Shown here in pieces: positions 1-64,000 of a stretch of 64,000 nucleotides of DNA. The stretch is from contig NZ_CP041352.1 in the NCBI RefSeq assembly GCF_009746125.1, positions 3,394,436 to 3,458,435 of the forward strand, read 5' to 3'. A program made the position numbers and the translations under genes. Origin of the DNA: Casimicrobium huifangae. GTDB lineage: Bacteria; Pseudomonadota; Gammaproteobacteria; Burkholderiales; Casimicrobiaceae. Within the stretch, counting starts at the first letter, position 1, and each line of letters opens with the position of its first letter. A model generated the notes under the pieces. The model did no database searches. It saw only the letters and a program-made list of their open reading frames with translations, and had not been told where the DNA came from.

Positions 1-448
1 ATGCCGCCGACGCCGACACGCCGAGAAACAATACCTCCAGGGTCAACGCAATGGTCAGCAGCAGTCCCTGCTTTTCTCCGGCGGCGAAGCCGACACCGAT
101 TAAGAGCCCATCAAGCGCGATGTCCACACCGAGCGCTATGAGGAGTGTCGTCGGCAATCCGGTTGTGACCGTATCTGCACCCTCTGATTTTTTCTCGGTG
201 AATGCTTTAAGTAAAAGCATCACCACGACGCCCAGCGCAAAGCCGCCTATTGTTTGCAGCGGTAACCGGCGATGCATGACTTCGGGTAGCAACTCGGTTG
301 CGAGTGCAGCGAAGACCACACCCGCAGCAAAATGCTGCACGGCACTGCGCATCGCCGCACCGGGTGGCCGCAGCGACGACAGAATACCTCCTGCAACTAC
401 GGCTACAACCGGAATGGCTGCATAACTCAGGACATTCAGTAGTGGCAT
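1..448 (-). CDS. ZIP-family metal transporter, partial (3' end beyond window)
   Basis: The minus-strand frame from an ATG at 448 stays open to the window edge (149 codons). It encodes a hydrophobic protein with a first membrane segment near residues 5-25, a segment HFAAGVVFAALATELLPE and a later segment DIALDGLLIGVGFAAGE. These resemble the ZIP (ZupT-like) divalent-metal transporter fold, in which paired polar residues in the fourth and fifth helices bind metal. It is the last visible gene of the metal-resistance block and lies 84 bp past the preceding gene. ZIP proteins usually import zinc or other divalent metals, so its presence in an efflux operon is notable. Direction and substrate cannot be read from the sequence. 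The C-terminal half is missing. Confidence 0.7.
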   Translation of the reverse strand, partial: MPLLNVLSYAAIPVVAVVAGGILSSLRPPGAAMRSAVQHFAAGVVFAALATELLPEVMHRRLPLQTIGGFALGVVVMLLLKAFTEKKSEGADTVTTGLPTTLLIALGVDIALDGLLIGVGFAAGEKQGLLLTIALTLEVLFLGVSASAA

Positions 449-532
449 TTTGTGAAGAGTGTAGCGATAGTTACAAAGGCAACCTGAAGCGGTACCGCCG
501 GGCGGCTGTTACTCAAAACGCACTCTATTCGC

Positions 533-925
533 TCATTTGATGGCGAAACGTACCGTGCTGGGCTTTCGGCCTTCGAGCGTAATTTCTGCAACCGCTTTGG
601 TGCCAGCGCTCAGGTTGAATTTGCCATTCGCCTCCATGCGGCTGTCACCTGCGGGCATCAGTTCGACCTCCGTCTTGTCGGCTCCCGTCAATAGCGTGAT
701 CTTGCCTTTCGCGCCCTTCGTCATCATCGGTTTGCCATGGTCACTGAAGTGCACGGTGATCAGGTCTGGCTTGGCGACCAGCTCGGCGTCGAACGCTTTG
801 CCTTCGGCCACGATGCCGCCGTGCTTCGGCGAGTGATCGTGGTTGCCTGCGGCGAAGGCGGCGGGTGTAATTGCGACGCCCAGCGTCAATGCCGCCAGTG
901 TGATCAGTCGGGTTGTATGTTTCAT
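533..925 (-). CDS. small periplasmic His-containing protein of the czc block
   Basis: This gene encodes 130 residues. I chose the ATG at 925 because AGGAAAC lies just upstream; an ATG eight codons earlier is possible but has no such site. A signal peptide (KHTTRLITLAALTLGVAITP, cleavage near AAFAAG) is followed by a metal-binding-looking NHDHSPKHGG stretch and a beta-rich domain ending in an RFAIK tail. It starts 29 bp downstream of the czcA stop, so it probably belongs to the same transcript. Small periplasmic His/Met proteins are common companions of RND metal exporters. I infer metal binding or delivery, but I do not recognise a named family. Confidence 0.75.
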   Translation of the reverse strand: MKHTTRLITLAALTLGVAITPAAFAAGNHDHSPKHGGIVAEGKAFDAELVAKPDLITVHFSDHGKPMMTKGAKGKITLLTGADKTEVELMPAGDSRMEANGKFNLSAGTKAVAEITLEGRKPSTVRFAIK

Positions 926-954
926 GATGTTTCCTTTCTTCGTGGGCAAAAAAA

Positions 955-3900
955 CTAGAGTGCTTCGGAATCGCTGTCCGCTACAAGGCGTTCAGCGGAC
1001 TGACGACCAAACAGCCAGAACATCGCGGGAGTCAAAAAAGTGTCGAGCAGCGTCGAGCTGATGAGGCCCGAGAAGATGACCACCGCCACCGGATGCAAAA
1101 TTTCGGTGCCCGGTTGCTCAGCTTCAAACAACAGCGGAGCCAGTGCGAACGCAGTGACAAGCGCCGTCATCAGTACCGGAGCCAGCCGCTCCAGCGAGCC
1201 GCGCACGATCATCTTCTGATCAAACGCCTCATTCTCGAAACGCATCAGGTTGATGTAATGGCTGACCTTCAGGATGCCGTTCCTCACCGAGATGCCCGCC
1301 AGGGTGATGAAGCCAATCAGCGCCGCAATCGACAGTGGCTGCCCTGAAAGCCACAGTCCAAGCGCCGCGCCGACTAGCGCCAGCGGAATGTTGGCCATGA
1401 TGAGCAGCGCCAGCGTCGAGCTTTTATAACGGCTGTAGAGCACGACGAACATCAGGATCAGCGACACGATGGACAGCAGGCCGACCAGACGCGACGCCTC
1501 CTCCTGCGCCTGAAACTGGCCACCGAGCGTGACGAAATAGCCCTCCGGCAACTTCGATTCGTTGACCACTTTGCGGATGTCGGCTACGACCTCGGACAGC
1601 GCGCGCCCCTGTGCGTTCGCCGAAAGGACGATGCGGCGTTTGCCATCGTCGCGACTGATCTGGTTCGGGCCGTCGCTGTCTTCAATCGTCGCGATTTTTG
1701 ATAGCGGAATGCGTCCCGTCGGCGTCTCGATCAGGATATTGCCCAAACCTTCCATCGTGCGCGCTGACTCGGGCAGTTTGACAACCAGCGCAAAACGACG
1801 ACCGCCTTCCACGATCTGCACAATCTTTTCGCCTTCAACCAGACTTTGCAGCGTGGCGAGCACTTGCGGCGTCGGCACGCCATAGCGCGCGGCAGCTGCG
1901 TAATCAACGCGTACCTTGATCTGCGGTGCCAGCACCTGTTTTTCAATCGCAAGATCGGCGAGTCCCGGAATGGCAGCAAGCTTTGCGCGCAACACATCCG
2001 CCTGACCACGCAACACATCGAGATCGTCACCAAACAGCTTGATCGCAATTTGCGAACGGACGCCGGAGAGCATGTGATCAATGCGATGCGAAATCGGCTG
2101 CCCAATCTCAATGGCTACCGGAAAATTCACGAGTTTTGACCGGATGTCGGCCTTGACCGCATCCATGCTGCGAGTGAGTTCGCCTGCGGCCTTCAGGCCC
2201 ACATCCAGCTCACTCACATGCACGCCCTCGGCATGCTCATCCAGCTCCGCGCGACCGCTGCGACGACCGACGTGCGTAACCTCCGGCACAAGCTTTATGA
2301 GCACCTCGGCCTGCCTGGCTAGCGCGGAGGTTTCTGCCAGCGTCACGCCCGGATTGAGGCGCATGCCAATCAGCAGCGTGCCCTCGTTGAAGGGCGGCAG
2401 AAAGGTCGTGGCGAAGAACGGTACAGTGGCGGCTGCCAGAAGGATGGTCGCCGCGCCGGTTGTCAGCGCAGCACGCGGACGCGAAAGCACGCCGATGAGC
2501 GCCCCTCTGTAACTGCGCTTGAGCCACACCAGAAACTTCGTGTCGCCATGATCCAGCGACTTCATGCGCGGCAACAGGTAGTAGGAGAGCACTGGCGTCA
2601 CTGTGACGGAAACGACGAGTGAGGCCAGTGTGGACACGATGAAGGCAATGCCCAGCGGTACGAACAGTCGACCCTCCATGCCCGGCAGCGCAAACAGTGG
2701 CACAAACACCAGCACGATGATGATCGTGGCGTACAGAATCGCCGAGCGCACCTCCATCGTGGCGCGCACGACGATCTCCACCGGGTTCATTCGATGCTCG
2801 GGATGCTTGATGCGATCCTCTTTTAAACGTCGCAACACGTTTTCCACGCCGACCACCGCGTCATCCACCAGACCGCCGATGGCAATCGCCAGTCCGCCCA
2901 GTGTCATCGTATTGATCGACAAGCCGAAATACTTGAACACGAGCGCGGTGATGAAGATGGAAACGGGGATGGCGGTGAGCGCGATCACAGTCGTGCGAAC
3001 TGTTCCGAGAAACACGAACAAAATCACCGCGACGAAAGCGGAGGCGGCTATCAGCTTGCCGTTCAGGTTATTGATCGAGCTTTCGATGAAGCTTGCCTGA
3101 CGGAACGTGACCTTCGGTTCGCTCAATCCCACTGGCAATGTTTTCTTCATTTCCGCCAACGCGGTTTCAATGTTTCGCGTGAGCCCGATAGTGTCGGCCG
3201 TCGGTTGTTTCTGAATGCCAAGGATCACCGCCGGTTTGCCCTCGAAGCCCGCGTCGCCGCGTTTGATCGCTGGCGCGAAGGCAACGTCGGCAATCTGCCG
3301 CAGCAGGATTGGCTGACCGTCCTTCGCCGTGATTGCGAGATTTCGCAAGTCCTCAAGCGCCGAGGTTCGCCCCAGATTGCGGATCAGATACTCGCGGCCA
3401 TTGATTTCGAGAAAGCCACCCGAGGTATTGGACGAATAGCCTTTGAGCGCAGCCTCGATCTGCTCATGCGTGATACCGAGTTGCGCCATACGCAGCGTGT
3501 TGGGCTGCACCTGATACTGCCGCACTTCGCCACCAATCGGGATCACCTGCGCCACACCGGGAATCGCCATCAATCGCGGTCGCAGCACCCAGTCGGCATA
3601 CTCGCGCACAGCCATCGGTGAGATTTTTGCGACATCAATGGGGATCGCGATCTGCATGATCTCGCCCATGATCGAGCTGATCGGCCCCATGCGCGGAATC
3701 ACACCTGCGGGCAGGCCTTCTTCCATGGATGAGAGCCGCTCCGACACCATTTGTCGAGCACGAAAAATATCGGTGCTCCAGTTGAAGGTGACGTAGATAA
3801 ACGAGAGCCCGGAGCCAGAGGTTGAACGCACCGTCTCCACGCCGGGCAAGCCGTTCATCGTGGTTTCCAGCGAAAAGGTGATGAGCTGTTCCACCTCTTC

Positions 3901-4074
3901 AGCGGCCATGCCGCCCGATTCAGTCATGATGGTGACTGTCGGTTTATTCAAATCAGGAAACACATCCACCGGCATCTTTGACAGGGTGAATGCGCCGTAC
4001 ACCATGAGCACCACGCTGCTGATCATCACCAGCAAGCGGTTGCTCAGGCTGCTTTTTAGGAGCCAGTTAAACAT
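955..4074 (-). CDS. czcA: CzcA/CusA-type heavy-metal efflux RND pump
   Basis: This 1039-residue protein is the inner-membrane proton-driven pump of a tripartite metal exporter. It opens with the usual first helix (residues 10-30) and the PVDVFPDLNKPTVTI segment. Large periplasmic loops follow helix 1 and helix 7, and the fourth helix carries GGLVDDAVVGVENVL with the acidic residues used for proton relay in the heavy-metal RND family. The length is normal for the family (about 1030-1060). It follows czcB by 15 bp on the same strand. The acidic signature differs from textbook CzcA and CusA forms, so the exact metal (Zn, Co, Cd, Ni or Cu) is not assigned. Confidence 0.93.
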   Translation of the reverse strand: MFNWLLKSSLSNRLLVMISSVVLMVYGAFTLSKMPVDVFPDLNKPTVTIMTESGGMAAEEVEQLITFSLETTMNGLPGVETVRSTSGSGLSFIYVTFNWSTDIFRARQMVSERLSSMEEGLPAGVIPRMGPISSIMGEIMQIAIPIDVAKISPMAVREYADWVLRPRLMAIPGVAQVIPIGGEVRQYQVQPNTLRMAQLGITHEQIEAALKGYSSNTSGGFLEINGREYLIRNLGRTSALEDLRNLAITAKDGQPILLRQIADVAFAPAIKRGDAGFEGKPAVILGIQKQPTADTIGLTRNIETALAEMKKTLPVGLSEPKVTFRQASFIESSINNLNGKLIAASAFVAVILFVFLGTVRTTVIALTAIPVSIFITALVFKYFGLSINTMTLGGLAIAIGGLVDDAVVGVENVLRRLKEDRIKHPEHRMNPVEIVVRATMEVRSAILYATIIIVLVFVPLFALPGMEGRLFVPLGIAFIVSTLASLVVSVTVTPVLSYYLLPRMKSLDHGDTKFLVWLKRSYRGALIGVLSRPRAALTTGAATILLAAATVPFFATTFLPPFNEGTLLIGMRLNPGVTLAETSALARQAEVLIKLVPEVTHVGRRSGRAELDEHAEGVHVSELDVGLKAAGELTRSMDAVKADIRSKLVNFPVAIEIGQPISHRIDHMLSGVRSQIAIKLFGDDLDVLRGQADVLRAKLAAIPGLADLAIEKQVLAPQIKVRVDYAAAARYGVPTPQVLATLQSLVEGEKIVQIVEGGRRFALVVKLPESARTMEGLGNILIETPTGRIPLSKIATIEDSDGPNQISRDDGKRRIVLSANAQGRALSEVVADIRKVVNESKLPEGYFVTLGGQFQAQEEASRLVGLLSIVSLILMFVVLYSRYKSSTLALLIMANIPLALVGAALGLWLSGQPLSIAALIGFITLAGISVRNGILKVSHYINLMRFENEAFDQKMIVRGSLERLAPVLMTALVTAFALAPLLFEAEQPGTEILHPVAVVIFSGLISSTLLDTFLTPAMFWLFGRQSAERLVADSDSEAL

Positions 4075-4089
4075 TGTGTTTAGCCCCGA

Positions 4090-5202
4090 TCAACGTACTT
4101 GATTGATCAGCGTTGCGCCGCGCGTAGCAACACGATCACCCGCCTTCAAACCAGCCGTCACCGCGATCGACATGCCGTCAAGCGCCTCCGTCATCACCAC
4201 GCGCGGTTCAAATTTCTCCGGCGCGGTTTTCACCCAGACGATGGTCTGGTTCGATGAACTCTTCATGAGCGATGAGACAGGCACCGCAATCGCGTTCACT
4301 TTTGTTTTGCTCTGCACAAACACGCGCACTGGTTGCCCGATGGCCAGCATCGATAGCGACGCATCATTGGCTTTGAATATCAACGGCAATGCCTGCTCGC
4401 GAAGTGACCGCGTTGCACCGACAAAGGTCAGCGTCGCCCGTTTGTCGCCGATGGCAATCGTTGCCGCGCCAATGTCTGCGGCCATCGCAGGGTCAAACGC
4501 GATTGCTTCGATACGCAGGCGAGTCGGGTCAATCACCTCAAACAGCACCTCACGCGCATCAACCACCTGACCGCTCACCACACTGGCCGATGCGATGACG
4601 CCGCTGATCGGCGCAACCAGTGTGTCACGACTGGTGAGCCCACTGCCCAGCGCATTCGCACGCGCCGTGAGGCTGGCGATTTCGTTTTCTGTGGCCTCAA
4701 TTTCCTTGCGCGGAATGGTGTCGGCCAGTTCCCTCTGTCGTGCCAGTCGCTTCTCAGCCAGCGCCTTGTTACCGCGCAACTCCGCAATCAGCGCAGTCTG
4801 GTTGGAGCGCTCAATCTGCCCGGACGATGGAATCACATAGGCCAGCACTTCACCTTTGCGCACAGTCTGCCCTGCGCTTGGCAGTCCACGCGGGCCGGGT
4901 TCAATGCGACCGGCAATCGTCGGCTGCACTTTGCCACCCGCATTCGGATCCATCATGACTTTGCCCGCGAGTTCCGTCGTACGGGGCAAATCTGCGACTG
5001 CGGCGAGCATGGTGAGCACACCAAGTTGTCGCTGCGCAGGCTTCGGCAGAAACACGCTGCCGTCGGGTTGCCGTTGGGGGCCGCCCGCGTTGGTTGCGGG
5101 ACCACTGTCGCCGTGGTCGTGGCCTTCACCTGCCTTGAGCGGTGTGGACATCGTGATCAGCAAAGGAACAAAGGCTATCGTCAATAATTTGCGCCAGTTC
5201 AT
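4090..5202 (-). CDS. czcB: CzcB-type periplasmic adaptor of RND metal exporter
   Basis: The protein has 370 residues from the ATG at 5202. That start is fixed by an ATGA overlap with the stop of the upstream gene; an open frame further upstream runs inside that gene. A signal peptide is followed by GEGHDHGDSG, a short His/Asp stretch typical of CzcB-like adaptors. Then come a lipoyl/barrel-sandwich half (GKVMMDPNAGGKVQPTIAGR), a helical hairpin rich in Ala, Glu and Arg, the second lipoyl half (TLVAPISGVIASASVVSGQ) and beta-barrel and membrane-proximal domains. It links the inner-membrane pump to the outer-membrane channel encoded beside it. Confidence 0.92.
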   Translation of the reverse strand: MNWRKLLTIAFVPLLITMSTPLKAGEGHDHGDSGPATNAGGPQRQPDGSVFLPKPAQRQLGVLTMLAAVADLPRTTELAGKVMMDPNAGGKVQPTIAGRIEPGPRGLPSAGQTVRKGEVLAYVIPSSGQIERSNQTALIAELRGNKALAEKRLARQRELADTIPRKEIEATENEIASLTARANALGSGLTSRDTLVAPISGVIASASVVSGQVVDAREVLFEVIDPTRLRIEAIAFDPAMAADIGAATIAIGDKRATLTFVGATRSLREQALPLIFKANDASLSMLAIGQPVRVFVQSKTKVNAIAVPVSSLMKSSSNQTIVWVKTAPEKFEPRVVMTEALDGMSIAVTAGLKAGDRVATRGATLINQVR

Positions 5203-5774
5203 GCTGCCGCTCCCATACGATTGCGGCCGTTGCGGCGGTTTGCGACAAAGCGTCGAGCGCCTAAGAACAACAGCAGAGTGGCAATAAGCCCGCCTCCACC
5301 CCAAAGCGCCGTGCGTTGCCAGCCGTGCGATTGCACGCTGGTTGCAGCAGTGGCAGCGGCTGGGCCATGAATATCGAAGTCCCCGGTGAGCAAATCGCTA
5401 TCCGCGCCCGCTTTTACCGTTAGCGTTATCGGATATTCGCCCGCCTTTGCGAACGGTTTCGCGTCAAAGTGATACTCGCCGAGCTTCGCTTCGAATTTAC
5501 CAACCTGCTTGATGCCGGTGCTCGCAAGCTCAACCGTGGCATTGACCACCGGTTCGTTCGTTGCAGCGCGGTCGATGTAGACCACCAGTTCGTCCTTGCC
5601 GAGCACACCGACCGCTTCAAATAAATCCGATTGCACAGTGAAACGCGGCAGCGCAGGGCCAGATGCGGAGGGCTTGGCGTCACCGTGGTCATGGCCTTCT
5701 ACCGCCATCGCCAGAGAAACCAATAAGACGCCTGCGGCAGCGGCGCTTACTTTGACTACAGAAGAGAAAATCAT
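5199..5774 (-). CDS. membrane-anchored periplasmic His-rich protein between czcC and czcB
   Basis: This gene encodes 191 residues. A signal peptide is followed by EGHDHGDAKPS, almost the same His/Asp motif found in the CzcB next to it. A beta-sandwich-like region follows (about residues 45-135), and a single C-terminal membrane helix (WGGGGLIATLLLFLGARRF) is followed by a basic cytoplasmic tail. Both ends overlap their neighbours by ATGA, so translation is probably coupled through czcC, this gene and czcB. The architecture resembles FixH/YtkA-like periplasmic domains, but I do not assign a family. It is probably an accessory metal-binding subunit of the exporter. Confidence 0.8.
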   Translation of the reverse strand: MIFSSVVKVSAAAAGVLLVSLAMAVEGHDHGDAKPSASGPALPRFTVQSDLFEAVGVLGKDELVVYIDRAATNEPVVNATVELASTGIKQVGKFEAKLGEYHFDAKPFAKAGEYPITLTVKAGADSDLLTGDFDIHGPAAATAATSVQSHGWQRTALWGGGGLIATLLLFLGARRFVANRRNGRNRMGAAA

Positions 5775-7042
5775 GGCAACAGTCCCAGAGATTGATTGAC
5801 ACGCGAGATCGCGTGTTTGAGTTCGATGCGGGCGCGGCTGAGCGCCAGACTGGCGTTCGCGCGTTCGCCCTCCGCGCGCAAGCGCGTTGGCAAGTCCAGC
5901 TCGCCCAGGCGATAGGCTTTGGCATAAAGCGTTGCGACTTCATTCGCCAGCCGCTCGCGCTCGGTCAGTGCGCTGATGCGACGCTCTGCGCTTGTCACTG
6001 CGGCTTGCGCACTTGCCGCCTCCGCCTGCAAATGTTGGCGCTGCAGCGGGATGCTGGCTTGGGCTTCGGCTAGTTCCGCGCTCGCCTGTGCGATGCGCGG
6101 GGCTGCGCGCTGCGATCCACCGAACGGCACCGAGATGCCGATACGCGCAGTGGACGCGTTGCCACCACCGTTGCTGCGTTCATTAGTCAGCGCGAACGAC
6201 ACCGTGGGCGCGCCATTGGTCAAGCCAGAAGCTTCGCTCAACTTCGCTCGCGCAAGCTGTGACGTTTGAGTGGCCAGCAACAGCGCTGGATGCTCGTCAC
6301 GAATCTGCTGCGCGCTCCCGTCGCGTGCCTCCGCCCGATCCGACAATCCGCGACTGGCCGCATCGCCGATCAACCCACGTAAAACCTGCCGCGCGACGAG
6401 CAAGCGTTGCTCCACTTCCACGCGTGTCGAGCGCAGCGTTTGCACATTCAGGTCCGCTTGCAGCGTGTCCACGCGGGCAGAGTCGCCCGCAGCAGTTCGC
6501 CGTGCGGAATCAGCCGCAACAACCTCAGAGCGTTTGACCTCATCATCTGCCAATACCAACTCGCTTGCCGCGAGCTGCACCGCCCAGTAGGCATCTCGCA
6601 CCTCGCCCGCCAGCTTGAGCGAAAGTTGCGCAAGGTTGGCGGTGTAGACAGAAGACTCACCGCGCACGCTGGCGCGTTGCAGTGAACGCCGTGAAGCGGT
6701 GGCAATCGGCGCACTGATTTCGACTTCGAGTTCGCGTGCGCCGTCGCGGTTGCCCGTTTTGAGGCCAGAGGCAATGGTCGGGCTGTCGGCCAGCCACGAA
6801 TCGGCGAGCGCTTCACGCGCTTGCAGTTCGCGCTGACGCTCGCTCGCTGCCAGCGTCCACGGTTGCTGCGCCAACGCAAGCTGAAAGGCCTCGGCAATCG
6901 ATATTGACGCTGCGGACGCGGTCACACCAGTTGGCACGGGTGGCGCGTTTTGTGCAGCCACAGGCAGCGCGGCAATGCTGGCGCACATGGCGATGACCAG
7001 CAGGGATCGGGCCCCCACAGGTGCTCGGGGAAAAAGGCACAT
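5771..7042 (-). CDS. czcC: CzcC-type outer-membrane channel (TolC family)
   Basis: The product has 423 residues with a signal peptide (about 1-30, ending near VAAQ) and two long helical repeats rich in Ala, Glu, Gln and Arg, the signature of TolC-family outer-membrane factors (for example ISIAEAFQLALAQQP near the start and ALSRARIELKHAISRVNQSL near the end). The length fits CzcC (about 420). It is the exit duct for the CzcBA pump and lies directly upstream of the next gene with an ATGA overlap. The start at 7042 precedes a plausible basic-hydrophobic leader. Confidence 0.9.
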   Translation of the reverse strand: MCLFPRAPVGARSLLVIAMCASIAALPVAAQNAPPVPTGVTASAASISIAEAFQLALAQQPWTLAASERQRELQAREALADSWLADSPTIASGLKTGNRDGARELEVEISAPIATASRRSLQRASVRGESSVYTANLAQLSLKLAGEVRDAYWAVQLAASELVLADDEVKRSEVVAADSARRTAAGDSARVDTLQADLNVQTLRSTRVEVEQRLLVARQVLRGLIGDAASRGLSDRAEARDGSAQQIRDEHPALLLATQTSQLARAKLSEASGLTNGAPTVSFALTNERSNGGGNASTARIGISVPFGGSQRAAPRIAQASAELAEAQASIPLQRQHLQAEAASAQAAVTSAERRISALTERERLANEVATLYAKAYRLGELDLPTRLRAEGERANASLALSRARIELKHAISRVNQSLGLLP

Positions 7043-7080
7043 ATTCGGTTCTCCGGAATCAAAAAATGATCAGGTGGGAA

Positions 7081-7151
7081 CCGACGAGGAAAACGGCTAA
7101 AACGTCTGACGCCAATGCGTCAGGACTGTGAATGAGTAACGTCCTCGTCGG
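7081..7151. repeat. nested inverted repeat between czcI and czcC
   Basis: A perfect 10-bp inverted repeat (CCGACGAGGA at 7081-7090, TCCTCGTCGG at 7142-7151) encloses a second perfect hairpin, CTGACGC-caat-GCGTCAG, at 7106-7123. On the minus strand the inner hairpin is followed by ACGTTTTAGC. The outer arm touches the czcI stop codon. The structure could attenuate or stabilise the transcript between czcI and czcC; the function is inferred only from its position. Confidence 0.55.
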
Positions 7152-7514
7152 CTAGACGAGGCAAGACCAGTTGGGGCGCTCCGGGCGCTCGCTAATCGCG
7201 CTGCGATGATGCTTTTCGCGTCCGTTGGGGCTAATGGCCGCAACAATCTCCGCTCGCTCAAAATCAGCGCGTGCTTCAATCATGGCGGGCGAATGGAAGA
7301 AGTGACAGATGCCGCATTCGCCGTGAGCGCGAGATGCGGAATCGTCCGTGTCCAATGCACCTGCTGAAGCTTCTGCGGCAACGTCATGCGAGTGAAATGC
7401 GTTGTCATGATAACGGTGTCCGCCAGTGGCGTGCTCAGTGGCGTCGACCGAAGCCGCCAGCACAAACTGGAACGGCAGGACGCACAGCAATAACAGGGTA
7501 ATGAACCGACGCAT
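7152..7514 (-). CDS. czcI: CzcI-like periplasmic metal-resistance protein
   Basis: The protein has 120 residues. Its leader, MRRFITLLLLCVLPFQFVLA, closely follows the CzcI pattern of a very hydrophobic leader ending in LPFQF. It then carries many histidines (HATGGHRYHDNAFHSHD) and a CGICHFFHSP motif. In Cupriavidus-type systems czcI precedes czcC and modulates czc expression or binds metal, and here it lies directly upstream of czcC on the same strand. It starts 6 bp after the cadA stop, so it is probably cotranscribed with cadA. The family assignment rests on the leader and the position, not on a search. Confidence 0.75.
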   Translation of the reverse strand: MRRFITLLLLCVLPFQFVLAASVDATEHATGGHRYHDNAFHSHDVAAEASAGALDTDDSASRAHGECGICHFFHSPAMIEARADFERAEIVAAISPNGREKHHRSAISERPERPNWSCLV

Positions 7515-7520
7515 GATGGA

Positions 7521-9824
7521 TTAGTGTAATGACTTCCGTGAAAGTTCCGGCGTGCGCAACAGCCGCAAGCCGTTGAACACGACCAGCAAGCTCGCGCCCA
7601 TATCAGCAAACACAGCCATCCACATCGTCGCATTACCGAACAGCGCGAGTCCCATGAACACGACTTTGATGCCGAGTGCGAGCGTGATGTTCTGCCACAA
7701 AATGGCATGGGTTCGCTTTGACAAGCGAATGGTTTCCGGGATACGGCGCAGATCGTCGTTCATCACGGCGATGTCAGCGGCTTCCATCGCGGTGTCGGTG
7801 CCAGCCCCGCCCATCGCGAAACCAATGTCGGCCTGAGCCAGCGCTGGTGCATCGTTGATGCCGTCGCCCGTCATGGCCGTTGCGCCGTATTGTCGCTGCA
7901 TCTCTTGAATCGCCTTGAGCTTGTCTTCCGGCAACAAATTGCCTCGGGCGTCTTTGATTCCGGCAAGACCCGCGACGGTGCTCGCGGTGGCAGCGTTGTC
8001 GCCGGTAAGCATGACCGGTGTGACGCCCAAGGCAATCAATTCAGCCACCGCCTGCTTCGATGAAGCTTTGATCGTGTCGGCGACCGCCAACAGTGCGATC
8101 ACCGCCTTATCGGTCGCGAGCAAGGTCACTGTGCGGCCCTGACGTTCGTGTTCCTGTAACTTGGCTTCAATCGCAGGGCTGCAGATGCCGCGCTCCTCGA
8201 TCAAACGATGATTGCCGAGCCAATACTGTTCGCCATCAATGATGCCGCTGACGCCACGACCGGCAATCGCAGTGAACGTTTCGACGGTTTGTGACGTCGC
8301 CTCCAAGCCTGCTGCAACCGCCTTGGACACCGGATGATCCGATTGCGCGGCGAGACTATGCGCGAGCGTTGCTGTGGCTTCTCGCGAATGGCTCTCCGTC
8401 AACATTTCAAACGCAACGAGCTTGGGTTTGCCTTCCGTGACAGTGCCAGTTTTGTCGAGCGCAATGGCTTTGAGGTTGCGCGCCGCTTCCAAGTATGTGC
8501 CGCCTTTGATCAGAATGCCGCGTCGCGCCGCCGCTGCGAGTGCGCTCACGACGGTCACTGGGGTCGAGATCACCAACGCGCACGGGCAGGCAATCACCAG
8601 CAGCACGAGCGCTTTGTAGGCGGCGAGCGTCCACGTCCAACCGAGTAGCCACGGTGTGAGGAGCGCGACTGCCAGTGCAAGTGCAAAAACGGCTGGCGTG
8701 TAGATAGCAGCGAAGCGATCAACAAAGCGCTGCGTCGGCGCACGTGTGCCTTGTGCCTGCTCGACTGCGTGAATGATGCGCGCCAAGGTGCTGTTGCTCG
8801 CCACGGCGGTAATCTTGAGTTCAAGCGTTGCCGTCTCATTGATCGTGCCTGCGAATACGGTGTCACCGGGTTGCTTGTCGACCGGGATGCTTTCTCCCGT
8901 CACCGGTGCCTGGTTGATCGCACTGTTGCCGCTGACAATCACACCGTCCAGCGGAATCCGTTCACCCGGTTTCACCCGAACGAGCGCGGCGAGCGGCACA
9001 GCGCTCGACAGCATGCGCGCATAGCTGCCGTCCGCCTGCTTAACATCTGATTCTTCCGGGGCGAGCGCCATGAGGCTCTTAATGGCATTGCGCGCACGAT
9101 CCACCGACCTGGCTTCAATCAGTTCGGCTATCGCGTACAACGCCATGACCATAGCGGCTTCTGGCCATTGGCCAATCAGGAAAGCACCGGTGACGGCGAC
9201 CGTCATCAAGGCATTGATGTTCAACCGACCATGCCGAAGCGCGCCAAAGCCTTTGCTGTACGTGGATAGTCCCGCCAACCCGATGGCAACAGCGGCAAGC
9301 AGCATGCCTGTGGCCTTCCACGGTATGGTATCGGGCGCAAAGTACGAAAGCGCTTCGGCTGCGACTGCGAAGGCGAGTGCCGCGAAGTAGCGCGTCACTT
9401 CTGACCAGCCACTTCCCGATTCACTGCTGTGGTCATGGTCGTGATGATCGTGTTCAGCATGCGACTGGTCGCCGGCTGCGTTGTCAGCGCTAGTTTGACG
9501 CGTCCCGTCGGCGACAGGCTGCGGAGAGAAGCCTGCCTTACGAATTGCTTCAAGCGCGGGTTGCAACGCAGCATCGTCCGCATCAATCGCGAGCGTTCGC
9601 GCTCGGAGCTGAAATGACAAGGATCGAATGCCCGCAATTGGCTCCAGCGCTCGCCGAATCTCACCTTCCTCCGACGCGCAATCCATCGTAGAAATTCGCC
9701 AAAGGGTGCTCCGCGGTGAAGCAACAGCAAGCAATGGATTCGTCAATTCGACCGGTGAAGGAACATCACAACAGACGGAACTTTCGCAGCTCGTCTGGGT
9801 TTCAGGAATTTTGGCGGAAGACAT
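7521..9824 (-). CDS. cadA: Cd/Zn/Pb-type P1B ATPase (CadA/ZntA-like)
   Basis: The gene encodes 767 residues from the ATG at 9824. The frame is open further upstream, but the MerR-type promoter at 9856-9886 lies inside that extension, so a start there would not be transcribed. Features in order: a Cys-rich N-terminus (SCESSVCC), an HMA domain with MDCASEE, a His/Asp linker (HAEHDHHDHDH), membrane helices, the TGES actuator loop, the IACPCALVIS metal-binding helix (about residue 411), the phosphorylation motif DKTGTVTEG (about residue 455) and the GDGINDAPAL hinge. CPC with this HMA form indicates export of Zn, Cd or Pb to the periplasm, where the adjacent CzcCBA system could complete removal from the cell. 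Confidence 0.93.
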   Translation of the reverse strand: MSSAKIPETQTSCESSVCCDVPSPVELTNPLLAVASPRSTLWRISTMDCASEEGEIRRALEPIAGIRSLSFQLRARTLAIDADDAALQPALEAIRKAGFSPQPVADGTRQTSADNAAGDQSHAEHDHHDHDHSSESGSGWSEVTRYFAALAFAVAAEALSYFAPDTIPWKATGMLLAAVAIGLAGLSTYSKGFGALRHGRLNINALMTVAVTGAFLIGQWPEAAMVMALYAIAELIEARSVDRARNAIKSLMALAPEESDVKQADGSYARMLSSAVPLAALVRVKPGERIPLDGVIVSGNSAINQAPVTGESIPVDKQPGDTVFAGTINETATLELKITAVASNSTLARIIHAVEQAQGTRAPTQRFVDRFAAIYTPAVFALALAVALLTPWLLGWTWTLAAYKALVLLVIACPCALVISTPVTVVSALAAAARRGILIKGGTYLEAARNLKAIALDKTGTVTEGKPKLVAFEMLTESHSREATATLAHSLAAQSDHPVSKAVAAGLEATSQTVETFTAIAGRGVSGIIDGEQYWLGNHRLIEERGICSPAIEAKLQEHERQGRTVTLLATDKAVIALLAVADTIKASSKQAVAELIALGVTPVMLTGDNAATASTVAGLAGIKDARGNLLPEDKLKAIQEMQRQYGATAMTGDGINDAPALAQADIGFAMGGAGTDTAMEAADIAVMNDDLRRIPETIRLSKRTHAILWQNITLALGIKVVFMGLALFGNATMWMAVFADMGASLLVVFNGLRLLRTPELSRKSLH

Positions 9825-9855
9825 AGCGAGGCCGATACATCGACAGGATGATCGC

Positions 9856-9886
9856 ATTAAAAACCCTGTAGCCGCTACAGAGTCAA
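9856..9886 (-). promoter_or_regulatory. MerR/CadR-type promoter and operator of cadA
   Basis: On the minus strand there is a -35 TTGACT (9881-9886) and a -10 TTTAAT (9856-9861) separated by 19 bp, the long spacer that MerR-family activators correct by DNA distortion. A dyad with half-sites ACCCTGTAG and CTACAGAGT around a 3-bp centre (9863-9883) fills the spacer. It lies about 30 bp before the cadA ATG and about 45 bp before the divergent regulator gene. Confidence 0.85.
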
Positions 9887-9930
9887 GCGTAAAATTTGAT
9901 GATCGAACCATCCTCTGTAAAAAGGCAGCC

Positions 9931-10359
9931 ATGCGCATCGGTGAACTTGCAGAATCGACTGGCGTAGACGTAGAAACCGTGCGCTACTATGAGAAGTCAG
10001 GCCTGTTGCCGCCACCGGCGCGTGAGGCCAATGGCTATCGCAGCTACGGCAAGCCGCATCTTGAGCGCTTAGCGTTCATTCGCCACTGTCGGGCGCTCGA
10101 CATGCCGCTGGCAGACATCACGCGATTGCTCAATTTCGTGGATCGACCGGCATCGGACTGTGGCGACATCAATGTTCTTGTCGATGAGCAAATCGGTCGC
10201 GTCAAGGCGCGCTTGAAGAGCATGCGAGCGCTGGAGAAACAACTGACAGCATTGCGTCGCCAATGCAACGAGCCGCATTCAACAAAGGAATGTGGCATCC
10301 TGCACGAGTTGGTTTCTGCGGCGCACGGCGAGGCGTGTGCCTGCCACGCGGAGCATTGA
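9931..10359 (+). CDS. cadR: MerR-family metal regulator (CadR/PbrR-like)
   Basis: The product has 142 residues. The winged helix-turn-helix starts at once (MRIGELAESTGVDVETVRYYEKSGLLP) and is followed by the MerR dimerisation helix. Metal-site cysteines fit the CadR/PbrR/ZntR pattern: one in ASDCGDIN, one in LRRQCNE and one in KECGILHEL. A CACHAEH tail adds further possible ligands. The ATG at 9931 is the obvious start, with MRIGEL conserved in the family. The gene is divergent from cadA, with the shared operator in the gap. It should repress without metal and activate cadA on binding Cd, Zn or Pb. Confidence 0.92.
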   Translation: MRIGELAESTGVDVETVRYYEKSGLLPPPAREANGYRSYGKPHLERLAFIRHCRALDMPLADITRLLNFVDRPASDCGDINVLVDEQIGRVKARLKSMRALEKQLTALRRQCNEPHSTKECGILHELVSAAHGEACACHAEH

Positions 10360-10362
10360 ATT

Positions 10363-11409
10363 ATGAGAACCGGACAAATCGGCGTTGCCGGCGCGCTATT
10401 CGCTGCGGCGCTGTTTGGGGCCAGCACGCCGTTTGCCAAACTGCTACTTGCGCAGATCGAACCGTGGTTGTTAGCCGCGCTGCTGTATCTAGGCTCAGGT
10501 ATCGGCCTCTACCTCGCGCGTAGGGTAACGCGGTCAAAAACGCCGACGCTGAGTCGAACCGATTGGCGTTGGCTGCTGCTCGCGGTGCTCTTGGGCGGTA
10601 TCGTTGCACCGGTACTACTGGTATTTGGTTTGCTGGGCATGACAGGATCTGGCGCGTCGCTACTGCTCAACGCTGAAGCTGTTCTCACTGCCGTGATTGC
10701 ATGGGTCGTTTTCAAGGAGAACGTGGATGGTCGAGTTGCGCTCGGTCTGGTCTGTATCGTCGCTGGTGGCATCGTGCTCGGTTGGGGAGAAACCGTCGGG
10801 GGCAACTGGCTGTCAGCGTTGGCCGTCGTGGGGGCATGCCTCGGCTGGGGACTCGACAACAATTTCACACGCAAAGTAGCGCTGAATGACGCATCCTTCA
10901 TCGCCATGGTCAAGGGACTGGTGGCGGGCACCACCAATCTCGTGATTGCGTTGGCAACGGGCGCAACGATACCGGCTGCGTCGGCCGTAGGTGCCGCCGC
11001 TGTACTCGGTTTTGCGTGCTACGGTGTAAGTCTGGTGCTTTTCATCATCGCGCTGCGTCATCTTGGCACCGCGCGGGCTGGGGCGTACTTTGCCGTGGCG
11101 CCGTTTCTCGGCGCGGCGCTGTCCCTGCTGCTGCTTGACGAAGCTGTCACCGCGTCGCTGGTAGTGGCAGGGATGTTGATGACCATCGGTGTGTGGTTGC
11201 ATCTGTCCGAGCAGCATGCCCACGTGCACGATCATGAAGCCTTGTCACACACGCACAGCCACGTGCATGGTCCCGAGGACGATCACCATGATCACACACA
11301 CGACGGCCCGATAGCGCCAGGCACTCGACATTCGCATCCGCACGTTCATCGGGCGCAAACGCACTCCCATCCGCATGTACCTGATGCTCATCACGTACAC
11401 ACGCACTGA
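10363..11409 (+). CDS. EamA/DMT-type transporter with histidine-rich C-terminus
   Basis: The gene encodes 348 residues: ten predicted membrane helices in two EamA repeats (residues about 5-285), then a cytoplasmic tail of about 60 residues in which roughly a third are His (HAHVHDHE, HTHSHVHG, DDHHDHTHD, HSHPHVH). It begins 3 bp after the cadR stop and so is probably in the same operon. The usual EamA role is export of metabolites. The His tail and the position argue for a role in metal tolerance, either transport or buffering, and this is inference. The start has the typical cytoplasmic lead into helix 1. Confidence 0.85.
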   Translation: MRTGQIGVAGALFAAALFGASTPFAKLLLAQIEPWLLAALLYLGSGIGLYLARRVTRSKTPTLSRTDWRWLLLAVLLGGIVAPVLLVFGLLGMTGSGASLLLNAEAVLTAVIAWVVFKENVDGRVALGLVCIVAGGIVLGWGETVGGNWLSALAVVGACLGWGLDNNFTRKVALNDASFIAMVKGLVAGTTNLVIALATGATIPAASAVGAAAVLGFACYGVSLVLFIIALRHLGTARAGAYFAVAPFLGAALSLLLLDEAVTASLVVAGMLMTIGVWLHLSEQHAHVHDHEALSHTHSHVHGPEDDHHDHTHDGPIAPGTRHSHPHVHRAQTHSHPHVPDAHHVHTH

Positions 11410-11712
11410 CGTTTGATCCCCTGCTACGGTTCCCGTTGCCGTTGATCAATAGAAACTATGGCGGAATCCAATGGTATTGCCTTCTTCCGCGCACAGTTGA
11501 CTAGCGGCGTAGTATCTTGCTGACATTGATTGCGTTTGATTTCAGTCAGGTGGGTGGGCCTGTTTTCCGATTAGCGAGCACCATCGCCCTCAAGGGCTCC
11601 CTTCTGCAACGCCGCAAGGCGTCCCTTGAGCGGTAACGCCTCACATTGGCGGATACGCCTCCCTTGCTGGGCGAAGCCGCAGCTCTAGACGCCGCAGGTG
11701 GGATTTCCGTTT
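11410..11712. other. non-coding stretch, nothing recognised
   Basis: No frame here looks like a gene. The stretch contains short GC-rich inverted repeats around 11590-11640 (for example CCCTCAAGGG) and ends at the stop codon of the split gene described below. Confidence 0.5.
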
Positions 11713-11915
11713 TTAGATCGATTCCCAGCAGGGGGTTGACAGCCAATCGGTGTCGATTTGATTTCCGGAATCTATGAAGTCGCGGAACAGGTGATCGTCG
11801 AATTCCGTGTGTACCCCATGGTCATAGCCCATCGGGTCGAAAAGAAGTGGCCCCATTCGTCAAGACAACAAACCCCGAAAGATAAGTGGAACTCGGAGGG
11901 TGGGTTGAGAGCGTA

Positions 11916-11982
11916 GCGTTATCCACGGCGCGCGCGAAAACTCGTCGTATAGAGCACGTTTCGCGCGCGCCGTGGGTAACGC
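11916..11982. repeat. long GC-rich hairpin downstream of IS3 orfB
   Basis: The arms at 11916-11939 and 11959-11982 pair over 24 bp with one mismatch, around a 19-nt loop. The stem core is CCACGGCGCGCGCGAAA. It lies between the orfB stop and the end of the element. It may block read-through transcription across the IS end or act as a transposase-binding structure. Confidence 0.75.
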
Positions 11983-12005
11983 GGAGCACGCCGGTTCGCT
12001 TCATT

Positions 12006-12890
12006 CTACGCAGCCGCCTTCAAGCTCCGTGCCGCCAGTTTCTCCCGTGAATTGTCGTAGGCTTGTTTCGGCGTCTGCTCCATTTCGTTGGAAGTGTGCG
12101 GTCGCTGCTCGTTGTACCAGTCGATGTACTCAGCCACGTCGGCGCGTGCCTGGCTCACCGTATCGTAGGCACGCTTGTAGATGCGCTCGTATTTGATTGT
12201 TCGCCAGAAGCGTTCGACGAAGACGTTGTCGCGCCACGCCCCCCTACCGTCCATCGATAGCTTGATGTTGCGCGTCGTGATCGCCTCAACGAATTTGAGC
12301 GCGGTGAACTGGCTGCCCTGATCGGTGTTGACGATCTCGGGCGTACCGAAGCGATGGATCGCCTGCTCGACGATCTCGACGGCGTGATACGCCTCCAGCG
12401 TGGTGCAGAGCTTGTGCGCGAGCACTCGGCGGCTGGCCACGTCGATCACGGCGGTGAGGTAGGCGAAGCCGTGACGCATCGGGATGTAGGTGGTGTCGAG
12501 CGCCCAGACCGTGTTGGCGTCCATCTGTTCGAAGTTGATGCTGCCGAGCAGGTAGGGGAACACCTTGTGCCGGGGGCCACGCCCTCGCTTGCTGGTGCCG
12601 GGCTTTGGACACTGCGCCTCAATCCCCATGCGCCGCATGAGGGTGGCGACGTGCTTGCGCCCCAAGGGTTGTTGCTCGATCCAGGGCTTGATCGATGCGT
12701 CGCGCCTGAGCATGCGCAAGAGGCCCCGCGAGCCCCAGAACGGCTGCTCCAGATGCAGCTCATCGATGCGCCGCATCAGCGCCAGATCGCGCTCGGAGAC
12801 CGCCACGGCCTGGTAGTACACCGCCGAGCGGCTGATGCCAACCAGCGTGGCCTGCCGCGTCAGCGATAGTTTGTGCGTCCGGTCGATCAT
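12006..12890 (-). CDS. IS3-family transposase OrfB (DDE integrase domain)
   Basis: The protein has 294 residues with an N-terminal helical region and an rve-type catalytic core. The three catalytic acids are visible in [19 protein letters not shown] and [17 protein letters not shown], so it should be active. The ATG at 12890 overlaps the orfA stop by ATGA, which allows translational coupling or a frameshift fusion with OrfA, the usual mode in IS3 elements. C-terminal [12 protein letters not shown] is a family hallmark. Confidence 0.95.
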
Positions 12891-13216
12891 TTCCCGGCGC
12901 TCAGCAATCCGACCTTGGTGAGCGCGCGTTCTAAAAAATCAATCTCCAAGGCTTGTTGCCCAATCTTGGTCTGGGCCTTGACGAGCGCTTCGTCGTCGCC
13001 AGCGGCCAGCGTCGTGCTCCCGCCAAAGGCGAGTGTGGCGCGCTCCAGCAATAGCTTCTTCCATTCGCTGATCTGGTTGGCGTGAACGTCAAAACGTGCC
13101 ACCAACTCGGCTGTCGTTGCGTCCTCCCGCAGCGCTGCCAGGGCAACCCTGGCTTTGAATTCCGGTGTGAGCTTGCGCCGCTGGCGCCGAATTGCGCTGC
13201 TCTTCTTCGTTGACAT
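12887..13216 (-). CDS. IS3-family transposase OrfA (HTH subunit)
   Basis: The protein has 109 residues. A helix-turn-helix ([20 protein letters not shown] through [16 protein letters not shown]) recognises the IS ends, followed by a leucine-zipper-like helix ([18 protein letters not shown]) for multimerisation. It is upstream of and overlaps orfB. Its length and layout are standard for OrfA. Confidence 0.93.
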
Positions 13217-13734
13217 CGAATAGTCTTTCTCGCGGCTTCCGCCGCGTCATTTGCTATCCGAGTTTCCACTTATCCTGCTGTCTTGAAATGTGGGGCCACT
13301 TCTAAATCCGTCGCGTCGTCTACGTGAATACCCATTCCACTTGGATCACAACCGCAATCAATGTAACCGGCAAGATTGCCCGCGAGCGCGATGTGTCTAA
13401 CGGGAAAGTCGTCGGGCGAATCGTCGAAGCCCATTTCGTTGCGGTCAAACGGCTCCAAATCGCTCCATCGGCTGTCGATCCAGGCAAATGCTTGGCCGGC
13501 GGCAGGTACTCCTGTTGACCGGGCGATGCGGGGTCGCCTGTTTTGGGGGGGCGGTACTTCCGGTTTTGTGATGTACCAGCAAGCGAACATTACATACGCC
13601 ACGACCACGAACAAGAGCAGTGACTTCGCAGCAGCGCAGGCGAGCGCAACGATTAACAGCAGGGCGCTGCCAGCAACTATCGTCTGAGTCCTATTTGTTG
13701 AGGTGAGCATTGCTATGGTTCCGATAGTTGTCAC

Positions 13735-14172
13735 TCGTTGCGCCGGCTTTTCTTGGCGGCATTAGTCAAGCCGTTGGGCAGCAGTTATTAATTAGCGAAA
13801 GTATTACATAAACCGTGTCTTTTTAAAATAAGAACTTTGTGTTTGGTATTGATAAACGAATGCAAACTAGGTCATTTGAAGATGGCGCACCGGCGCAAAA
13901 TATGATCAGCCCCTGAATCGATTGCATATTTGAGGTAGTCACTTGCAAACGCATCGACTGCCAGACCCGTGTAGCAGCAAGCTCTACTTGGTAAATCGGT
14001 TCGAAGAAGCGCGATCGAACCGGAGCAACAAATGCGCGCGGTCCGATGAACCGAAATCCTTGCCATCGACATGAACTCGATCACACTGGTCCCACCTTGG
14101 TAGCTCAAGCGATAGTTCGCCTATGATCGAACAAGACGCATCATTTGCACTTGGTGGAGAAGCGTCTCTGCA
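13735..14172. other. host DNA between the two insertion sequences, no clear gene
   Basis: The segment lies between the split gene and the IS5-family element. It has an AT-rich patch at 13780-13870 that may hold the promoter of the split gene. A minus frame at 13872-14108 lacks convincing features. A short plus frame from an ATG at 14123 (MIEQDASFALGGEASLH) ends at the TAG of the IS5 target site and might be the 5' end of an older gene. Confidence 0.4.
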
Positions 14173-14176
14173 CTAG

Positions 14177-15344
14177 GGCAACGCTGAACAAGCCATTGAT
14201 TTCAATGGTGACGGTGAGTGCGGCGAGTCAAAGTTACGCACGACGAGATTTTTGGGCCGCAGTGGTCCGATTTCGCTCCAATGAGTGCCGTATCGGCCCC
14301 ACGGGCGTGCTTTACGCCCACTGCGGGCGCACTCATGCCATCAGGCGCTTGCGCGCCAGGTAGATGTTGGCCAGACCGAGCGCCACGAACGAGCGCGTCG
14401 CGTTCTTCGCCAAGCCACGGTAGCGCACCTTGCTGAAGCCCCACAGCCGCTTGACCACCGCGAACACGTGCTCCACACGGGCGCGCACCCTGGACTTGTT
14501 GCGGTTCTTCGCCCGCTCGACTTCGTCTATCTCGCCACCGCTGCGCACCCGCTGGTTGGTGAAGTCCCGCGCCTGTGGCGCCTTCGAGCTGATCAACTCC
14601 TTCTGGCTGGCATAGGCGCTGTCGCCGTACACGCGCCGCTCGGCTCCGTGCAGCAGCTCAGGCAGCGGGTGCTTGTCGTGCACGTTCGCCGCAGTCACCA
14701 CCGCGCTGTGCGTCAGCCCTGTGCGGCTGTCCACCCCGATGTGCATCTTCATGCCGAAGTACCACTGCTGGCCCTTCTTCGTCTGGCACATCTCGGGATC
14801 ACGCGCCTTCTCGGCGTTCTTCGTCGAACTCGGGGCGCCGATGATGGTGGCATCCACAATCGTGCCCGTACCTACCTTCAGCCCCCGCTCCTGCAGTACC
14901 CGACCGACCGTGGCAAACAGTTGCTCGCCCAGCTTGTGCTGCTCCAGAAGACGGCGGAACTTCAACAGCGTCGTGCCGTCGGGCACGCGCTCGCGGCCAA
15001 GGTCGATACCCACAAAGCGGCGCAGTGCCGTGCTGTCCAGCAATGCCTCCTCGCAGGCCTCGTCTGCCAGGTTGAACCAGTGCTGCACGAAGTACATGCG
15101 CAGCATGCGCTCCAGCCCAACCGGCGGGCGCCCATTGCCCGGCTTGGGATAGTGCGGCTCAATGACGGCGCACAGTTCGGACCACGGCACGATCTGCTCC
15201 ATCGTTGCGAGGAACACGTCGCGCTTGGTTGCGCGCCGGTACTGTTCAAATCCGGCACCTTGATCGGCCGCTGCAGCTAGAGTCTGTTGCTTCATACATT
15301 CATAACGTCGCTACAGCTCTACGGTGGACTTGTTCAGTGTTGCC
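14177..15344 (-). mobile_element. complete IS5-family insertion sequence
   Basis: The element is 1168 bp. The terminal repeats are GGCAACGCTGAACAAG on the left and GGCAACACTGAACAAG on the right, with one mismatch. CTAG flanks both ends (14173-14176 and 15345-15348), the 4-bp target typical of IS5-subgroup elements. It carries one intact DDE transposase. Confidence 0.9.
14333..15295 (-). CDS. IS5-family transposase
   Basis: The protein has 320 residues, the usual IS5 length. The N-terminal domain contains EPHYPKPGNGRPPVGLERML. The DDE core is visible in TIVDATIIGAPSSTKN, VYGDSAYASQKE and RARVEHVFAVVKRLWGFSKV. All catalytic motifs are present, so the element is probably functional. The gene is the only one in the element and starts about 50 bp inside the right end. 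Confidence 0.95.
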   Translation of the reverse strand: MKQQTLAAAADQGAGFEQYRRATKRDVFLATMEQIVPWSELCAVIEPHYPKPGNGRPPVGLERMLRMYFVQHWFNLADEACEEALLDSTALRRFVGIDLGRERVPDGTTLLKFRRLLEQHKLGEQLFATVGRVLQERGLKVGTGTIVDATIIGAPSSTKNAEKARDPEMCQTKKGQQWYFGMKMHIGVDSRTGLTHSAVVTAANVHDKHPLPELLHGAERRVYGDSAYASQKELISSKAPQARDFTNQRVRSGGEIDEVERAKNRNKSRVRARVEHVFAVVKRLWGFSKVRYRGLAKNATRSFVALGLANIYLARKRLMA

Positions 15345-16253
15345 CTAGGGTCCTTCCTGGCAGAGCGCCAGATTGGCGCCGTGCAGATTTCGGCGTTGAT
15401 CAGCCAACTGCGAGGGGATTGGTCCAGCCTAGACGACGATCCGGCTGATGACGACCCCGAGCAGTTCGGCGACGAGCAGGACGATCGGCTTGGTGCCCGA
15501 TGGGCAGATGGTGACGAGGCTGCTATCGCACCGCTCATGCTCGATGGGTTGGAGGCAGCGGCCAGCAAAGGCAACGCTCTCGCTCACTACGCCCTGGCGC
15601 TGATCCATGCCCCCGACGACGATGACGACACCGACCGGGGGGCGGGAAGCTCCTACTGGCACTCCCAGGCACAACAGGGTCGTGTGCTGACAGGCGTGGA
15701 AAAGGAGTGGGCAGAGGCCCATGCGGCTCGACTCACTCAAGCGAACAAGTACGCCAGCCATCTTCGCGAGGCTGGTCGACTCGGCAATCAACATGCGCTC
15801 CTCGACTTGGCGGAACGCTTTGGTGACCCGTCATTCTTCGAGCGGCCGCGTCACGATGTTGGTGCAGATCCATCGGCCATTGCCGAGATTGCCGAGCGAC
15901 TGGGGCGCGTGGCTGATGCGAAGCACTGGCTTACCGTGGCTGCCGAGAATGGGGACACGGACGCCATGCTCCGCCTGATCGAGGAGCACGATCAAGGAGA
16001 TCTGGCTCGGTGCTGGACTTGGGTGTATCTGTCCAGGCTAGTCGGCACGGACCTGTCCAAGGACGCTTACTACGCGATCAACGAGGACGGCTCGGACTAC
16101 GACGATGATGTCGGCGGTCCCGCCTATGCAGCGGGCCGCGACGGCATAGATCTCGCCCCTATCAGCGCCGAGCAAGATGCGGCTGCCAAGCAGGCCGCGC
16201 AGGGTCTGTTCGAGCAGATTCAGCGGGCCGCTGCTGTCGAGCCAAGGCGGTAA
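15324..16253 (+). CDS. Sel1-like repeat protein, 5' end altered by IS5 element
   Basis: The open frame has 309 residues, but its first ATG (15324) is inside the IS, so residues 1-7 come from the IS end. The host frame continues upstream of the IS to a TAG at 14113 without a start codon, so the native start is lost or lies downstream (a GTG at 15381 is one choice). The product is acidic (DDDPADDDPEQFGDEQDD) and has Sel1/TPR-like helices such as GLEAAASKGNALAHYALALI and HWLTVAAENGDTDAMLRLIEE. The role is unknown. Such repeats mediate protein contacts. Whether it is still expressed depends on the IS end. Confidence 0.65.
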   Translation: MDLFSVALGSFLAERQIGAVQISALISQLRGDWSSLDDDPADDDPEQFGDEQDDRLGARWADGDEAAIAPLMLDGLEAAASKGNALAHYALALIHAPDDDDDTDRGAGSSYWHSQAQQGRVLTGVEKEWAEAHAARLTQANKYASHLREAGRLGNQHALLDLAERFGDPSFFERPRHDVGADPSAIAEIAERLGRVADAKHWLTVAAENGDTDAMLRLIEEHDQGDLARCWTWVYLSRLVGTDLSKDAYYAINEDGSDYDDDVGGPAYAAGRDGIDLAPISAEQDAAAKQAAQGLFEQIQRAAAVEPRR

Positions 16254-16533
16254 GGTCGGAACGGACAGCCTCCTGGCCGCGGCAGTTCCCCTCCGGGTAG
16301 GCAATGCCGCGATCCAACCGCTTGAACCGTCCGCGCGTAACCCGTTGATTTGAAAGGGTGCTGAACTGTGCCTTTGCGGACTCCGGGCCATTCGCGGAGA
16401 GCGAAGCCCGGGAGAAGAATGGCCAGGAGAGAGCGAAAAGCGGCCGAGAACGGGCCAGACAGGCAACCGGCGAAGTCCGCAGGTGTCCGCATGAACCCGC
16501 GCAAACACGCGGGAACTGTCGGCAACAGACGAG

Positions 16534-16564
16534 AAAAAGCCCCAACTGAGAACAGTTGGGGCTT
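16534..16564 (-). terminator. rho-independent terminator of ssrA
   Basis: On the minus strand a perfect 10-bp stem, GCCCCAACTG and CAGTTGGGGC with a TTCT loop, is followed by TTTTT. It begins just beyond the CCA end of the tmRNA. Between 16254 and 16533 I see no gene. Confidence 0.92.
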
Positions 16565-16570
16565 CAATAG

Positions 16571-16960
16571 TGGTGGACCCGGCGGGAATTGAACCCGCGT
16601 CCGAAAGCCATCGATGGTCAGGACTACATGCTTAGCTCAGTGATTTGATCTTGCCGTTGACGCGAGCATGAGCACCCTCGCCACCAGCCAGCCCGCTTGA
16701 TTTCGGATGCGCGCCGCAGACACTCACGCACCCTACCCGTGGGAAGATGATGTTGCTGCTTTACCAGTTGCCCGGCTCGGCGCAGAGTCCACGTCCCCTG
16801 CTGCAACACTCGAACCTAGTTTTTAATTAGGCTGCGAGACGGCTTTCGCCGTAGAAGCTATCGTTTGCAATTAAATTGCTTTGCAGCGGATTTACGAGGA
16901 GCTACCCCTCGACATGCCCCAAGCGCATATCAGAACTCCCGTCGAAACCAGGTCGGGCCC
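16571..16960 (-). ncRNA. ssrA: transfer-messenger RNA (tmRNA), one-piece
   Basis: The RNA is 390 nt. The 5' end GGGCCCGACCTGGTTTCGAC carries the tmRNA signature, and the 3' end has a T-arm (GCGGG TTCAATT CCCGC) and an encoded CCA (16571-16573). The 7-bp acceptor stem GGGCCCG/CGGGTCC closes with one G-U pair, so both ends belong to one molecule. The tag reading frame starts at 16868 (GCA) and encodes ANDSFYGESRLAA before TAA. A conserved AGCTAAGCATGTAG block precedes the tRNA-like 3' part. It rescues stalled ribosomes and tags the nascent chain for proteolysis. Confidence 0.97.
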
Positions 16961-17261
16961 GGAAATCGTGGTGAGCGCAAAACGCGTTCAGTAAGTGACT
17001 ATGTTAGTCCGTCGCCAGACATTTCAACCGCGACAGATGCCTGCGGCGATTGCGACGAATCGTCTCGACCGGGCAATTTTGGTTATCAACTTTCCAATGA
17101 AACCCAGATTTCAATGGGCGTAAGGGCTATTTACGCCATTTATCGAGTTTAGGTTGTTTCGAGCTTCAAGCCCAATTTGAATGGGCATTTCGGCAAAAAG
17201 CTGATTGAGGCGGATTATCCGTGGCGACGCGTCGTGCGCCGCCAAACGGCACACCAATGGC
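16961..17261. other. intergenic stretch with copy F of the two-box repeat
   Basis: No gene is seen. The segment at 17143-17202 (minus strand) matches the two-box intergenic element: AGCTTTTT from 17202, GGGC about 30 nt on, and a degenerate AGTCGACT box near 17150. It should also hold the ssrA promoter. Confidence 0.5.
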
Positions 17262-18047
17262 CTAGACCCGCGACTGCGGCAGCATGTAGTTGGCCTCGGA
17301 CACGAGGTCAACGCCACAGGAGAGGTTGTCGATCCAGTCGATGAACTGGTTGCACATTGCCTTGCCTTTGAAGAACGGCCCGTGCTGCGGCACGATCATC
17401 TCGATGTCGAGCTGGCGCACCATGCGCGCCCACAGTCGGCAAACCTTGTTCGACACCATGTAGCGGCGGTGGAAGCCCTCCATGTTCGGGATGTGGCGGG
17501 CAAAGTCGGGCACTGGCTGGCCGCAGATCTTGGGCGGCATCAACGATGCGCCGAGGTCGCCCGAGAACAGGATTTTGGCGACGGGGTCGTAAAACTGGAA
17601 GTTGCCCTCCGAGTGAAGGAAGTGCGCCGGAATCACGTGCAGGCTGCTCTTGCCGAGTGGCAGGATGGCGCCCTCGTCCTTGATCGCCATGATGCGGCCC
17701 TCGGTGCTGGTGCCGGTGCAGAAGTGCGGTGCGAAGCGCGACCAGATGCTGGAAATGACCAGCTGGCAGTCGGTGCCGCCGATCCAGCGCGCGAGCGACG
17801 CAATGATGTCCGGGTCGGCATGCGAGGCGCAGACGTAGCGCAGCTTCTTCGGCGGCACATAACGCGACATGGTCATGTAGAGCGCGTGATAGGTCATGTT
17901 GCCACCCGGATCGATCAGGGCGTCATCGCCGTTGTCGACCACCAGAAACTGGTTGGCCTGCACGGCCTCTCCGGCCTCGGCAACCAGGTCAGAGAATGAA
18001 ATGCAGATGTGCTTGCCGTCGTTGTAAAGCTCGGTGGGAGCGAACAT
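17262..18047 (-). CDS. ODP-type metallo-beta-lactamase-fold protein
   Basis: The protein has 261 residues from the ATG at 18047, preceded by AAAGGAG; the open frame upstream of it is not needed. The fold matches the oxygen-binding di-iron (flavodiiron-like) branch of the MBL superfamily. Ligand motifs are SHADPDI (first metal motif with Asp in place of Glu), HFLHSEGNFQFYD, FSGDLGAS and VPQHGPFF. No flavodoxin domain is attached, so electrons must come from a separate protein. The likely role is O2 or NO sensing or reduction, or a related hydrolase. An FNR-like box lies upstream. Confidence 0.8.
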   Translation of the reverse strand: MFAPTELYNDGKHICISFSDLVAEAGEAVQANQFLVVDNGDDALIDPGGNMTYHALYMTMSRYVPPKKLRYVCASHADPDIIASLARWIGGTDCQLVISSIWSRFAPHFCTGTSTEGRIMAIKDEGAILPLGKSSLHVIPAHFLHSEGNFQFYDPVAKILFSGDLGASLMPPKICGQPVPDFARHIPNMEGFHRRYMVSNKVCRLWARMVRQLDIEMIVPQHGPFFKGKAMCNQFIDWIDNLSCGVDLVSEANYMLPQSRV

Positions 18048-18200
18048 GCGTACTCCTTTGATCGCGTGTCGATTGCGCCCACTGGTGTAGTCACCCGCCA
18101 GGACGCCGGCATGGTGCCCGGTGAGTGCCCGCCTGATGCTGGCGGCCGCCGGATGCCCAAGAATCGTCTGGGCATTGTTCCGTGTTGGCGATTTGCAGAA

Positions 18201-18214
18201 TTGACACAAGTCAA
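18201..18214 (-). promoter_or_regulatory. FNR/Dnr-like palindrome upstream of the ODP gene
   Basis: TTGACACAAGTCAA is a perfect palindrome with a 4-bp centre, close to the CRP/FNR-family consensus TTGAT-N4-ATCAA. It is about 155 bp from the ODP start codon. In a region of about 450 bp without genes (18048-18495) it is the clearest regulatory sequence on that side. Confidence 0.5.
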
Positions 18215-18322
18215 TTTTGTCCCGAGCAACCCTAAGGAAATCGTGGTTTTATTGCGATGCGACAAATTGCGCGGCATTGTCTGAGGCGGGCGACGTCACT
18301 GGCGCGCCAACGCCGGTCGGGC

Positions 18323-18328
18323 TATAAT
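18323..18328 (+). promoter_or_regulatory. -10 box of the rpsF operon promoter
   Basis: A consensus TATAAT is found 168 bp before rpsF. The -35 at the expected distance (about 18300) is weak. A long leader between this box and rpsF would leave room for ribosomal-protein feedback control. Confidence 0.5.
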
Positions 18329-18495
18329 TTATGGCTCTGCTCCACGGCAAACACGTCTTGTGTGCGGTCTGCTTTCATCCGATAGCCAGGCCATCAGCAA
18401 GGCGCCAACAACAAACGCCGGGGGTCAGTTTGAGCGGCTTTGGTTGCGTTGCAGCGAAAGCCATCCACTGTCCATAGACTGAAAGGAAATGACCC

Positions 18496-18867
18496 ATGCG
18501 TCATTACGAGATCGTCTTTATCGTCCATCCGGACCAAAGCGAGCAAGTGCCCACGATGGTCGAGCGTTATCGCTCCCTGGTGACCGGCAAGACCGGCAAG
18601 ATCCATCGTCTTGAAGATTGGGGCCGCCGCCAGCTGGCTTATCCGATCAACAAGATCTACAAGGCGCACTACGTGTGCATGAACATCGAGTGCGATCGCG
18701 ACACGCTGGTCGAGCTCGAAACCGCGTTCAAATTCAACGACGCCGTGCTGCGCCACCTGACGGTGCAGAAAGATGGCGCCGAAGTGGCTCCGTCGCCGAT
18801 GATGGCTGGCGAAAAGGCCAAGAACCTCAACACCGCTGACGCTGCCGAAGCAGCGACGGCAGCCTAA
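18496..18867 (+). CDS. rpsF: 30S ribosomal protein S6
   Basis: The protein has 123 residues, beginning [19 protein letters not shown] with the conserved [19 protein letters not shown] segment that contacts S18. The C-terminal tail is rich in Ala and Glu, as in other S6 proteins. AAAGGAAA precedes the start. It is the first gene of the rpsF-rpsR-rplI operon and is followed by rpsR after only 18 bp. Confidence 0.97.
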
Positions 18868-18885
18868 CGCACGGGAGCGCACACC

Positions 18886-19161
18886 ATGGCATTCGGCAAA
18901 CCCAAGTTCGGCCAGCGCCCCAAGCGCGATCGTCAACCGAGCCTCTTCAAGCGCAAGAAGTTCTGCCGCTTCACGGCAGCTGGCGTAAAAGAGATCGATT
19001 ACAAAGACATCGACACGCTGAAGGATTTCATCCAGGAAAACGGCAAGATCATGCCGGGCCGCGTGACGGGCACCAAGGCCCGCTACCAGCGCCAGCTCAC
19101 CACCGCAATCAAGCGCGCCCGCTTCCTGGCGCTGCTGCCGTATTGCGATCTGCACGAGTAA
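18886..19161 (+). CDS. rpsR: 30S ribosomal protein S18
   Basis: The protein has 91 residues, with the conserved core [20 protein letters not shown] and [14 protein letters not shown] followed by [12 protein letters not shown]. It binds S6 and 16S rRNA in the platform of the small subunit. The N-terminus has a basic extension. It lies between rpsF and rplI with no priB in front of it. Confidence 0.97.
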
Positions 19162-19182
19162 TCGACGGAAGGAACCCTCATC

Positions 19183-19635
19183 ATGCAAATCATCCTTCTT
19201 GAAAAAGTATTGAACGTCGGCCTGCTCGGCGACATCGTCAAGGTCAAGGACGGCTATGCCCGCAACTTCCTGATCCCGCAAGGCAAGGCCAAGCGCGCGA
19301 CCGAGAAGAACATCGCCGACCTCGCTGCCCGTCGTGCTGACCTCGAAAAGGTCGCCGCCGAGAAGCTCGCCGTGCAAACTGCACTGGGCGAAAAGCTCAA
19401 CGGCGTCGAGCTCAAGATGACGCAGAAAGCCGGCGTTGACGGCCGTCTGTTCGGCTCGGTCACCAACGTTGACGTCGCCGAAGCGCTGCGCGCCCAGGGC
19501 TACGAGGTCACCAAGTCGATGGTGTTGATGCCATCCGGCCCGATCAAGACCATCGGCGAAACCGCCGTCAAGCTGCAGTTGCACACCGATGTGACGAGCG
19601 AGATCAAGGTCATCGTGATCGCCGAAAAAGAGTAA
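19183..19635 (+). CDS. rplI: 50S ribosomal protein L9
   Basis: The protein has 150 residues, the standard L9 length. The N-terminal domain begins [21 protein letters not shown] and contains [14 protein letters not shown] long connecting helix and the C-terminal RNA-binding domain follow. AAGGAACC lies before the ATG. It is the last gene of the operon and is followed by a strong terminator. Confidence 0.97.
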
Positions 19636-19651
19636 GCCCAGGCTACTCTGC

Positions 19652-19686
19652 AAAACCCGCCTTGGGGCAACCCGGGCGGGTTTTTT
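19652..19686 (+). terminator. terminator after rplI
   Basis: A stem CCCGCC/GGCGGG is preceded by AAAA and followed by TTTTTT, 16 bp after the rplI stop. Symmetry of the A and T runs could let it act in both directions. Confidence 0.9.
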
Positions 19687-19790
19687 GTTGTCTGCTCGGC
19701 CTGGTTGATGCGAGGTTGATGTTGCACGGCGAAGCGGAGTGATTGGATGGTTGACTCCAGTTTGCGCCTCTACGCTATCCGCTGCGATGC

Positions 19791-20666
19791 GTGTGCGGCG
19801 CGGCGCGCACACGAAGACGTTGCGTCACGCACATTGCCGCTCTCCTCATCCGCCGAACTGAATTGAAGCCTTCCCTGCACCTCACGTTCTTTCACGCCAA
19901 CGGTTACCCGTCAGGCGTCTATCGCCAGTTCTTTGCGGCATTGGAGCGTCATGCACACGTCCACGCGCCTTCCGTGCTCGATAGCGCACCGGACTGTGCC
20001 GCGCATCGGCGCTGGCCGACAATGCTGGATCAGGCTCTCGGGCTGACACAGCCACGCGCGGGCAGCCGCCATGTGCTGGTCGGGCACTCGATGGGTGGCT
20101 ACCTTGCCTTGCAGGCGGCGGCACGGCACCCGGAGGCGGTCGCGGCCGTGGTGTTGATTGATTCGCCAATTCCGACCGGCTGGCGTGGCAAGCTGCTCAG
20201 CTTTTCCCAGCTCACCGGGCTCGCCTATCGTGCGGGACCCGCTCCCATCGCCGCCCGTCGGCGCGACCAGTGGCCGAGCCGCGCAGCGGCCCGCGAGTTC
20301 TTCGCTGGCAAGGCGTTCGTACAGCGCTGGGCGCCGGGTGTGCTCGACGATTTCGTTGCGCACGCCCTTGTCACCGCCGCCAATGGCGGCGTCACATTGC
20401 GCGTGCCGCGTGACACTGAACGCGACATCTATGCCTACGTCGTGCATCGCCCGGCGTTCCATGCACTGCAACGTCTCCGCCGCAAGGGGATTGCCGTGCA
20501 CTACATCGCCGGAACCCAGTCGGAAGAAACGCGCATGGCGGGCTACGCAGAAAACGAGCGGCTATTCGCGCCGCGCTTCCACGCCTTGCCGACCGGTCAT
20601 CTGATACCGATGGAAGCACCGGTCGATTGCGCCGCGCTGGTGCTCAAACTGGCGACTGCTGGCTGA
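19791..20666 (+). CDS. alpha/beta hydrolase
   Basis: The frame has 291 residues, but the start is uncertain: homologous sequence seems to begin near LTFFHANGYPSGVYRQFF, and a TTG at 19863 would give a shorter protein. The nucleophile elbow is GHSMGG, with the oxyanion segment FHANG near the N-terminus. The catalytic His is probably in TGHLIPMEAP near the end. No signal peptide is evident. The substrate is unknown. It is convergent with the MFS gene on the other strand (3 bp between stops), and no operon partner is evident. Confidence 0.85.
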   Translation: MCGAARTRRRCVTHIAALLIRRTELKPSLHLTFFHANGYPSGVYRQFFAALERHAHVHAPSVLDSAPDCAAHRRWPTMLDQALGLTQPRAGSRHVLVGHSMGGYLALQAAARHPEAVAAVVLIDSPIPTGWRGKLLSFSQLTGLAYRAGPAPIAARRRDQWPSRAAAREFFAGKAFVQRWAPGVLDDFVAHALVTAANGGVTLRVPRDTERDIYAYVVHRPAFHALQRLRRKGIAVHYIAGTQSEETRMAGYAENERLFAPRFHALPTGHLIPMEAPVDCAALVLKLATAG

Positions 20667-20669
20667 TCT

Positions 20670-22181
20670 TCAGTCCGCCGAAGGTGGCGCTGGCGTGGCC
20701 CGCTCGCGCAACTGCCACGCAGCAATGATCGCCACCGCACAGATCCCGGCAACCACGCAAAACACTTCATCGAAGGCATCAAGGCGCGCGCTGCTGGTTG
20801 CCAGTGCGGTCAACGAATCGCCATGCGCGGCCAGCCGCCATTCCAGCAGGATGCCGCAGAGACTGACACCGATCGCACCGCCCAGCATGCGCATGAAGTT
20901 GATCACGCTGGCACCCTGCGGAATCAACGCCCGATCAACGCCGCGCATCGAGCCAAGGTTGAGCGACGGCAGGATGAAGCCGAGGCCGATACGCCCAATG
21001 ATCGCCCAGGCAACCAGAACGAACAGGCTGGTCGTCGTGTTGACCGTCACCATCAGCGCAAAAGAGCTGGCCAGCAGCAGCAGGCCGATGCTGACCAGCC
21101 GGTGCGCGGGCTGGTGATCTGCCAGCCGCCCGACCAGTGCAATGGTGCCGGCCAGAATGAATCCGGCCGGCAGCAGGATGGTGCCGACATAGGAGGGCGA
21201 GAGCACAAGGCCCCGCTGCATGAACACCGGCAGCAGATAGGTCGAGCCGAACAGCGCGGTGCCGTAAATGAAGGCGACCACCGTGCCCATCGCAAACTGG
21301 CGATAGCCGAACAGATCGAAGCTCATCAGCGGCGCAGCAGCACCACGGGTCGCGCCAGCGGTCGTGTTGCCCGCACGGGCAATACGGCGCTCCCACCACA
21401 CAAAACCGGCGCAGGACAGCGTTGCAATCACGAGCAACCCGCCGGCCAGCAAGGGCGCACCATCATGCAAGTGAACCAGCCCGTTCAGCAGGCTCAGCGT
21501 GCCGGCCGTTGCCAGCAGCAGTCCGATCCAGTCCAGCGGCGCGCCGCCCCGATCAGCTGCCACACCGCCGGGCGCAGTAATCGGCACAAATTTGTAGGCC
21601 AGCCACATGGACACTACGCAAAACGGCGCCACCATGAAAAAAATGGAGCGCCAGCCAAACCAGTCGACCAGCACACCGCCGATGCTAGGACCAATCGCCG
21701 GTGCCAGCACCACGCCCATGCCAAAGATGCCGCTGGCGCGGCCCTGCTCGTTCTGCGCAAACGCGCGCAGGATGATGATGGCCGGGATGGGCTGTACCAC
21801 CCCGGCGGCGAGCCCTTCGCAGGCGCGGGCCACCAGCACCAAGCCAAAGTGATTGGAAAAGCCGCCGCCGATGCCGCCCAGCAGCAACAGCCACATGCAG
21901 ATCAAGTAGGTCTGGCGGTAACCGAAGCGTGCCAGCAACCACGGCGTGGTCAGCATCGACACGGTCATCGCCGCCATGAAGCCGGAGCTCACCCAGTGCG
22001 CGCGATCCTGCCCTAGCGCAAAGTGCTGGCTCATGTCGGGGATGGCGACGTTGACAATCGTCGACGACATCACCGACGCCATGGTGCCAATCATCAGCGA
22101 AAGCAGCAACAGCCAGCGGTGACGCTCGCCGTAGCGCGCCTGCAGCGCGGCCAGCGACCCGGGAACAACGGGATCAGTCAT
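20670..22181 (-). CDS. DHA2-family MFS drug/efflux transporter (EmrB/QacA type)
   Basis: The protein has 503 residues and about 14 hydrophobic segments, the DHA2 topology. Motif C is clear in GVVLAPAIGPSIGGVLVDWFGW, and the first helix contains the family pattern TIVNVAIPDMS. No membrane-fusion partner (EmrA) is beside it, so it may work alone as an inner-membrane proton antiporter. The start at 22181 gives a 20-residue cytoplasmic lead. Substrate is unknown. Confidence 0.9.
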   Translation of the reverse strand: MTDPVVPGSLAALQARYGERHRWLLLLSLMIGTMASVMSSTIVNVAIPDMSQHFALGQDRAHWVSSGFMAAMTVSMLTTPWLLARFGYRQTYLICMWLLLLGGIGGGFSNHFGLVLVARACEGLAAGVVQPIPAIIILRAFAQNEQGRASGIFGMGVVLAPAIGPSIGGVLVDWFGWRSIFFMVAPFCVVSMWLAYKFVPITAPGGVAADRGGAPLDWIGLLLATAGTLSLLNGLVHLHDGAPLLAGGLLVIATLSCAGFVWWERRIARAGNTTAGATRGAAAPLMSFDLFGYRQFAMGTVVAFIYGTALFGSTYLLPVFMQRGLVLSPSYVGTILLPAGFILAGTIALVGRLADHQPAHRLVSIGLLLLASSFALMVTVNTTTSLFVLVAWAIIGRIGLGFILPSLNLGSMRGVDRALIPQGASVINFMRMLGGAIGVSLCGILLEWRLAAHGDSLTALATSSARLDAFDEVFCVVAGICAVAIIAAWQLRERATPAPPSAD

Positions 22182-22339
22182 GCGGGCAGTTTACTTGCCG
22201 GCGCTGTCCTGCCATGACCACGCTGTGGTGAGGGGCACATCTTGTCCCCCGCCCGTGTCGCCGCTTCATGTCCGCTTCATGGCGGCCCCATAAAATCAGG
22301 AGTTCTGCAGTCGCCAGCGCCTTCCCGGGCGCCCTCCTC

Positions 22340-24331
22340 ATGATCCCCGAGCTCGGTCACTTCGCCCTCGTTCTGGCATTTTTTGTCTGCCTGACCAGTG
22401 CCGGCGTCGCCGGTTTTGCCAATCTGCGCCGCGGTGTGGCACTGGTGGCGTTCGCCCGCAATGCAACGCTGCTGCTGTTTGCACTGGTGCTGTTTGCGTT
22501 TCTGTGCCTGATGCAATCGTTTGCCGCTGGCGACTTCAGCGTGCTCAACGTGGCGACCAATTCCAATTCGCTGCTGCCACTGCAATACCGCATCTCCGCG
22601 ACCTGGGGCTCACACGAGGGATCCATGCTGCTGTGGGTGCTGATGCTCACCGGCTGGAGCGCCGCCGTGGCGCAATTCTCGAAGCAGTTACCCGATGTCA
22701 TGGTTGCCCGCGTACTGGTGGTGCTGGCAGCCATCACTGCGGTGTTCCTCGCCTTCACGCTGCTCACCTCAAATCCGTTCGAGCGGCTGATTCCGGCCGC
22801 ACCAGAAGGCCGCGATCTCAATCCGCTGCTGCAAGACCCGGGCATGATCTTCCACCCGCCGCTGCTCTACATGGGCTACGTCGGCATGGCGGTGGTGTTT
22901 GCCTTCGCCATCGCGGCACTATGGGGTGGGCGACTGGACTCCACCTGGGCGCGCTGGAGCCGGCCGTGGACCATTGCGGCGTGGATCTTTCTGACTTGCG
23001 GCATTGCGCTGGGCAGCTTCTGGGCTTACTACGAGCTGGGCTGGGGCGGCTGGTGGTTCTGGGACCCGGTGGAGAATGCTTCCTTCATGCCCTGGCTGGT
23101 CGGCACTGCGCTGATTCACTCACTGGCTGTCACCGAGAAGCGTGGCGCGTTCAAGGCATGGACCGTATTGCTCGCCATTGCTGCCTTCTCGCTGTCGTTG
23201 CTTGGCACCTTCCTCGTGCGCTCCGGCGTGCTGACCAGCGTGCACGCCTTCGCCACCGATCCGAAGCGCGGCGTATTCATCCTCGCTTTCCTGGTGGCGA
23301 TCATCGGTGGCTCGCTGACGCTCTACGCGCTACGGGCGCCGAAGGTCAACGACGGCGGGCGCTTTGGATTGCTGTCGCGCGAAGCCTTCCTGCTCGGCAA
23401 CAACCTGTTGCTGGTTGTCGCGGCCGGCGCGGTATTGCTGGGTACGCTGTACCCGTTGCTGGCGGACGCATTCGGTCTTGGCAAGGTCAGTGTCGGGCCG
23501 CCTTACTTCGAAATCGTCTTCGTGCCGATCATGCTGCCTTTGATTGCATTGATGGGGGTCGGCCCGAACGCGCGCTGGAAGGACGACGACGGCAAGAGTC
23601 TGCTGCGTCGGATGATCGCGCCCGCCATTGCCGCAGCGGTTGCCTTTGTCGCCTGTGCGCTGCTTGGCAGCCGTTTTTCGCTGCTCGCCTGTTGCGGCAT
23701 GGCGTTCGCAGCGTGGCTCTCGTGGGGGGTGATCGATGGCTATCGCGACCGGCTGCGCCACGCGTCTGGCATGGCGAGTACCGCAAACAAATGGAAGCAG
23801 ATCCCGCTTGCGTTCCACGGCATGCAGATAGCGCATCTTGGCGTTGTGGCCTTCATCATCGGCGTCACTGCCGTAAAAGCCTTCGAGAAAGAGCACGACG
23901 TTGCGCTGACCGTTGGACAGACCAAAAGCGTGGCGGGCGTCGATGTGAAGTTTCTCGGCGTGACCGATATCGCCGGTCCCAACTACAACGCCAAGCGGGG
24001 CAGTTTCGAACTTTCGCGCGATGGGCGCGTCGTCGGCACGCTGACGCCGGAGCGGCGCTTCTACGCATCACAGCGGTCCATGCCGATGACTGAGGCCGCC
24101 ATCGACCGTTCGCCGTTGCGAGATCTTTACGTGTCGCTCGGCGATGAACTGGGCGGGGGATCATGGACAGTGCGTGTGCACTACAAGCCACTGGTGAACT
24201 GGATCTGGATTGGCTGCGTGATCATGGCGCTGGGCGGGCTGCTCGGCGCGCTCGATCCGCGCTATCGCCGTGCGCGGCGGGCGCAGCGTGAAGCGGTAGC
24301 CGGCAACGCGGCCGCCGCAGGAGCGGAATGA
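22340..24331 (+). CDS. ccmF: cytochrome c heme lyase subunit CcmF
   Basis: The protein has 663 residues from the ATG at 22340 (MIPELGHFALVLAFF); an in-frame ATG 24 codons upstream would add a non-hydrophobic leader. It has many membrane helices and the tryptophan-rich heme-handling motif WGGWWFWDPVENASFMPWL (about residue 236), plus conserved histidines in periplasmic loops. It joins heme from CcmE to apocytochrome c in the periplasm. Its stop overlaps the ccmH start (ATGA). Confidence 0.95.
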   Translation: MIPELGHFALVLAFFVCLTSAGVAGFANLRRGVALVAFARNATLLLFALVLFAFLCLMQSFAAGDFSVLNVATNSNSLLPLQYRISATWGSHEGSMLLWVLMLTGWSAAVAQFSKQLPDVMVARVLVVLAAITAVFLAFTLLTSNPFERLIPAAPEGRDLNPLLQDPGMIFHPPLLYMGYVGMAVVFAFAIAALWGGRLDSTWARWSRPWTIAAWIFLTCGIALGSFWAYYELGWGGWWFWDPVENASFMPWLVGTALIHSLAVTEKRGAFKAWTVLLAIAAFSLSLLGTFLVRSGVLTSVHAFATDPKRGVFILAFLVAIIGGSLTLYALRAPKVNDGGRFGLLSREAFLLGNNLLLVVAAGAVLLGTLYPLLADAFGLGKVSVGPPYFEIVFVPIMLPLIALMGVGPNARWKDDDGKSLLRRMIAPAIAAAVAFVACALLGSRFSLLACCGMAFAAWLSWGVIDGYRDRLRHASGMASTANKWKQIPLAFHGMQIAHLGVVAFIIGVTAVKAFEKEHDVALTVGQTKSVAGVDVKFLGVTDIAGPNYNAKRGSFELSRDGRVVGTLTPERRFYASQRSMPMTEAAIDRSPLRDLYVSLGDELGGGSWTVRVHYKPLVNWIWIGCVIMALGGLLGALDPRYRRARRAQREAVAGNAAAAGAE

Positions 24332-24894
24332 TGTCTGCACCTGCCATGCCATCAATCCAATCGGTACGCGACAGCCATCGCGGCGTGATCGCGACCGTTG
24401 CCGGGTTGACCGCGGCGCTCGCCATGACGGTGACACTGGCGCAATCCGCTTCATCCACTGCGGCAGACCCGGCGCTCGAGGCCCGCGTCAAGGCGCTCTC
24501 CACCGAGCTGCGCTGCCTCGTCTGCCAGAACCAGACCGTTGCCGACAGCGATGCACCGGTCGCCCGCGATCTGCGTGATCAGGTACGTACCCAACTCGCA
24601 GCAGGCAAGAGCGAAGAAGAGGTCAAGCAGTACATGACCGACCGCTTTGGTGACTTTGTGCTCTACAAGCCGCCACTCAAGGCAGCTACCGTCGCCCTGT
24701 GGCTCGGGCCCTTTGCAGTGCTGCTGTTTGCGGCGTTCCTGCTCACCCGCCGGTTGCGGCAGTCCGGCGCCCGGACCGGCAGCGGCGAGCTCAGCGACGC
24801 CGAGCGTGCCCGCGCCCGCGCGCTGCTGGGCGACACAGCAAACTCATCCGTCAGCCCGGATGCCAGCGAAACCCAGCCACGTACCCCGTCATGA
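24328..24894 (+). CDS. ccmH: cytochrome c biogenesis thiol oxidoreductase CcmH
   Basis: The protein has 188 residues. The N-terminal helix is followed by the redox motif LRCLVCQNQTVADSDAPVA (about residues 61-79) and the conserved three-helix domain with YMTDRFGDFVLYKPP. A second membrane helix (LWLGPFAVLLFAAFLL) and a cytoplasmic tail follow. It reduces the CXXCH thiols of apocytochrome c. It overlaps ccmF and ccmI by ATGA at both ends. Immediate adjacency to ccmF means that ccmG (dsbE), usually between them, is not here. Confidence 0.93.
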   Translation: MMSAPAMPSIQSVRDSHRGVIATVAGLTAALAMTVTLAQSASSTAADPALEARVKALSTELRCLVCQNQTVADSDAPVARDLRDQVRTQLAAGKSEEEVKQYMTDRFGDFVLYKPPLKAATVALWLGPFAVLLFAAFLLTRRLRQSGARTGSGELSDAERARARALLGDTANSSVSPDASETQPRTPS

Positions 24895-26150
24895 ATCCTG
24901 CCATCGTACTCGTCGCTGCCATCCTCTTCATCACAATCATGGTGCTCTGGTTGCTGTTGCGTCCGCTGCTGGCGCGACGTGTAGCGACCGTCGCAGGCCG
25001 TGATCAGGCGAATGACACTGACATCGGTAACACCAATGTTGACGCGCTGCGTGTGGAGCTGACTGAGGCCCGTCGCGACCATCAGCTTGGTCTGCTCACA
25101 ACCGAGGGACTGGCCGAAGCCGAGCGCGAACTGCAGTCGCGCGTGCTGGCGGAGGCTGAAGCAGAACGCGTGGTCAGTGCTGGTCGCTATCCAAGAACGG
25201 CCGTTGCGCTGGGCGTGACGGTGCCATTGCTGGCGATCGGCAGCTACCTGCTGATCGGCTCGCCCGCTGCTGCCATTCCCGAAGTCGTGCGCCCACCGGC
25301 GCCAGCAACCACTGCCCAAAACGCCGATCAGCAGATGGACGAGCTGTTCCGCATGGCGGAAGAGCGGTTGAAGCAGAACCCGGGCGATCTCAAGGGCTGG
25401 TTGCTGCTGGCGCGCGCCAAATCGTCGGTGGGCCGCTTCGCAGAGGCACTGCAGGCGTACGAAAAGGCGACCGCTCTGGCCGCAGACGATGCCGACGTCT
25501 GGGCCGACTATGCCGACGCCGCCGCCGGGCAGGGTCAGGGCAAGATCGATGGCCAGCCAATCGCACTGGTCAACAAGGCGTTGGCCATCGACCCACGCAA
25601 CCCGAAGGCCCTGCTGCTGAAAGGTACCTGGGAGATCCAGCAAAGCCAGTTTGCAGCGGCGGAAAAGACCTTTTCTCTCGCCCGCTCGCTGGTTGAGGCG
25701 AATTCGGGCTTCGCGCAGATTGCCGATAACGCGCTCGCCGATATCAAGTCGCGCGGGGCAGGTACAAGTGGCAACGGAACCGCCACTGCGGCTGCCAGCA
25801 GCGCCCCGTTGGCAACTTTGCAACTGCAGTTGAGCCCTGATGCGAGGAAAGCGGCGACGGCATCATCGGCCGTCTTTCTGATCGTACGCGCCACTGGTGC
25901 CGACCGCGGTCCGCCGCTCGCAGCAAAGCGGATCGACGTTGGCTCGCTCGACAAACCGGTCCTGCTCAACGCCGCAGACGCGATGATTGGCGGCGCCGGC
26001 CTGAAAGACGGTGCCGAAGTGACCTTGCAGGCGCGGTTATCGCTTAATGGCCAGCCGACGGCGCAGAACGGCGACTGGCAAAGCGAGAAGACAAGCACCA
26101 AGCTGCCGGCAACCAGCGCGATTCGCATCGACCAGCGCGTTGGTCAGTAG
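24891..26150 (+). CDS. ccmI: cytochrome c biogenesis chaperone CcmI
   Basis: The protein has 419 residues. The ATG at 24891 is fixed by the overlap with ccmH; the open frame upstream is inside ccmH. Two membrane helices (residues about 4-24 and 100-120) flank a cytoplasmic loop. A periplasmic TPR domain follows (for example GWLLLARAKSSVGRFAEALQ and ALAIDPRNPKALLLKGTWE), then a beta-rich C-terminal domain typical of the longer CcmI form. It holds the C-terminal end of apocytochrome c for the CcmFH complex. Confidence 0.9.
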   Translation: MNPAIVLVAAILFITIMVLWLLLRPLLARRVATVAGRDQANDTDIGNTNVDALRVELTEARRDHQLGLLTTEGLAEAERELQSRVLAEAEAERVVSAGRYPRTAVALGVTVPLLAIGSYLLIGSPAAAIPEVVRPPAPATTAQNADQQMDELFRMAEERLKQNPGDLKGWLLLARAKSSVGRFAEALQAYEKATALAADDADVWADYADAAAGQGQGKIDGQPIALVNKALAIDPRNPKALLLKGTWEIQQSQFAAAEKTFSLARSLVEANSGFAQIADNALADIKSRGAGTSGNGTATAAASSAPLATLQLQLSPDARKAATASSAVFLIVRATGADRGPPLAAKRIDVGSLDKPVLLNAADAMIGGAGLKDGAEVTLQARLSLNGQPTAQNGDWQSEKTSTKLPATSAIRIDQRVGQ

Positions 26151-26163
26151 CGTCGTTTCCGGC

Positions 26164-28536
26164 TTAGCTGACGCGGCGCTGCCGTGCGGCCATCCAGCGA
26201 GGGATATCGTCGGCCGGCATCGGCCGGCTAATGCGGTAGCCCTGCGCATAGTCGCAGCCGAATGCCTGCAGATGCCGCAGCTCCGCCTCCGTCTCGACGC
26301 CTTCGGCAATCACCATCATGCCCAGGCTGTGCCCAAGCTCGATGGTTGACCGCACAATGGCGGCATTCTGCGAGTTGGCGTCGATTGCGGTAACGAACGC
26401 GCGATCAATCTTGATTTCGTCGAGTGCCAGGTCCTTGATGTAAGCCAGCGACGAGTAGCCGGTGCCGTAGTCGTCCATCGCCAGCCGCACACCAAGATCG
26501 CGCAGCGCGTGCAGCGTCGCCCGCGCACGGCCAGGGTCTTCCATCAGCGCGCTTTCGGTCAGTTCGATACAGAGCAGGGCCGGCGGCACCGCGTGGCGGC
26601 GCAGCGCGGCATCAATCACGCTCACCAGATCACGATCCAGCAGGTCACGCGCTGACACGTTGATCGCCACCGCAAGCTCAATTCCTGCCACCCGCCAGGC
26701 GCCGCATTGCGCGGCCGCCGTAGCGATCACCCAGCGCGTGATCATGCGGATGTTTCCGGTCTGCTCGGCGAACGGAATGAACTCTGACGGCGGCAGCACC
26801 CCGCGTACCGGGTGCTGCCAGCGCACCAGCGCCTCAACGCCAGTGACACGGTCGGACGCGATGGCGAACTTCGGCTGGTAGAACAGGCGCAACTCACCCT
26901 GCTCGATGGCACGGCGCAATTCCCCCAGCAGCGTGAGATGCGCTTCGCGGTACTGTTCGTAGTGCGGGTCATAAACCGCGATGCCGCTCTTGCTGCGTTT
27001 GGCGGCATACATCGCGATATCGGCAAAGCGAAGCAAATCGTCGGCGTCATCGGCATGCTGCGGATAGGCGGCAACACCAACGCTGGTGCCAATGTCGATA
27101 GGCTGTTCATCGACGATGATCGGCGCTTCGAGTGACTTCTGCACCAGCGTTGCCACTGTCATGGCATGTGCTGAATCACCCGCCGGCAGCAGGATGGCGA
27201 ATTCGTCGCCGCCGAGACGCGCTACCGTGTCGCCCGGTGACAGCACAGACGCCAGCCGCGCTGCCACCGCGCTGAGCACCCGGTCGCCCACCGGATGCCC
27301 CAGCGTGTCGTTGACGAACTTGAAGCGGTCAAGATCGAGCACCAGCACAGCCAGCGGCTGCCGCGATGAGCGTGACGCGTCGAGCGCAGCACGCAGGCGC
27401 TCATGAAAGCGCGCACGATTCGGCAAGGCAGTAAGATGGTCCTCGAAGGCGAGACGCAGATTCTCCTTCTCGCGCGCCAGAATGCCATCAAGCATGTGAT
27501 TGAAGCTGGACGCCAGCGCGCCGATCTCTCCGCGCTGCCCGGTGGCCGCGCGGTCTGTGTAGTCGCCCTGCTCGACGCGCCCAGCCAGCGCCGCCAACTC
27601 ATTGAGCGGACGCGTGATGTTGCGCGCGATCAGCACGCTACCCAGCACCGACAGCGCGAGACTGGCCGCAGCCAGAGAAAGAAACGCGGCAGTAACGCGA
27701 CGGAACGGTTGCAGACTCTCCGCAACCGTGCGCTGCAGAACGGCGGTGAACTGGGTGTCGCCCTGTCGCTCAATGCCAACCGCACGCGCTTGATATGCAG
27801 TGCCGGCAAGCTCAATCTCGGTAGCGCTGCCGTGCTCGCTGACCTCACCCGGTTGGCCCGGCGCCGGCATCACAGCAGGCAAGCCACTGCGGACCGCCTC
27901 GGGCAGCGTCGACGCATGCAGTTGCCATCCACCGTTGCGGTTGCGGCTGAGAAACGAGACCTCCAGCGCGGTCAGGCGCTTCAGATCGTCCGCCGTGCGA
28001 TCATCGATATTGAAGCCGACGCCCACCCAGGCGATGGCTGTTGGTGCCAGTACCGGCACCACCACCAGTTGATAAAGCTTGCCGTTGAGCAGCACCACAC
28101 CAGACGCCTTGCCGTCGCTTTCGGCGCTGCGCGTCAGCTCCGGAAAGCCGAACGGCTTGCCGCGTGCCTCCGGACGCACGGTATCCGCCACCACCATCTG
28201 GTCGAGCGAAATCAGCATCATCACCGCTGCGGACGCGCGTGCGCCGTGATTGGCGAGCACGGAAGTCACCGTCGCGATATCGCCGGTGCCGACGGCCGTG
28301 CGAAAGGCGAAATCGGACGCGAGCAGACTGGCGCTCTCTTCGAGCCTGTTGCGGTTCTGTTCCAGCAAGCGCAAGAAGATGCGTTCGCCAACGCCGAGCT
28401 CCAGTGCCAGCGTGTCACGCGCGATTTCGTTGCTGGCGCGATTGAGCAACAGATAGCCCAGCACCTGCAAAACAATCAGCAGCGCCGAGAACAGTACGAT
28501 GATCCGTACGCGCAGGCTGGCCGGCACGAGCTTCAC
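26164..28536 (-). CDS. membrane sensor with HAMP, GGDEF and EAL domains
   Basis: The protein has 790 residues from a GTG at 28536, 7 bp after the stop of the cupredoxin-like gene, so the two are probably cotranscribed. Order: membrane helix (about 10-32), periplasmic sensor (about 35-285), second helix, HAMP (NITRPLNELAALAGRVEQGD), GGDEF (LGGDEF about residue 440), EAL (GVEALVRWQHP about residue 565, DDYGTGYSSL, EGVETE). Both catalytic signatures are intact, so it may make and break cyclic di-GMP, with the balance set by the periplasmic signal. The neighbouring copper-protein-like gene suggests a redox or metal signal, which is inference. Confidence 0.92.
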   Translation of the reverse strand: MKLVPASLRVRIIVLFSALLIVLQVLGYLLLNRASNEIARDTLALELGVGERIFLRLLEQNRNRLEESASLLASDFAFRTAVGTGDIATVTSVLANHGARASAAVMMLISLDQMVVADTVRPEARGKPFGFPELTRSAESDGKASGVVLLNGKLYQLVVVPVLAPTAIAWVGVGFNIDDRTADDLKRLTALEVSFLSRNRNGGWQLHASTLPEAVRSGLPAVMPAPGQPGEVSEHGSATEIELAGTAYQARAVGIERQGDTQFTAVLQRTVAESLQPFRRVTAAFLSLAAASLALSVLGSVLIARNITRPLNELAALAGRVEQGDYTDRAATGQRGEIGALASSFNHMLDGILAREKENLRLAFEDHLTALPNRARFHERLRAALDASRSSRQPLAVLVLDLDRFKFVNDTLGHPVGDRVLSAVAARLASVLSPGDTVARLGGDEFAILLPAGDSAHAMTVATLVQKSLEAPIIVDEQPIDIGTSVGVAAYPQHADDADDLLRFADIAMYAAKRSKSGIAVYDPHYEQYREAHLTLLGELRRAIEQGELRLFYQPKFAIASDRVTGVEALVRWQHPVRGVLPPSEFIPFAEQTGNIRMITRWVIATAAAQCGAWRVAGIELAVAINVSARDLLDRDLVSVIDAALRRHAVPPALLCIELTESALMEDPGRARATLHALRDLGVRLAMDDYGTGYSSLAYIKDLALDEIKIDRAFVTAIDANSQNAAIVRSTIELGHSLGMMVIAEGVETEAELRHLQAFGCDYAQGYRISRPMPADDIPRWMAARQRRVS

Positions 28537-28543
28537 GCGACGC

Positions 28544-29221
28544 TTACTGGTAGCTGGCCGGGTTCGCCGGTGGTTTGAATTTCTGCCGGCGCGGCGTGAC
28601 GTCGATGGTCAGCGCCAGCTCGGCGGCGGTCTTGCCGTCCAGTTTCAGTCGTGTTGTGGCCGGCTGGTTGCGCTGCTGAGGGTGCCACAGATAGAGATCG
28701 TATTCGCCGGCAGCCACTTCACCGACCGCTGCCTTGCCGGCGCTATCGCTGCGGGCGAAATATGGCGTATCGACCACATAAACGTAGGCGATCATCCAGT
28801 CGTGGATATTGCAGCCAATGGTGACCACGCCGACCTTGTCGAACAGCACATCAAATGGCGCGGCGCCTGAATACAGCTTGATCTCGAACGTCTTGGTCGG
28901 CGAGAACGAGTAGACGTGGTGTAGAAGTTTGTCGCGGTTCGGGAACGCGACCGTAGTGCCGGCCTGCACCACCGTCACATAGGGCACGAATTCGCGCCCA
29001 ACCTGCTCGATGACGACATTGCGTGCACTGCGCGGGCCGGCTGCAGTGCCGGCTGCCGGTATCGCATAGACGACGGCGTCTGCGACCACAGCACCTGCCG
29101 CATCGCGCACGATTGCCGCTAGCGGCGCGGCGCTGACGGTCACCCCGATGACCGCGCAGCCAGCACAGAACAGTGCGACAGCAAATTGACGCCAGCGACA
29201 GAGCGGATGGGCTGTTGCCAT
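28544..29221 (-). CDS. secreted cupredoxin-like protein
   Basis: The protein has 225 residues from the ATG at 29221; two upstream ATGs would add a leader that breaks the signal peptide. After a signal peptide (ending near VSAAPLA) a cupredoxin-like domain carries possible type-1 copper ligands in LLHHVYSFSP and GCNIHDWM. A carboxypeptidase-regulatory-like beta domain follows (GEVAAGEYDLYLWHPQQ). Such proteins are often named methylamine utilisation protein, a weak name without other mau genes here. It sits upstream of the GGDEF-EAL gene. Confidence 0.8.
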   Translation of the reverse strand: MATAHPLCRWRQFAVALFCAGCAVIGVTVSAAPLAAIVRDAAGAVVADAVVYAIPAAGTAAGPRSARNVVIEQVGREFVPYVTVVQAGTTVAFPNRDKLLHHVYSFSPTKTFEIKLYSGAAPFDVLFDKVGVVTIGCNIHDWMIAYVYVVDTPYFARSDSAGKAAVGEVAAGEYDLYLWHPQQRNQPATTRLKLDGKTAAELALTIDVTPRRQKFKPPANPASYQ

Positions 29222-29366
29222 GCCATGGGACCGCAGGAAAAGCAGAAATGATTCCATACGTGAGCCTGTTACTTGTGGCGAAGCTAACACAGCAGCTGGT
29301 CGCGTTCACGCCGGCGCAGCCGGCCGCGTTCTTGCCAGGCCGCAAAGAAGATAGGATAGGACTTCA

Positions 29367-30761
29367 TTGAGCCCGGCGCATGGCACTTTTGTGTTTTTCG
29401 GCGCCGGACATTGCCGCCCCCACTTGATATCGCGCCCGCCAGCCATCTTTCTCCCATCGCCCGCCTCGACCTCGCGTGCGCGCGACCGCGATGTTGCATG
29501 CGGCTGGCAGCCGAGAACGTACGCCTTTGCAGCGCGGGCGTTCCTGTGCGCACTCGCGATTTCACCGACGACCACACGCGCCGGCGATGACGCCACCACC
29601 AACCCGAACCTGCGCCTGAGCGAGGCACTGACCAGCGGCAGTTTGCTGCTGGAGGTGCGCCCGCGCTTCAACCTGATCACCGAAACTGCCAAGCCAAAGA
29701 CGACGGAGGTCACCACCGTGCGCGCGCTCGTCGGCTGGCGTTCGGCACCGGCACACGACCTTCGGCTCACTGCCCAGGCGATTCTCACCGGCATCGTCGG
29801 CCCCCATCGGCTGAATGATGACCCGAGGCGCTTTGCCTCATCACCTTATCCGCTACTGCCCGATCCAGCGCGGCAAAGCATCAACCAGCTTCACCTCGAC
29901 TACAGCGGGTTCGACGCCACGAAAGTTCGCGTCGGCCGCCAGATCCTCAAACTGGACGACGAGCGCTTCATCAGTGATGTCGATTTCCGGCAGACGCCGC
30001 AGGTATTCGACGGCATCACGATCAACAGCCAGCGTATCGGCAACGCCGAACTGATCCTTGGCCACTACTGGCGGATGCGCAGCGTGCTGGGTGAAACCTC
30101 CCCACTGCGCCTGACGGTCGCTCATGGGGCGTGGAATCCGGCGCCGGGCCAATCGCTGGTCGCCTACGGCTACTGGCACAACAACGCCGCCACCGGTGCC
30201 CAGACCGGCTTTGCCAGCAACGCACAACGCATCGTCGGGCTGCGCGCCGAGGGAGAACTGGGCCTGCCCGGGGCGTTGCGCGCCAATTACCTGGGCGAGG
30301 TCGCATGGCAGCGCGCCATCGGCAGCGGTGACGCCCGCATTGCCGCCCGCTACTACCGGCTAGGCGCCGGTGTCGGTAACGACGTCTGGACGCTACGCGC
30401 CGATCACGAAGAAAAAGGCAGCCGTCGCGGCGACTATGGCTTTCAGACCCCGCTCACCGACTTCTACGCCTTCAACGGTTGGGCGCTGCAGTTCACCACC
30501 ACGCCGCGCGCCGGTCTGCGCGACAGCTGGTTGACGATGCGTGGCAATTTCGCGGCGCTTGAAGCGCGGGCCGAATACCACCGCTTCCGCTCGGCATGGG
30601 GCGCGCTAGACTTGGGTGACGAGTGGGATGCGAGCGTTACCTACCACTTGCGCGCTGACACGGAGGCGCGCCTGCAACTCGCCCGCTTCCGCGCCGGCCG
30701 CGACACGCCGCAGCGAAACTCGGTCAACAAGACGTGGCTGACGTTGACTTACCGCTACTGA
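29367..30761 (+). CDS. outer-membrane beta-barrel protein (alginate-export-like)
   Basis: The frame has 464 codons; the start is uncertain, because no ATG precedes the mature part and 29367 is a TTG. A hydrophobic leader (AFAARAFLCALAISPTTTRAG) is followed by alternating beta-strand sequence with the conserved-looking RVGRQILKLDDERFISDVDF and a terminal aromatic strand ending TWLTLTYRY, typical of BamA substrates. It resembles alginate-export or porin-like barrels. It is divergent from the cupredoxin/GGDEF-EAL pair, with 145 bp between starts. Substrate is unknown. Confidence 0.8.
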   Translation: MSPAHGTFVFFGAGHCRPHLISRPPAIFLPSPASTSRARDRDVACGWQPRTYAFAARAFLCALAISPTTTRAGDDATTNPNLRLSEALTSGSLLLEVRPRFNLITETAKPKTTEVTTVRALVGWRSAPAHDLRLTAQAILTGIVGPHRLNDDPRRFASSPYPLLPDPARQSINQLHLDYSGFDATKVRVGRQILKLDDERFISDVDFRQTPQVFDGITINSQRIGNAELILGHYWRMRSVLGETSPLRLTVAHGAWNPAPGQSLVAYGYWHNNAATGAQTGFASNAQRIVGLRAEGELGLPGALRANYLGEVAWQRAIGSGDARIAARYYRLGAGVGNDVWTLRADHEEKGSRRGDYGFQTPLTDFYAFNGWALQFTTTPRAGLRDSWLTMRGNFAALEARAEYHRFRSAWGALDLGDEWDASVTYHLRADTEARLQLARFRAGRDTPQRNSVNKTWLTLTYRY

Positions 30762-30771
30762 CTGCTGCTAC

Positions 30772-30841
30772 ATCTTTCTGCTGAAGTGCCCATCTGCATT
30801 GGACTATGAGCTGCATATTGGCAAAAGTCGACTTTTGCCAA
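30772..30841 (+). repeat. two-box intergenic element, copy A, with 24-bp palindrome
   Basis: The element begins ATCTTTCTGC 11 bp after the stop of the outer-membrane protein gene, has TTGGAC about 30 nt on, and ends at AGTCGACT (30826-30833). Here the second box is inside a perfect 24-bp palindrome with arms TTGGCAAAAGTC and GACTTTTGCCAA (30818-30841). Confidence 0.65.
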
Positions 30842-30896
30842 AATCATGTCGGAGACCTTGTTCAAGATTGCCTTCCTGAAAAAGGTAATGACGTAA

Positions 30897-30982
30897 CGCA
30901 TTGTTTTGGTGCAAATCTCTCTATGCACCAAAATAAATCGCCAACCAATCGCCCTATCGTCTGATTGCATTGTTTTGGTGCG
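30897..30982 (+). promoter_or_regulatory. two NtrC-like enhancer sites upstream of glnA
   Basis: Both sites match TGCACC-N5-GGTGCA at 9 of 12 positions: CGCATTGTTTTGGTGCA at 30897-30913 and TGCATTGTTTTGGTGCG at 30966-30982. An inverted TGCACCAAAAT at 30924 adds a third half-site. They lie about 130 and 200 bp before the sigma-54 promoter, a normal enhancer distance for NtrC. Confidence 0.75.
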
Positions 30983-31112
30983 GTCCGGGAGTTAAGCGTC
31001 GCGCGGCACGATACCTCACGTTTTATCGAAGGCAGCGCCAGCATGCGGCCAGGCGCCGCCGCTGCACCATCGCGGGCGACCGGCTAGCATTGCGTCTGGA
31101 GCGACGTGGCAA

Positions 31113-31128
31113 TGGCATGTTTTCTGCA
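31113..31128 (+). promoter_or_regulatory. sigma-54 (-24/-12) promoter of glnA
   Basis: TGGCATGTTTTCTGCA matches TGGCACG-N4-TTGCA at all but two fixed positions, with the invariant GG and GC correctly spaced. Start of transcription is expected near 31140, about 95 nt before glnA. No gene lies between 30762 and 31235. Confidence 0.85.
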
Positions 31129-31235
31129 TTGTGCGTTGCAAACAGCGCGACGTGTGCCCGCCCCGGCGAGCCAATACCAACGCTGCAAGCCACCTGACAA
31201 ACGCACCACTTAACTTCAGCGCTAGGAGAACTCGC

Positions 31236-32648
31236 ATGGCCACTGGAGCCGACGTCCTCAAGAAAATCAAAGATGAGGAGGTGAAATTCGTTGACCTCCG
31301 CTTCACCGACTTCCGCGGCAAAGAGCAGCACGTACAGGTGCCGCACCACCAGTTCGTCGCCGAAAAATTCACCGAGGGCCACGCCTTCGACGGCTCCTCG
31401 ATTGCCGGCTGGAAAGGCATTGAAGCCTCCGACATGCTGCTGATGCCGGACCCGGCCACTGCCGTGATCGACCCGTTCGTCGAAGAGACGACACTCAACA
31501 TCACCTGCGACGTCATTGAGCCGTCCACCGGCAAGGGCTACGACCGCGACCCGCGTTCGCTCGCCAAGCGCGCCGAGGCGTACCTCAAGGCGTCCGGTGT
31601 GGGCGACACCGCCTACTTCGGTCCGGAACCGGAATTTTTCATTTTCGACTCCGTCGAGTGGAAAGTTGACATGTCCGGCTCCTACTGCAAGATCTTCTCG
31701 GAAGAAGCCGCGTGGGAAACCGATGCCAAGCACGAAGGCGGCAACAAGGGCCATCGTCCGACCGTCAAGGGCGGCTACTTCCCGGTACCCCCGGTCGACC
31801 AGTTGCAGGATCTGCGTAACGCCATGGTGCTGGCCGCCGAAGAAATGGGCGTGCCGGTCGAAGTGTTCCACCACGAAGTGGCCAACGCCGGCCAATGCGA
31901 AATCGGCACCCGCTTCAGCTCGCTGGTGCAACGCGCCGACTGGACGCAAGTGCTCAAGTACGCGATCTGGAACACCGCCGCCCTGTACGGCAAGACGGCG
32001 ACCTTCATGCCAAAGCCGATCGTTGGCGACAACGGCTCGGGCATGCACGTTCACCAGTCGGTCTGGAAAGATGGCAAGAACCTGTTCGCGGGCAACGGCT
32101 ATGCCGGCCTCAGCGAATTCGCGCTGTACTACATCGGTGGCATCATCAAACATGCCCGCGCGCTGAACGCGATCACCAACCCCGGCACCAACAGCTACAA
32201 GCGTCTGGTTCCCGGCTTCGAGGCACCGGTCAAGCTGGCTTACTCGGCGCGTAACCGCTCGGCCTCGATCCGCATTCCGTACGTGCAGTCCGACAAGGCC
32301 CGCCGCATCGAAGTGCGCTTCCCCGATCCGATGGCCAACAGCTACCTCGCCTTTGCAGCGATGCTGATGGCCGGTCTAGACGGTGTGCAGAACAAGATCC
32401 ACCCGGGCGAGCCGTCTGACAAGAACCTCTACGACCTGTCGCCGGAAGAGGATGCCAAGATCCCGACCGTGTGCTCGTCGCTCGACCAGGCGCTGGAGTA
32501 CCTCGACAAGGATCGCGAGTTCCTGACCCGTGGTGGCGTGTTCTCCAACGACATGATCGATGCCTACATCGCGCTCAAGATGGAAGAAGTCACGCGTTTC
32601 CGCATGACCACGCATCCGCTCGAGTACGACATGTACTACTCGATGTAA
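31236..32648 (+). CDS. glnA: type I glutamine synthetase
   Basis: The protein has 470 residues from the ATG at 31236 with AGGAGAA upstream. The family signature is clear: [11 protein letters not shown], the catalytic [17 protein letters not shown], the ATP-binding [16 protein letters not shown] and the adenylylation loop with Tyr399 in NLYDLSPEE. It converts glutamate and ammonia to glutamine in the cytoplasm and forms a dodecamer. Regulation is visible in the sequence: NtrC sites and a sigma-54 promoter upstream, plus the adenylylation tyrosine. The ntrB and ntrC genes follow. Confidence 0.98.
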
Positions 32649-32736
32649 ACAGGCCGGCGCGCGGCTCCAGCCACTGGAGCAAGTGCACCAGCAGCGAGTC
32701 AGGGTGGAACCGATGCGGTACTGCCCACTCCAAAAT

Positions 32737-32760
32737 AGGCAGGGAAACCTGCCTTTTTTA
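32737..32760 (+). terminator. terminator after glnA
   Basis: AGGCAGG-GAAA-CCTGCCT followed by a run of T, 88 bp after the glnA stop. It separates glnA from the DUF4124 and ntrBC genes. Confidence 0.9.
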
Positions 32761-32814
32761 TTGTTGTTTCCGCAAAATTTGCGCTAAGTGTCTGTTTTGA
32801 CTAAACTTTCCGCC

Positions 32815-33333
32815 ATGTTCTCCGTTAAAAGTTCCGCCGTCGCGAGACTTGTAGCCATCAGCCTGGCACTAGCTGCTGGTCTGGCGCAGGCGGAAATCTA
32901 CAAATACGTGGACCCGGTCACCGGCACGGTGGAGTACACCAACCAGCCCAAAAAGGGTGCGGTGCGCATGAGCACCGGCGATACGCTTTCCGAAATTCCA
33001 ACCGGCAACAAACCCAACCGGGGTGGGGCCGTCAAGGTTTCGACCTCGGCCAATGCGAGTGCCGGGACTGCGGCGGCAGCGGTTGATTCCAGCACGCAAA
33101 AGACGCGCGACGGTACGCGACGACAGGTCCTTGCTGACGAACTGGCGTCGGAAGAAAAACTGCTGAACGAAGCGCGGGTGTCCTACAACAACGGCAAACC
33201 CTTGCCACTGGCCGATGAAGGCCTCGGTTCGCCGAAGTACATCGATCGCGTCAAGCAGATCGAACAGACCATGCGCCATCATGAGCGCAACGTCGCCTCG
33301 CTGAAGCAGGAATTGTCGAACCTCAAGCTGTAG
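32815..33333 (+). CDS. secreted DUF4124 protein
   Basis: The protein has 172 residues from the ATG at 32815; a GTG at 32788 would add nine residues before the leader. A signal peptide (RLVAISLALAAGLAQA) is followed by the DUF4124 motif EIYKYVDPVTGTVEYTNQP, a low-complexity Ala/Ser/Thr linker and a C-terminal helix (DRVKQIEQTMRHHERNVASL). The function of the domain is unknown; it is common in the envelope of betaproteobacteria and often lies between glnA and ntrB, as here. Confidence 0.88.
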   Translation: MFSVKSSAVARLVAISLALAAGLAQAEIYKYVDPVTGTVEYTNQPKKGAVRMSTGDTLSEIPTGNKPNRGGAVKVSTSANASAGTAAAAVDSSTQKTRDGTRRQVLADELASEEKLLNEARVSYNNGKPLPLADEGLGSPKYIDRVKQIEQTMRHHERNVASLKQELSNLKL

Positions 33334-33387
33334 CAGCGCGGCTGCACTGCTTCGACAGGCTGGCCCCCTTCTTGCTAAAACGGGGCC

Positions 33388-34485
33388 ATGACGGATACGG
33401 CCGGACTCGATCTCATCTCCACTGCGGTGCTGCTGCTCAAGCGCGACCACAGGATCGTCTACGCCAACCCCGCTGCTGAAAACCTGTTTGCGCAATCGCG
33501 CCGGCAACTGGTTGGTGCCCGCATTGGTGACGTCCTCCGCGACGCTGACCGCCTGGCGCCCGCCCTCGAACTCGCGCTCACCCATCGCGCCAGCTACACC
33601 GAGCAGGAACTTGAACTGCACCTCGCCAGCAAGGCCGCCGGCTCGAATGGCGCCTCGCGCCTGCTGGTCAACTGCACTGCCAGCTTCCTCGACAGCGTGG
33701 CGCCCGACGAGCCGCAACTGATCGTCGAGTTCCGCCACATCGACCAGCAGCTGAAAATCGCGCGCGAGGCCAAGATCGCCGAGCAAAATCAGGCCAACCG
33801 CGAGCTGGTGCGCAATTTGGCCCACGAAATCAAGAACCCGCTCGGCGGCATTCGTGGCGCTGCGCAGTTGCTCGAAGGCGAGTTGAATGAACCGCAACTG
33901 GTGGAGTACACCCAGGTCATCATCGCCGAGGCTGATCGCCTGCAGAATCTGGTCAACCGCCTGCTGACGCCGCACAAGCTGCCGCGTTACGTGCGCACCG
34001 ACATCCACGTACTGCTTGACCGCGTACTGCAACTGCTGAAGAACGAATTCGGCAGCACGCACGTGATCGAGCCGGATTTCGACGTCAGCCTCCCCGAAGT
34101 TGAGTGTGACGCCGAGCAGATCACGCAGGTGCTGCTCAACATCGCCCGCAACGCGTGCCAGTCCACAGCCACTGTCAAGGCACCGCACGTCACCCTGCGT
34201 TCGCGTGTCGCCCGCCAGGTGGTGCTGGCCAAGCGACGTTACCGCATGGCGCTGGAAGTCTCGGTTATCGACAACGGCACCGGCATTCCGCTCGACATCC
34301 GCGATCGCATTTTTTATCCGCTGTTCACCACGCGCACCGACGGCACCGGCTCCGGTCTCGGCCTGTCGATTGCGCAAACCTTTGTCGCCCAACACTATGG
34401 CGCCATCGAGGTGGACAGCGAACCGGGACACACCGAGTTCCGGGTCATCCTGCCCTTCGACCACCCGTCGGAAGCAGACAAGTAG
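33388..34485 (+). CDS. ntrB: nitrogen regulation sensor kinase NtrB
   Basis: The protein has 365 residues with no membrane helix, as expected for the cytoplasmic NtrB. A PAS domain (about 5-110) precedes the dimerisation and phosphotransfer helix with His146 in NLAHEIKNPLGGIRGAAQLL. The ATPase motifs are NIARNACQ (N box), DNGTGIP (G1) and GTGSGLGLS (G2). It phosphorylates NtrC when nitrogen is limiting and dephosphorylates it with PII. ntrC follows after 15 bp. Confidence 0.95.
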   Translation: MTDTAGLDLISTAVLLLKRDHRIVYANPAAENLFAQSRRQLVGARIGDVLRDADRLAPALELALTHRASYTEQELELHLASKAAGSNGASRLLVNCTASFLDSVAPDEPQLIVEFRHIDQQLKIAREAKIAEQNQANRELVRNLAHEIKNPLGGIRGAAQLLEGELNEPQLVEYTQVIIAEADRLQNLVNRLLTPHKLPRYVRTDIHVLLDRVLQLLKNEFGSTHVIEPDFDVSLPEVECDAEQITQVLLNIARNACQSTATVKAPHVTLRSRVARQVVLAKRRYRMALEVSVIDNGTGIPLDIRDRIFYPLFTTRTDGTGSGLGLSIAQTFVAQHYGAIEVDSEPGHTEFRVILPFDHPSEADK

Positions 34486-34500
34486 CAGAGAGAGCAAGAC

Positions 34501-36042
<1,542 letters not shown>

Positions 36043-36258
36043 GTCACCCGCGACGCGTCTGGGCGGCGGCTTCCCCCACGGCCGTCCGTCCCTGGGCTGA
36101 CGCGCAACCGCACCGGCCGACAACGCTAGGCGAACCGCAGCCGGAGCGTCGCGGGCTGCATCGATGGAAACCGGACGCTCGCCAAGGTTTTCCGACGCCG
36201 GTCTGCTATGCTTGCTTGGCAAAATTTTGTCAATATCAATATCAACGTAAGGGGGCAT

Positions 36259-37065
36259 ATGAACAAGATTGCACGCGTAGTCCTTTGCGCATCCGTGGCC
36301 GCCATGGCTTTTCCAGCTGCCGCCATCTTCCAGAACGGCGGCTTCGAGAGCGGCAATTTCTCCGGCTGGACCACCGGGTCGGGCGTCAACAACGGGCTCA
36401 CCGGGTCACAGCCGTTTACGGGCAGCAGCCTCAACATCGGCGCTGGCGGCGCTTTTCGTGGCGCCGTGGTGACTGCGGGTCCTGATCTCAAGGGGGCGCC
36501 GCTGGCGCTGCCGTACGCCGGCACCGCCACCGCGCGCGTCAACAACACCGCGACCGGCGGCATTGCCAATTTCATCAGCCAGGCCGACACCATCACGAAC
36601 GCTGACCGCGACAGCAGCGACAACAAATTGCACGTCCGGTTCTCGTATGCCGTGGTGCTCAACGATGGCGGGCACGCCCCCAACGGTCAGCCGTTCTTCT
36701 ACCTGCGCGTGCGAAACGTGACGAAGAACACCACGCTGTACGAGGATTTCTCGTTCGCTGCACAAACGGGTACGCAGTTTCAACCGGTGCCGAGCCAAAG
36801 CGGATGGAGTTATCTGCCGTGGAAAGCGGCTGACGTGATCGTGCCCGATGCCGATCTGGGCGATTCGATCGAGGTTTACCTGTTGGCTTCGGATTGCGAG
36901 CCCTCCGCACACGCGGGCTACGCTTATCTCGATGGCTTCGGTTCTTCCGTCGTCACACCAGGCGCAACGGCGGCAACGCCTGTTCCCACGACGAACGAAT
37001 ACACCCTCGGCGCATTGGGCTTGCTGCTGCTGGGCGGTGCATGGTGGTCGCGCCGTCGCGCCTGA
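36259..37065 (+). CDS. secreted protein with CTERM-type sorting tail
   Basis: The protein has 268 residues from the ATG at 36259, preceded by AAGGGGG. A signal peptide (ending near FPAAAI) leads into a jelly-roll-like domain (FQNGGFESGNFSGWTTGSG, typical of PEP-CTERM family proteins). The C-terminus has a sorting signal: a short motif VPTTNEYT, a hydrophobic helix (LGALGLLLLGGAWW) and a basic end SRRRA. This is closest to the IPTL-type variant of PEP-CTERM. Exosortase-type machinery would be expected elsewhere in the genome. A terminator follows. Confidence 0.85.
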   Translation: MNKIARVVLCASVAAMAFPAAAIFQNGGFESGNFSGWTTGSGVNNGLTGSQPFTGSSLNIGAGGAFRGAVVTAGPDLKGAPLALPYAGTATARVNNTATGGIANFISQADTITNADRDSSDNKLHVRFSYAVVLNDGGHAPNGQPFFYLRVRNVTKNTTLYEDFSFAAQTGTQFQPVPSQSGWSYLPWKAADVIVPDADLGDSIEVYLLASDCEPSAHAGYAYLDGFGSSVVTPGATAATPVPTTNEYTLGALGLLLLGGAWWSRRRA

Positions 37066-37091
37066 CCGGCCGCAACCGTCTCCGTGCCTAT

Positions 37092-37122
37092 GATCACCGC
37101 CGCGCAGGCGGTGATTTTTTTC
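37092..37122 (+). terminator. terminator after the CTERM protein gene
   Basis: ATCACCGCC-gcgca-GGCGGTGAT followed by TTTTTT, 28 bp past the stop codon. Confidence 0.9.
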
Positions 37123-37159
37123 GGCCTCCGCAAATCGACACCCGCCCGCCGACGCAGCC

Positions 37160-37930
37160 ATGCCGATGATCACACGCACTGGAATCCTCGTCGCACTCGG
37201 CGCTATCGCCCTCAGCGCCGCGCTCGCACCCAGCGCGCTTCGCGCATGGCAGCAACATCGCGAAGTGCAGCGGCTGGAGGCGGCGCGCGCCGCGCTGGCC
37301 AACGAAACAGCAGCGCAAAAAGCCGCACTGGCCGAACGGCGCGATGCGGTACTGGCCGAGCTTCGCGCGCTGCAGGGCGCGGGCAAGCACGACGAGGTCA
37401 TGCGCCTCGCGTCGCGCTATCGTCTGGCGGACGACGCCGACATTCAGTCGATCTTCCGGCTGTCGGCGGCCGCCGTGTCACAACGACAAACGCTGGAGCG
37501 CATGCGCGCCCTGGCGGCGACGCAATGCTCCGCCGACGCCGCGATCGCCGCCGTCCAGGCGCTCGATGCCGCGCCGGCGCCAGCCCCCTCGGCTACGGCC
37601 GCAACCTGGTCGGCCACGGCGCTGCCGCTGCGCGATTCGCTGGGGGCCATTCGCGCGCAGATTCGACGCGCCCTCGAAACGCCACGCCACGAAGGCGAAG
37701 GCGAACACGCGCCCCACGGCGAACACGCGCCGCGCCTGCACCCGTTCGTCATCCAGTCACTGTTGAACGAGCAAGAGACCGGCGTCGTGCCAGCGTGCGT
37801 CTGGCGCGTAGCGCGTCAAGCCAACGCCACCGCACCGACGCCAACCAATGCCTGGACAATCTGGCTGGCACCGTCCGCGAACGAGCGCACGCTCGACTTC
37901 GGCGTGCTCGCGGCACCCAAGCCCCCCTGA
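37160..37930 (+). CDS. membrane-anchored hypothetical protein with coiled coil
   Basis: The protein has 256 residues. One N-terminal membrane helix (GILVALGAIALSAALAP) is followed by a helical stretch rich in Ala, Glu, Arg and Gln (residues 33-75), probably a coiled coil. The C-terminal half is a mixed domain of about 110 residues with low-complexity Ala/Pro and a His/Glu stretch. I do not recognise a family. It starts 38 bp after the terminator of the preceding gene and has no obvious partner. Codon use is GC-rich like its neighbours, so I treat it as real. Confidence 0.6.
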   Translation: MPMITRTGILVALGAIALSAALAPSALRAWQQHREVQRLEAARAALANETAAQKAALAERRDAVLAELRALQGAGKHDEVMRLASRYRLADDADIQSIFRLSAAAVSQRQTLERMRALAATQCSADAAIAAVQALDAAPAPAPSATAATWSATALPLRDSLGAIRAQIRRALETPRHEGEGEHAPHGEHAPRLHPFVIQSLLNEQETGVVPACVWRVARQANATAPTPTNAWTIWLAPSANERTLDFGVLAAPKPP

Positions 37931-38019
37931 CGCGCAGCCCAGCGCAAACGCACTGGCGAAAGCGCCGCACTCCCAGTACGACGGTCAGTCACGAAACCAC
38001 CACACCCCCGCCTTCTCGG

Positions 38020-38477
38020 TCACGCAGCCACGGCCTCGATGTCGCGGTAGTAGCGTTCGATGGCGGCGAGGTCGGTCGTGGCCTCGCCGCAGTGCATGAG
38101 AGAGGTATCAACGACGATGCGCCGACGCGCAAAGTCGAAGGTGCCGAGCGCGACACAGTATAGAAGCTCAACCGCATGTGCACTGCATGGCTGCGCGTGC
38201 CCTCGGGTGCCAGCGCAAAGCGCATGCGCGGCCCGGTGGCAAAGCGCGCTGCCATCTGGCCGACGAAGCCGGTGGACGCCTCGCGGTTGACCGGGAAGTC
38301 CCAGTTGCTGGTGTGCGGATAGACGATGATGACGCACTTGTCCGGCATCGGCACCGCGATCTCCAGGCGCCAGCCGCGCTGCCGTAACCAACAGGCGGTC
38401 AGGCGCGCCACTTGTGGCGGTGCGCGATTGACGTCACGACTTACTGGAAGGGTAGACACCAACATCACCCCGACCAC
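38020..38477 (-). pseudogene. decayed copy of the acyltransferase at 39702-40394
   Basis: The sequence from about 38408 to 38026 matches the intact gene 1.5 kb to the right. The HTSNWD acyltransferase motif and EGTRS motif survive, but 42 codons between NWDFP and VNRKASTGF are missing. After EGTRSHAVHMRLSFY the frame shifts, and the rest (GTFDFARRRIVVDT to EAVAA) reads in another frame. The deletion is exactly 126 bp, and in the intact copy the deleted segment is bounded by CGGAAA repeats 126 bp apart, pointing to slippage between short direct repeats. It cannot make a working enzyme. Confidence 0.85.
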
Positions 38478-38691
38478 ATAGCTGTTCGGCGCCGAATTTT
38501 CGCTTGCTCACCGAGCCGTCGGGTGCTGCGACACGCATCACCGCCATCGCATGCGGGAACTCCGCTGCCCAGCGCAGCATATTGCCCGAATGCGATTGGA
38601 GTGCAACGCTAGCGGGCGCGGCTGCCTCCGCCAGCGTCGAGCACGCCAGCAACGCTGCCACCACTGCCAGTGCGACAGATGTTCTTTTCAT
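38434..38691 (-). CDS. small secreted protein of unknown function
   Basis: The protein has 85 residues from the ATG at 38691, with GGAG six bases upstream. A clear signal peptide (RTSVALAVVAALLACSTLAEA) is followed by about 60 residues with MAVMRVAAPDGSVSKRKFGAEQL. One Cys remains in the mature part. Its 3' end overlaps the open frame in front of the decayed acyltransferase, so the C-terminus may not be original. No family recognised. Confidence 0.55.
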   Translation of the reverse strand: MKRTSVALAVVAALLACSTLAEAAAPASVALQSHSGNMLRWAAEFPHAMAVMRVAAPDGSVSKRKFGAEQLCGRGDVGVYPSSKS

Positions 38692-38949
38692 GTTGATCTC
38701 CTCCGGTATGGATGGGTATAGCACGACAACCAATGACAATCAGTGTGGTGATTAGGTCGCCCGTCGAATAGTGCTTTGCCGAAGTTTTTGGGCCGCATGA
38801 TCGGTCGCCCCACGAACAGATGGCTATCTGCCGCGACATTGACGTGGCCCCCAATTCGCGCTGTTTCATCAGACTTTCGAGCCGGATATTGATCGTGCCG
38901 ACTACATGCAGTCGAGGCGAAATTCAAGTGTGTACAGCACAATACGGGA

Positions 38950-39681
38950 ATGATTTCCGTCTTGGTTCCCGTCCACCGCCTCCCTCTCGCATGGTTTAAC
39001 CAGTGCCTCGCATCGATTGAGTACGATCTTGCCCTGCTCGAGAATGCGCATCCAGACCAACCGCCGGCGGAGATAGTTATCGTCAATGACGGCAGCGATC
39101 AGACGGACCTTCTCAACTACCTCGAAGGGCGATCAAAGCAGCCGCGCTACCGTGTCGTGCACTCAGCGTCCAATGTAGGCATCCCGGCGGCGCTCAACCT
39201 TGGCATTGAGGCTTGCCGCCACGAATTGATTGCCCGCGTCGATTCGGACGACATCACGCTGCCGGGCCGCTTCCTTGCGCAGTGGGAACTGATGCAGACG
39301 ACGCCGTCGATTGATGTGCTCGGCACGGCGTTGAACTACTACATGCAACAACCAGGCGGTGCCTGGGCCGCAGGACAGCTGGTGCGACACCCGGACGTGA
39401 TCACGCGCGAGATTGGGCTGCGCAGCCGCTGGTTCATGAACCACGGTACGGTGATGTATCGCAAGTCCGTGCTGACCGCGGTCGGCATGTACGACGCCGG
39501 CCTGCGTGGATATTCCGAGGACTTCGAGCTGTGGATCCGCCTGCTGCGCCACGGGCGCGTGTTATGGAACCTGCCCTCGTCTTACTATCTGTTGCGAATC
39601 CGCACAGGTAGTGCGTCGCAGGGATTCAACGCGGCAAACGACGCGTTCCTGCGGACCACGCAAGCAACGCTGCGCGAATGA
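38950..39681 (+). CDS. family 2 glycosyltransferase
   Basis: The protein has 243 residues, starting directly with the GT-A fold strand MISVLVPVHRLPLAWFNQCL. The nucleotide-sugar motif is IVIVNDGSDQ, the metal-binding DXD motif is RVDSDDITLPGRF, and the acceptor region contains GYSEDFELWIRLLRHG. It should add a sugar to a cell-surface glycan from the cytoplasmic side. It is flanked by two same-strand copies of an acyltransferase on the other strand, one decayed, so the locus may once have served lipid or glycan modification. The acceptor is unknown. Confidence 0.9.
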   Translation: MISVLVPVHRLPLAWFNQCLASIEYDLALLENAHPDQPPAEIVIVNDGSDQTDLLNYLEGRSKQPRYRVVHSASNVGIPAALNLGIEACRHELIARVDSDDITLPGRFLAQWELMQTTPSIDVLGTALNYYMQQPGGAWAAGQLVRHPDVITREIGLRSRWFMNHGTVMYRKSVLTAVGMYDAGLRGYSEDFELWIRLLRHGRVLWNLPSSYYLLRIRTGSASQGFNAANDAFLRTTQATLRE

Positions 39682-39701
39682 GGATCTTTTGCAGCTAGTG
39701 A

Positions 39702-40394
39702 CTAGCCGCCATCGTTTGAGCGAAATTTCCACGGCGCTGCCTTCTCCGGCACGCAACCACGATTGCCCAGCTGGCGATAGTAGCCATCAATCGCAGCCAG
39801 GTCAGTGGCTGCATCGCCGCAGGGCGTGAGAAAGGTGTCAACGACGACGCGTTTGCCGGGAAAGTCGAAGGCGCCCAACGCAATGGGCACCCTCGCCGCG
39901 ACTGCGACGTAGTAGAAGCTCGACCGCATATGCGGCACATAGCTGCGCGTACCTTCTGGCGCGATCACGAAGCGCATGCGCGGTTCGGCGGTGAAACGTG
40001 CCGCCATTTGTTCCACGAATCCGGTTGACGCCTTGCGATTGACCGGAAAGCCGCCAACGCCGCGGAAGAACCAGCCCCACGGCCACTTGAACAGGCTCTC
40101 TTTGCCAGCGAAGCGGAGGGCGTCGCGCTGCAGCGTGAGGCCAATCGCCCACTTGGTCAGCAGGCCAATCGGAAAATCCCAGTTGCTGGTGTGCGGGTAC
40201 ATGATGATCACGCACTTGTCCGGCATCGGCTCTGCGATCTCCAGGCGCCAGCCGCGCTGCCGTAACCACCAGGCGGACAAGCGCGACAGTGGCCCATAGC
40301 TGCCCGGCACGCGATGCCCTGGCGCGCGCTCCAGACGCGGCACGGAGCCGTCCTGTGCACGCACTGTTCCCGGCACTACCTCCTCCACCGCCAT
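39702..40394 (-). CDS. PlsC-type lysophospholipid/glycerol-phosphate acyltransferase family protein
   Basis: The protein has 230 residues. The HX4D catalytic motif is HTSNWD, followed by the substrate-binding APEGTRS motif, in the order seen in the PlsC/LPLAT superfamily. No strong membrane helix is visible, although GLLTKWAIGLTLQRD and WGWFFRGVGGF are amphipathic. The start at 40394 may be late or early; the conserved part begins near SAWWLRQRGW. It faces the glycosyltransferase (convergent), and a decayed paralogue lies at 38020-38477. Confidence 0.85.
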   Translation of the reverse strand: MAVEEVVPGTVRAQDGSVPRLERAPGHRVPGSYGPLSRLSAWWLRQRGWRLEIAEPMPDKCVIIMYPHTSNWDFPIGLLTKWAIGLTLQRDALRFAGKESLFKWPWGWFFRGVGGFPVNRKASTGFVEQMAARFTAEPRMRFVIAPEGTRSYVPHMRSSFYYVAVAARVPIALGAFDFPGKRVVVDTFLTPCGDAATDLAAIDGYYRQLGNRGCVPEKAAPWKFRSNDGG

Positions 40395-40437
40395 ATTGCA
40401 GCCGCCGGCAAGGGCGGTTCCACGATAATTTGCACCG

Positions 40438-41073
40438 ATGTTAGCCGCTGCCGTTTCACCCGACCTTGATGCAATCGATGTTTTGCTGCCACAAACCCAG
40501 TGTCAGCGCTGTGGCTACGCCGATTGCCGCACCTATGCGTCCGCGATGCACGCAGGCGAGGCCGATCTCAACCGCTGCCCGCCAGGCGGCGAAGTCACCC
40601 GCGTTGCACTAGCAGGCTTGCTGCAACGCGACGCGATTGCTCTCGCTGACGACGTTGATGCCTATGCGGCGGAACACGTCGCGCTGATCGACGAGGCCGC
40701 GTGCATCGGTTGCGCTGCCTGCCTGCCCGTGTGCCCGACCGACGCCATCGTCGGCGCCTCGAAGCGGATGCACACGGTGATCGCAGCCGACTGCACCGGC
40801 TGCGAGCTTTGCATCATCGCCTGCCCGGTAGATTGCATCGCACTGATCCCGGCCGTCACCCCTGCCAATCGTGTCCACGACACGCTGCTTGCCCGCCAGC
40901 CTCAAGCCAGTGACCTGCGCAAGAAGTACATCGCGCATCAACGGCGCTTTGCAGAACGGGCCGAAGCCAGGGCGGCGGCGCATGTGCCGAAGCCGCAGTC
41001 GGACAAGCAGGCGCTGCTTGCGGACATTCTCGCCCGCGCGAAAGCGCGTGCCGCCGTACCGCCGCGGGCGTGA
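40438..41073 (+). CDS. rsxB: RnfB/RsxB-like iron-sulfur protein
   Basis: The protein has 211 residues. An N-terminal 4Fe-4S site of the FDX-A type (CQRCGYADCRTYASAM then RCPPGG) is followed by two ferredoxin motifs (CIGCAACLPVCP and CTGCELCIIACP). The tail is helical and basic. It lacks the N-terminal membrane helix of classical RnfB, as is common for the betaproteobacterial form found next to nth. It probably passes electrons to a partner redox enzyme. No other rnf gene is present here. Confidence 0.88.
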   Translation: MLAAAVSPDLDAIDVLLPQTQCQRCGYADCRTYASAMHAGEADLNRCPPGGEVTRVALAGLLQRDAIALADDVDAYAAEHVALIDEAACIGCAACLPVCPTDAIVGASKRMHTVIAADCTGCELCIIACPVDCIALIPAVTPANRVHDTLLARQPQASDLRKKYIAHQRRFAERAEARAAAHVPKPQSDKQALLADILARAKARAAVPPRA

Positions 41074-41083
41074 GAGTGCGCAA

Positions 41084-41755
41084 ATGAACGCCGAAAAGCG
41101 CTACCGCATCTTCGCCACACTGGCGAAGGCGAATCCCGATCCGAAGACCGAGCTCGAATACGGCAACCCGTTTCAGTTGGTGATCGCGGTGCTGCTCTCG
41201 GCGCAGGCCACCGACAAATCAGTGAACGCCGCCACGCGCAAGTTTTTCCCGTTCGTGAAGACACCGGCCGATCTCGTGCAGCTCGGCGAGGCGCAACTTT
41301 CCGAGCACATCAAGACCATCGGACTCTTTCGCAACAAGGCCAAAAACGCAATCGCCGCTGCACGGCAACTGATCGAGCGCCATGGCGGTGAGGTGCCGCA
41401 TGATCGGGCCGCGCTGGAGGCGCTACCGGGCGTCGGTCGCAAGACGGCGAACGTCGTGCTGAACGAGGCCTTCGGCGAGCCCACGCTGGCGGTGGACACG
41501 CACGTGTTCCGCGTCGCCAACCGCATGAAGCTCGCGCCCGGCAAAACGGTCGACGAGGTCGAACGCAAACTGCTGAAGTTCACGCCGCCAGAATTCCTGA
41601 AATCGGCGCATCACTGGCTGATCCTGCATGGCAGATACACGTGTACGGCCCGATCGCCTCGATGCGATGTCTGTTGTGTTTTCGAACTGTGCGAGTACTC
41701 GGGCCGAACACGCGCAGGACGAAGGACGAAGGACGACGCTCCCGCTGGTCGCTAG
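41084..41755 (+). CDS. nth: endonuclease III (DNA glycosylase/AP lyase)
   Basis: The protein has 223 residues from the ATG at 41084, 10 bp after the rsxB stop; the open frame upstream is inside rsxB. The helix-hairpin-helix LPGVGRKTANVVLNEAFG includes the catalytic Lys (about 119), and the catalytic Asp is in VDTHVFRVANR (about 137). The 4Fe-4S motif has the C-X6-C-X2-C-X5-C spacing (CTARSPRCDVCCVFELC). It excises oxidised pyrimidines. The last 15 or so residues (TRAGRRTKDDAPAGR) are encoded by the left arm of a dispersed repeat, so the natural end was probably replaced. Confidence 0.96.
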   Translation: MNAEKRYRIFATLAKANPDPKTELEYGNPFQLVIAVLLSAQATDKSVNAATRKFFPFVKTPADLVQLGEAQLSEHIKTIGLFRNKAKNAIAAARQLIERHGGEVPHDRAALEALPGVGRKTANVVLNEAFGEPTLAVDTHVFRVANRMKLAPGKTVDEVERKLLKFTPPEFLKSAHHWLILHGRYTCTARSPRCDVCCVFELCEYSGRTRAGRRTKDDAPAGR

Positions 41756-41877
41756 GACGCAAAGGTATGCAACCACTTCTCTCGGTTCGATCAACCCTCG
41801 TTGCCAAGCTTTGCGTCATAGGCCGAAACGGCCGTCGTCCTAGCGAGCGCCAGCGAGCGTCGTCCTTCGTCCTTGCG
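41717..41877. repeat. dispersed inverted-repeat element, copy 1 (GGACGAAGG arms)
   Basis: The left arm starts GGACGAAGGACGAAGGACGA and runs into TAGGACGCAAAGGTATGCA. The right arm, read on the other strand, starts AAGGACGAAGGACGACGCTC and later has ATGACGCAAAGC. A copy with the same arms and order is at 61136-61274. The element spans the nth stop codon and ends about 11 bp before the next gene. Confidence 0.8.
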
Positions 41878-41887
41878 CGGAGCGCAA

Positions 41888-42325
41888 ATGTTTAACCCCT
41901 CCCGCGATCAGGCGCGGCAATTCTTCATCGACAGCTGGGCAAAATTCCGCCGTGGCGATGCGCTGACGCCGCTGGAAGAAAAGACCGTCGCCATCATTGC
42001 GCTGCACCCGGAATACCACCGCATCCTGCAGAACCCGGAGTCGTTCATCACGACCGACTGGCGGCCGGAAGCGGGGGACATCAATCCTTTCCTGCATCTC
42101 GGCTTCCATCTTGCGATTCAGGAGCAGCTCGATATCGATCAGCCGCCAGGCATTCGCGCCATTCACGCCCAGCTTGCCGCCAAGCACGACGACGAGCACG
42201 CAGCGAAGCACGAAATCCTTGAGTGTCTCGGCGAAACGCTGTGGCAATCACAGCGCACCGGGCAGGCGCTGGATGGTGCGCTTTACCTGAGCCTGCTGCG
42301 GCAACGGGTACCGGCGAAGCAGTAG
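41888..42325 (+). CDS. DUF1841 family protein
   Basis: The protein has 145 residues beginning MFNPSRDQARQFFIDSWAKF, the typical DUF1841 start, with NPFLHLGFHLAIQEQLDIDQPPGI as the conserved centre. The family is restricted mainly to beta- and gammaproteobacteria and is often located beside nth, as here. Its function is unknown. All-helical and cytoplasmic by appearance. Confidence 0.9.
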   Translation: MFNPSRDQARQFFIDSWAKFRRGDALTPLEEKTVAIIALHPEYHRILQNPESFITTDWRPEAGDINPFLHLGFHLAIQEQLDIDQPPGIRAIHAQLAAKHDDEHAAKHEILECLGETLWQSQRTGQALDGALYLSLLRQRVPAKQ

Positions 42326-42359
42326 ACGCGGATCGCTCGTGGCGTTCTGTCGGGCAAGC

Positions 42360-42421
42360 AGCTTTTTCGTAAAAGTGCCTACCGATATGGGCTCCATGGC
42401 AAAAAGTACCAACAGTCGACT
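42360..42421 (+). repeat. two-box intergenic element, copy B
   Basis: AGCTTTTTCG begins 34 bp after the DUF1841 stop, TGGGC follows about 29 nt on, and AGTCGACT ends at 42421, with a 54-nt distance between box starts. The next gene is the first RCC1 gene. Confidence 0.65.
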
Positions 42422-42536
42422 TAACCGCTTTTTGCGCTGCTAGCCCTTATTGAATAAGGTTTACAGCGAAAAGATGATGCTGTAACGAACCGTCTGCCAA
42501 TGCGGTTTTGACCCGGTTTTTCCCGGCTGCGCTTTG

Positions 42537-43958
42537 ATGGGTATCGGATCTTCTTTCCGGCCACCCATGACGCCTTTCTACCCATCGTTCAACGCCCGCC
42601 GCCTGCTACGTCACTTGCTGGCGGTGCTGGCGACACTGCTGCTCGCGGGCAGCATCGGCGCGCCCATCGCGCAGCCCTACACGCAAATCGCCACTGGCGA
42701 ATATCACACCTGCGCCCTGCTCGACAGCGGCGGCGTGCACTGCTGGGGCGATAACTTTCGCGGTCAGCTCGGCAACGGCATATCCGGCAACGGGCAGGAA
42801 TCACCGGAACCGGTCCGCGTGGCCGGCCTCAACACCGCCGTGCACATTGCCGCCGGTACATCGCACAACTGCGCTGCGCTGCGCGATGGCCGGGTGCAGT
42901 GCTGGGGCTACAACTTTCGTGGCCAGCTCGGCAATGGCGGCACCACCCCAAGCAGTACACCAGTGCTGGTGGGCACGGTGACCGACGCCATCGCCGTGGC
43001 CGCCGGGGGCGATCACAGCTGCGCGCTGCGCCAGGGCGGCGGCATCAAGTGCTGGGGCTACAACGGCGACGGCGAGCTGGGCCATGGCGGTAGCGACTTC
43101 TATCTCACCAACCCGGTTGACGTGGCTGGCATCACCACCGCCACGGCGATCAGCGCCAGGCACCTGCACACCTGCGCCCTGCTCGCCAGCAATACAGTCA
43201 AGTGCTGGGGCCGCAACAGCGACGGCCAGCTTGGCGACGGCAGCTACGTTTCGCCGCGGCGGACGCCGGTTGACGTGCAAAGTCTCACCAACGTCAGCCA
43301 GATCGCCGCTGGCTGGCTGCACACCTGCGCTGCACTGGTCTCGGGCGGTGTCGTGTGCTGGGGCAGCAATACCTACGGCATGCTGGGCACCGGCAACACC
43401 ACGGCCAGCAACACCTGGGTGAACGCCTATCCGACATTGACCAGCGTGACGGCCATTGCCGCCGGCGAACAGCACAGTTGCGCAGTTCGCCAGGCCGCCG
43501 GGCGCATCGAATGCTGGGGCTACAACGGCAACGGACGACTGGGCTACGGCACGATCGTCGGCACCGGCATCACCGTTGGCACGGCGAAAGTGCTTGGCAA
43601 CGACAACTTCGTCAGTGTCAGCGCCGGACGCACCCACACCTGCGCCCTCACCGCGGCCGGCAGTGCCAAGTGCTGGGGGGCCAATGGTGCCGGGCAAATT
43701 GGCACCACCCACTTCGCGACTGGTGGTGACGATCACGCGGTGCCACAGTTTGTCGCGCCGCGTTGCGAGCTTGATATCGACGGCGATGGCATCTTCTCTG
43801 CGGCCACCGACGGTGTGCTGGCGGCACGTGCCCTGGCTGGCATGAGCGGCAGCGCGGTCACCGCAGGCGCCATTGGCGGCGGGGCAACGCGCACCAGCTG
43901 GCCACAGATTCGCAACTTCCTGATTCGCGCCTGTGGCGTCGCGGGGCTCGCACCATGA
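42537..43958 (+). CDS. secreted RCC1-repeat beta-propeller protein, first of a pair
   Basis: The protein has about 473 residues from the ATG at 42537; an ATG at 42567 is equally likely. A signal peptide (HLLAVLATLLLAGSIGAP) is followed by seven RCC1-like repeats of the form GxxHxCAL...xCWGxNxxGQLG, each with a Cys pair that could form a disulfide, giving a seven-bladed propeller. A C-terminal domain of about 75 residues begins CELDIDGDGIFSAATDG, a dockerin- or EF-hand-like calcium loop. The stop overlaps the next gene by ATGA. A secreted ligand-binding or scaffold role is likely; the ligand is unknown. Confidence 0.9.
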   Translation: MGIGSSFRPPMTPFYPSFNARRLLRHLLAVLATLLLAGSIGAPIAQPYTQIATGEYHTCALLDSGGVHCWGDNFRGQLGNGISGNGQESPEPVRVAGLNTAVHIAAGTSHNCAALRDGRVQCWGYNFRGQLGNGGTTPSSTPVLVGTVTDAIAVAAGGDHSCALRQGGGIKCWGYNGDGELGHGGSDFYLTNPVDVAGITTATAISARHLHTCALLASNTVKCWGRNSDGQLGDGSYVSPRRTPVDVQSLTNVSQIAAGWLHTCAALVSGGVVCWGSNTYGMLGTGNTTASNTWVNAYPTLTSVTAIAAGEQHSCAVRQAAGRIECWGYNGNGRLGYGTIVGTGITVGTAKVLGNDNFVSVSAGRTHTCALTAAGSAKCWGANGAGQIGTTHFATGGDDHAVPQFVAPRCELDIDGDGIFSAATDGVLAARALAGMSGSAVTAGAIGGGATRTSWPQIRNFLIRACGVAGLAP

Positions 43959-45370
43959 ACAGCAAACCATCATCAGGCCGGCTGGTAGCCGCTGGCGTGG
44001 CCGCACTGGGCCTGTCCCTGATCGTCGCTGCGCCGGCATCGGCGCAGACCATCTACACGCAGCTCTCTGCGGGCAGCAGTCATAGCTGTGCCGTGACCAA
44101 CAACGGTCGCATTCACTGCTGGGGCGCCAACACAGTGTTTGGCGTGCTCGGCAATGGCAGTATCAGCGCCAGTGCCGTGCCAGTGCCGGTACGCGGCATC
44201 AGCAACGCGGTGGAGGTGCGAGCGGGGCTGTTTCACACCTGCGCGCGCCTGGGCGATGGCAGCGCCCGCTGCTGGGGCAAGGGCAGCGATGGCGCCCTCA
44301 CGCAGGGCAGCTTCGACAACAGCACAGTGCCGGTAACCGTGTGGGGCTTCGGCGCGGCCGGGCCGGCGCGGCAGATCGGCGTCGGCGCGCAGCACACCTG
44401 CATCCTGCAGCAGGGCGGGCGACCCTTCTGCGCCGGCCGCAACGATTGGGGGCAGGCAGGCTTCGCCCCCAACCCGGCCAATCAACCGTGGAGTGTGCCC
44501 ATCCTCAACGTTGATGAAATCGCGGTCGGACACTATCACTCCTGCGCCCGCGTGGGCGGCACAGTGTCGTGCTGGGGCCAGAACACCAGTGGTCAGCTCG
44601 GCAATGGCAGCGCCGTGACGTCGAGCAATACGCCGGTTGCGGTCACCGGTATCAGCACCGCGATCGCGCTATCAGCGGGTCGCTCACACACCTGCGCTTT
44701 GCTGGCACCCGGCGGCGTGCTGAGCCTGAGCAGCGTCGTTTGCTGGGGCGACAACTCGACAGGGCAACTGGGTGACGGCGGCAATGGTGGCTTCAGCAAC
44801 ACGCCGGTGACGGTGGCCAACCTGGGCAGCGCCGGCAACACCCCGGATGCCATCGCGGCGGGTGCCCAGCACAGCTGCGCGCGCCTGCTGGATGCCACCG
44901 TGCAATGCTGGGGCCTTGCCCTCTACGGCGCTGTCGGTGATGGCAGCGATGGCAGCGTGACCTATCGTCTCAGCCCAAGCACCGTGGTCGGCCTCGCGCC
45001 GGCAGCGGCCGGCGTCAATGCAACCACCGCCAGCCTGGCGGCGGGCGACAACACCAGCTGCGCCATCATGTCTGACGGCGGTATCCGCTGCTGGGGATAC
45101 AACGAATTCGGGCAGGGCGGCCACGGCCACGGCGGCACCTATCAAACCACGCCGCAGTACGTTGCGGCGCCGGGCTGCGCGCTCGACATTGATGGCGATG
45201 GCGTGGCGATGCTCGGCAGCGACGGACTGCTGCTCGCACGCGCCCTCGGTCTGCGCAACGGCAACGCGGTCACGCAATCGGCCACGGCCACCGCTGGCAC
45301 CCGCCAGACATGGTTTGCGCAATGGCAACACTTGACGGCCCGTTGCGGCGTCACCGGCTTGTCACCCTGA
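43955..45370 (+). CDS. secreted RCC1-repeat beta-propeller protein, second of a pair
   Basis: The protein has 471 residues and starts in the ATGA overlap with the first RCC1 gene. A signal peptide (ending near APASAQT) leads into seven repeats with the same HxCA...CWG Cys pattern, one repeat having CAG in place of CWG and another a six-residue insertion. The C-terminal domain again starts with a calcium-type loop (ALDIDGDGVAMLGSDG) and ends RCGVTGLSP. The pair arose by tandem duplication but has diverged. Confidence 0.9.
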   Translation: MNSKPSSGRLVAAGVAALGLSLIVAAPASAQTIYTQLSAGSSHSCAVTNNGRIHCWGANTVFGVLGNGSISASAVPVPVRGISNAVEVRAGLFHTCARLGDGSARCWGKGSDGALTQGSFDNSTVPVTVWGFGAAGPARQIGVGAQHTCILQQGGRPFCAGRNDWGQAGFAPNPANQPWSVPILNVDEIAVGHYHSCARVGGTVSCWGQNTSGQLGNGSAVTSSNTPVAVTGISTAIALSAGRSHTCALLAPGGVLSLSSVVCWGDNSTGQLGDGGNGGFSNTPVTVANLGSAGNTPDAIAAGAQHSCARLLDATVQCWGLALYGAVGDGSDGSVTYRLSPSTVVGLAPAAAGVNATTASLAAGDNTSCAIMSDGGIRCWGYNEFGQGGHGHGGTYQTTPQYVAAPGCALDIDGDGVAMLGSDGLLLARALGLRNGNAVTQSATATAGTRQTWFAQWQHLTARCGVTGLSP

Positions 45371-45381
45371 AGGAGTGTTCG

Positions 45382-45867
45382 ATGCAACCAGTCACCATCC
45401 CGTCAATTCGCCTGGCTCGCCGCCTTGCCCGCGTCTCCGCCCGGCTCGTCCTGCACACGACCATGGGTGTCAGCCTGATTGCAGTACCAGCAGCGAACGC
45501 TGACTGGGACCCGGCTGAAGAAGCGCGTTACCAGGCCGCGCAGAAAAAGGCGCGTGCCGACGCGGTGCGCGCAGCAGCCGAGGCGAAGCGGCAACGCGAA
45601 CAGGCGCTGCGCGAGCAGCTGGCCAGTGCCCGCTTCAACGAGAACCGCGCACGCGTCGACGCGATGGACGAAAAAGCCCTCACCGCGCTCTATCAGCGCC
45701 GTGAAAAGGAGGAACAGTCAGTCGCGGCGAAGCAACGTAACGAAGCAAACGCGCAGGTCAAAGCGTTTCTCGACCAGATGACACCAGCCCAGCGCGCCCA
45801 ATACGAAAAGATGTCGGGCAAGAAGATCGACGACGTACGCAAGGACCTGGGTAGCTCAGGCAAGTGA
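45382..45867 (+). CDS. secreted coiled-coil protein, third gene of RCC1 operon
   Basis: The protein has 161 residues from the ATG at 45382, with AAGGAG upstream. A long basic leader and hydrophobic segment (LHTTMGVSLIAVPAANA) form a signal peptide. The mature part is a highly charged single helix rich in Ala, Arg, Lys, Glu and Gln (for example RAAAEAKRQREQALREQL). No family recognised. It lies 11 bp after the second RCC1 gene, so the three are one operon. It could be a periplasmic tether or assembly factor. Confidence 0.75.
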   Translation: MQPVTIPSIRLARRLARVSARLVLHTTMGVSLIAVPAANADWDPAEEARYQAAQKKARADAVRAAAEAKRQREQALREQLASARFNENRARVDAMDEKALTALYQRREKEEQSVAAKQRNEANAQVKAFLDQMTPAQRAQYEKMSGKKIDDVRKDLGSSGK

Positions 45868-45876
45868 GCGCCAACG

Positions 45877-48447
45877 TCAGCCGCGCCTGCGGCCAGCTGA
45901 GGCGCTTTGTTCACAGGCATTGACCGCGGCGTCCACACCCGCAAACACGTCGGTAGCTGTAAGCGCGGGGTCACTGGCAGCCAGCTGCCTCGCGGTGGCC
46001 AGGTGCTGCGCTGCCCGCGCGCACGTCTGCGCCGGGGAGCGGGCACCAGCGGTCATGGGCGCAGCAGCGCGCGCCTCCACCCACGCTTGTGCGAGCAGCA
46101 GTTTGAGCTGGCTCTGCCGTGCGACGAAGTGATCGCGAAGTCTGGCGGCGAGCGCCGTGTGCACCCGTTGACCCCGCTCGACCATTGCACTGGTCTGCGC
46201 AACATCGCCAGCGCGCCGGTGATAGTCGGCGAGCGATGCGATGGTCTTCAACAGGTCGAGCACGGCGTCCTCATTGGCCGCGTCCGCCTGGCGCAGTGCT
46301 TCAAATTCGCCAAGAACGGCGTCTGCCTCGGCGATTGCTGCTTTCAGATCGTCGGCCGCAGCGTAGGCGTTGGCCAGCTCCACGCGCGCGTTCAGCGTGC
46401 TGCGGCGATAGCCAGCATCGCCGGGATGCAACTGCTCGTTGGCGCGCATCAGCGCCACGCCCCGCTGGTGCCAATTGACGGCCTGCCGGGCACCGTCGGC
46501 GCCGCCACTTCGGCGCGACGCTTCCGCGAGCGCGGTGTAACAGCGCCAGAGAATGGCGCGAATCGTCTGGGTATCATCGGACGCCGGGGCATGGGCGGCC
46601 TGCCTGGCCACCAGCGCCTGTGCGCTTTGCTCCATCGCAGACTGGTCGAAGCTGCCGTTGCCCAGATAGAGCGCCGAGATGTTGCGGGCGACGATCACTT
46701 TCTGCACGGCGTAGAACAGGTCGGCGTCGTCCGCCGCGCGCGTTGTCGCCTCGCTGCCGAGCGCTGCCGCGCGGGCGAACAGCGCCGATGATTTCGGAAA
46801 GTTGCGGTACAGCCCTTGCTGCTCGGCAAACTCGGTCAGCGTCTTGAGCTGCTCGACGGCCGTGGTGGTCTGCGGGCGAATGGCAAGCGCCGCATCGAGT
46901 GCGGCTACTGCCTTTTCGTAGGCCTGTTCGCTGGCGTCGCGCTCGCCCGTGTTGGCGCCCTGAATACCGCCAAGAATGCGCCCCAGCCGGCGATAACCGG
47001 CGCCTACCTCATGCAACAGTCCTGCGTCGCCAGCAGCGTCTGCACGCAGACCATCGAGATAGGCGAGCGACTGGCCGATCAGGTCTTTCTGCAACTGTGT
47101 GGTGCCAGGGATGCCGGCAAGCTTGCGGTGCAGATCGAACAGCAGCTGATTGGTCATCTTGCGCACGCTGGCGAAGTGCTGCTCGGCGCGGGCGCGCTGA
47201 ACACTTGCCTCGCGCTCGGCCGCGCGGGCAACCTGCGCCTGATACAACGCGATCGACGCGGCCACCAGCACTCCCACTAGTGCAAGCGTCGCCAGGGCGA
47301 CGCCACCCGTGTGGCGCTGCACGAATCGTGTTGCACGATAGCCCACGCCGCCGCCGCGAGCCTGTACTGGCTCATGTGCGAGATAGCGGCGCACATCATC
47401 TGCCAGTTGCGCCGCACTGGCGTAGCGTTGCGAGGGCACCTCTGCCATGGCCTTGCGTACGATGCAGCGCAAGTCGTCATCGGCAACGTCAGTGCCGTTG
47501 GCCAGCGGTTCACCGCCATTCGCCAGCCGCTGCAGCAGGGCGCCCAGCGCGTGGATGTCGCTGGCGGTGGTGACTGGTTCGCCACGCAGTTGCTCAGGGC
47601 TCGCCCAGCCGGGGGTCAGTGCAACTGCGGCGCTGTCTGCCGAAGCCGGGCCACCGGCGCGATCGGTGATTTGAGCAATGCCGAAATCGATCAGCTTGAC
47701 GCTGCCGTCGTGCGTCACCATCACGTTGGCCGGTTTGATGTCACGATGCACGATCAGCCGCTGATGGGCGTACTGCACGGCAGCGCATACATCCAGAAAC
47801 CGCGCCAGCCACTCATCCGGCGCCGGCCGCTTGCGTACGCACCAGCGATCAATCGCCTCGCCCTCGACCAGCTCCATCACCAGATACAGCGTGCCGTCCT
47901 CGGCGGCGCCGCCATCCAGCAGTCGTGCAATGCACGGATGCGCGAGCGAGGCGAGCATCTGTCGCTCATCCAGAAACCACTGTGTGCTGGCAGTGCCACG
48001 CGCGCGCAGCAGCTTGATCGCCACCGTCTGCTCGTAGGCCGCATCGTCCCGGCGTGCCCGGAAGATCAGCCCCATGCCACCGCTGGCCAGCCACTGCTCG
48101 ATTCGCCAGGCGCCGACACGACGACCAATCCAGTGCTCCGGCGGATCGGACATCGTCGCTGCCGCATCGCGCGCCAGCGTCGTCGCATCCAGCCAGCGCG
48201 TTGCTGGCAACACAAAATCGGCGTGGGTATCGGCAGCGAGCAGCGAGCGCACCTCGGCGAGCAAGGCCCGATCGCTGGCGCAAGAGGTATCAACGAAGGC
48301 CGCTCGCGCCGCCGCATCCGGGATGCTCAGCGCGATTTCGATGATTTCGCCGACGCGCGACCAGGTCTCCTCTGCCAGCAGTGGGCGCCCGCGGGTATCG
48401 TCCGCCGTGCCCACCTCCCGCCCGTCGTCCCCTGTTCTCGTCACCAT
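45877..48447 (-). CDS. transmembrane Ser/Thr protein kinase with C-terminal TPR-like domain
   Basis: The protein has 856 residues. An N-terminal helical segment (1-100) precedes a Hanks-type kinase: glycine loop ASGGMG, Lys145 in VAIKLL, catalytic Asp236 in HRDIKPANV, metal-binding DFG Asp254 and GWASPEQLRG. A membrane helix at about 381-403 separates it from about 450 extracytoplasmic residues rich in Ala, typical of TPR-like helices. All catalytic residues are present. It lies 70 bp downstream of an ECF sigma gene on the same strand, a known pairing in which the kinase is thought to control the sigma factor. It is convergent with the RCC1 operon, 9 bp between stops. Confidence 0.93.
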   Translation of the reverse strand: MVTRTGDDGREVGTADDTRGRPLLAEETWSRVGEIIEIALSIPDAAARAAFVDTSCASDRALLAEVRSLLAADTHADFVLPATRWLDATTLARDAAATMSDPPEHWIGRRVGAWRIEQWLASGGMGLIFRARRDDAAYEQTVAIKLLRARGTASTQWFLDERQMLASLAHPCIARLLDGGAAEDGTLYLVMELVEGEAIDRWCVRKRPAPDEWLARFLDVCAAVQYAHQRLIVHRDIKPANVMVTHDGSVKLIDFGIAQITDRAGGPASADSAAVALTPGWASPEQLRGEPVTTASDIHALGALLQRLANGGEPLANGTDVADDDLRCIVRKAMAEVPSQRYASAAQLADDVRRYLAHEPVQARGGGVGYRATRFVQRHTGGVALATLALVGVLVAASIALYQAQVARAAEREASVQRARAEQHFASVRKMTNQLLFDLHRKLAGIPGTTQLQKDLIGQSLAYLDGLRADAAGDAGLLHEVGAGYRRLGRILGGIQGANTGERDASEQAYEKAVAALDAALAIRPQTTTAVEQLKTLTEFAEQQGLYRNFPKSSALFARAAALGSEATTRAADDADLFYAVQKVIVARNISALYLGNGSFDQSAMEQSAQALVARQAAHAPASDDTQTIRAILWRCYTALAEASRRSGGADGARQAVNWHQRGVALMRANEQLHPGDAGYRRSTLNARVELANAYAAADDLKAAIAEADAVLGEFEALRQADAANEDAVLDLLKTIASLADYHRRAGDVAQTSAMVERGQRVHTALAARLRDHFVARQSQLKLLLAQAWVEARAAAPMTAGARSPAQTCARAAQHLATARQLAASDPALTATDVFAGVDAAVNACEQSASAGRRRG

Positions 48448-48516
48448 GCGCCTGTCACCCCGTTCCCGCAGCCTCTTTTGCCCACAAAGCTGAAAGCGTG
48501 AATTGCCGGAATCGGC

Positions 48517-49098
48517 TCACGACGCGGCGTCCCGCTCCGCCCGGATCGCCGCCAGCTCGCGCAGCAGAAACAGTCGGGCCACGGTCCACTCGCGCTTGAC
48601 GGTTGATGGCGAGGTGCCCAGTTGGCGCGCTATGTCATCAATGCCAACATCGGCGAAGAATTTGAGCTCGACAATCTCCGCCTGCCGCGGGCTCTGGCGG
48701 GCCAGCGCGTTGATGGCCTGGTCAAGCGACTCCAGGTCCAGCTCGCGGCCAATGCGCTGCAGTTGTGTGGTGTCGCCGGACGGCGGGTAGAGCCCCTGCG
48801 CACAGGCCTGCTCGTAGTCACGCACAGTGTCGTCAAAACTGGCCGCCGCCACACCACCGCCGCGCTTGACGGCGTTGCGTTGCCGGGCATGATCGACCAG
48901 CAGGTTGCGCATCACCCTCGCCGCCAGCCGCAGAAAATCCGTCCGCTCCACCGGCATTGCGCCCGCTGCCAGCCGCAGCCAGGCTTCATGCACGACGGCC
49001 GTGCGCGACAGGGTGTGACCCGCCGCCTCGTGCGCGAACACGGCCTGCGCGATCTGTCGCAGCTCGGCGTAGAGTTCGTCGGTCAGCCTGGCAGCCAT
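48517..49098 (-). CDS. ECF-type sigma factor linked to Ser/Thr kinase
   Basis: The protein has 193 residues from the ATG at 49098; an ATG six codons upstream is possible. Region 2 contains VVHEAWLRLAAG and MRNLLVDHARQRNAVKRGGG, and region 4 contains SPRQAEIVELKFFADVGIDDIARQLGTSPSTVKREW. This matches the sigma subfamily found with Hanks kinases (TIGR02999-like), which lacks an anti-sigma gene nearby. It directs RNA polymerase to a small regulon, possibly including the facing RCC1 operon, which is a guess. A two-box repeat sits in its promoter region. Confidence 0.9.
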   Translation of the reverse strand: MAARLTDELYAELRQIAQAVFAHEAAGHTLSRTAVVHEAWLRLAAGAMPVERTDFLRLAARVMRNLLVDHARQRNAVKRGGGVAAASFDDTVRDYEQACAQGLYPPSGDTTQLQRIGRELDLESLDQAINALARQSPRQAEIVELKFFADVGIDDIARQLGTSPSTVKREWTVARLFLLRELAAIRAERDAAS

Positions 49099-49175
49099 GC
49101 AGGCAGCATAGCGCAAGGTATTGGCTTTTTATGGAAATCCTTATCTAATCAGGGCTCGCACGACGTTTGACGTAC

Positions 49176-49247
49176 AGTCGACTATGTTGCAAATTTCTAT
49201 CAATGCCCTTTTTGTAAGCGGTCTCCAGGCCTATTTTTACGAAAGCT
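49176..49247 (-). repeat. two-box intergenic element, copy D
   Basis: On the minus strand the first box, AGCTTTCG, starts at 49247 inside the last codons of yggU, GGGC follows, and AGTCGACT ends at 49176. The spacing from GGGC to the second box (25 nt) equals that of the other copies, while the first part is 10 nt longer. Confidence 0.5.
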
Positions 49248-49554
49248 GCTTCTGCACAAACGCCAGCGTGACACCTTGCACGGCAACGCGTTTGTGACGG
49301 TTCAGTTCGCCTGCAATCAGCGCGACGCGGTTTTTGGCAACGCCGCAGCGCTCCGCCACGAAAGCGATCACCGCAGCGTTCGCCTTGCCCTCCACCGGTG
49401 GCGCGTTGATGCGCAGTTTCAGCGCGCCATCATGTTCACCCGCGACTTCAGATTTCTTCGCGCCGGGCTGCACGTAGAGCGTGATTTCAACGCCATCAGC
49501 AGTTGCCTTCAGCCACACTGGCAACGCCGACGATGCTGGCTCCGGCGTCGCCAC
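49237..49554 (-). CDS. yggU: YggU family protein (DUF167)
   Basis: The protein has 105 residues from a GTG at 49554 that shares a base with the proC stop. The conserved DUF167 core is LYVQPGAKKSEVAGEHDGALKLRINAPPVEGKAN followed by AAVIAFVAERCGV. The family is small and its role is unknown; it often follows proC, as here. The gene is the last of yggS-proC-yggU. Confidence 0.9.
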   Translation of the reverse strand: MATPEPASSALPVWLKATADGVEITLYVQPGAKKSEVAGEHDGALKLRINAPPVEGKANAAVIAFVAERCGVAKNRVALIAGELNRHKRVAVQGVTLAFVQKQLS

Positions 49555-50372
49555 TAATCGTCTGCCATCGCGCCCAGTTCGGCACCACGATCCCGCGCCG
49601 CGCGTACCGCATCAATCAGCGCCTGCTGCACGCCGCGCTCATTGATCACGGCCAGCGCCGCTGCTGTGGTGCCGCCTTTGGACGTCACGCGTTCGCGCAG
49701 TACGGCCGGCGATTCGTCGGAGGCCTCCGCCAGCGCCGTCGCACCCTTGAGTGTCGCCAACACCAGCGTGCGCGCATCGGCATCGTTGAAACCCACGCCT
49801 TTCGCCGCCGCCAGCATCGACTCAATCCAGTGGAACACGTAGGCTGGGCCGCTGCCCGACACGGCGGTCACGGCGTCGATCATCGCCTCGCTCTCCACTC
49901 GCACCACCGCCCCCGTCGAGCGCATCAGTTCGGTGGACGTGGCTACGTCAGCCTCCGACAACGATGGTGGCGCGAACAGCCCGGTAATACCCTGGCCGAT
50001 CAGCGCCGGCGTGTTTGGCATGGTGCGCACGATGCGTGCCGAGGTGGGGTCGGCACCGAGCCAGCGCGCAATGCTGGCGCGGCGGGTGCCGGCAGCGATG
50101 CTGACGATCAGTTCGCCCTGAAGATGCGGCAACAACTCGGCGCACGCCTGCTTGAGCATTTGCGGCTTGACGGCGAGCACCACGACATCGGCGCCGTCCA
50201 CTGCCTCACGACAGGCAGCCGCATGCACCACCACGTCGAGCGCGGTCAGCTTCTCGCGCGCTGGCGCATAAGGCTCAATCACATGGCAGCTCGGCGCCGG
50301 ATGTTCGCGGCGCAATCCCGCCAGCATCGCGCTCGCCATGTTGCCGCCGCCGACAAAACAAATCTTCTTCAC
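49554..50372 (-). CDS. proC: pyrroline-5-carboxylate reductase
   Basis: The protein has 272 residues from a GTG at 50372, with AGGA just upstream and the yggS stop next to it. The Rossmann motif is KKICFVGGGNMASAML, and the conserved active-site region is AVSGSGPAYVFHWIE and the C-terminal VTSKGGTTAAAL. It reduces pyrroline-5-carboxylate to proline with NAD(P)H. It is 4 bp from yggS and overlaps yggU by one base. Confidence 0.95.
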   Translation of the reverse strand: MKKICFVGGGNMASAMLAGLRREHPAPSCHVIEPYAPAREKLTALDVVVHAAACREAVDGADVVVLAVKPQMLKQACAELLPHLQGELIVSIAAGTRRASIARWLGADPTSARIVRTMPNTPALIGQGITGLFAPPSLSEADVATSTELMRSTGAVVRVESEAMIDAVTAVSGSGPAYVFHWIESMLAAAKGVGFNDADARTLVLATLKGATALAEASDESPAVLRERVTSKGGTTAAALAVINERGVQQALIDAVRAARDRGAELGAMADD

Positions 50373-50376
50373 ACAG

Positions 50377-51099
50377 TTATCCTGGTTGCTGATTGACTGG
50401 TCGGGCGCCGAACAGCGCGGTGCCGACACGCACCATCGTCGAGCCGGACGCGACCGCGATTTCGAGATCGTCGGACATGCCCATCGACAGCGTATCGATG
50501 CCCGCGACCTGTTGTTTTGCCTCGGCGTAAAGCCGCGCCAGCAGCGCAAACTGGCTGCGCGTCGCCTCCGCGCCAATGCCGGGTTCCGGCATTCCCATCA
50601 TGCCGCGCACGCGCAGCCGTGGCAGGCCGCTGGCTGCTTTCGCCAGCGCCACCGCTTCGTCCGGTGCGCAACCGCTCTTCGAGGCTTCGCCGCTGATGTT
50701 GACCTGAATACAGATATTCAGCGGCGGCAGATCTGCTGGCCGCTGCGCCGACAGGCGCTCGGCAATTTTCAGGCGATCGACCGAATGCACCCAATGCATT
50801 GTTTCCGCCACCACACGCGTCTTGTTTGATTGCAGCGGCCCGATCAGGTGCCATTCGATACCGGCAAGATCCGCGAGCTCAGCGCACTTCTGCACCGCTT
50901 CCTGCACGTAGTTTTCGCCGAAGGCGCGCTGACCGACGGCGTAGAGCTCACTGACCTTCGCGGCCGGTTGCAGTTTGCTCACGGCGAGCAAGGCAACGGC
51001 TGCCGGATCGCGGCCGGCCTGTTGTGCCGCCGTGCGAATTCGCTCGCACACGCGCACGAAGCGGTCTTTGGCTTGCGAAGCCTCTGAGCTTGCGGTCAT
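50377..51099 (-). CDS. yggS: YggS-family PLP-binding protein
   Basis: The protein has 240 residues. The PLP lysine is in LLAVSKLQP (about residue 42), with FGENYVQEAVQK, EWHLIGPLQSNKTR and the phosphate-binding LSMGMSDDLEIAVASGSTMVRVG, all hallmarks of the family (PLPBP/PROSC). It controls PLP homeostasis rather than catalysing a reaction. It heads the operon with proC and is divergent from pilT. Confidence 0.95.
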   Translation of the reverse strand: MTASSEASQAKDRFVRVCERIRTAAQQAGRDPAAVALLAVSKLQPAAKVSELYAVGQRAFGENYVQEAVQKCAELADLAGIEWHLIGPLQSNKTRVVAETMHWVHSVDRLKIAERLSAQRPADLPPLNICIQVNISGEASKSGCAPDEAVALAKAASGLPRLRVRGMMGMPEPGIGAEATRSQFALLARLYAEAKQQVAGIDTLSMGMSDDLEIAVASGSTMVRVGTALFGARPVNQQPG

Positions 51100-51199
51100 A
51101 ATGCCAATGTCACAGTCACAACTCGATTGAAGAGCGTCGCGGTCCGTATCCAGTCACTGCAACGTTGCAGGGCGCTCAACGGGGCAAAGGATTATAGGG

Positions 51200-52240
51200 A
51201 TGGACATCGCGGAGCTTCTCGCGTTCTCGGTCAAGAATTCGGCATCGGACCTGCATCTGTCGTCCGGTCTGCCGCCGATGCTGCGCGTGCATGGCGACAT
51301 TCGCCGCATCAACTTGCCGGCGATGGAGCACAAGGATGTGCACAGCCTCGTCTACGACATCATGTCGGACGCGCAACGCAAGGTGTTCGAGGAAAACCTC
51401 GAGGTCGACTTCTCGTTCGAGATCCCCAACCTCGCCCGCTTCCGCGTCAACGCGTTCAATCAGGACCGTGGTGCCGCCGCAGTGTTCCGTACCATTCCGT
51501 CGCGCGTGCTCACGCTGGAAGATCTGGCCACGCCCAAGATCTTCGCCGAGCTGGCGCTGAAACCACGCGGCCTGGTGCTGGTGACGGGGCCGACCGGTTC
51601 CGGCAAGTCCACCACGCTGGCGGCGATGGTGAACCACGCCAACGAGAACATCATGGGTCACATCCTCACGGTGGAAGATCCGATCGAATTCGTACATGAG
51701 AGCAAAAAATGCCTGATCAACCAGCGCGAACTGGGCGAGCAGACGCTGTCGTTTGCCAATGCGCTGCGCTCCGCGCTGCGTGAAGACCCGGACATCATCC
51801 TGATCGGCGAAATGCGCGATCTGGAAACCATCCGCCTGGCGCTGACGGCGGCGGAAACTGGCCACTTGGTGTTCGGCACGCTGCATACATCGTCTGCCGC
51901 CAAAACCATCGACCGTATCGTCGACGTGTTCCCCGCCGCCGAGAAGGACATGACCCGCTCCATGCTGTCGGAATCGCTGGTGGCCGTGATCTCGCAATCG
52001 CTGCTCAAGCGCAAGGACGGCTCGGGCCGGATTGCCGCGCACGAGATCATGCTCGGCACGCCGGCGATCCGCAACCTGATCCGCGAAAACAAGATTGCGC
52101 AGATGTACTCGGTGATCCAGACCAGCCTCGGCGCCGGCATGCAAACCCTCGATCAGTGTCTGCAGGAGCTGATCCGCCGCAATCTCATCACGCCAGCGGA
52201 AGCTCGCCTCAACGCCAAACAGGGCGAAATGTTCGCCTGA
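51200..52240 (+). CDS. pilT: type IV pilus retraction ATPase PilT
   Basis: The protein has 346 residues, the standard PilT length. It starts MDIAELLAFSVKNSASDLHL, with Walker A GPTGSGKSTTL (about residue 130), the Asp box and the AIRNLIRENK family segment near the C-terminus. It powers pilus retraction and twitching from the cytoplasm. pilU follows after 46 bp. Confidence 0.97.
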   Translation: MDIAELLAFSVKNSASDLHLSSGLPPMLRVHGDIRRINLPAMEHKDVHSLVYDIMSDAQRKVFEENLEVDFSFEIPNLARFRVNAFNQDRGAAAVFRTIPSRVLTLEDLATPKIFAELALKPRGLVLVTGPTGSGKSTTLAAMVNHANENIMGHILTVEDPIEFVHESKKCLINQRELGEQTLSFANALRSALREDPDIILIGEMRDLETIRLALTAAETGHLVFGTLHTSSAAKTIDRIVDVFPAAEKDMTRSMLSESLVAVISQSLLKRKDGSGRIAAHEIMLGTPAIRNLIRENKIAQMYSVIQTSLGAGMQTLDQCLQELIRRNLITPAEARLNAKQGEMFA

Positions 52241-52286
52241 TCCCACCGCAACGTCGCCCCGAGCCCGCTGACAGGAAAGCCATCTT

Positions 52287-53426
52287 ATGGAACGCGAACA
52301 AGCCACTACCTTCATGAACTCGCTGCTCGTGATGATGGTGCAGAAGAAGGCTTCCGACCTTTTCCTGACCGCCGGATTCCCGCCCGCGCTCAAGATCGAC
52401 GGCGAGATTCAGCCGGTATCCAAGACCCAGCTGACCGCCCTGCACACGCTGACGCTGGCGCGCTCGATCATGAACGACAAGCAGGCCGCCGAGTTCGAGC
52501 GCACCAGCGAGTGCAACTTTGCGATCAGCCCGGCCGGCACTGGGCGCTTCCGCTGCAGCGCGTTCATCCAGCAGAACCAGGTCGGCATCGTCATCCGTAC
52601 CATCAATACGACCATCCCGCGCTTTGAAGAGCTGATGCTGCCGCCGATTCTGCGCGACATCATCATGGCCAAGCGCGGTCTGGTGATCTTCGTCGGCGCC
52701 ACCGGCAGCGGCAAAACCACCTCGATGGCGGCGATGCTCGATCACCGCAACCGCAATTCACGCGGCCACATCATCACCATCGAAGATCCGATCGAGTTCG
52801 TGCATGAGCATCGCAACTGCATCGTCACCCAGCGCGAAATCGGCACCGACACCGACAGCTGGGGCGTGGCACTGAAGAACACGCTGCGGCAGGCGCCCGA
52901 CGTGATCCTGATTGGCGAAATTCGCGAGCGGGAGACGATGGACCACGCCATCGCCTTCGCCGAAACCGGCCACCTCTGCCTCGCCACGCTGCACGCCAAC
53001 AACACCAACCAGGCGCTCGACCGCATCATCAACTTCTTCCCGGAAGAGCGGCGCCAGCAACTGCTGATGGACCTCTCGCTCAACCTGCGTTCCTTCGTGT
53101 CGCAGCGCCTGATCGCACGGCGCGACGCCAAGGGCCGCGTACCCGCCGTTGAAATCCTGCTCAACTCACCGCTGATTTCCGATCTCATCTTCAAAGGTGA
53201 AGTGAGCGAAATCAAGGAAATCATGAAGAAATCGAACGAGCTCGGCATGCAGACCTTCGACCAGTCACTGTTCCAGCTGCACGAGGCCGGCCACATCAGC
53301 TACGAGGACGCACTGCGCAACGCCGACAGCGTCAACGACCTGCGTCTGCGCATCAAGCTCGAAGGCCACGAGGCACAAGGCCGCAACATGCTGGCCGGGC
53401 TGGAGCATCTCGACATCGTCAAGTAG
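52287..53426 (+). CDS. pilU: PilT-dependent retraction ATPase PilU
   Basis: The protein has 379 residues. It begins MEREQATTFMNSLLVMMVQK with Walker A GATGSGKTTSM (about residue 136) and the extended C-terminus ending in ENxxAxE-like helices (DSVNDLRLRIKLEGHEAQGRN split over the end). It is longer than PilT by about 33 residues, as usual for PilU. It helps PilT under load. Confidence 0.95.
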   Translation: MEREQATTFMNSLLVMMVQKKASDLFLTAGFPPALKIDGEIQPVSKTQLTALHTLTLARSIMNDKQAAEFERTSECNFAISPAGTGRFRCSAFIQQNQVGIVIRTINTTIPRFEELMLPPILRDIIMAKRGLVIFVGATGSGKTTSMAAMLDHRNRNSRGHIITIEDPIEFVHEHRNCIVTQREIGTDTDSWGVALKNTLRQAPDVILIGEIRERETMDHAIAFAETGHLCLATLHANNTNQALDRIINFFPEERRQQLLMDLSLNLRSFVSQRLIARRDAKGRVPAVEILLNSPLISDLIFKGEVSEIKEIMKKSNELGMQTFDQSLFQLHEAGHISYEDALRNADSVNDLRLRIKLEGHEAQGRNMLAGLEHLDIVK

Positions 53427-53433
53427 CGCAGTC

Positions 53434-53495
53434 AGCTTTTTCGCGAAAGCCGCATCTACGTTGGGCACTGCCGGTCATTTCGGCATAAATCGACT
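53434..53495 (+). repeat. two-box intergenic element, copy C
   Basis: AGCTTTTTCGCGAAAGCCGC starts 8 bp after the pilU stop, TTGGGC follows about 29 nt on, and AATCGACT (one mismatch to the consensus second box) ends at 53495, 54 nt between box starts. Confidence 0.6.
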
Positions 53496-53582
53496 ATTGG
53501 TGGAAACGATGCTTCTGCCCATAGCCATTGCGGCTTCCAGCAAGAAGCCATAGGGCCTTCGCCCTCCGCGTAGCATCTCGTC

Positions 53583-54494
53583 ATGCTCGCTTATCTGTGT
53601 CTCGCCAGCGCCATGATGATCGTGGGCGCTTACGTCGGTTTCTCGAAATTGCTGGTGGCGGTCCTGCCGGTGTTCCTGCTCGCGTGGCTGCGCTTTGGCA
53701 TTGCTGCCGTGGCGATGGCGCACTGGCTGCCGCGTGGCGCCGATGAGCCGCCGCTGGACGGCCGTTCCCGCGGCTTGCTGTTCCTTGAGTCCTTTCTCGG
53801 CAATTTTCTGTTCTCGATCTGCATGCTGTTCGGCATGCGTGAGGCGACGGCCATCTCGGCCGGTGTGATCATGGCCGGCATTCCGGCGGCGGTGGCGCTG
53901 CTGTCGTGGCTTTTCTTGCGCGAAACGCTGTCGCGCCGCATGCTGGCCGCGATCGCGCTGGCGGTCGCCGGCATCGTCGTGCTCGCTTTCACCCGCGCCG
54001 GTCCGGACGACGCCCACACCTCAGCGCTCGGCATGGTGCTGCTGGTCGGGGCGGTGTTCTGCGAGGCAAGCTATGTGGTGATTGGCAAGCGGCTCACCGG
54101 CAATCTGTCGCCGCGACGCATCAGCGCGCTGATCAATCTGTGGGGGCTGATTCTGGTCACTCCGTTTGGGCTCTGGGCGGCGTGGTCATTTGACTTCGGC
54201 GCTGTCAGCGGCAACATCTGGCTTGGCCTGGTGCTCTATGCGCTGGCGGCCAGCATGTGGACTGTGTGGCTATGGATGACAGGGCTCAAGCGCATCCCGG
54301 CCGCCAAGGCGGGGGTGTTCACCGTCTTTCTGCCGCTGACCTCCGCCATCGTCGGCATCGTGTTTCTTGGCGAACGATTCACCACCGTGCATCTGATCGC
54401 GTTCGGTTGCGCCATCGCCGGCGTACTGCTGGCGACCTGGCCGTCGCGTGCCGCTGCATCTATGGCTGACTCGGCGACCGCTCTGCGAAAATAG
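53583..54494 (+). CDS. EamA/DMT-family transporter
   Basis: The protein has 303 residues and about ten membrane helices in two EamA repeats, the first ending near residue 140. A conserved pattern LRFGIAAVAM and AGVIMAGIPAAVALLSWLFLRE marks repeat one, with AGVFTVFLPLTSAIVGIVFLGER in repeat two. It probably exports a metabolite. It is 28 bp upstream of the DUF971 gene and may share its transcript. It has no His-rich tail, unlike the EamA protein at 10363. Confidence 0.88.
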   Translation: MLAYLCLASAMMIVGAYVGFSKLLVAVLPVFLLAWLRFGIAAVAMAHWLPRGADEPPLDGRSRGLLFLESFLGNFLFSICMLFGMREATAISAGVIMAGIPAAVALLSWLFLRETLSRRMLAAIALAVAGIVVLAFTRAGPDDAHTSALGMVLLVGAVFCEASYVVIGKRLTGNLSPRRISALINLWGLILVTPFGLWAAWSFDFGAVSGNIWLGLVLYALAASMWTVWLWMTGLKRIPAAKAGVFTVFLPLTSAIVGIVFLGERFTTVHLIAFGCAIAGVLLATWPSRAAASMADSATALRK

Positions 54495-54521
54495 CGGCAT
54501 CACTTCCGAAGGACACGACCG

Positions 54522-54902
54522 ATGCCCGGTCTGGAACCCGATACCCCAATCCCGACCGAGCTGACCCTCGACCGCAAGCGTCACGTGCTGGTGCTGGCTT
54601 ACGGCCATGCTGGCGGCGAGCAGCGTCATGAGCTCAGTTTCGAGTTCCTGCGCGTGCATTCGCCCTCGGCCGAGGTGCGCGGACACGGCCCGGGTCAGGA
54701 AGTGCTGCAGGTTGGCAAGCGTGCCGTCGATATCACCGAGCTGGAACCGGTCGGCATGTACGCCGTGCGACCGACGTTCAGCGACGGTCACAATTCCGGC
54801 ATCTATTCATGGGACTATCTGCACAAACTGTGCAGCGAGCAGGAAACCCTCTGGCGCGACTATCTGGCGCGGCTGGAACGGGCAGGAGCACATCGTGACT
54901 GA
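54522..54902 (+). CDS. DUF971 family protein
   Basis: The protein has 126 residues. The DUF971 core includes [25 protein letters not shown] and [25 protein letters not shown], with conserved His and Cys residues. The domain resembles the N-terminus of gamma-butyrobetaine hydroxylase. It overlaps ubiE by 8 bp and is regularly paired with it. A role in iron-sulfur handling or quinone synthesis has been suggested for the family; here it is only inferred. Confidence 0.9.
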
Positions 54903-55662
54903 AGCAGCGGGCAACACCGATTTCGCCGACGGCACCACCCACTTCGGCTATCAGACCGTCCCCGAGCACGAAAAGCAGCGCAAGGTGCGCGACGTGTTCG
55001 ATTCCGTCGCCCGCAAATACGACATCATGAACGACGCGATGTCGGGCGGCCTGCACCGCGTCTGGAAGCGCTTCGCCGTGGCCCAGCTGCACCTGCGCCC
55101 GGGCGAGCGCGTGCTTGATCTTGCCAGCGGCACCGGTGACCTGATTCGCCTGATGAGTCGCGAGGTCGGCAGCAAGGGCTTTGTGCTGCATACCGATATC
55201 AACGCCGCGATGCTGGAGGTGGGCCGCGATCACCTGCTCGATCAAGGCGTCGTGGCGCCAACGGCCCAATGCAATGCCGAGTGCCTGCCGTTTGCCGACA
55301 AAAGCTTCGACGCCGTGACCATCGCGTTTGGTCTGCGCAACGTGACCCACAAGGATCGCGCGCTGGCCGAGATGCGCCGCGTGCTAAAGGTGGGTGGCCG
55401 CGCCCTGGTGCTTGAGTTCTCGCGCCCGAACGCGCTGCTCAAGGGGCCGTACGACTGGTACTCGTTCAACGTGCTGCCCAAGCTGGGCGCCAGCATTGCC
55501 GGCGACGCCGAGAGCTACCAGTATCTCGCCGAGAGCATCCGCATGCACCCGCCGCAGGAGGAACTGAAGACGATGTTCGAGACGGCAGGTTTCCGTCGGG
55601 TCGAATACTTCAATCTGACGGGTGGCATCGTCGCGGTTCACCGCGGCTACCGGATGGGATAA
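54895..55662 (+). CDS. ubiE: ubiquinone/menaquinone C-methyltransferase
   Basis: The protein has 255 residues from a GTG at 54895, with AGGAG upstream. The SAM-binding motif is [15 protein letters not shown], and family motifs are [39 protein letters not shown] and [16 protein letters not shown]. The substrate-channel segment [20 protein letters not shown] is also present. It methylates the benzoquinol ring during quinone synthesis. ubiJ follows in the same block. Confidence 0.96.
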
Positions 55663-55743
55663 CCCTGTACTTTCACCCCTTGTGATTTTTCGGACAAATC
55701 CGCATATTGCGCCTATGCGTTGATGTTTTTTAGAGGAGGACGC

Positions 55744-56655
55744 ATGCTCAAATCCCTATCCACCGTAATCGTTGCCGCGACGGTCGCCTTCGGTGCCGTC
55801 GAGGCAGACGCCAAAAAGTTTGGTGGCGGCAAATCGGTCGGTGCGCAACGTAGCGCGCCCACGCAATCGGCCGGCCCCACGGCTACGTCAACTCCCGCCG
55901 CAGCGCCCGCCAGTGCGGCCACGGCAGCTCCCGCTGCGGCTGGCGCCGCCGGTGCAGCCGCAGCAGCCGCTAAGCCAAGCCTGATGTCGCGCATGGCTGG
56001 GCCGCTGGCTGGCATCGCTGCCGGCATCGGTCTCGGTTATCTGTTCTCGAAGATGGGCGCCGGCGGCTTCCTCGGTTTGCTGCTGATCGTCGGCATCGCC
56101 GTCGTGGCGCTGATCTGGTTTGCGCGTAGCGCCGCACGTCGCGGGCAACCGGCCGCCGCTGGCGCGGGTGCAGGCGGGTCGAATTTCGACGCCGCACCGC
56201 AATCACAGCCAACGCAATACGCCGGCGCTGGCGCAGCGGCCGGCGCTGCGGCCCCGGTGATGGCCAGTGGCTTGGGCGGTGGCTTCGGTATCCCGGCCGG
56301 GTTCGACAAGGCCGGGTTCGAGGACAACGCCAAAAAGCAGTTCATGACGCTGCAGGGCGCCAACGACAAGGGCGACCTCGACGGTGTGCGCAACTTCGTC
56401 ACCGACGAGCTCTACAACGAGATCGCGAAGGACGTCATCAGCGGCAACAAGGAATCCACTCTGGTGGACGAATTGCACGCTGAACTGCTTGGCATCGAGA
56501 CCGAGCGCAACCAGTACTGGGCCAGCGTGCAGTTCAGTGGCAAGATGCGCGAAGACGGCATGGTCATGGCTTCACCTTTCCGCGAAATCTGGAACCTGGT
56601 CAAGCCGGTGGATGGCAGCAAGGGCTGGCTGGTCGCCGGCATCCAGCAGGCCTGA
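55744..56655 (+). CDS. Tim44-like domain membrane protein
   Basis: The protein has 303 residues from the ATG at 55744, with GAGGAGG upstream. A signal peptide (ending near EADAK) is followed by a very Ala/Pro/Thr-rich linker. Two adjacent hydrophobic stretches (AGIAAGIGLGYLFSKM and GFLGLLLIVGIAVVALIWF) form the membrane anchor, and a C-terminal Tim44-like domain starts near FDKAGFEDNAKKQFMTLQ. Such proteins regularly lie between ubiE and ubiJ in betaproteobacteria. The role is unknown; a link to quinone biosynthesis is inferred from position. Confidence 0.88.
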   Translation: MLKSLSTVIVAATVAFGAVEADAKKFGGGKSVGAQRSAPTQSAGPTATSTPAAAPASAATAAPAAAGAAGAAAAAAKPSLMSRMAGPLAGIAAGIGLGYLFSKMGAGGFLGLLLIVGIAVVALIWFARSAARRGQPAAAGAGAGGSNFDAAPQSQPTQYAGAGAAAGAAAPVMASGLGGGFGIPAGFDKAGFEDNAKKQFMTLQGANDKGDLDGVRNFVTDELYNEIAKDVISGNKESTLVDELHAELLGIETERNQYWASVQFSGKMREDGMVMASPFREIWNLVKPVDGSKGWLVAGIQQA

Positions 56656-56672
56656 CGCCAGCACTGCTCCGC

Positions 56673-56702
56673 AAAAAAGCCGGCCTCGCGCCGGCTTTTT
56701 TT
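56673..56702 (+). terminator. terminator after the Tim44-like gene
   Basis: AAAAAAGCCGGC-ctcgc-GCCGGCTTTTTTT, 20 bp after the stop. The stem and A/T runs are symmetric. ubiJ begins about 50 bp later. Confidence 0.9.
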
Positions 56703-56753
56703 GTGCCCGACATCCGTAGCGCAGGTCACCGTGCAGTTTGCGACAATTACGCC

Positions 56754-57332
56754 ATGATTCCCGCCTCGCTGATCGCCCGTGCCCTCTCCCGTCTGCTCTC
56801 GCATGACGACGCTGCCCGCAAGCTGCTGGCGGCGCATCGCGGCGAGACCTTGCAGGTGCGCACGCCACCATTCGCGCTGACGCTTCGCGTCACCGATGCT
56901 GGTGATTTCGCTGCCGTTGAGGGTCCTGCCGGCGACAACGACGTGTCGTGCAGCGTCGAATTCCCGCTCACCTCGCTGCCGCTGCTGGCACAGGGCAAGG
57001 AGGCCGCTCTGCGCAGCGCCAAAGTCGCCGGCAAGGCGGCGCTGTTGCAGGATGTGTCGAAAGCCTTTTCGTCACTGCCGCTGGCCGCCGAGGCCGAGCT
57101 TGAACGTGTGGTCGGGCCGATTCTCGCCAACGAAGCCGTGCGCTTCCTGCGCGCGCTGAAAGCGCTGGGCGACAACGCGCGGGCGAGCCTGCACGAAGCC
57201 GGCAAGCGTTACCTGCATGACGAAGCGCAACTGGTCGCCGAGCGCGACGATGTCGCGAAATTCGCCGCTGATATCCAGCGCCTGCGCATAGACGTGCAGC
57301 GCCTGCAGGCACGCGTCGCAAAGCTCGCCTGA
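56754..57332 (+). CDS. ubiJ: SCP2-domain ubiquinone biosynthesis accessory protein UbiJ
   Basis: The protein has 192 residues from the ATG at 56754. An SCP2-type lipid-binding domain (residues about 15-110, with FALTLRVTDAGDFAAVEGPA) is followed by helices and a C-terminal coiled coil (DDVAKFAADIQRLRIDVQRL). UbiJ binds quinone intermediates in the soluble Ubi complex. ubiB, which commonly follows, is absent: the next gene is convergent. Confidence 0.88.
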   Translation: MIPASLIARALSRLLSHDDAARKLLAAHRGETLQVRTPPFALTLRVTDAGDFAAVEGPAGDNDVSCSVEFPLTSLPLLAQGKEAALRSAKVAGKAALLQDVSKAFSSLPLAAEAELERVVGPILANEAVRFLRALKALGDNARASLHEAGKRYLHDEAQLVAERDDVAKFAADIQRLRIDVQRLQARVAKLA

Positions 57333-57334
57333 GG

Positions 57335-57886
57335 TCAGACCTTTTCCGCAGGCATTTCGAACACCAGACAGGTCGTTGACGCGTGCGCGTACAGCGTGCC
57401 ATCGGCACCATACAGACGGCCTTCTGCGGTAGCCGTTTGCCGCCCCACATGCACGGTGTAGCCTTCGGCCCGCACCAGCGGCACCTTTAGCGAGATCCCC
57501 TTGACGATGTTGAGCTTGAGCTCCAGCGTGGTATAGGCACGCCCGATTGGCATGGCGGTGTGCACGGCGCAGCCGACTGCTGAATCCAGCAGCGTTGCGT
57601 ACCAGCCGCCGTGCACGGTGCCCATCGGGTTCAGCAGGCGCGGTGATGGCTTGCCCTGAAAGATCGCGCGACCGTGCGCCACTTCGATCAGCGCAAAGTC
57701 CAGCGTCTCCGAGATCGGGGGCGCCGGCGCCTTGCCATCAAGCAGCAACTGCATCTGCTGCAAGCCAGTCAGACCCGCCATCTGCTCGCGTGTGGCAACG
57801 CCGCGACCAAAGATGCGCGCACGCACCGCCGCCTCTTCGTCCTGCCAGCGTTTGAGGGTTGCTTCTGCACTTGCATCCTGCTTCAT
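57335..57886 (-). CDS. PaaI-like acyl-CoA thioesterase (hotdog fold)
   Basis: The protein has 183 residues from the ATG at 57886, with AGGTGAG upstream; an ATG at 57907 is also possible. The hotdog core is LDFALIEVAHGRAIFQGKP and HGGWYATLLDSAVGCAVHTAM, followed by GRAYTTLELKLNIVKG, typical of the PaaI family. It probably hydrolyses an acyl-CoA. It is divergent from marR, with AT-rich repeats between, and convergent with ubiJ (2 bp between stops). Confidence 0.88.
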   Translation of the reverse strand: MKQDASAEATLKRWQDEEAAVRARIFGRGVATREQMAGLTGLQQMQLLLDGKAPAPPISETLDFALIEVAHGRAIFQGKPSPRLLNPMGTVHGGWYATLLDSAVGCAVHTAMPIGRAYTTLELKLNIVKGISLKVPLVRAEGYTVHVGRQTATAEGRLYGADGTLYAHASTTCLVFEMPAEKV

Positions 57887-57918
57887 GAACTCACCTTGCT
57901 TTTCCATCGCAATCAATT

Positions 57919-57943
57919 GCAGATACAATTATTGCATATACAA
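57919..57943. promoter_or_regulatory. probable MarR operator between thioesterase and marR
   Basis: Two direct repeats, GCAGATACAA and GCATATACAA, begin 15 bp apart in an AT-rich intergenic region, within a longer imperfect palindrome (TTGCAGATACAA and TTGCATATACAA). Such short AT-rich sites between marR and a divergent gene are usual operators. Confidence 0.6.
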
Positions 57944-57963
57944 CATTGTGCCGATGTAACAAC

Positions 57964-58419
57964 ATGACGACAGACCAGCCTCGCGGCTGCACCAATTTCA
58001 AGTTGCGGCAACTGCTGCGGCGAGTTTCGCTGGTGTATGACCACGCGATGGCGGAGTGCGGGCTGAAAATCACCCAGTATTCGCTGCTGACCCATGTTGA
58101 TCGCCTCGGGCCGATCACGCAGGCCGATCTGGCGCGGGCGATGGCGATGGATTCGTCCACCCTGTCGCGCAACCTGAAGCCGCTGCAGACCGCCGGCTGG
58201 GTTGCCGTTCGCGCAGGGGACGACGCACGCAGCAACGCACTGGCGCTCACCGCCGCCGGGCGGCGCAAACGCAGCGAAGCGCAGGGACTTTGGAAGAAGG
58301 CGCAGTTGCAATTGAACGACACCGTCGGCGTGGACGATGTGATCGCGCTGCACGCACTGATTGATCGCATGAGCGAGGCGCTCGCCAATGACACCACTGA
58401 CGACAGGAACGCAGCATGA
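57964..58419 (+). CDS. MarR-family transcriptional regulator
   Basis: The protein has 151 residues from the ATG at 57964. The winged helix contains QYSLLTHVDRLGPITQADLARAMAMDSSTLSRNLKPLQTAGW and the wing DDARSNALALTAAGRRK. It is coupled by an ATGA overlap to the MFS gene and divergent from the thioesterase, so it probably represses both and responds to an aromatic or acyl ligand. The ligand is not known. Confidence 0.9.
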   Translation: MTTDQPRGCTNFKLRQLLRRVSLVYDHAMAECGLKITQYSLLTHVDRLGPITQADLARAMAMDSSTLSRNLKPLQTAGWVAVRAGDDARSNALALTAAGRRKRSEAQGLWKKAQLQLNDTVGVDDVIALHALIDRMSEALANDTTDDRNAA

Positions 58420-59657
58420 GTAACACCGCATCCCGATACGCCGTCTGGATGATTCTGCTTGCTGCCGCAGGCACTTTTGCACTGACGATGGGCACCCGGC
58501 AGACGATGGGTCTCTTTCTGTCCGACGTCAACTCCGCCACCGGCCTGGGCATCGCCAACATCAGCCTGGCCTTTGCCTTTGGCCAGCTCTGGTGGGGGCT
58601 CACGCAGCCCTTCGCCGGTGCGTTCGCCGACCGCGTCGGTGCCGGACGCGTGCTGTTGATCGGCGTGAGTCTGGTCGCGCTCGGCACCATCCTGACGCCA
58701 CTGATGACCAGCACCGCCGGGCTCGTGTTTGCAATCGGCGTGCTCGCTGCGGGCGGCGCCGGCATGGCCGGGCCTTCCGTGCTGATGGCAGCGACGACAC
58801 GCATGCTGCCAGCAGAAAGACGCGGAATGGCAACCGGCATTGTCAACGCTGGCGGTTCATTCGGGCAGTTCATCATGGCGCCAGTCGCCGCGGGCCTCAC
58901 CGCCGCGCTGGGCTGGATGACATCGATGCAGGTGCTCGGGCTGATCGTGCTGCTGGCGCTTCCGGCAGCGTGGGTGTTGCGTGGCAACTCGTCAGCTGCA
59001 GCGACCTCGGCACCCGCGGGTGTCGCAGGCGGCCCTGCGCCCGCGCGCGAAGGCACGCGTGCTGCGATCACCCGCGCACTTGCTGATCCGAGCTACCGGC
59101 TGCTCGCCTGCGGTTTTTTCGTCTGCGGCTTCCACGTGGCCTTCCTCGCAACGCACTTGCCGAATGTGGTGGCGATGTGCGGCCTGCCGCCTTCGGTGAG
59201 CGCGTGGTCGCTTGGATTGCTCGGGCTGTTCAACATCGTCGGCAGCCTCACGATGGGCTGGGCGGTGGGCCGCTGGCGGATGAAGTCGCTGTTGTCGCTG
59301 GTCTACGCCGCGCGCGCCGTCGCGGTGCTGGTGTTCCTGCTGTCGCCCAAGACGGCGACGACGATGCTCATCTTCGCCGCCGTCATGGGGCTCACCTACC
59401 TGTCAACGGTGCCGCCCACGGCAGGTCTGGTTGCCAAGTTCTTCGGCCCCGCCAACATGGCCACCCTGTTCGGCATCGTCATGCTGTCGCACCAGATCGG
59501 CGGCTTCACCGGTGCGTGGCTGGGCGGCAAGGTCTTCACCATGACTGGCAGCTACGACACCATCTGGATCATCGACATCCTGCTCGCCGTCGGCGCCGCG
59601 CTGGTGCACATGCCGATCAAGGAGGCGGCGTTGCCGCCGAAGGTGCAGCCGGCGTAG
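58416..59657 (+). CDS. MFS transporter, monocarboxylate/oxalate-like
   Basis: The protein has 413 residues and about 12 membrane helices. Family motifs include FGQLWWGLTQPFAGAFADRVGAGRVLLIG between helices 2 and 3 and MLPAERRGMATGIVNAGGSFGQF in the first half. The pattern fits the monocarboxylate/oxalate-formate branch of the MFS. It overlaps marR by ATGA, so the two form an operon, and the divergent thioesterase suggests transport of an organic acid. Substrate is unknown. Confidence 0.9.
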   Translation: MSNTASRYAVWMILLAAAGTFALTMGTRQTMGLFLSDVNSATGLGIANISLAFAFGQLWWGLTQPFAGAFADRVGAGRVLLIGVSLVALGTILTPLMTSTAGLVFAIGVLAAGGAGMAGPSVLMAATTRMLPAERRGMATGIVNAGGSFGQFIMAPVAAGLTAALGWMTSMQVLGLIVLLALPAAWVLRGNSSAAATSAPAGVAGGPAPAREGTRAAITRALADPSYRLLACGFFVCGFHVAFLATHLPNVVAMCGLPPSVSAWSLGLLGLFNIVGSLTMGWAVGRWRMKSLLSLVYAARAVAVLVFLLSPKTATTMLIFAAVMGLTYLSTVPPTAGLVAKFFGPANMATLFGIVMLSHQIGGFTGAWLGGKVFTMTGSYDTIWIIDILLAVGAALVHMPIKEAALPPKVQPA

Positions 59658-59685
59658 GTTGCGCCTTCAGCGCACTTCAGGGACA

Positions 59686-59765
59686 GTAGCCTCGATGGAA
59701 CAACGTGGAATCGAGGAAGCTGGCATCGGCGAACCCTCGATTCCGCTTCGCTGCATCGAGGCTAC
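59686..59765. repeat. palindromic extragenic repeat (nested)
   Basis: Outer arms GTAGCCTCGATG (59686-59697) and CATCGAGGCTAC (59754-59765) enclose inner arms GGAATCGAGG (59707-59716) and CCTCGATTCC (59735-59744), all perfect. The layout is that of REP-like palindromic elements found widely in proteobacteria. It sits between convergent genes. Confidence 0.85.
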
Positions 59766-60199
59766 GGCACTGCCTTCGGACTACCGACGATCAACCGAAA
59801 CGTTATTGCTATCGCAATTCCGCAGACAAGGCCCAAGACCAACATCGCGAGGCATTCCTGAACTGCACTCAAAACGCCGTATTTGCGGCCGTCGCGAAGT
59901 GCAACACACACGAGCACAACCGCCATCAGGAACGGCACAATAGAACCGAGCGCAGCCCCATAAAGCAAGACTCGCGTCCAGCTAACGGCGCCGCGCTCGG
60001 TCGCGTTTCGCCATGCTGGCAACGCCAAAAAGAACATTGTTGGGTACGCGACAACCACCATAACCCACAGTGCAGAAAACATCCCCGCCTGGTCGCCGTA
60101 TTGGCCGACATAAAGCAGAACCGCAAACACTGGCAGTACCGCAAGTGGGCTAACCCACGCCGCATAGAACTCGCGGCGCGTAGCGGTCAAACGCTGCAT
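59762..60199 (-). CDS. small integral membrane protein
   Basis: The protein has 145 residues from the ATG at 60199; an ATG four codons earlier is possible. Four membrane helices are visible (AVLPVFAVLLYVG, VMVVVAYPTMFFLALPAW, LYGAALGSIVPFLMAVVLVCV and CLAMLVLGLVCGIAIAITF). No family recognised. The C-terminus overlaps the edge of the palindromic repeat, and the gene is isolated, so its end may have been rearranged. Confidence 0.55.
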   Translation of the reverse strand: MQRLTATRREFYAAWVSPLAVLPVFAVLLYVGQYGDQAGMFSALWVMVVVAYPTMFFLALPAWRNATERGAVSWTRVLLYGAALGSIVPFLMAVVLVCVALRDGRKYGVLSAVQECLAMLVLGLVCGIAIAITFRLIVGSPKAVP

Positions 60200-60224
60200 T
60201 GCAACGAGCAAACTTGAAAACGTC

Positions 60225-60325
60225 TAGCGCGTAGCGAGCGGCCCGAGGTCTAGGCGGAGGGCGACGCCGCGTACTCATGTACGCAAGGAGCCCTCCAACG
60301 ACGAGATCGGGCCGCGCAGTAGCGC
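60225..60325. repeat. large structured palindrome at the 3' end of the TPR gene
   Basis: Three nested stems: GCGGCCCGA/TCGGGCCGC (60238-60246 and 60307-60315), GGAGGGC/GCCCTCC (60256-60262 and 60290-60296) and GCGTAC/GTACGC (60269-60274 and 60279-60284) with a TCAT loop. Direct TAGCGC repeats flank it (60225-60230 and 60320-60325). It fills the gap between two minus-strand genes. Confidence 0.75.
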
Positions 60326-60326
60326 T

Positions 60327-61112
60327 TTACTCCATCTCCGCCTTGGCCGCCTCGATATCCAGACACTCCATCGCATCCTTCGGCTCACAGGCTGCTGCTT
60401 CCGCGTAGAGCTTCTCGACGTCCTTCATCTTCTTGTCGCCGAACAGCTTGTAGAGACCGTCGGCCATTTCAGTGCGGGCGATGGCGGAGTCGGGGTTGAG
60501 CTTCAGGGCTTTGTCGTAGTTCTCGACCGCCGCTTCCTTGCTGACGCCGTAGGTCATCTTGCCGATCATGCTGCCGACTTTTTCGATGACTTCGGCGTTG
60601 AAGGTGCCGAGCGCGATGTGCGCGTCGGCGTGTTTCGGTTCCAGCTTGATCGCGGTGTTGAGCGCGGCGCTGACCTTGCCGCCAATGCCTTGCGTGAGCG
60701 CCTTGGCAACGCCGATCAACTGGCCGTAGCGACCAAGCGCGTAGGCGGCGAGGTAGTAGGCGTTGGCGTTCTTCTTCTGCGCGGCTTGCAGCTCTTCGCA
60801 CCGGGCGGCGATTTCTTCGTACGCCTTCTGCTTTTTGGCGTCGCTGGTTTCGAGATAGTTGTTGTAGATGCACGCGGCCTTGTTGGCGGCGTTGTAGCCG
60901 TCAAGCCCGGCAGCGAGCCCCGCCTCATACGCTCCCTGAAAATCACCGGCGTGATATAGACGCCACGCTTCCTCGACGGCTTTGTCAGCAGGGAACGGTT
61001 CAGCATCGCCCTTGTGCAGACGTGCCCAGTTTTTCTTCAGTGCAGCACCGTCGTAGACGAATGCGCTGTTGTCGTGCGGGAATGCGGTCCAGCCGCCTTT
61101 TTTGGTTGCCAT
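60327..61112 (-). CDS. TPR-repeat protein
   Basis: The protein has 261 residues with no signal peptide. It begins MATKKGGWTAFPHDNSAFVYDG and has TPR-like helices such as AAVENYDKALKLNPDSAIARTEMADGLYKLFG and AIKLEPKHADAHIALGTFNAE. The ATG has AAAGGAAAA upstream. It is probably a cytoplasmic or periplasm-facing adaptor. No specific function is recognised. A copy of the GGACGAAGG repeat sits immediately in front of its ribosome-binding site, so its promoter may lie in or beyond that repeat. Confidence 0.85.
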   Translation of the reverse strand: MATKKGGWTAFPHDNSAFVYDGAALKKNWARLHKGDAEPFPADKAVEEAWRLYHAGDFQGAYEAGLAAGLDGYNAANKAACIYNNYLETSDAKKQKAYEEIAARCEELQAAQKKNANAYYLAAYALGRYGQLIGVAKALTQGIGGKVSAALNTAIKLEPKHADAHIALGTFNAEVIEKVGSMIGKMTYGVSKEAAVENYDKALKLNPDSAIARTEMADGLYKLFGDKKMKDVEKLYAEAAACEPKDAMECLDIEAAKAEME

Positions 61113-61135
61113 GGTGGTGTTTTCCTTTGGAAAAC

Positions 61136-61274
61136 AGGACGAAGGACGAAGGACGACGGCCTGTGGGCCTAGGACGCAAAGGCATGCAGCCGCGACCGCC
61201 CGGAATGGGGAAGGCAGTCTGCATAGCTTTGCGTCCTAGCGACCAACGGGAGCGTCGTCATTCGTCATTCGTCC
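61136..61274. repeat. dispersed inverted-repeat element, copy 2 (GGACGAAGG arms)
   Basis: Left arm AGGACGAAGGACGAAGGACG, a small GGCCTGTGGGCC hairpin, then TAGGACGCAAAGGCATGCA. The right arm on the other strand reads AGGACGAATGACGAATGACG, then CTAGGACGCAAAGCTATGCA. The same blocks in the same order occur at 41717-41877. It separates the TPR and TetR genes. Confidence 0.8.
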
Positions 61275-61282
61275 TGACTTTG

Positions 61283-61963
61283 TTAACGATACTCCGACGC
61301 CAGTTTCTCAAACAGCAACCGTGCGTCACCCTGCAGATACGGCGCCAGCAGCACCATGACCTGAAACACGCCGTGGCCCATCGCTTCGGCTTCGTCGAGC
61401 TTGCGCGGGTTCATCACATACGAATACGAGTGCCAGTAGGTGGCGAGCATGACGAGGTTGGTCGCGACGGCGCGAATTTCGCCGTCGGTAGCCTTGAGCT
61501 GGTTGATCGAACGCATTTCGTTCATCAGCCGCTCCGTGTTCTTCTGCGCGTTCTGCAGGATGGTCTTGAAGTGCGTCTCGATGATGCGGTTCTTCGACAG
61601 CAGGTCATTCAAATCGCGATAGATGAAGCGGTACTTCCAGATTTTTTCGAACAGCAGATGCAGCCAGAACCAAGTGTCTTCCACGTTCGCCGGACGGTCC
61701 TTGCCCATCGCGAAGAGCTCGTCAAGCTCGCGCTCGAACTGCGCGAAGATCTTGGTGACGATCTCGTCCTTGCTGCGGTAGTGGTAGTAGAGATTGCCGG
61801 GCGAGATGTTCATCTCGTCGGCGATGGCATTGGTCGTGACGTTCGGCTCACCGAACGAATTGAACATGCCGAGCGACACTTCGAGAATGCGCTCCTTGGT
61901 GCGGCGGGGGGCCTTACGTTCCATAGCGGCTCGTGCCTCCGGCTCCATCGCGGCTATCGTCAT
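61283..61963 (-). CDS. TetR/AcrR-family regulator
   Basis: The protein has 226 residues. The helix-turn-helix is RTKERILEVSLGMFNSFGEPNVTTNAIADEMNISPGNLYYHYRSKDEI. The ligand domain contains FEKIWKYRFIYRDLNDLLSKN. The start at 61963 gives a 20-residue lead; a later ATG (MERKAPRR) is possible. A two-box repeat sits upstream. Phasin and patatin genes lie close by, so control of lipid or polyhydroxyalkanoate metabolism is plausible but not shown. Confidence 0.9.
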   Translation of the reverse strand: MTIAAMEPEARAAMERKAPRRTKERILEVSLGMFNSFGEPNVTTNAIADEMNISPGNLYYHYRSKDEIVTKIFAQFERELDELFAMGKDRPANVEDTWFWLHLLFEKIWKYRFIYRDLNDLLSKNRIIETHFKTILQNAQKNTERLMNEMRSINQLKATDGEIRAVATNLVMLATYWHSYSYVMNPRKLDEAEAMGHGVFQVMVLLAPYLQGDARLLFEKLASEYR

Positions 61964-62110
61964 CCGGCTCCATGCGTTTCTCCGTCCTTTTTCTCTTCCT
62001 CTACAGCTATTGTCGGAGAACCTTTGCAGAGTGGCAACAATTTAGAGTAAGTCGATCGTCTTTTGCGTGAAAAGACAGCCACGCAAGGCATGCGAGCACA
62101 AAACGCCTGA

Positions 62111-62171
62111 AGTCGACTTCAAGCCAAATTCAGCCTAATGCCCTTTGCTGACGCCATTTCTGAAAAAAGCT
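62111..62171 (-). repeat. two-box intergenic element, copy E
   Basis: On the minus strand AGCTTTTTTC starts at 62171, a few bases after the patatin stop, AGGGC follows about 28 nt on, and AGTCGACT ends at 62111, 53 nt between box starts. The second box lies in a 14-bp palindrome TGAAGTCGACTTCA. Confidence 0.65.
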
Positions 62172-62177
62172 GATCGC

Positions 62178-63386
62178 TTAGCCTCGCTCAACCAGCGCAA
62201 GCTCCAGATCATCCAGCGCATGGGTCAGCTGCGACATGACGACACCGGTGTTGCCGCGCGACACATGCCGCGCCGTGGGCAGCAGCCGGCGGTGCGGATC
62301 GCGCAGCGCGTGCAGGTTGAGCTTGACGCCATAGTGCGCGAACTCCTTCGCGAGCACGTCGGCACGGGCCAGCAATTGCTCACGCGTGTGCTGATAGGCG
62401 TGCTCAGCGAGGCGGCGGCGGTTGCTGTAGCTGAACAGATTGGAGAAAAACAGGTCGGCGTCGCCCTTCGACGGCTCCAGCACAATCAGCCGCGCATCGC
62501 GGTAGGTGTTCGCATAGCTGGAAAGGCTCTTCTCCAGCCGTGAATGAATCAACGCCCGGAAAGTTTGCGACAGCACCGTCGGCAGGCCCTTCTCGACCAG
62601 ATGCGACTGCGCGTGTCTAGCCACCGTGCTGTTGAAGGGCACCAGCGGATTGACGCAGATGACCAGTTTGGCGCCGGCGTCGAGCGCGCTGGATGCATGC
62701 AGCGTCTTGTTCAACGCGCCATCGACGTAATGCCTGGCACCGATCTTCACCGGCGTGTACATGCCGGGCAGCGCTGCGCTCGCCTGCACCGCCTGTGAAA
62801 TCGGCACGTGGTCCATGCCTTTGGCACCAAACTCAACCGTCTCGCCGGAATCGAGATCGGTCGCGATCAGGAACAGGCGCGCCGGCAGTTCACGAAAATC
62901 GTTGCTGCGACCGGGTTTGCTGAGCAGCTCGCGCATGGCGCGCTCGATGGCGCGATTGTCGAATAGCCCGGTCGGGATCGCAGCAGCCAGGCGCTGCAGC
63001 TCGGACAGTGCGCGGCTCGGTCGCAGTGACTTCGCACTGGCCCACAATGCCGCCATCACCGCGCCGGGCAGGTTCGCCACGCGCGAGGCGTACTCGCGCA
63101 GCGCAGGGCGCATGAACACACCGGGTGACAGCGCGTCGCCGTCTTCACCCTCGTTCTCGATGAAAAGCTGCACCATCTCGCGCGGCGTGATGCCGTTGGC
63201 GAGCCCGGCGGTGACGAAGGCACCGGCGCTGACGCCCACATAGGAATGCAGCCGCGTGAAGTCGAGCGTCGGCAGCGCATCATGCAGCGCCGCCAGCGCG
63301 CCCACCTCATACACAGCCCCCAGCGGCCCGCCACCGGCGAGCGCCAGTGCAATGGGGGGGCGATCAGAAGAGGTTTGCTGCGTCAT
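62178..63386 (-). CDS. patatin-like phospholipase
   Basis: The protein has 402 residues from the ATG at 63386, with GGAAACC upstream; the open frame before it lacks coding character. The patatin catalytic dyad is visible: oxyanion loop LAGGGPLGAVYEVG, nucleophile GVSAGAF and Asp in YVDGALNK. The C-terminal part is helical. It should hydrolyse acyl esters from lipids and is probably cytoplasmic or membrane-associated. The phasin gene is upstream on the same strand, separated by a terminator. Confidence 0.93.
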   Translation of the reverse strand: MTQQTSSDRPPIALALAGGGPLGAVYEVGALAALHDALPTLDFTRLHSYVGVSAGAFVTAGLANGITPREMVQLFIENEGEDGDALSPGVFMRPALREYASRVANLPGAVMAALWASAKSLRPSRALSELQRLAAAIPTGLFDNRAIERAMRELLSKPGRSNDFRELPARLFLIATDLDSGETVEFGAKGMDHVPISQAVQASAALPGMYTPVKIGARHYVDGALNKTLHASSALDAGAKLVICVNPLVPFNSTVARHAQSHLVEKGLPTVLSQTFRALIHSRLEKSLSSYANTYRDARLIVLEPSKGDADLFFSNLFSYSNRRRLAEHAYQHTREQLLARADVLAKEFAHYGVKLNLHALRDPHRRLLPTARHVSRGNTGVVMSQLTHALDDLELALVERG

Positions 63387-63474
63387 AAGGTTTCCGTGTC
63401 TGACGTTTTGTATCTCTGGCGGACAGGCACCGGTTTGCGGCGCGTCAACCAGCCGCCAATCATAGGCGGCAATG

Positions 63475-63506
63475 AAAACGGCCACCGAAGTGGCCGTCTC
63501 GTTTTT
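63475..63506. terminator. bidirectional-looking terminator between phasin and patatin genes
   Basis: A perfect 8-bp stem ACGGCCAC/GTGGCCGT with a CGAA loop has AAAA on its left and CTCGTTTTT on its right, so it can terminate the phasin transcript on the minus strand. Confidence 0.75.
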
Positions 63507-63606
63507 GCGTGTCCACGCGATTGGTGCAGTGCGCAAACCAACGGACGATGATGCTCGAGGAGGAGGATTCGTTCGTCAACTGCTTGTGCCCGCACCCGGG
63601 CCCGCC

Positions 63607-64000
63607 TTAGGCCGCCTTCTTCGCGGCCGGCTTGCGCGCTGCAGGCTTCTTGGCCGCAGCGGCAACTGCCGGTGCAGCCTTGCCGCCGTTGAGCTTTTGT
63701 ACCTGCTTGGTCAGCTCTTCCACGCGCTCGGTGAGCTTCTGGATGTCGGCCTTGGTGGGCACGCCCAGGCGGCCCACGGCGCGGCCAACGCGCTCTTCAA
63801 ACACGGTCTCCAGGCGATCCCACGCGCCAGCCGCCTTGCTGGTGGCTTCGGTGATCTTGCCCGACACTTCGTTGGTCACGTCGCTGACCTGTGCATCGGC
63901 GAATTGACGGAATTTCTTCTGCAGGCCTGCGCCTTCTTTGACGAGTGCTTCAAACACTTTGCTACCTTCTTCCTGAGCTTTGGCAAACGCACCGAGACCG
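63607..64000 (-). CDS. phasin / polyhydroxyalkanoate granule-associated protein, partial (5' end beyond window)
   Basis: The frame is open from the right window edge to a stop at 63607 and gives at least 130 residues; an internal GTG at 63957 is not the true start, because in-frame phasin sequence (GLGAFAKAQEEGSKVFEALV) precedes it. The phasin core contains GAGLQKKFRQFADAQVSDVTNE, followed by a helical coiled coil and a Lys/Ala/Pro-rich tail (AAAKKPAARKPAAKKAA) like those that bind DNA in granule-nucleoid linkers. It coats polyhydroxyalkanoate granules in the cytoplasm. Confidence 0.9.
   Translation of the reverse strand, partial: GLGAFAKAQEEGSKVFEALVKEGAGLQKKFRQFADAQVSDVTNEVSGKITEATSKAAGAWDRLETVFEERVGRAVGRLGVPTKADIQKLTERVEELTKQVQKLNGGKAAPAVAAAAKKPAARKPAAKKAA

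What the first reader, a model, noticed from the sequence alone, without database searches (positions are those of the whole stretch)
17143..62171. Family of two-box intergenic elements with fixed 53-54 nt spacing
Six spacers contain the same module, read in the direction of the flanking genes: A (30772), B (42360), C (53434), D (49247, minus), E (62171, minus), F (17202, minus). The first box is AGCTTTTT(C/G), often followed by GAAA. A (T/A)GGGC box comes about 29 nt later. An AGTCGACT-like box starts 53-54 nt after the first in A, B, C, E and F; D has 10 extra nt in the first half only, and its GGGC-to-second-box distance is 25 nt as in B. In A, B, D and E the second box is an exact AGTCGACT, an 8-mer expected about once in 64 kb. 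Most copies start within about 60 nt of a stop codon and precede another gene on the same strand. GCCCA and TGGGC could pair as a small hairpin. This looks like an undescribed dispersed repeat or a shared regulatory/RNA-processing module.
Basis: seen in the sequence. Interest (0 to 1): 0.7.

Follow-up and report, generated by a model that had tools for sequence, protein, structure and literature searches.

The report
Spaced mirror-image DNA sites between genes
This bacterium's chromosome carries roughly 400 mirror-symmetric DNA sites of about 120 base pairs, lying between genes and rarely close together, which evolution seems to have kept in place while their filler sequence changed, so they look like anchor points for an unknown protein rather than ordinary jumping DNA.

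Summary
The six copies are real. The two boxes are the left end and centre of one ~122-bp element of dyad symmetry: CAGCTTTTT..GAAA..GGGCT..AATTT..GTCGAC..and the mirror half. The window holds six, each matching on both strands. In 824 kb of own DNA there are 74 copies (about 400 per genome), all matching both strands, none centred in a called gene. It is not an RNA hairpin family: arms of one copy are no more alike than arms of different copies. No recent copying: no two of 75 copies exceed 67% identity. In a relative whose 4-fold sites are 60% identical, 17 of 19 placeable sites keep an element, fillers near saturation; simulated neutral decay leaves 0.3% recognisable. Copies avoid each other: 2 of 58 spacings under 4 kb against about 14 expected. 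Best explanation: dyad protein-docking sites under purifying selection, probably organising the chromosome or its supercoiling. The binder is unknown; gyrase is possible but weakly supported.

The parts
30770..30892 (.). copy A: whole dyad element, downstream of an alginate-export-like gene, upstream of glnA
42357..42481 (.). copy B: whole dyad element, between a DUF1841 gene and an RCC1-repeat gene
   Evidence: copy at the same place in G011. G013 has one copy between the genes that flank B and D, which could be either
53431..53554 (.). copy C: whole dyad element, between a pilT/pilU-family gene and an EamA transporter gene
   Evidence: copies at the same place in G011, G013 and G015
49117..49250 (.). 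copy D: whole dyad element with about 10 extra nt in one half, upstream of an ECF sigma factor gene
   Evidence: copy at the same place in G011
62053..62174 (.). copy E: whole dyad element, downstream of a patatin-like gene
   Evidence: copies at the same place in G011 and G013
17082..17205 (.). copy F: whole dyad element, between an ODP-family metallo-beta-lactamase-fold gene and the tmRNA gene
30826..30833 (.). centre of A, AGTCGACT
42414..42421 (.). centre of B, AGTCGACT
53488..53495 (.). centre of C, AATCGACT
   Evidence: counted on the sequence
49176..49183 (.). centre of D, AGTCGACT
62111..62118 (.). centre of E, AGTCGACT
17141..17148 (.). centre of F, ACTCGATA on the minus strand
   Evidence: counted on the sequence

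Best explanation
Each copy is a double-stranded docking site of about 122 bp for a two-fold symmetric protein complex. Base-specific boxes (CTTTT at about 53 bp, GGGC at about 27 bp and TCGA at the dyad) and AT-only positions at 13-14 bp are contacted at fixed distances; the fillers between them are free to change. The roughly 400 sites, about 11-12 kb apart and rarely within 4 kb of each other, most likely act together as anchors of chromosome organisation or supercoil domains, so that one site per domain is enough and a second one nearby is not kept. Shown: symmetry, fixed spacing, intergenic restriction and spacing regularity in this genome, lack of orientation preference, retention at orthologous sites beyond neutral expectation, variants of the same geometry elsewhere in the genus. 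Inferred: that a protein binds, that it is one complex, and that the function is chromosome architecture or topology.
For: Symmetry and boxes: (74 of 74 match both strands). In the 75 of 97 copies that could be centred on TCGA, positions 13 and 14 from the dyad are 99% A/T with A and T about equal, as expected for minor-groove or shape readout (general knowledge). dsDNA, not RNA. Selection: 17 of 19 placeable G000 sites have an element at the same place in G011 (17 of the 36 copies examined could not be placed by both flanks; two of the 17 G011 partners are weak or interrupted); conserved columns 0.77 identical, filler columns 0.44, against 0.69 and 0.31 for non-orthologous copies (16 pairs); 4-fold sites 0.600 identical (46,873 sites); simulated neutral decay to 0.6 identity leaves 0.3% at or above 25 bits. 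Few intermediate relics: of 107 own places listed at E<=10, 97 are at or above 25 bits, 0 lie at 15-25 and 10 are below 15. Spacing: 59 copies in 720 kb contiguous DNA, CV 0.62 against 0.92-0.98, 2 of 58 spacings under 4 kb against 13.6-15.1 expected, 0 of 4000 null draws as low; in separate DNA (0-1.41 Mb) 3 of 84 against 18.0, CV 0.83 against 0.99, P 0.05. Orientation: tandem 36, convergent 18, divergent 14 of 68, against shares of .56/.18/.26 by intergenic bases. Same geometry with a drifted consensus in G006 and in 12 of 17 genus genomes by model R1 or R2. For scale, E. coli is described as having 400-500 supercoiled domains (PMC3820752, start of abstract in listing).
Against: No binding protein was found. 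Five of 17 genus genomes have few or no copies with either model (G003, G007, G008, G012, G016), so the system is not essential to the genus. In G006, 8 of 41 matches are centred inside called genes and some lie 0.3-1.1 kb apart (stretches mostly chosen around hits), and in G011 the spacing signal is weaker (2 of 21 spacings under 4 kb against 4.9, P 0.07), so neither the intergenic rule nor the exclusion rule is shown genus-wide. Orthologous copies differ in patches, e.g. one quarter 0.96 identical beside others near 0.5, and the longest exact words shared between own copies (22 nt) exceed column-shuffled copies (17-20 nt), which hints at local exchange or replacement. One site (G011 C79:99652) has no copy in G000, and one G000 site has only a decayed remnant in G011, so gains or losses happen. 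Placing sites by both flanks favours conserved neighbourhoods. The sample is incomplete and leaves out four coding-like positions (50807, 364856, 837302, 1108303), judged by eye.
Confidence: 0.45

Rival explanations
1. Old non-autonomous mobile element (MITE- or ERIC-like). A past burst of insertion, with cis immunity against inserting near an existing copy, placed the elements in intergenic DNA; transposase-binding needs or repair from other copies keep the boxes intact.
For: Inverted ends and intergenic placement as in MITEs; placement roughly proportional to intergenic length in all orientations; avoidance under 4 kb could be target immunity; one G011 copy is absent in G000; patchwise divergence of orthologous copies; shared words slightly longer than in column-shuffled copies.
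Against: No two of 75 copies exceed 67% identity (centred, ungapped) and the longest shared exact word is 22 nt, so no recent copying; 17 of 19 placeable sites are shared with G011 at near-saturated neutral divergence; boxes are kept while fillers are lost; the one empty site viewed shows no clean target duplication; 0 viral contigs match a 20-base element pattern that fits 17 of 68 copies.
Confidence: 0.22
2. The sites are strong DNA gyrase (or topoisomerase IV) docking sites: DNA is wrapped around the enzyme over about 120-130 bp with cleavage at the central 4 bp (TCGA).
For: Length, two-fold symmetry, a central 4-bp unit and alternating AT/GC preference resemble the 130-bp symmetric E. coli gyrase motif (PMC6379681, passages). 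The AT/GC profile scanned over phage Mu has its local maximum within +-12 positions exactly at the centre of the annotated gyrase cut site (17879/17880).
Against: That Mu position ranks only 1879th of 36,594. The AT/GC period is about 7.5 bp in the arms and 9.75 bp overall, with 7.75 nearly as strong, not 10.75. Gyrase motifs are degenerate, whereas here GG of GGGC is 98% conserved. The family was found in one genus only, although gyrase is general.
Confidence: 0.13
3. REPIN-like sequence population spread by a REP-associated tyrosine transposase (RAYT).
For: Two inverted half-elements each with a small internal palindrome; hundreds of intergenic copies; Y1_Tnp-family genes in 15 of 17 genus genomes.
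Against: The arms of a copy do not form a better hairpin than arms of different copies; no two copies close to a common master sequence; at 7 Y1_Tnp loci in 3 genomes, 6 elements lie 2.5-4.2 kb from the gene in 5 loci and none in the other two; at an eighth locus (G006, L279) the nearest copy is about 1.8 kb away; the ninth fetched (G002, L280) was not scanned; G008 has 11 places at E<=0.01 and no Y1_Tnp match.
Confidence: 0.06
4. Regulatory or RNA module (terminator, mRNA processing or stability element) acting on neighbouring transcripts.
For: Nearer to the upstream stop than to the downstream start in 27 of 36 same-strand pairs.
Against: Also present between divergent genes (14 of 68); no covariation; no Rfam family at its gathering score at any of the six copies.
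Confidence: 0.06

Closest known systems
ERIC / IRU (enterobacterial repetitive intergenic consensus)
   Same: About 120-127 bp, intergenic, inverted-repeat organisation, many copies (PMC2229807, passages).
   Different: ERIC is described there as a MITE-type element with terminal inverted repeats, target duplication with TA termini and stem-loop transcripts; here copies share only boxes and spacing, arms do not covary, and sites are kept at orthologous places. No ERIC sequence was compared directly.
REPIN / REP-RAYT
   Same: Two inverted halves, variable filler, hundreds of intergenic copies (PMC8049555, passages).
   Different: No hairpin conservation, no master sequence, no flanking RAYT at the loci examined.
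E. coli gyrase motif, Mu strong gyrase site, BIME-2
   Same: About 130 bp, symmetric, AT/GC alternation, intergenic in the case of BIME-2 (PMC6379681, passages).
   Different: Strictly conserved boxes, different period, found in one genus.
Correia/NEMIS, RUP and other bacterial MITEs
   Same: Small elements with inverted ends (PMC2229807, passages).
   Different: RUP, for one, is described there as highly conserved and probably still mobile; here no recent copying is seen.

Membership tests
ERIC / bacterial MITE | inverted repeat ends, about 100-200 bp, mostly intergenic | tested here: met
   (symmetry at consensus level)
ERIC / bacterial MITE | long stem-loop in the transcript or single strand, kept as such | tested here: not met
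   single copies fold at z -0.28 to -2.88 against shuffles
ERIC / bacterial MITE | target-site duplication / precise empty sites | tested here: inconclusive
   one G011-only copy viewed, no clean duplication; C site differs in length across species without clear junctions
ERIC / bacterial MITE | copies homologous along their whole length with signs of recent copying | tested here: not met
   75 copies, best pair 67%, mean 49%, centred and ungapped
ERIC / bacterial MITE | autonomous parent with the same ends | not tested
   only Y1_Tnp genes were looked at
REPIN / RAYT | hairpin formed by the two inverted halves | tested here: not met
REPIN / RAYT | RAYT gene flanked by the element | tested here: not met
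   8 of 9 fetched loci scanned, nearest copy 1.8 kb away; G008 lacks the gene
REPIN / RAYT | population around a master sequence | tested here: not met
gyrase strong site | about 130-bp two-fold symmetric site centred on a 4-bp cut | tested here: inconclusive
   length and symmetry fit; cutting not testable
gyrase strong site | 10.75-bp AT/GC period in the arms | tested here: not met
   arm period 7.5 bp, overall 9.75 bp
gyrase strong site | cleaved by gyrase in living cells | not testable with these tools
   needs Topo-Seq

The most novel reading that the evidence does not exclude
A genus has evolved its own sequence-specific chromosome-domain system: about 400 dyad sites of 122 bp, one per roughly 11 kb, bound by a dedicated complex whose recognition sequence drifts between species together with all its sites while the geometry stays fixed.
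Probability: 0.3. Interest if true: 0.85.

Novelty: new variant of a known kind. Interest (0 to 1): 0.62.

Why it matters
Short interspersed repeats in bacteria are usually treated as selfish or decaying DNA. Here single sites appear to be kept by selection long after neutral sequence has been scrambled, and copies are spread out along the chromosome. If a protein binds them, this would give a sequence-addressable set of candidate domain anchors in a bacterium, so the question of what sets bacterial supercoil domains could be tested by deleting single sites.

Tried and rejected
RNA structure: RNAalifold, covariation over all column pairs, arm-pairing and quarter-hairpin tests; rejected except for weak quarter self-complementarity. 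REPIN/RAYT; rejected. Gyrase wrapping via AT/GC profile, Fourier and Mu scan (papers PMC6379681 and PMC12393610, passages); left as a weak rival. Whole-intergenic global alignments between G000 and G011 were useless: unrelated intergenics also align at 0.67. Named relatives: 80 loci (1.41 Mb; isolates and MAGs) around pilU-like genes held no copy at E<=1 with the own-genome profile. A first guess at pattern spacings failed and a strict pattern matched none of the 58 loci then held. Pfam and NCBIfam scans gave context only. Literature: searches (0 papers; titles and abstract starts; one search was for domain numbers) listed nothing that describes this family in the held library; this is not proof of absence. 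Rows dropped: 22 of 97 copies could not be centred on TCGA and are absent from the position profile, which therefore overstates the centre, and; 1 of 17 ortholog pairs was dropped; the reciprocal listing includes gaps over 1 kb that I do not count as orthologous; one coding-like G006 match (L261) was left out of the G006 profile; four coding-like positions were left out. The sample includes the window and DNA syntenic to G011 contigs that had shown hits; the 20 evenly spaced stretches alone hold 38 copies in 400 kb.
Full report
Reading the window directly gives the six copies at the stated coordinates, AGTCGACT exactly four times in the window and only in copies A, B, D and E, and box distances of 54 (A, B, C, F), 53 (E) and 64 (D). 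A sequence-only covariance model of the six copies gives 12 matches in the window at E<=10: the same six places, each on both strands. So the two boxes are the left end and the centre of one dyad-symmetric element of about 122 bp, not a directional module.

Genome-wide, AGTCGACT occurs 161 times against 38 for the reversed word; GGGC-N22/23-TCGA-N22/23-GCCC occurs 233 times against 3 for the reversed pattern. The model search of the whole genome scored 150 of 985 first-look candidates (its limit), and all 150 matched at E<1e-8. For counts that do not depend on that limit I took stretches: 20 evenly spaced ones plus the window hold 44 copies in 464 kb, 38 of them in the 400 kb of evenly spaced DNA; with further contiguous DNA there are 74 copies in 824 kb, all 74 hit on both strands, none centred in a called gene at a coding fraction of 0.857, hence about 400 per genome. 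Gene calls come from a simple codon-usage caller of my own, not from a curated annotation.

Anatomy. In 68 own-genome copies the consensus is ATCAGCTTTTTnnTGAAAnnCCCATTnnAnnnGGGCTnnnnnnnnnATTnnnCCnAAAGTCGACTTTnnGCnAATTnnnnCnnTnAGCCC...TTTCAnCnAAAAGCTG, with CTTTT, GGGC, GTCGACT and the mirror boxes near-invariant and much of the rest close to random. Spacings are fixed. Centring 75 of 97 copies on TCGA shows AT-only positions at 13-14 bp from the dyad, 99% A/T with A and T about equal; the other 22 copies did not pass the centring rule, so the centre itself is overstated there.

It is not a hairpin. RNAalifold predicts no pair on the six copies; single copies fold at z -0.28 to -2.88 against shuffles. 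Over 13,205 column pairs the best covariation z is 3.8, about what that many tests give by chance. The left arm of a copy is no more similar to its own right arm than to the right arm of another copy (26.51 against 26.55 of 60 positions). The outer quarter around CCC..GGG is slightly more self-complementary than a column shuffle (4.75 against 4.34 pairs). The symmetry is therefore a property of the motif, as in a site read by a symmetric protein complex.

It is not recently mobile. Among 75 copies the best pair is 67% identical and the mean is 49% (centred, ungapped); the longest exact shared word is 22 nt, slightly more than in column-shuffled copies (17-20 nt). Y1_Tnp genes (REP-associated transposase family) occur in 15 of 17 genus genomes. 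At seven such loci in three genomes, six elements lie 2.5-4.2 kb from the gene and none flanks it; at an eighth, in G006, the nearest copy is about 1.8 kb away; a ninth (G002) was fetched but not scanned. G008 has 11 places at E<=0.01 and no such gene. No viral contig matches a 20-base element pattern, which itself fits only 17 of 68 copies.

It is kept in place. G011 is a genus member with a pilU-like protein 96% identical. Around that gene, all four window copies in reach (B, C, D, E) have a copy at the same place in G011. In 400 kb of syntenic DNA, 19 of 36 G000 copies could be placed by both flanks, and 17 of those 19 have an element in G011, two of them weak or interrupted; one of the two misses shows a decayed remnant. 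Four-fold sites are 0.600 identical between the two genomes (46,873 sites in 245 genes). In 16 centred ortholog pairs, conserved columns are 0.77 identical and filler columns 0.44, against 0.69 and 0.31 between non-orthologous copies. If copies decayed neutrally to 0.6 identity, 0.3% would still reach 25 bits. Scores of own copies show a gap: of 107 places listed at E<=10, 97 reach 25 bits, none lies between 15 and 25, and 10 lie below 15. This argues for purifying selection on the boxes at single sites, or for some active upkeep; the patchwise divergence of some pairs leaves room for the latter.

Placement. Of 68 copies with both neighbours called, 36 lie between same-strand genes, 18 between convergent and 14 between divergent genes, near the shares of intergenic bases (.56/.18/.26). 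Between same-strand genes they sit closer to the upstream stop (median 32 nt) than to the downstream start (89 nt), 25 of 36 within 60 nt of the stop and 12 of 36 within 60 nt of the start. Along 720 kb of contiguous chromosome, 59 copies have mean spacing 12.3 kb and CV 0.62; drawing the same number of intergenic slots gives CV 0.92-0.95 and 13.6-15.1 spacings under 4 kb, against 2 of 58 observed (0 of 4000 draws as low). In separate DNA (0-1.41 Mb; union of incomplete lists, four coding-like positions left out), 3 of 84 spacings are under 4 kb against 18.0 for uniform placement, CV 0.83 against 0.99. In G011 the trend is weaker (2 of 21 against 4.9, P 0.07). In G006 it is not seen: 41 matches in 232 kb of stretches mostly chosen around hits, some 0.3-1.1 kb apart and 8 of 41 centred in called genes.

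Distribution. With the model from this genome, 7 of 17 genus genomes give 82 or more matches (87 is the scoring limit; matches count each strand) and none of 7 same-family and 16 same-order genomes gives any at E<=0.001. G006 carries a drifted version: CAGCTT near 59-54, GCCCAATTnAATTGGGC at 42-26, AT at 14 and TTTCGAAA at the centre. A model built from 21 G006 copies finds the family also in G002, G009, G010 and G014, so 12 of 17 genomes are rich by one model or the other, while G003, G007, G008, G012 and G016 have few or none; again 0 of 23 outside the genus. In both searches only the best 87-88 candidates per genome were scored, so an absence means none among those. Eighty named loci of Beta- and Gammaproteobacteria and MAGs (1.41 Mb) have none with the own-genome profile.

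Mechanism. A two-fold symmetric complex reading boxes at fixed distances, with fillers free, explains symmetry, spacing and the pattern of conservation. Lack of orientation preference speaks against termination, promotion or RNA processing. Avoidance of close pairs suggests either a long-range function in which one site per several kb suffices, or old insertion immunity; retention at near-saturated divergence favours the former. The number (about 400) and mean spacing (11-12 kb) are of the order given for E. coli supercoil domains (400-500; PMC3820752, start of abstract in listing), which is suggestive only. The 130-bp E. coli gyrase motif (PMC6379681, passages) is similar in length and symmetry; my AT/GC profile peaks locally at the annotated Mu gyrase cut site but ranks it 1879th of 36,594, and the arm period is 7.5 bp rather than 10.75, so gyrase is a possible but weak candidate. 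Species-specific differences in topoisomerase cleavage preference have been reported (PMC12324340, abstract and outline). The binder remains unidentified.

Novelty. Small intergenic inverted-repeat families (ERIC, REPIN, Correia, RUP; PMC2229807 and PMC8049555, passages) are a known kind. This one differs in being conserved as boxes plus geometry only, at orthologous sites, with mutual avoidance in this genome.

Noticed in passing
L003, about G000:34271-34286: A parS-like sequence TGTTTCACGTGAAACA (motif recalled) next to an AGTCGACT that does not look like part of an element; probably origin-proximal.
   Followed up: no
window 16571-16960 and 17082-17205: tmRNA gene with copy F between it and an ODP-family metallo-beta-lactamase-fold gene.
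   Followed up: no
G011 C79:196042-196393: One G011 site appears as two partial matches about 190 nt apart; the G000 counterpart is a single element, so the G011 copy may be interrupted.
   Followed up: no
G011 C79:99652-99798: A copy in G011 with no element at the matching place in G000 (57 nt between the mapped flanks): a gain or loss case without a clean target duplication.
   Followed up: partly
ortholog pairs (X242465, Y29322, Y53246): Segments nearly identical beside segments close to chance level: patchwise replacement inside elements.
   Followed up: partly
window 42534-43958: RCC1-repeat (beta-propeller) protein gene downstream of copy B.
   Followed up: no
window 3854-3897: Weak partial match to one end of the element (15.9 bits, 12.7), perhaps a lone half or chance.
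   Followed up: no
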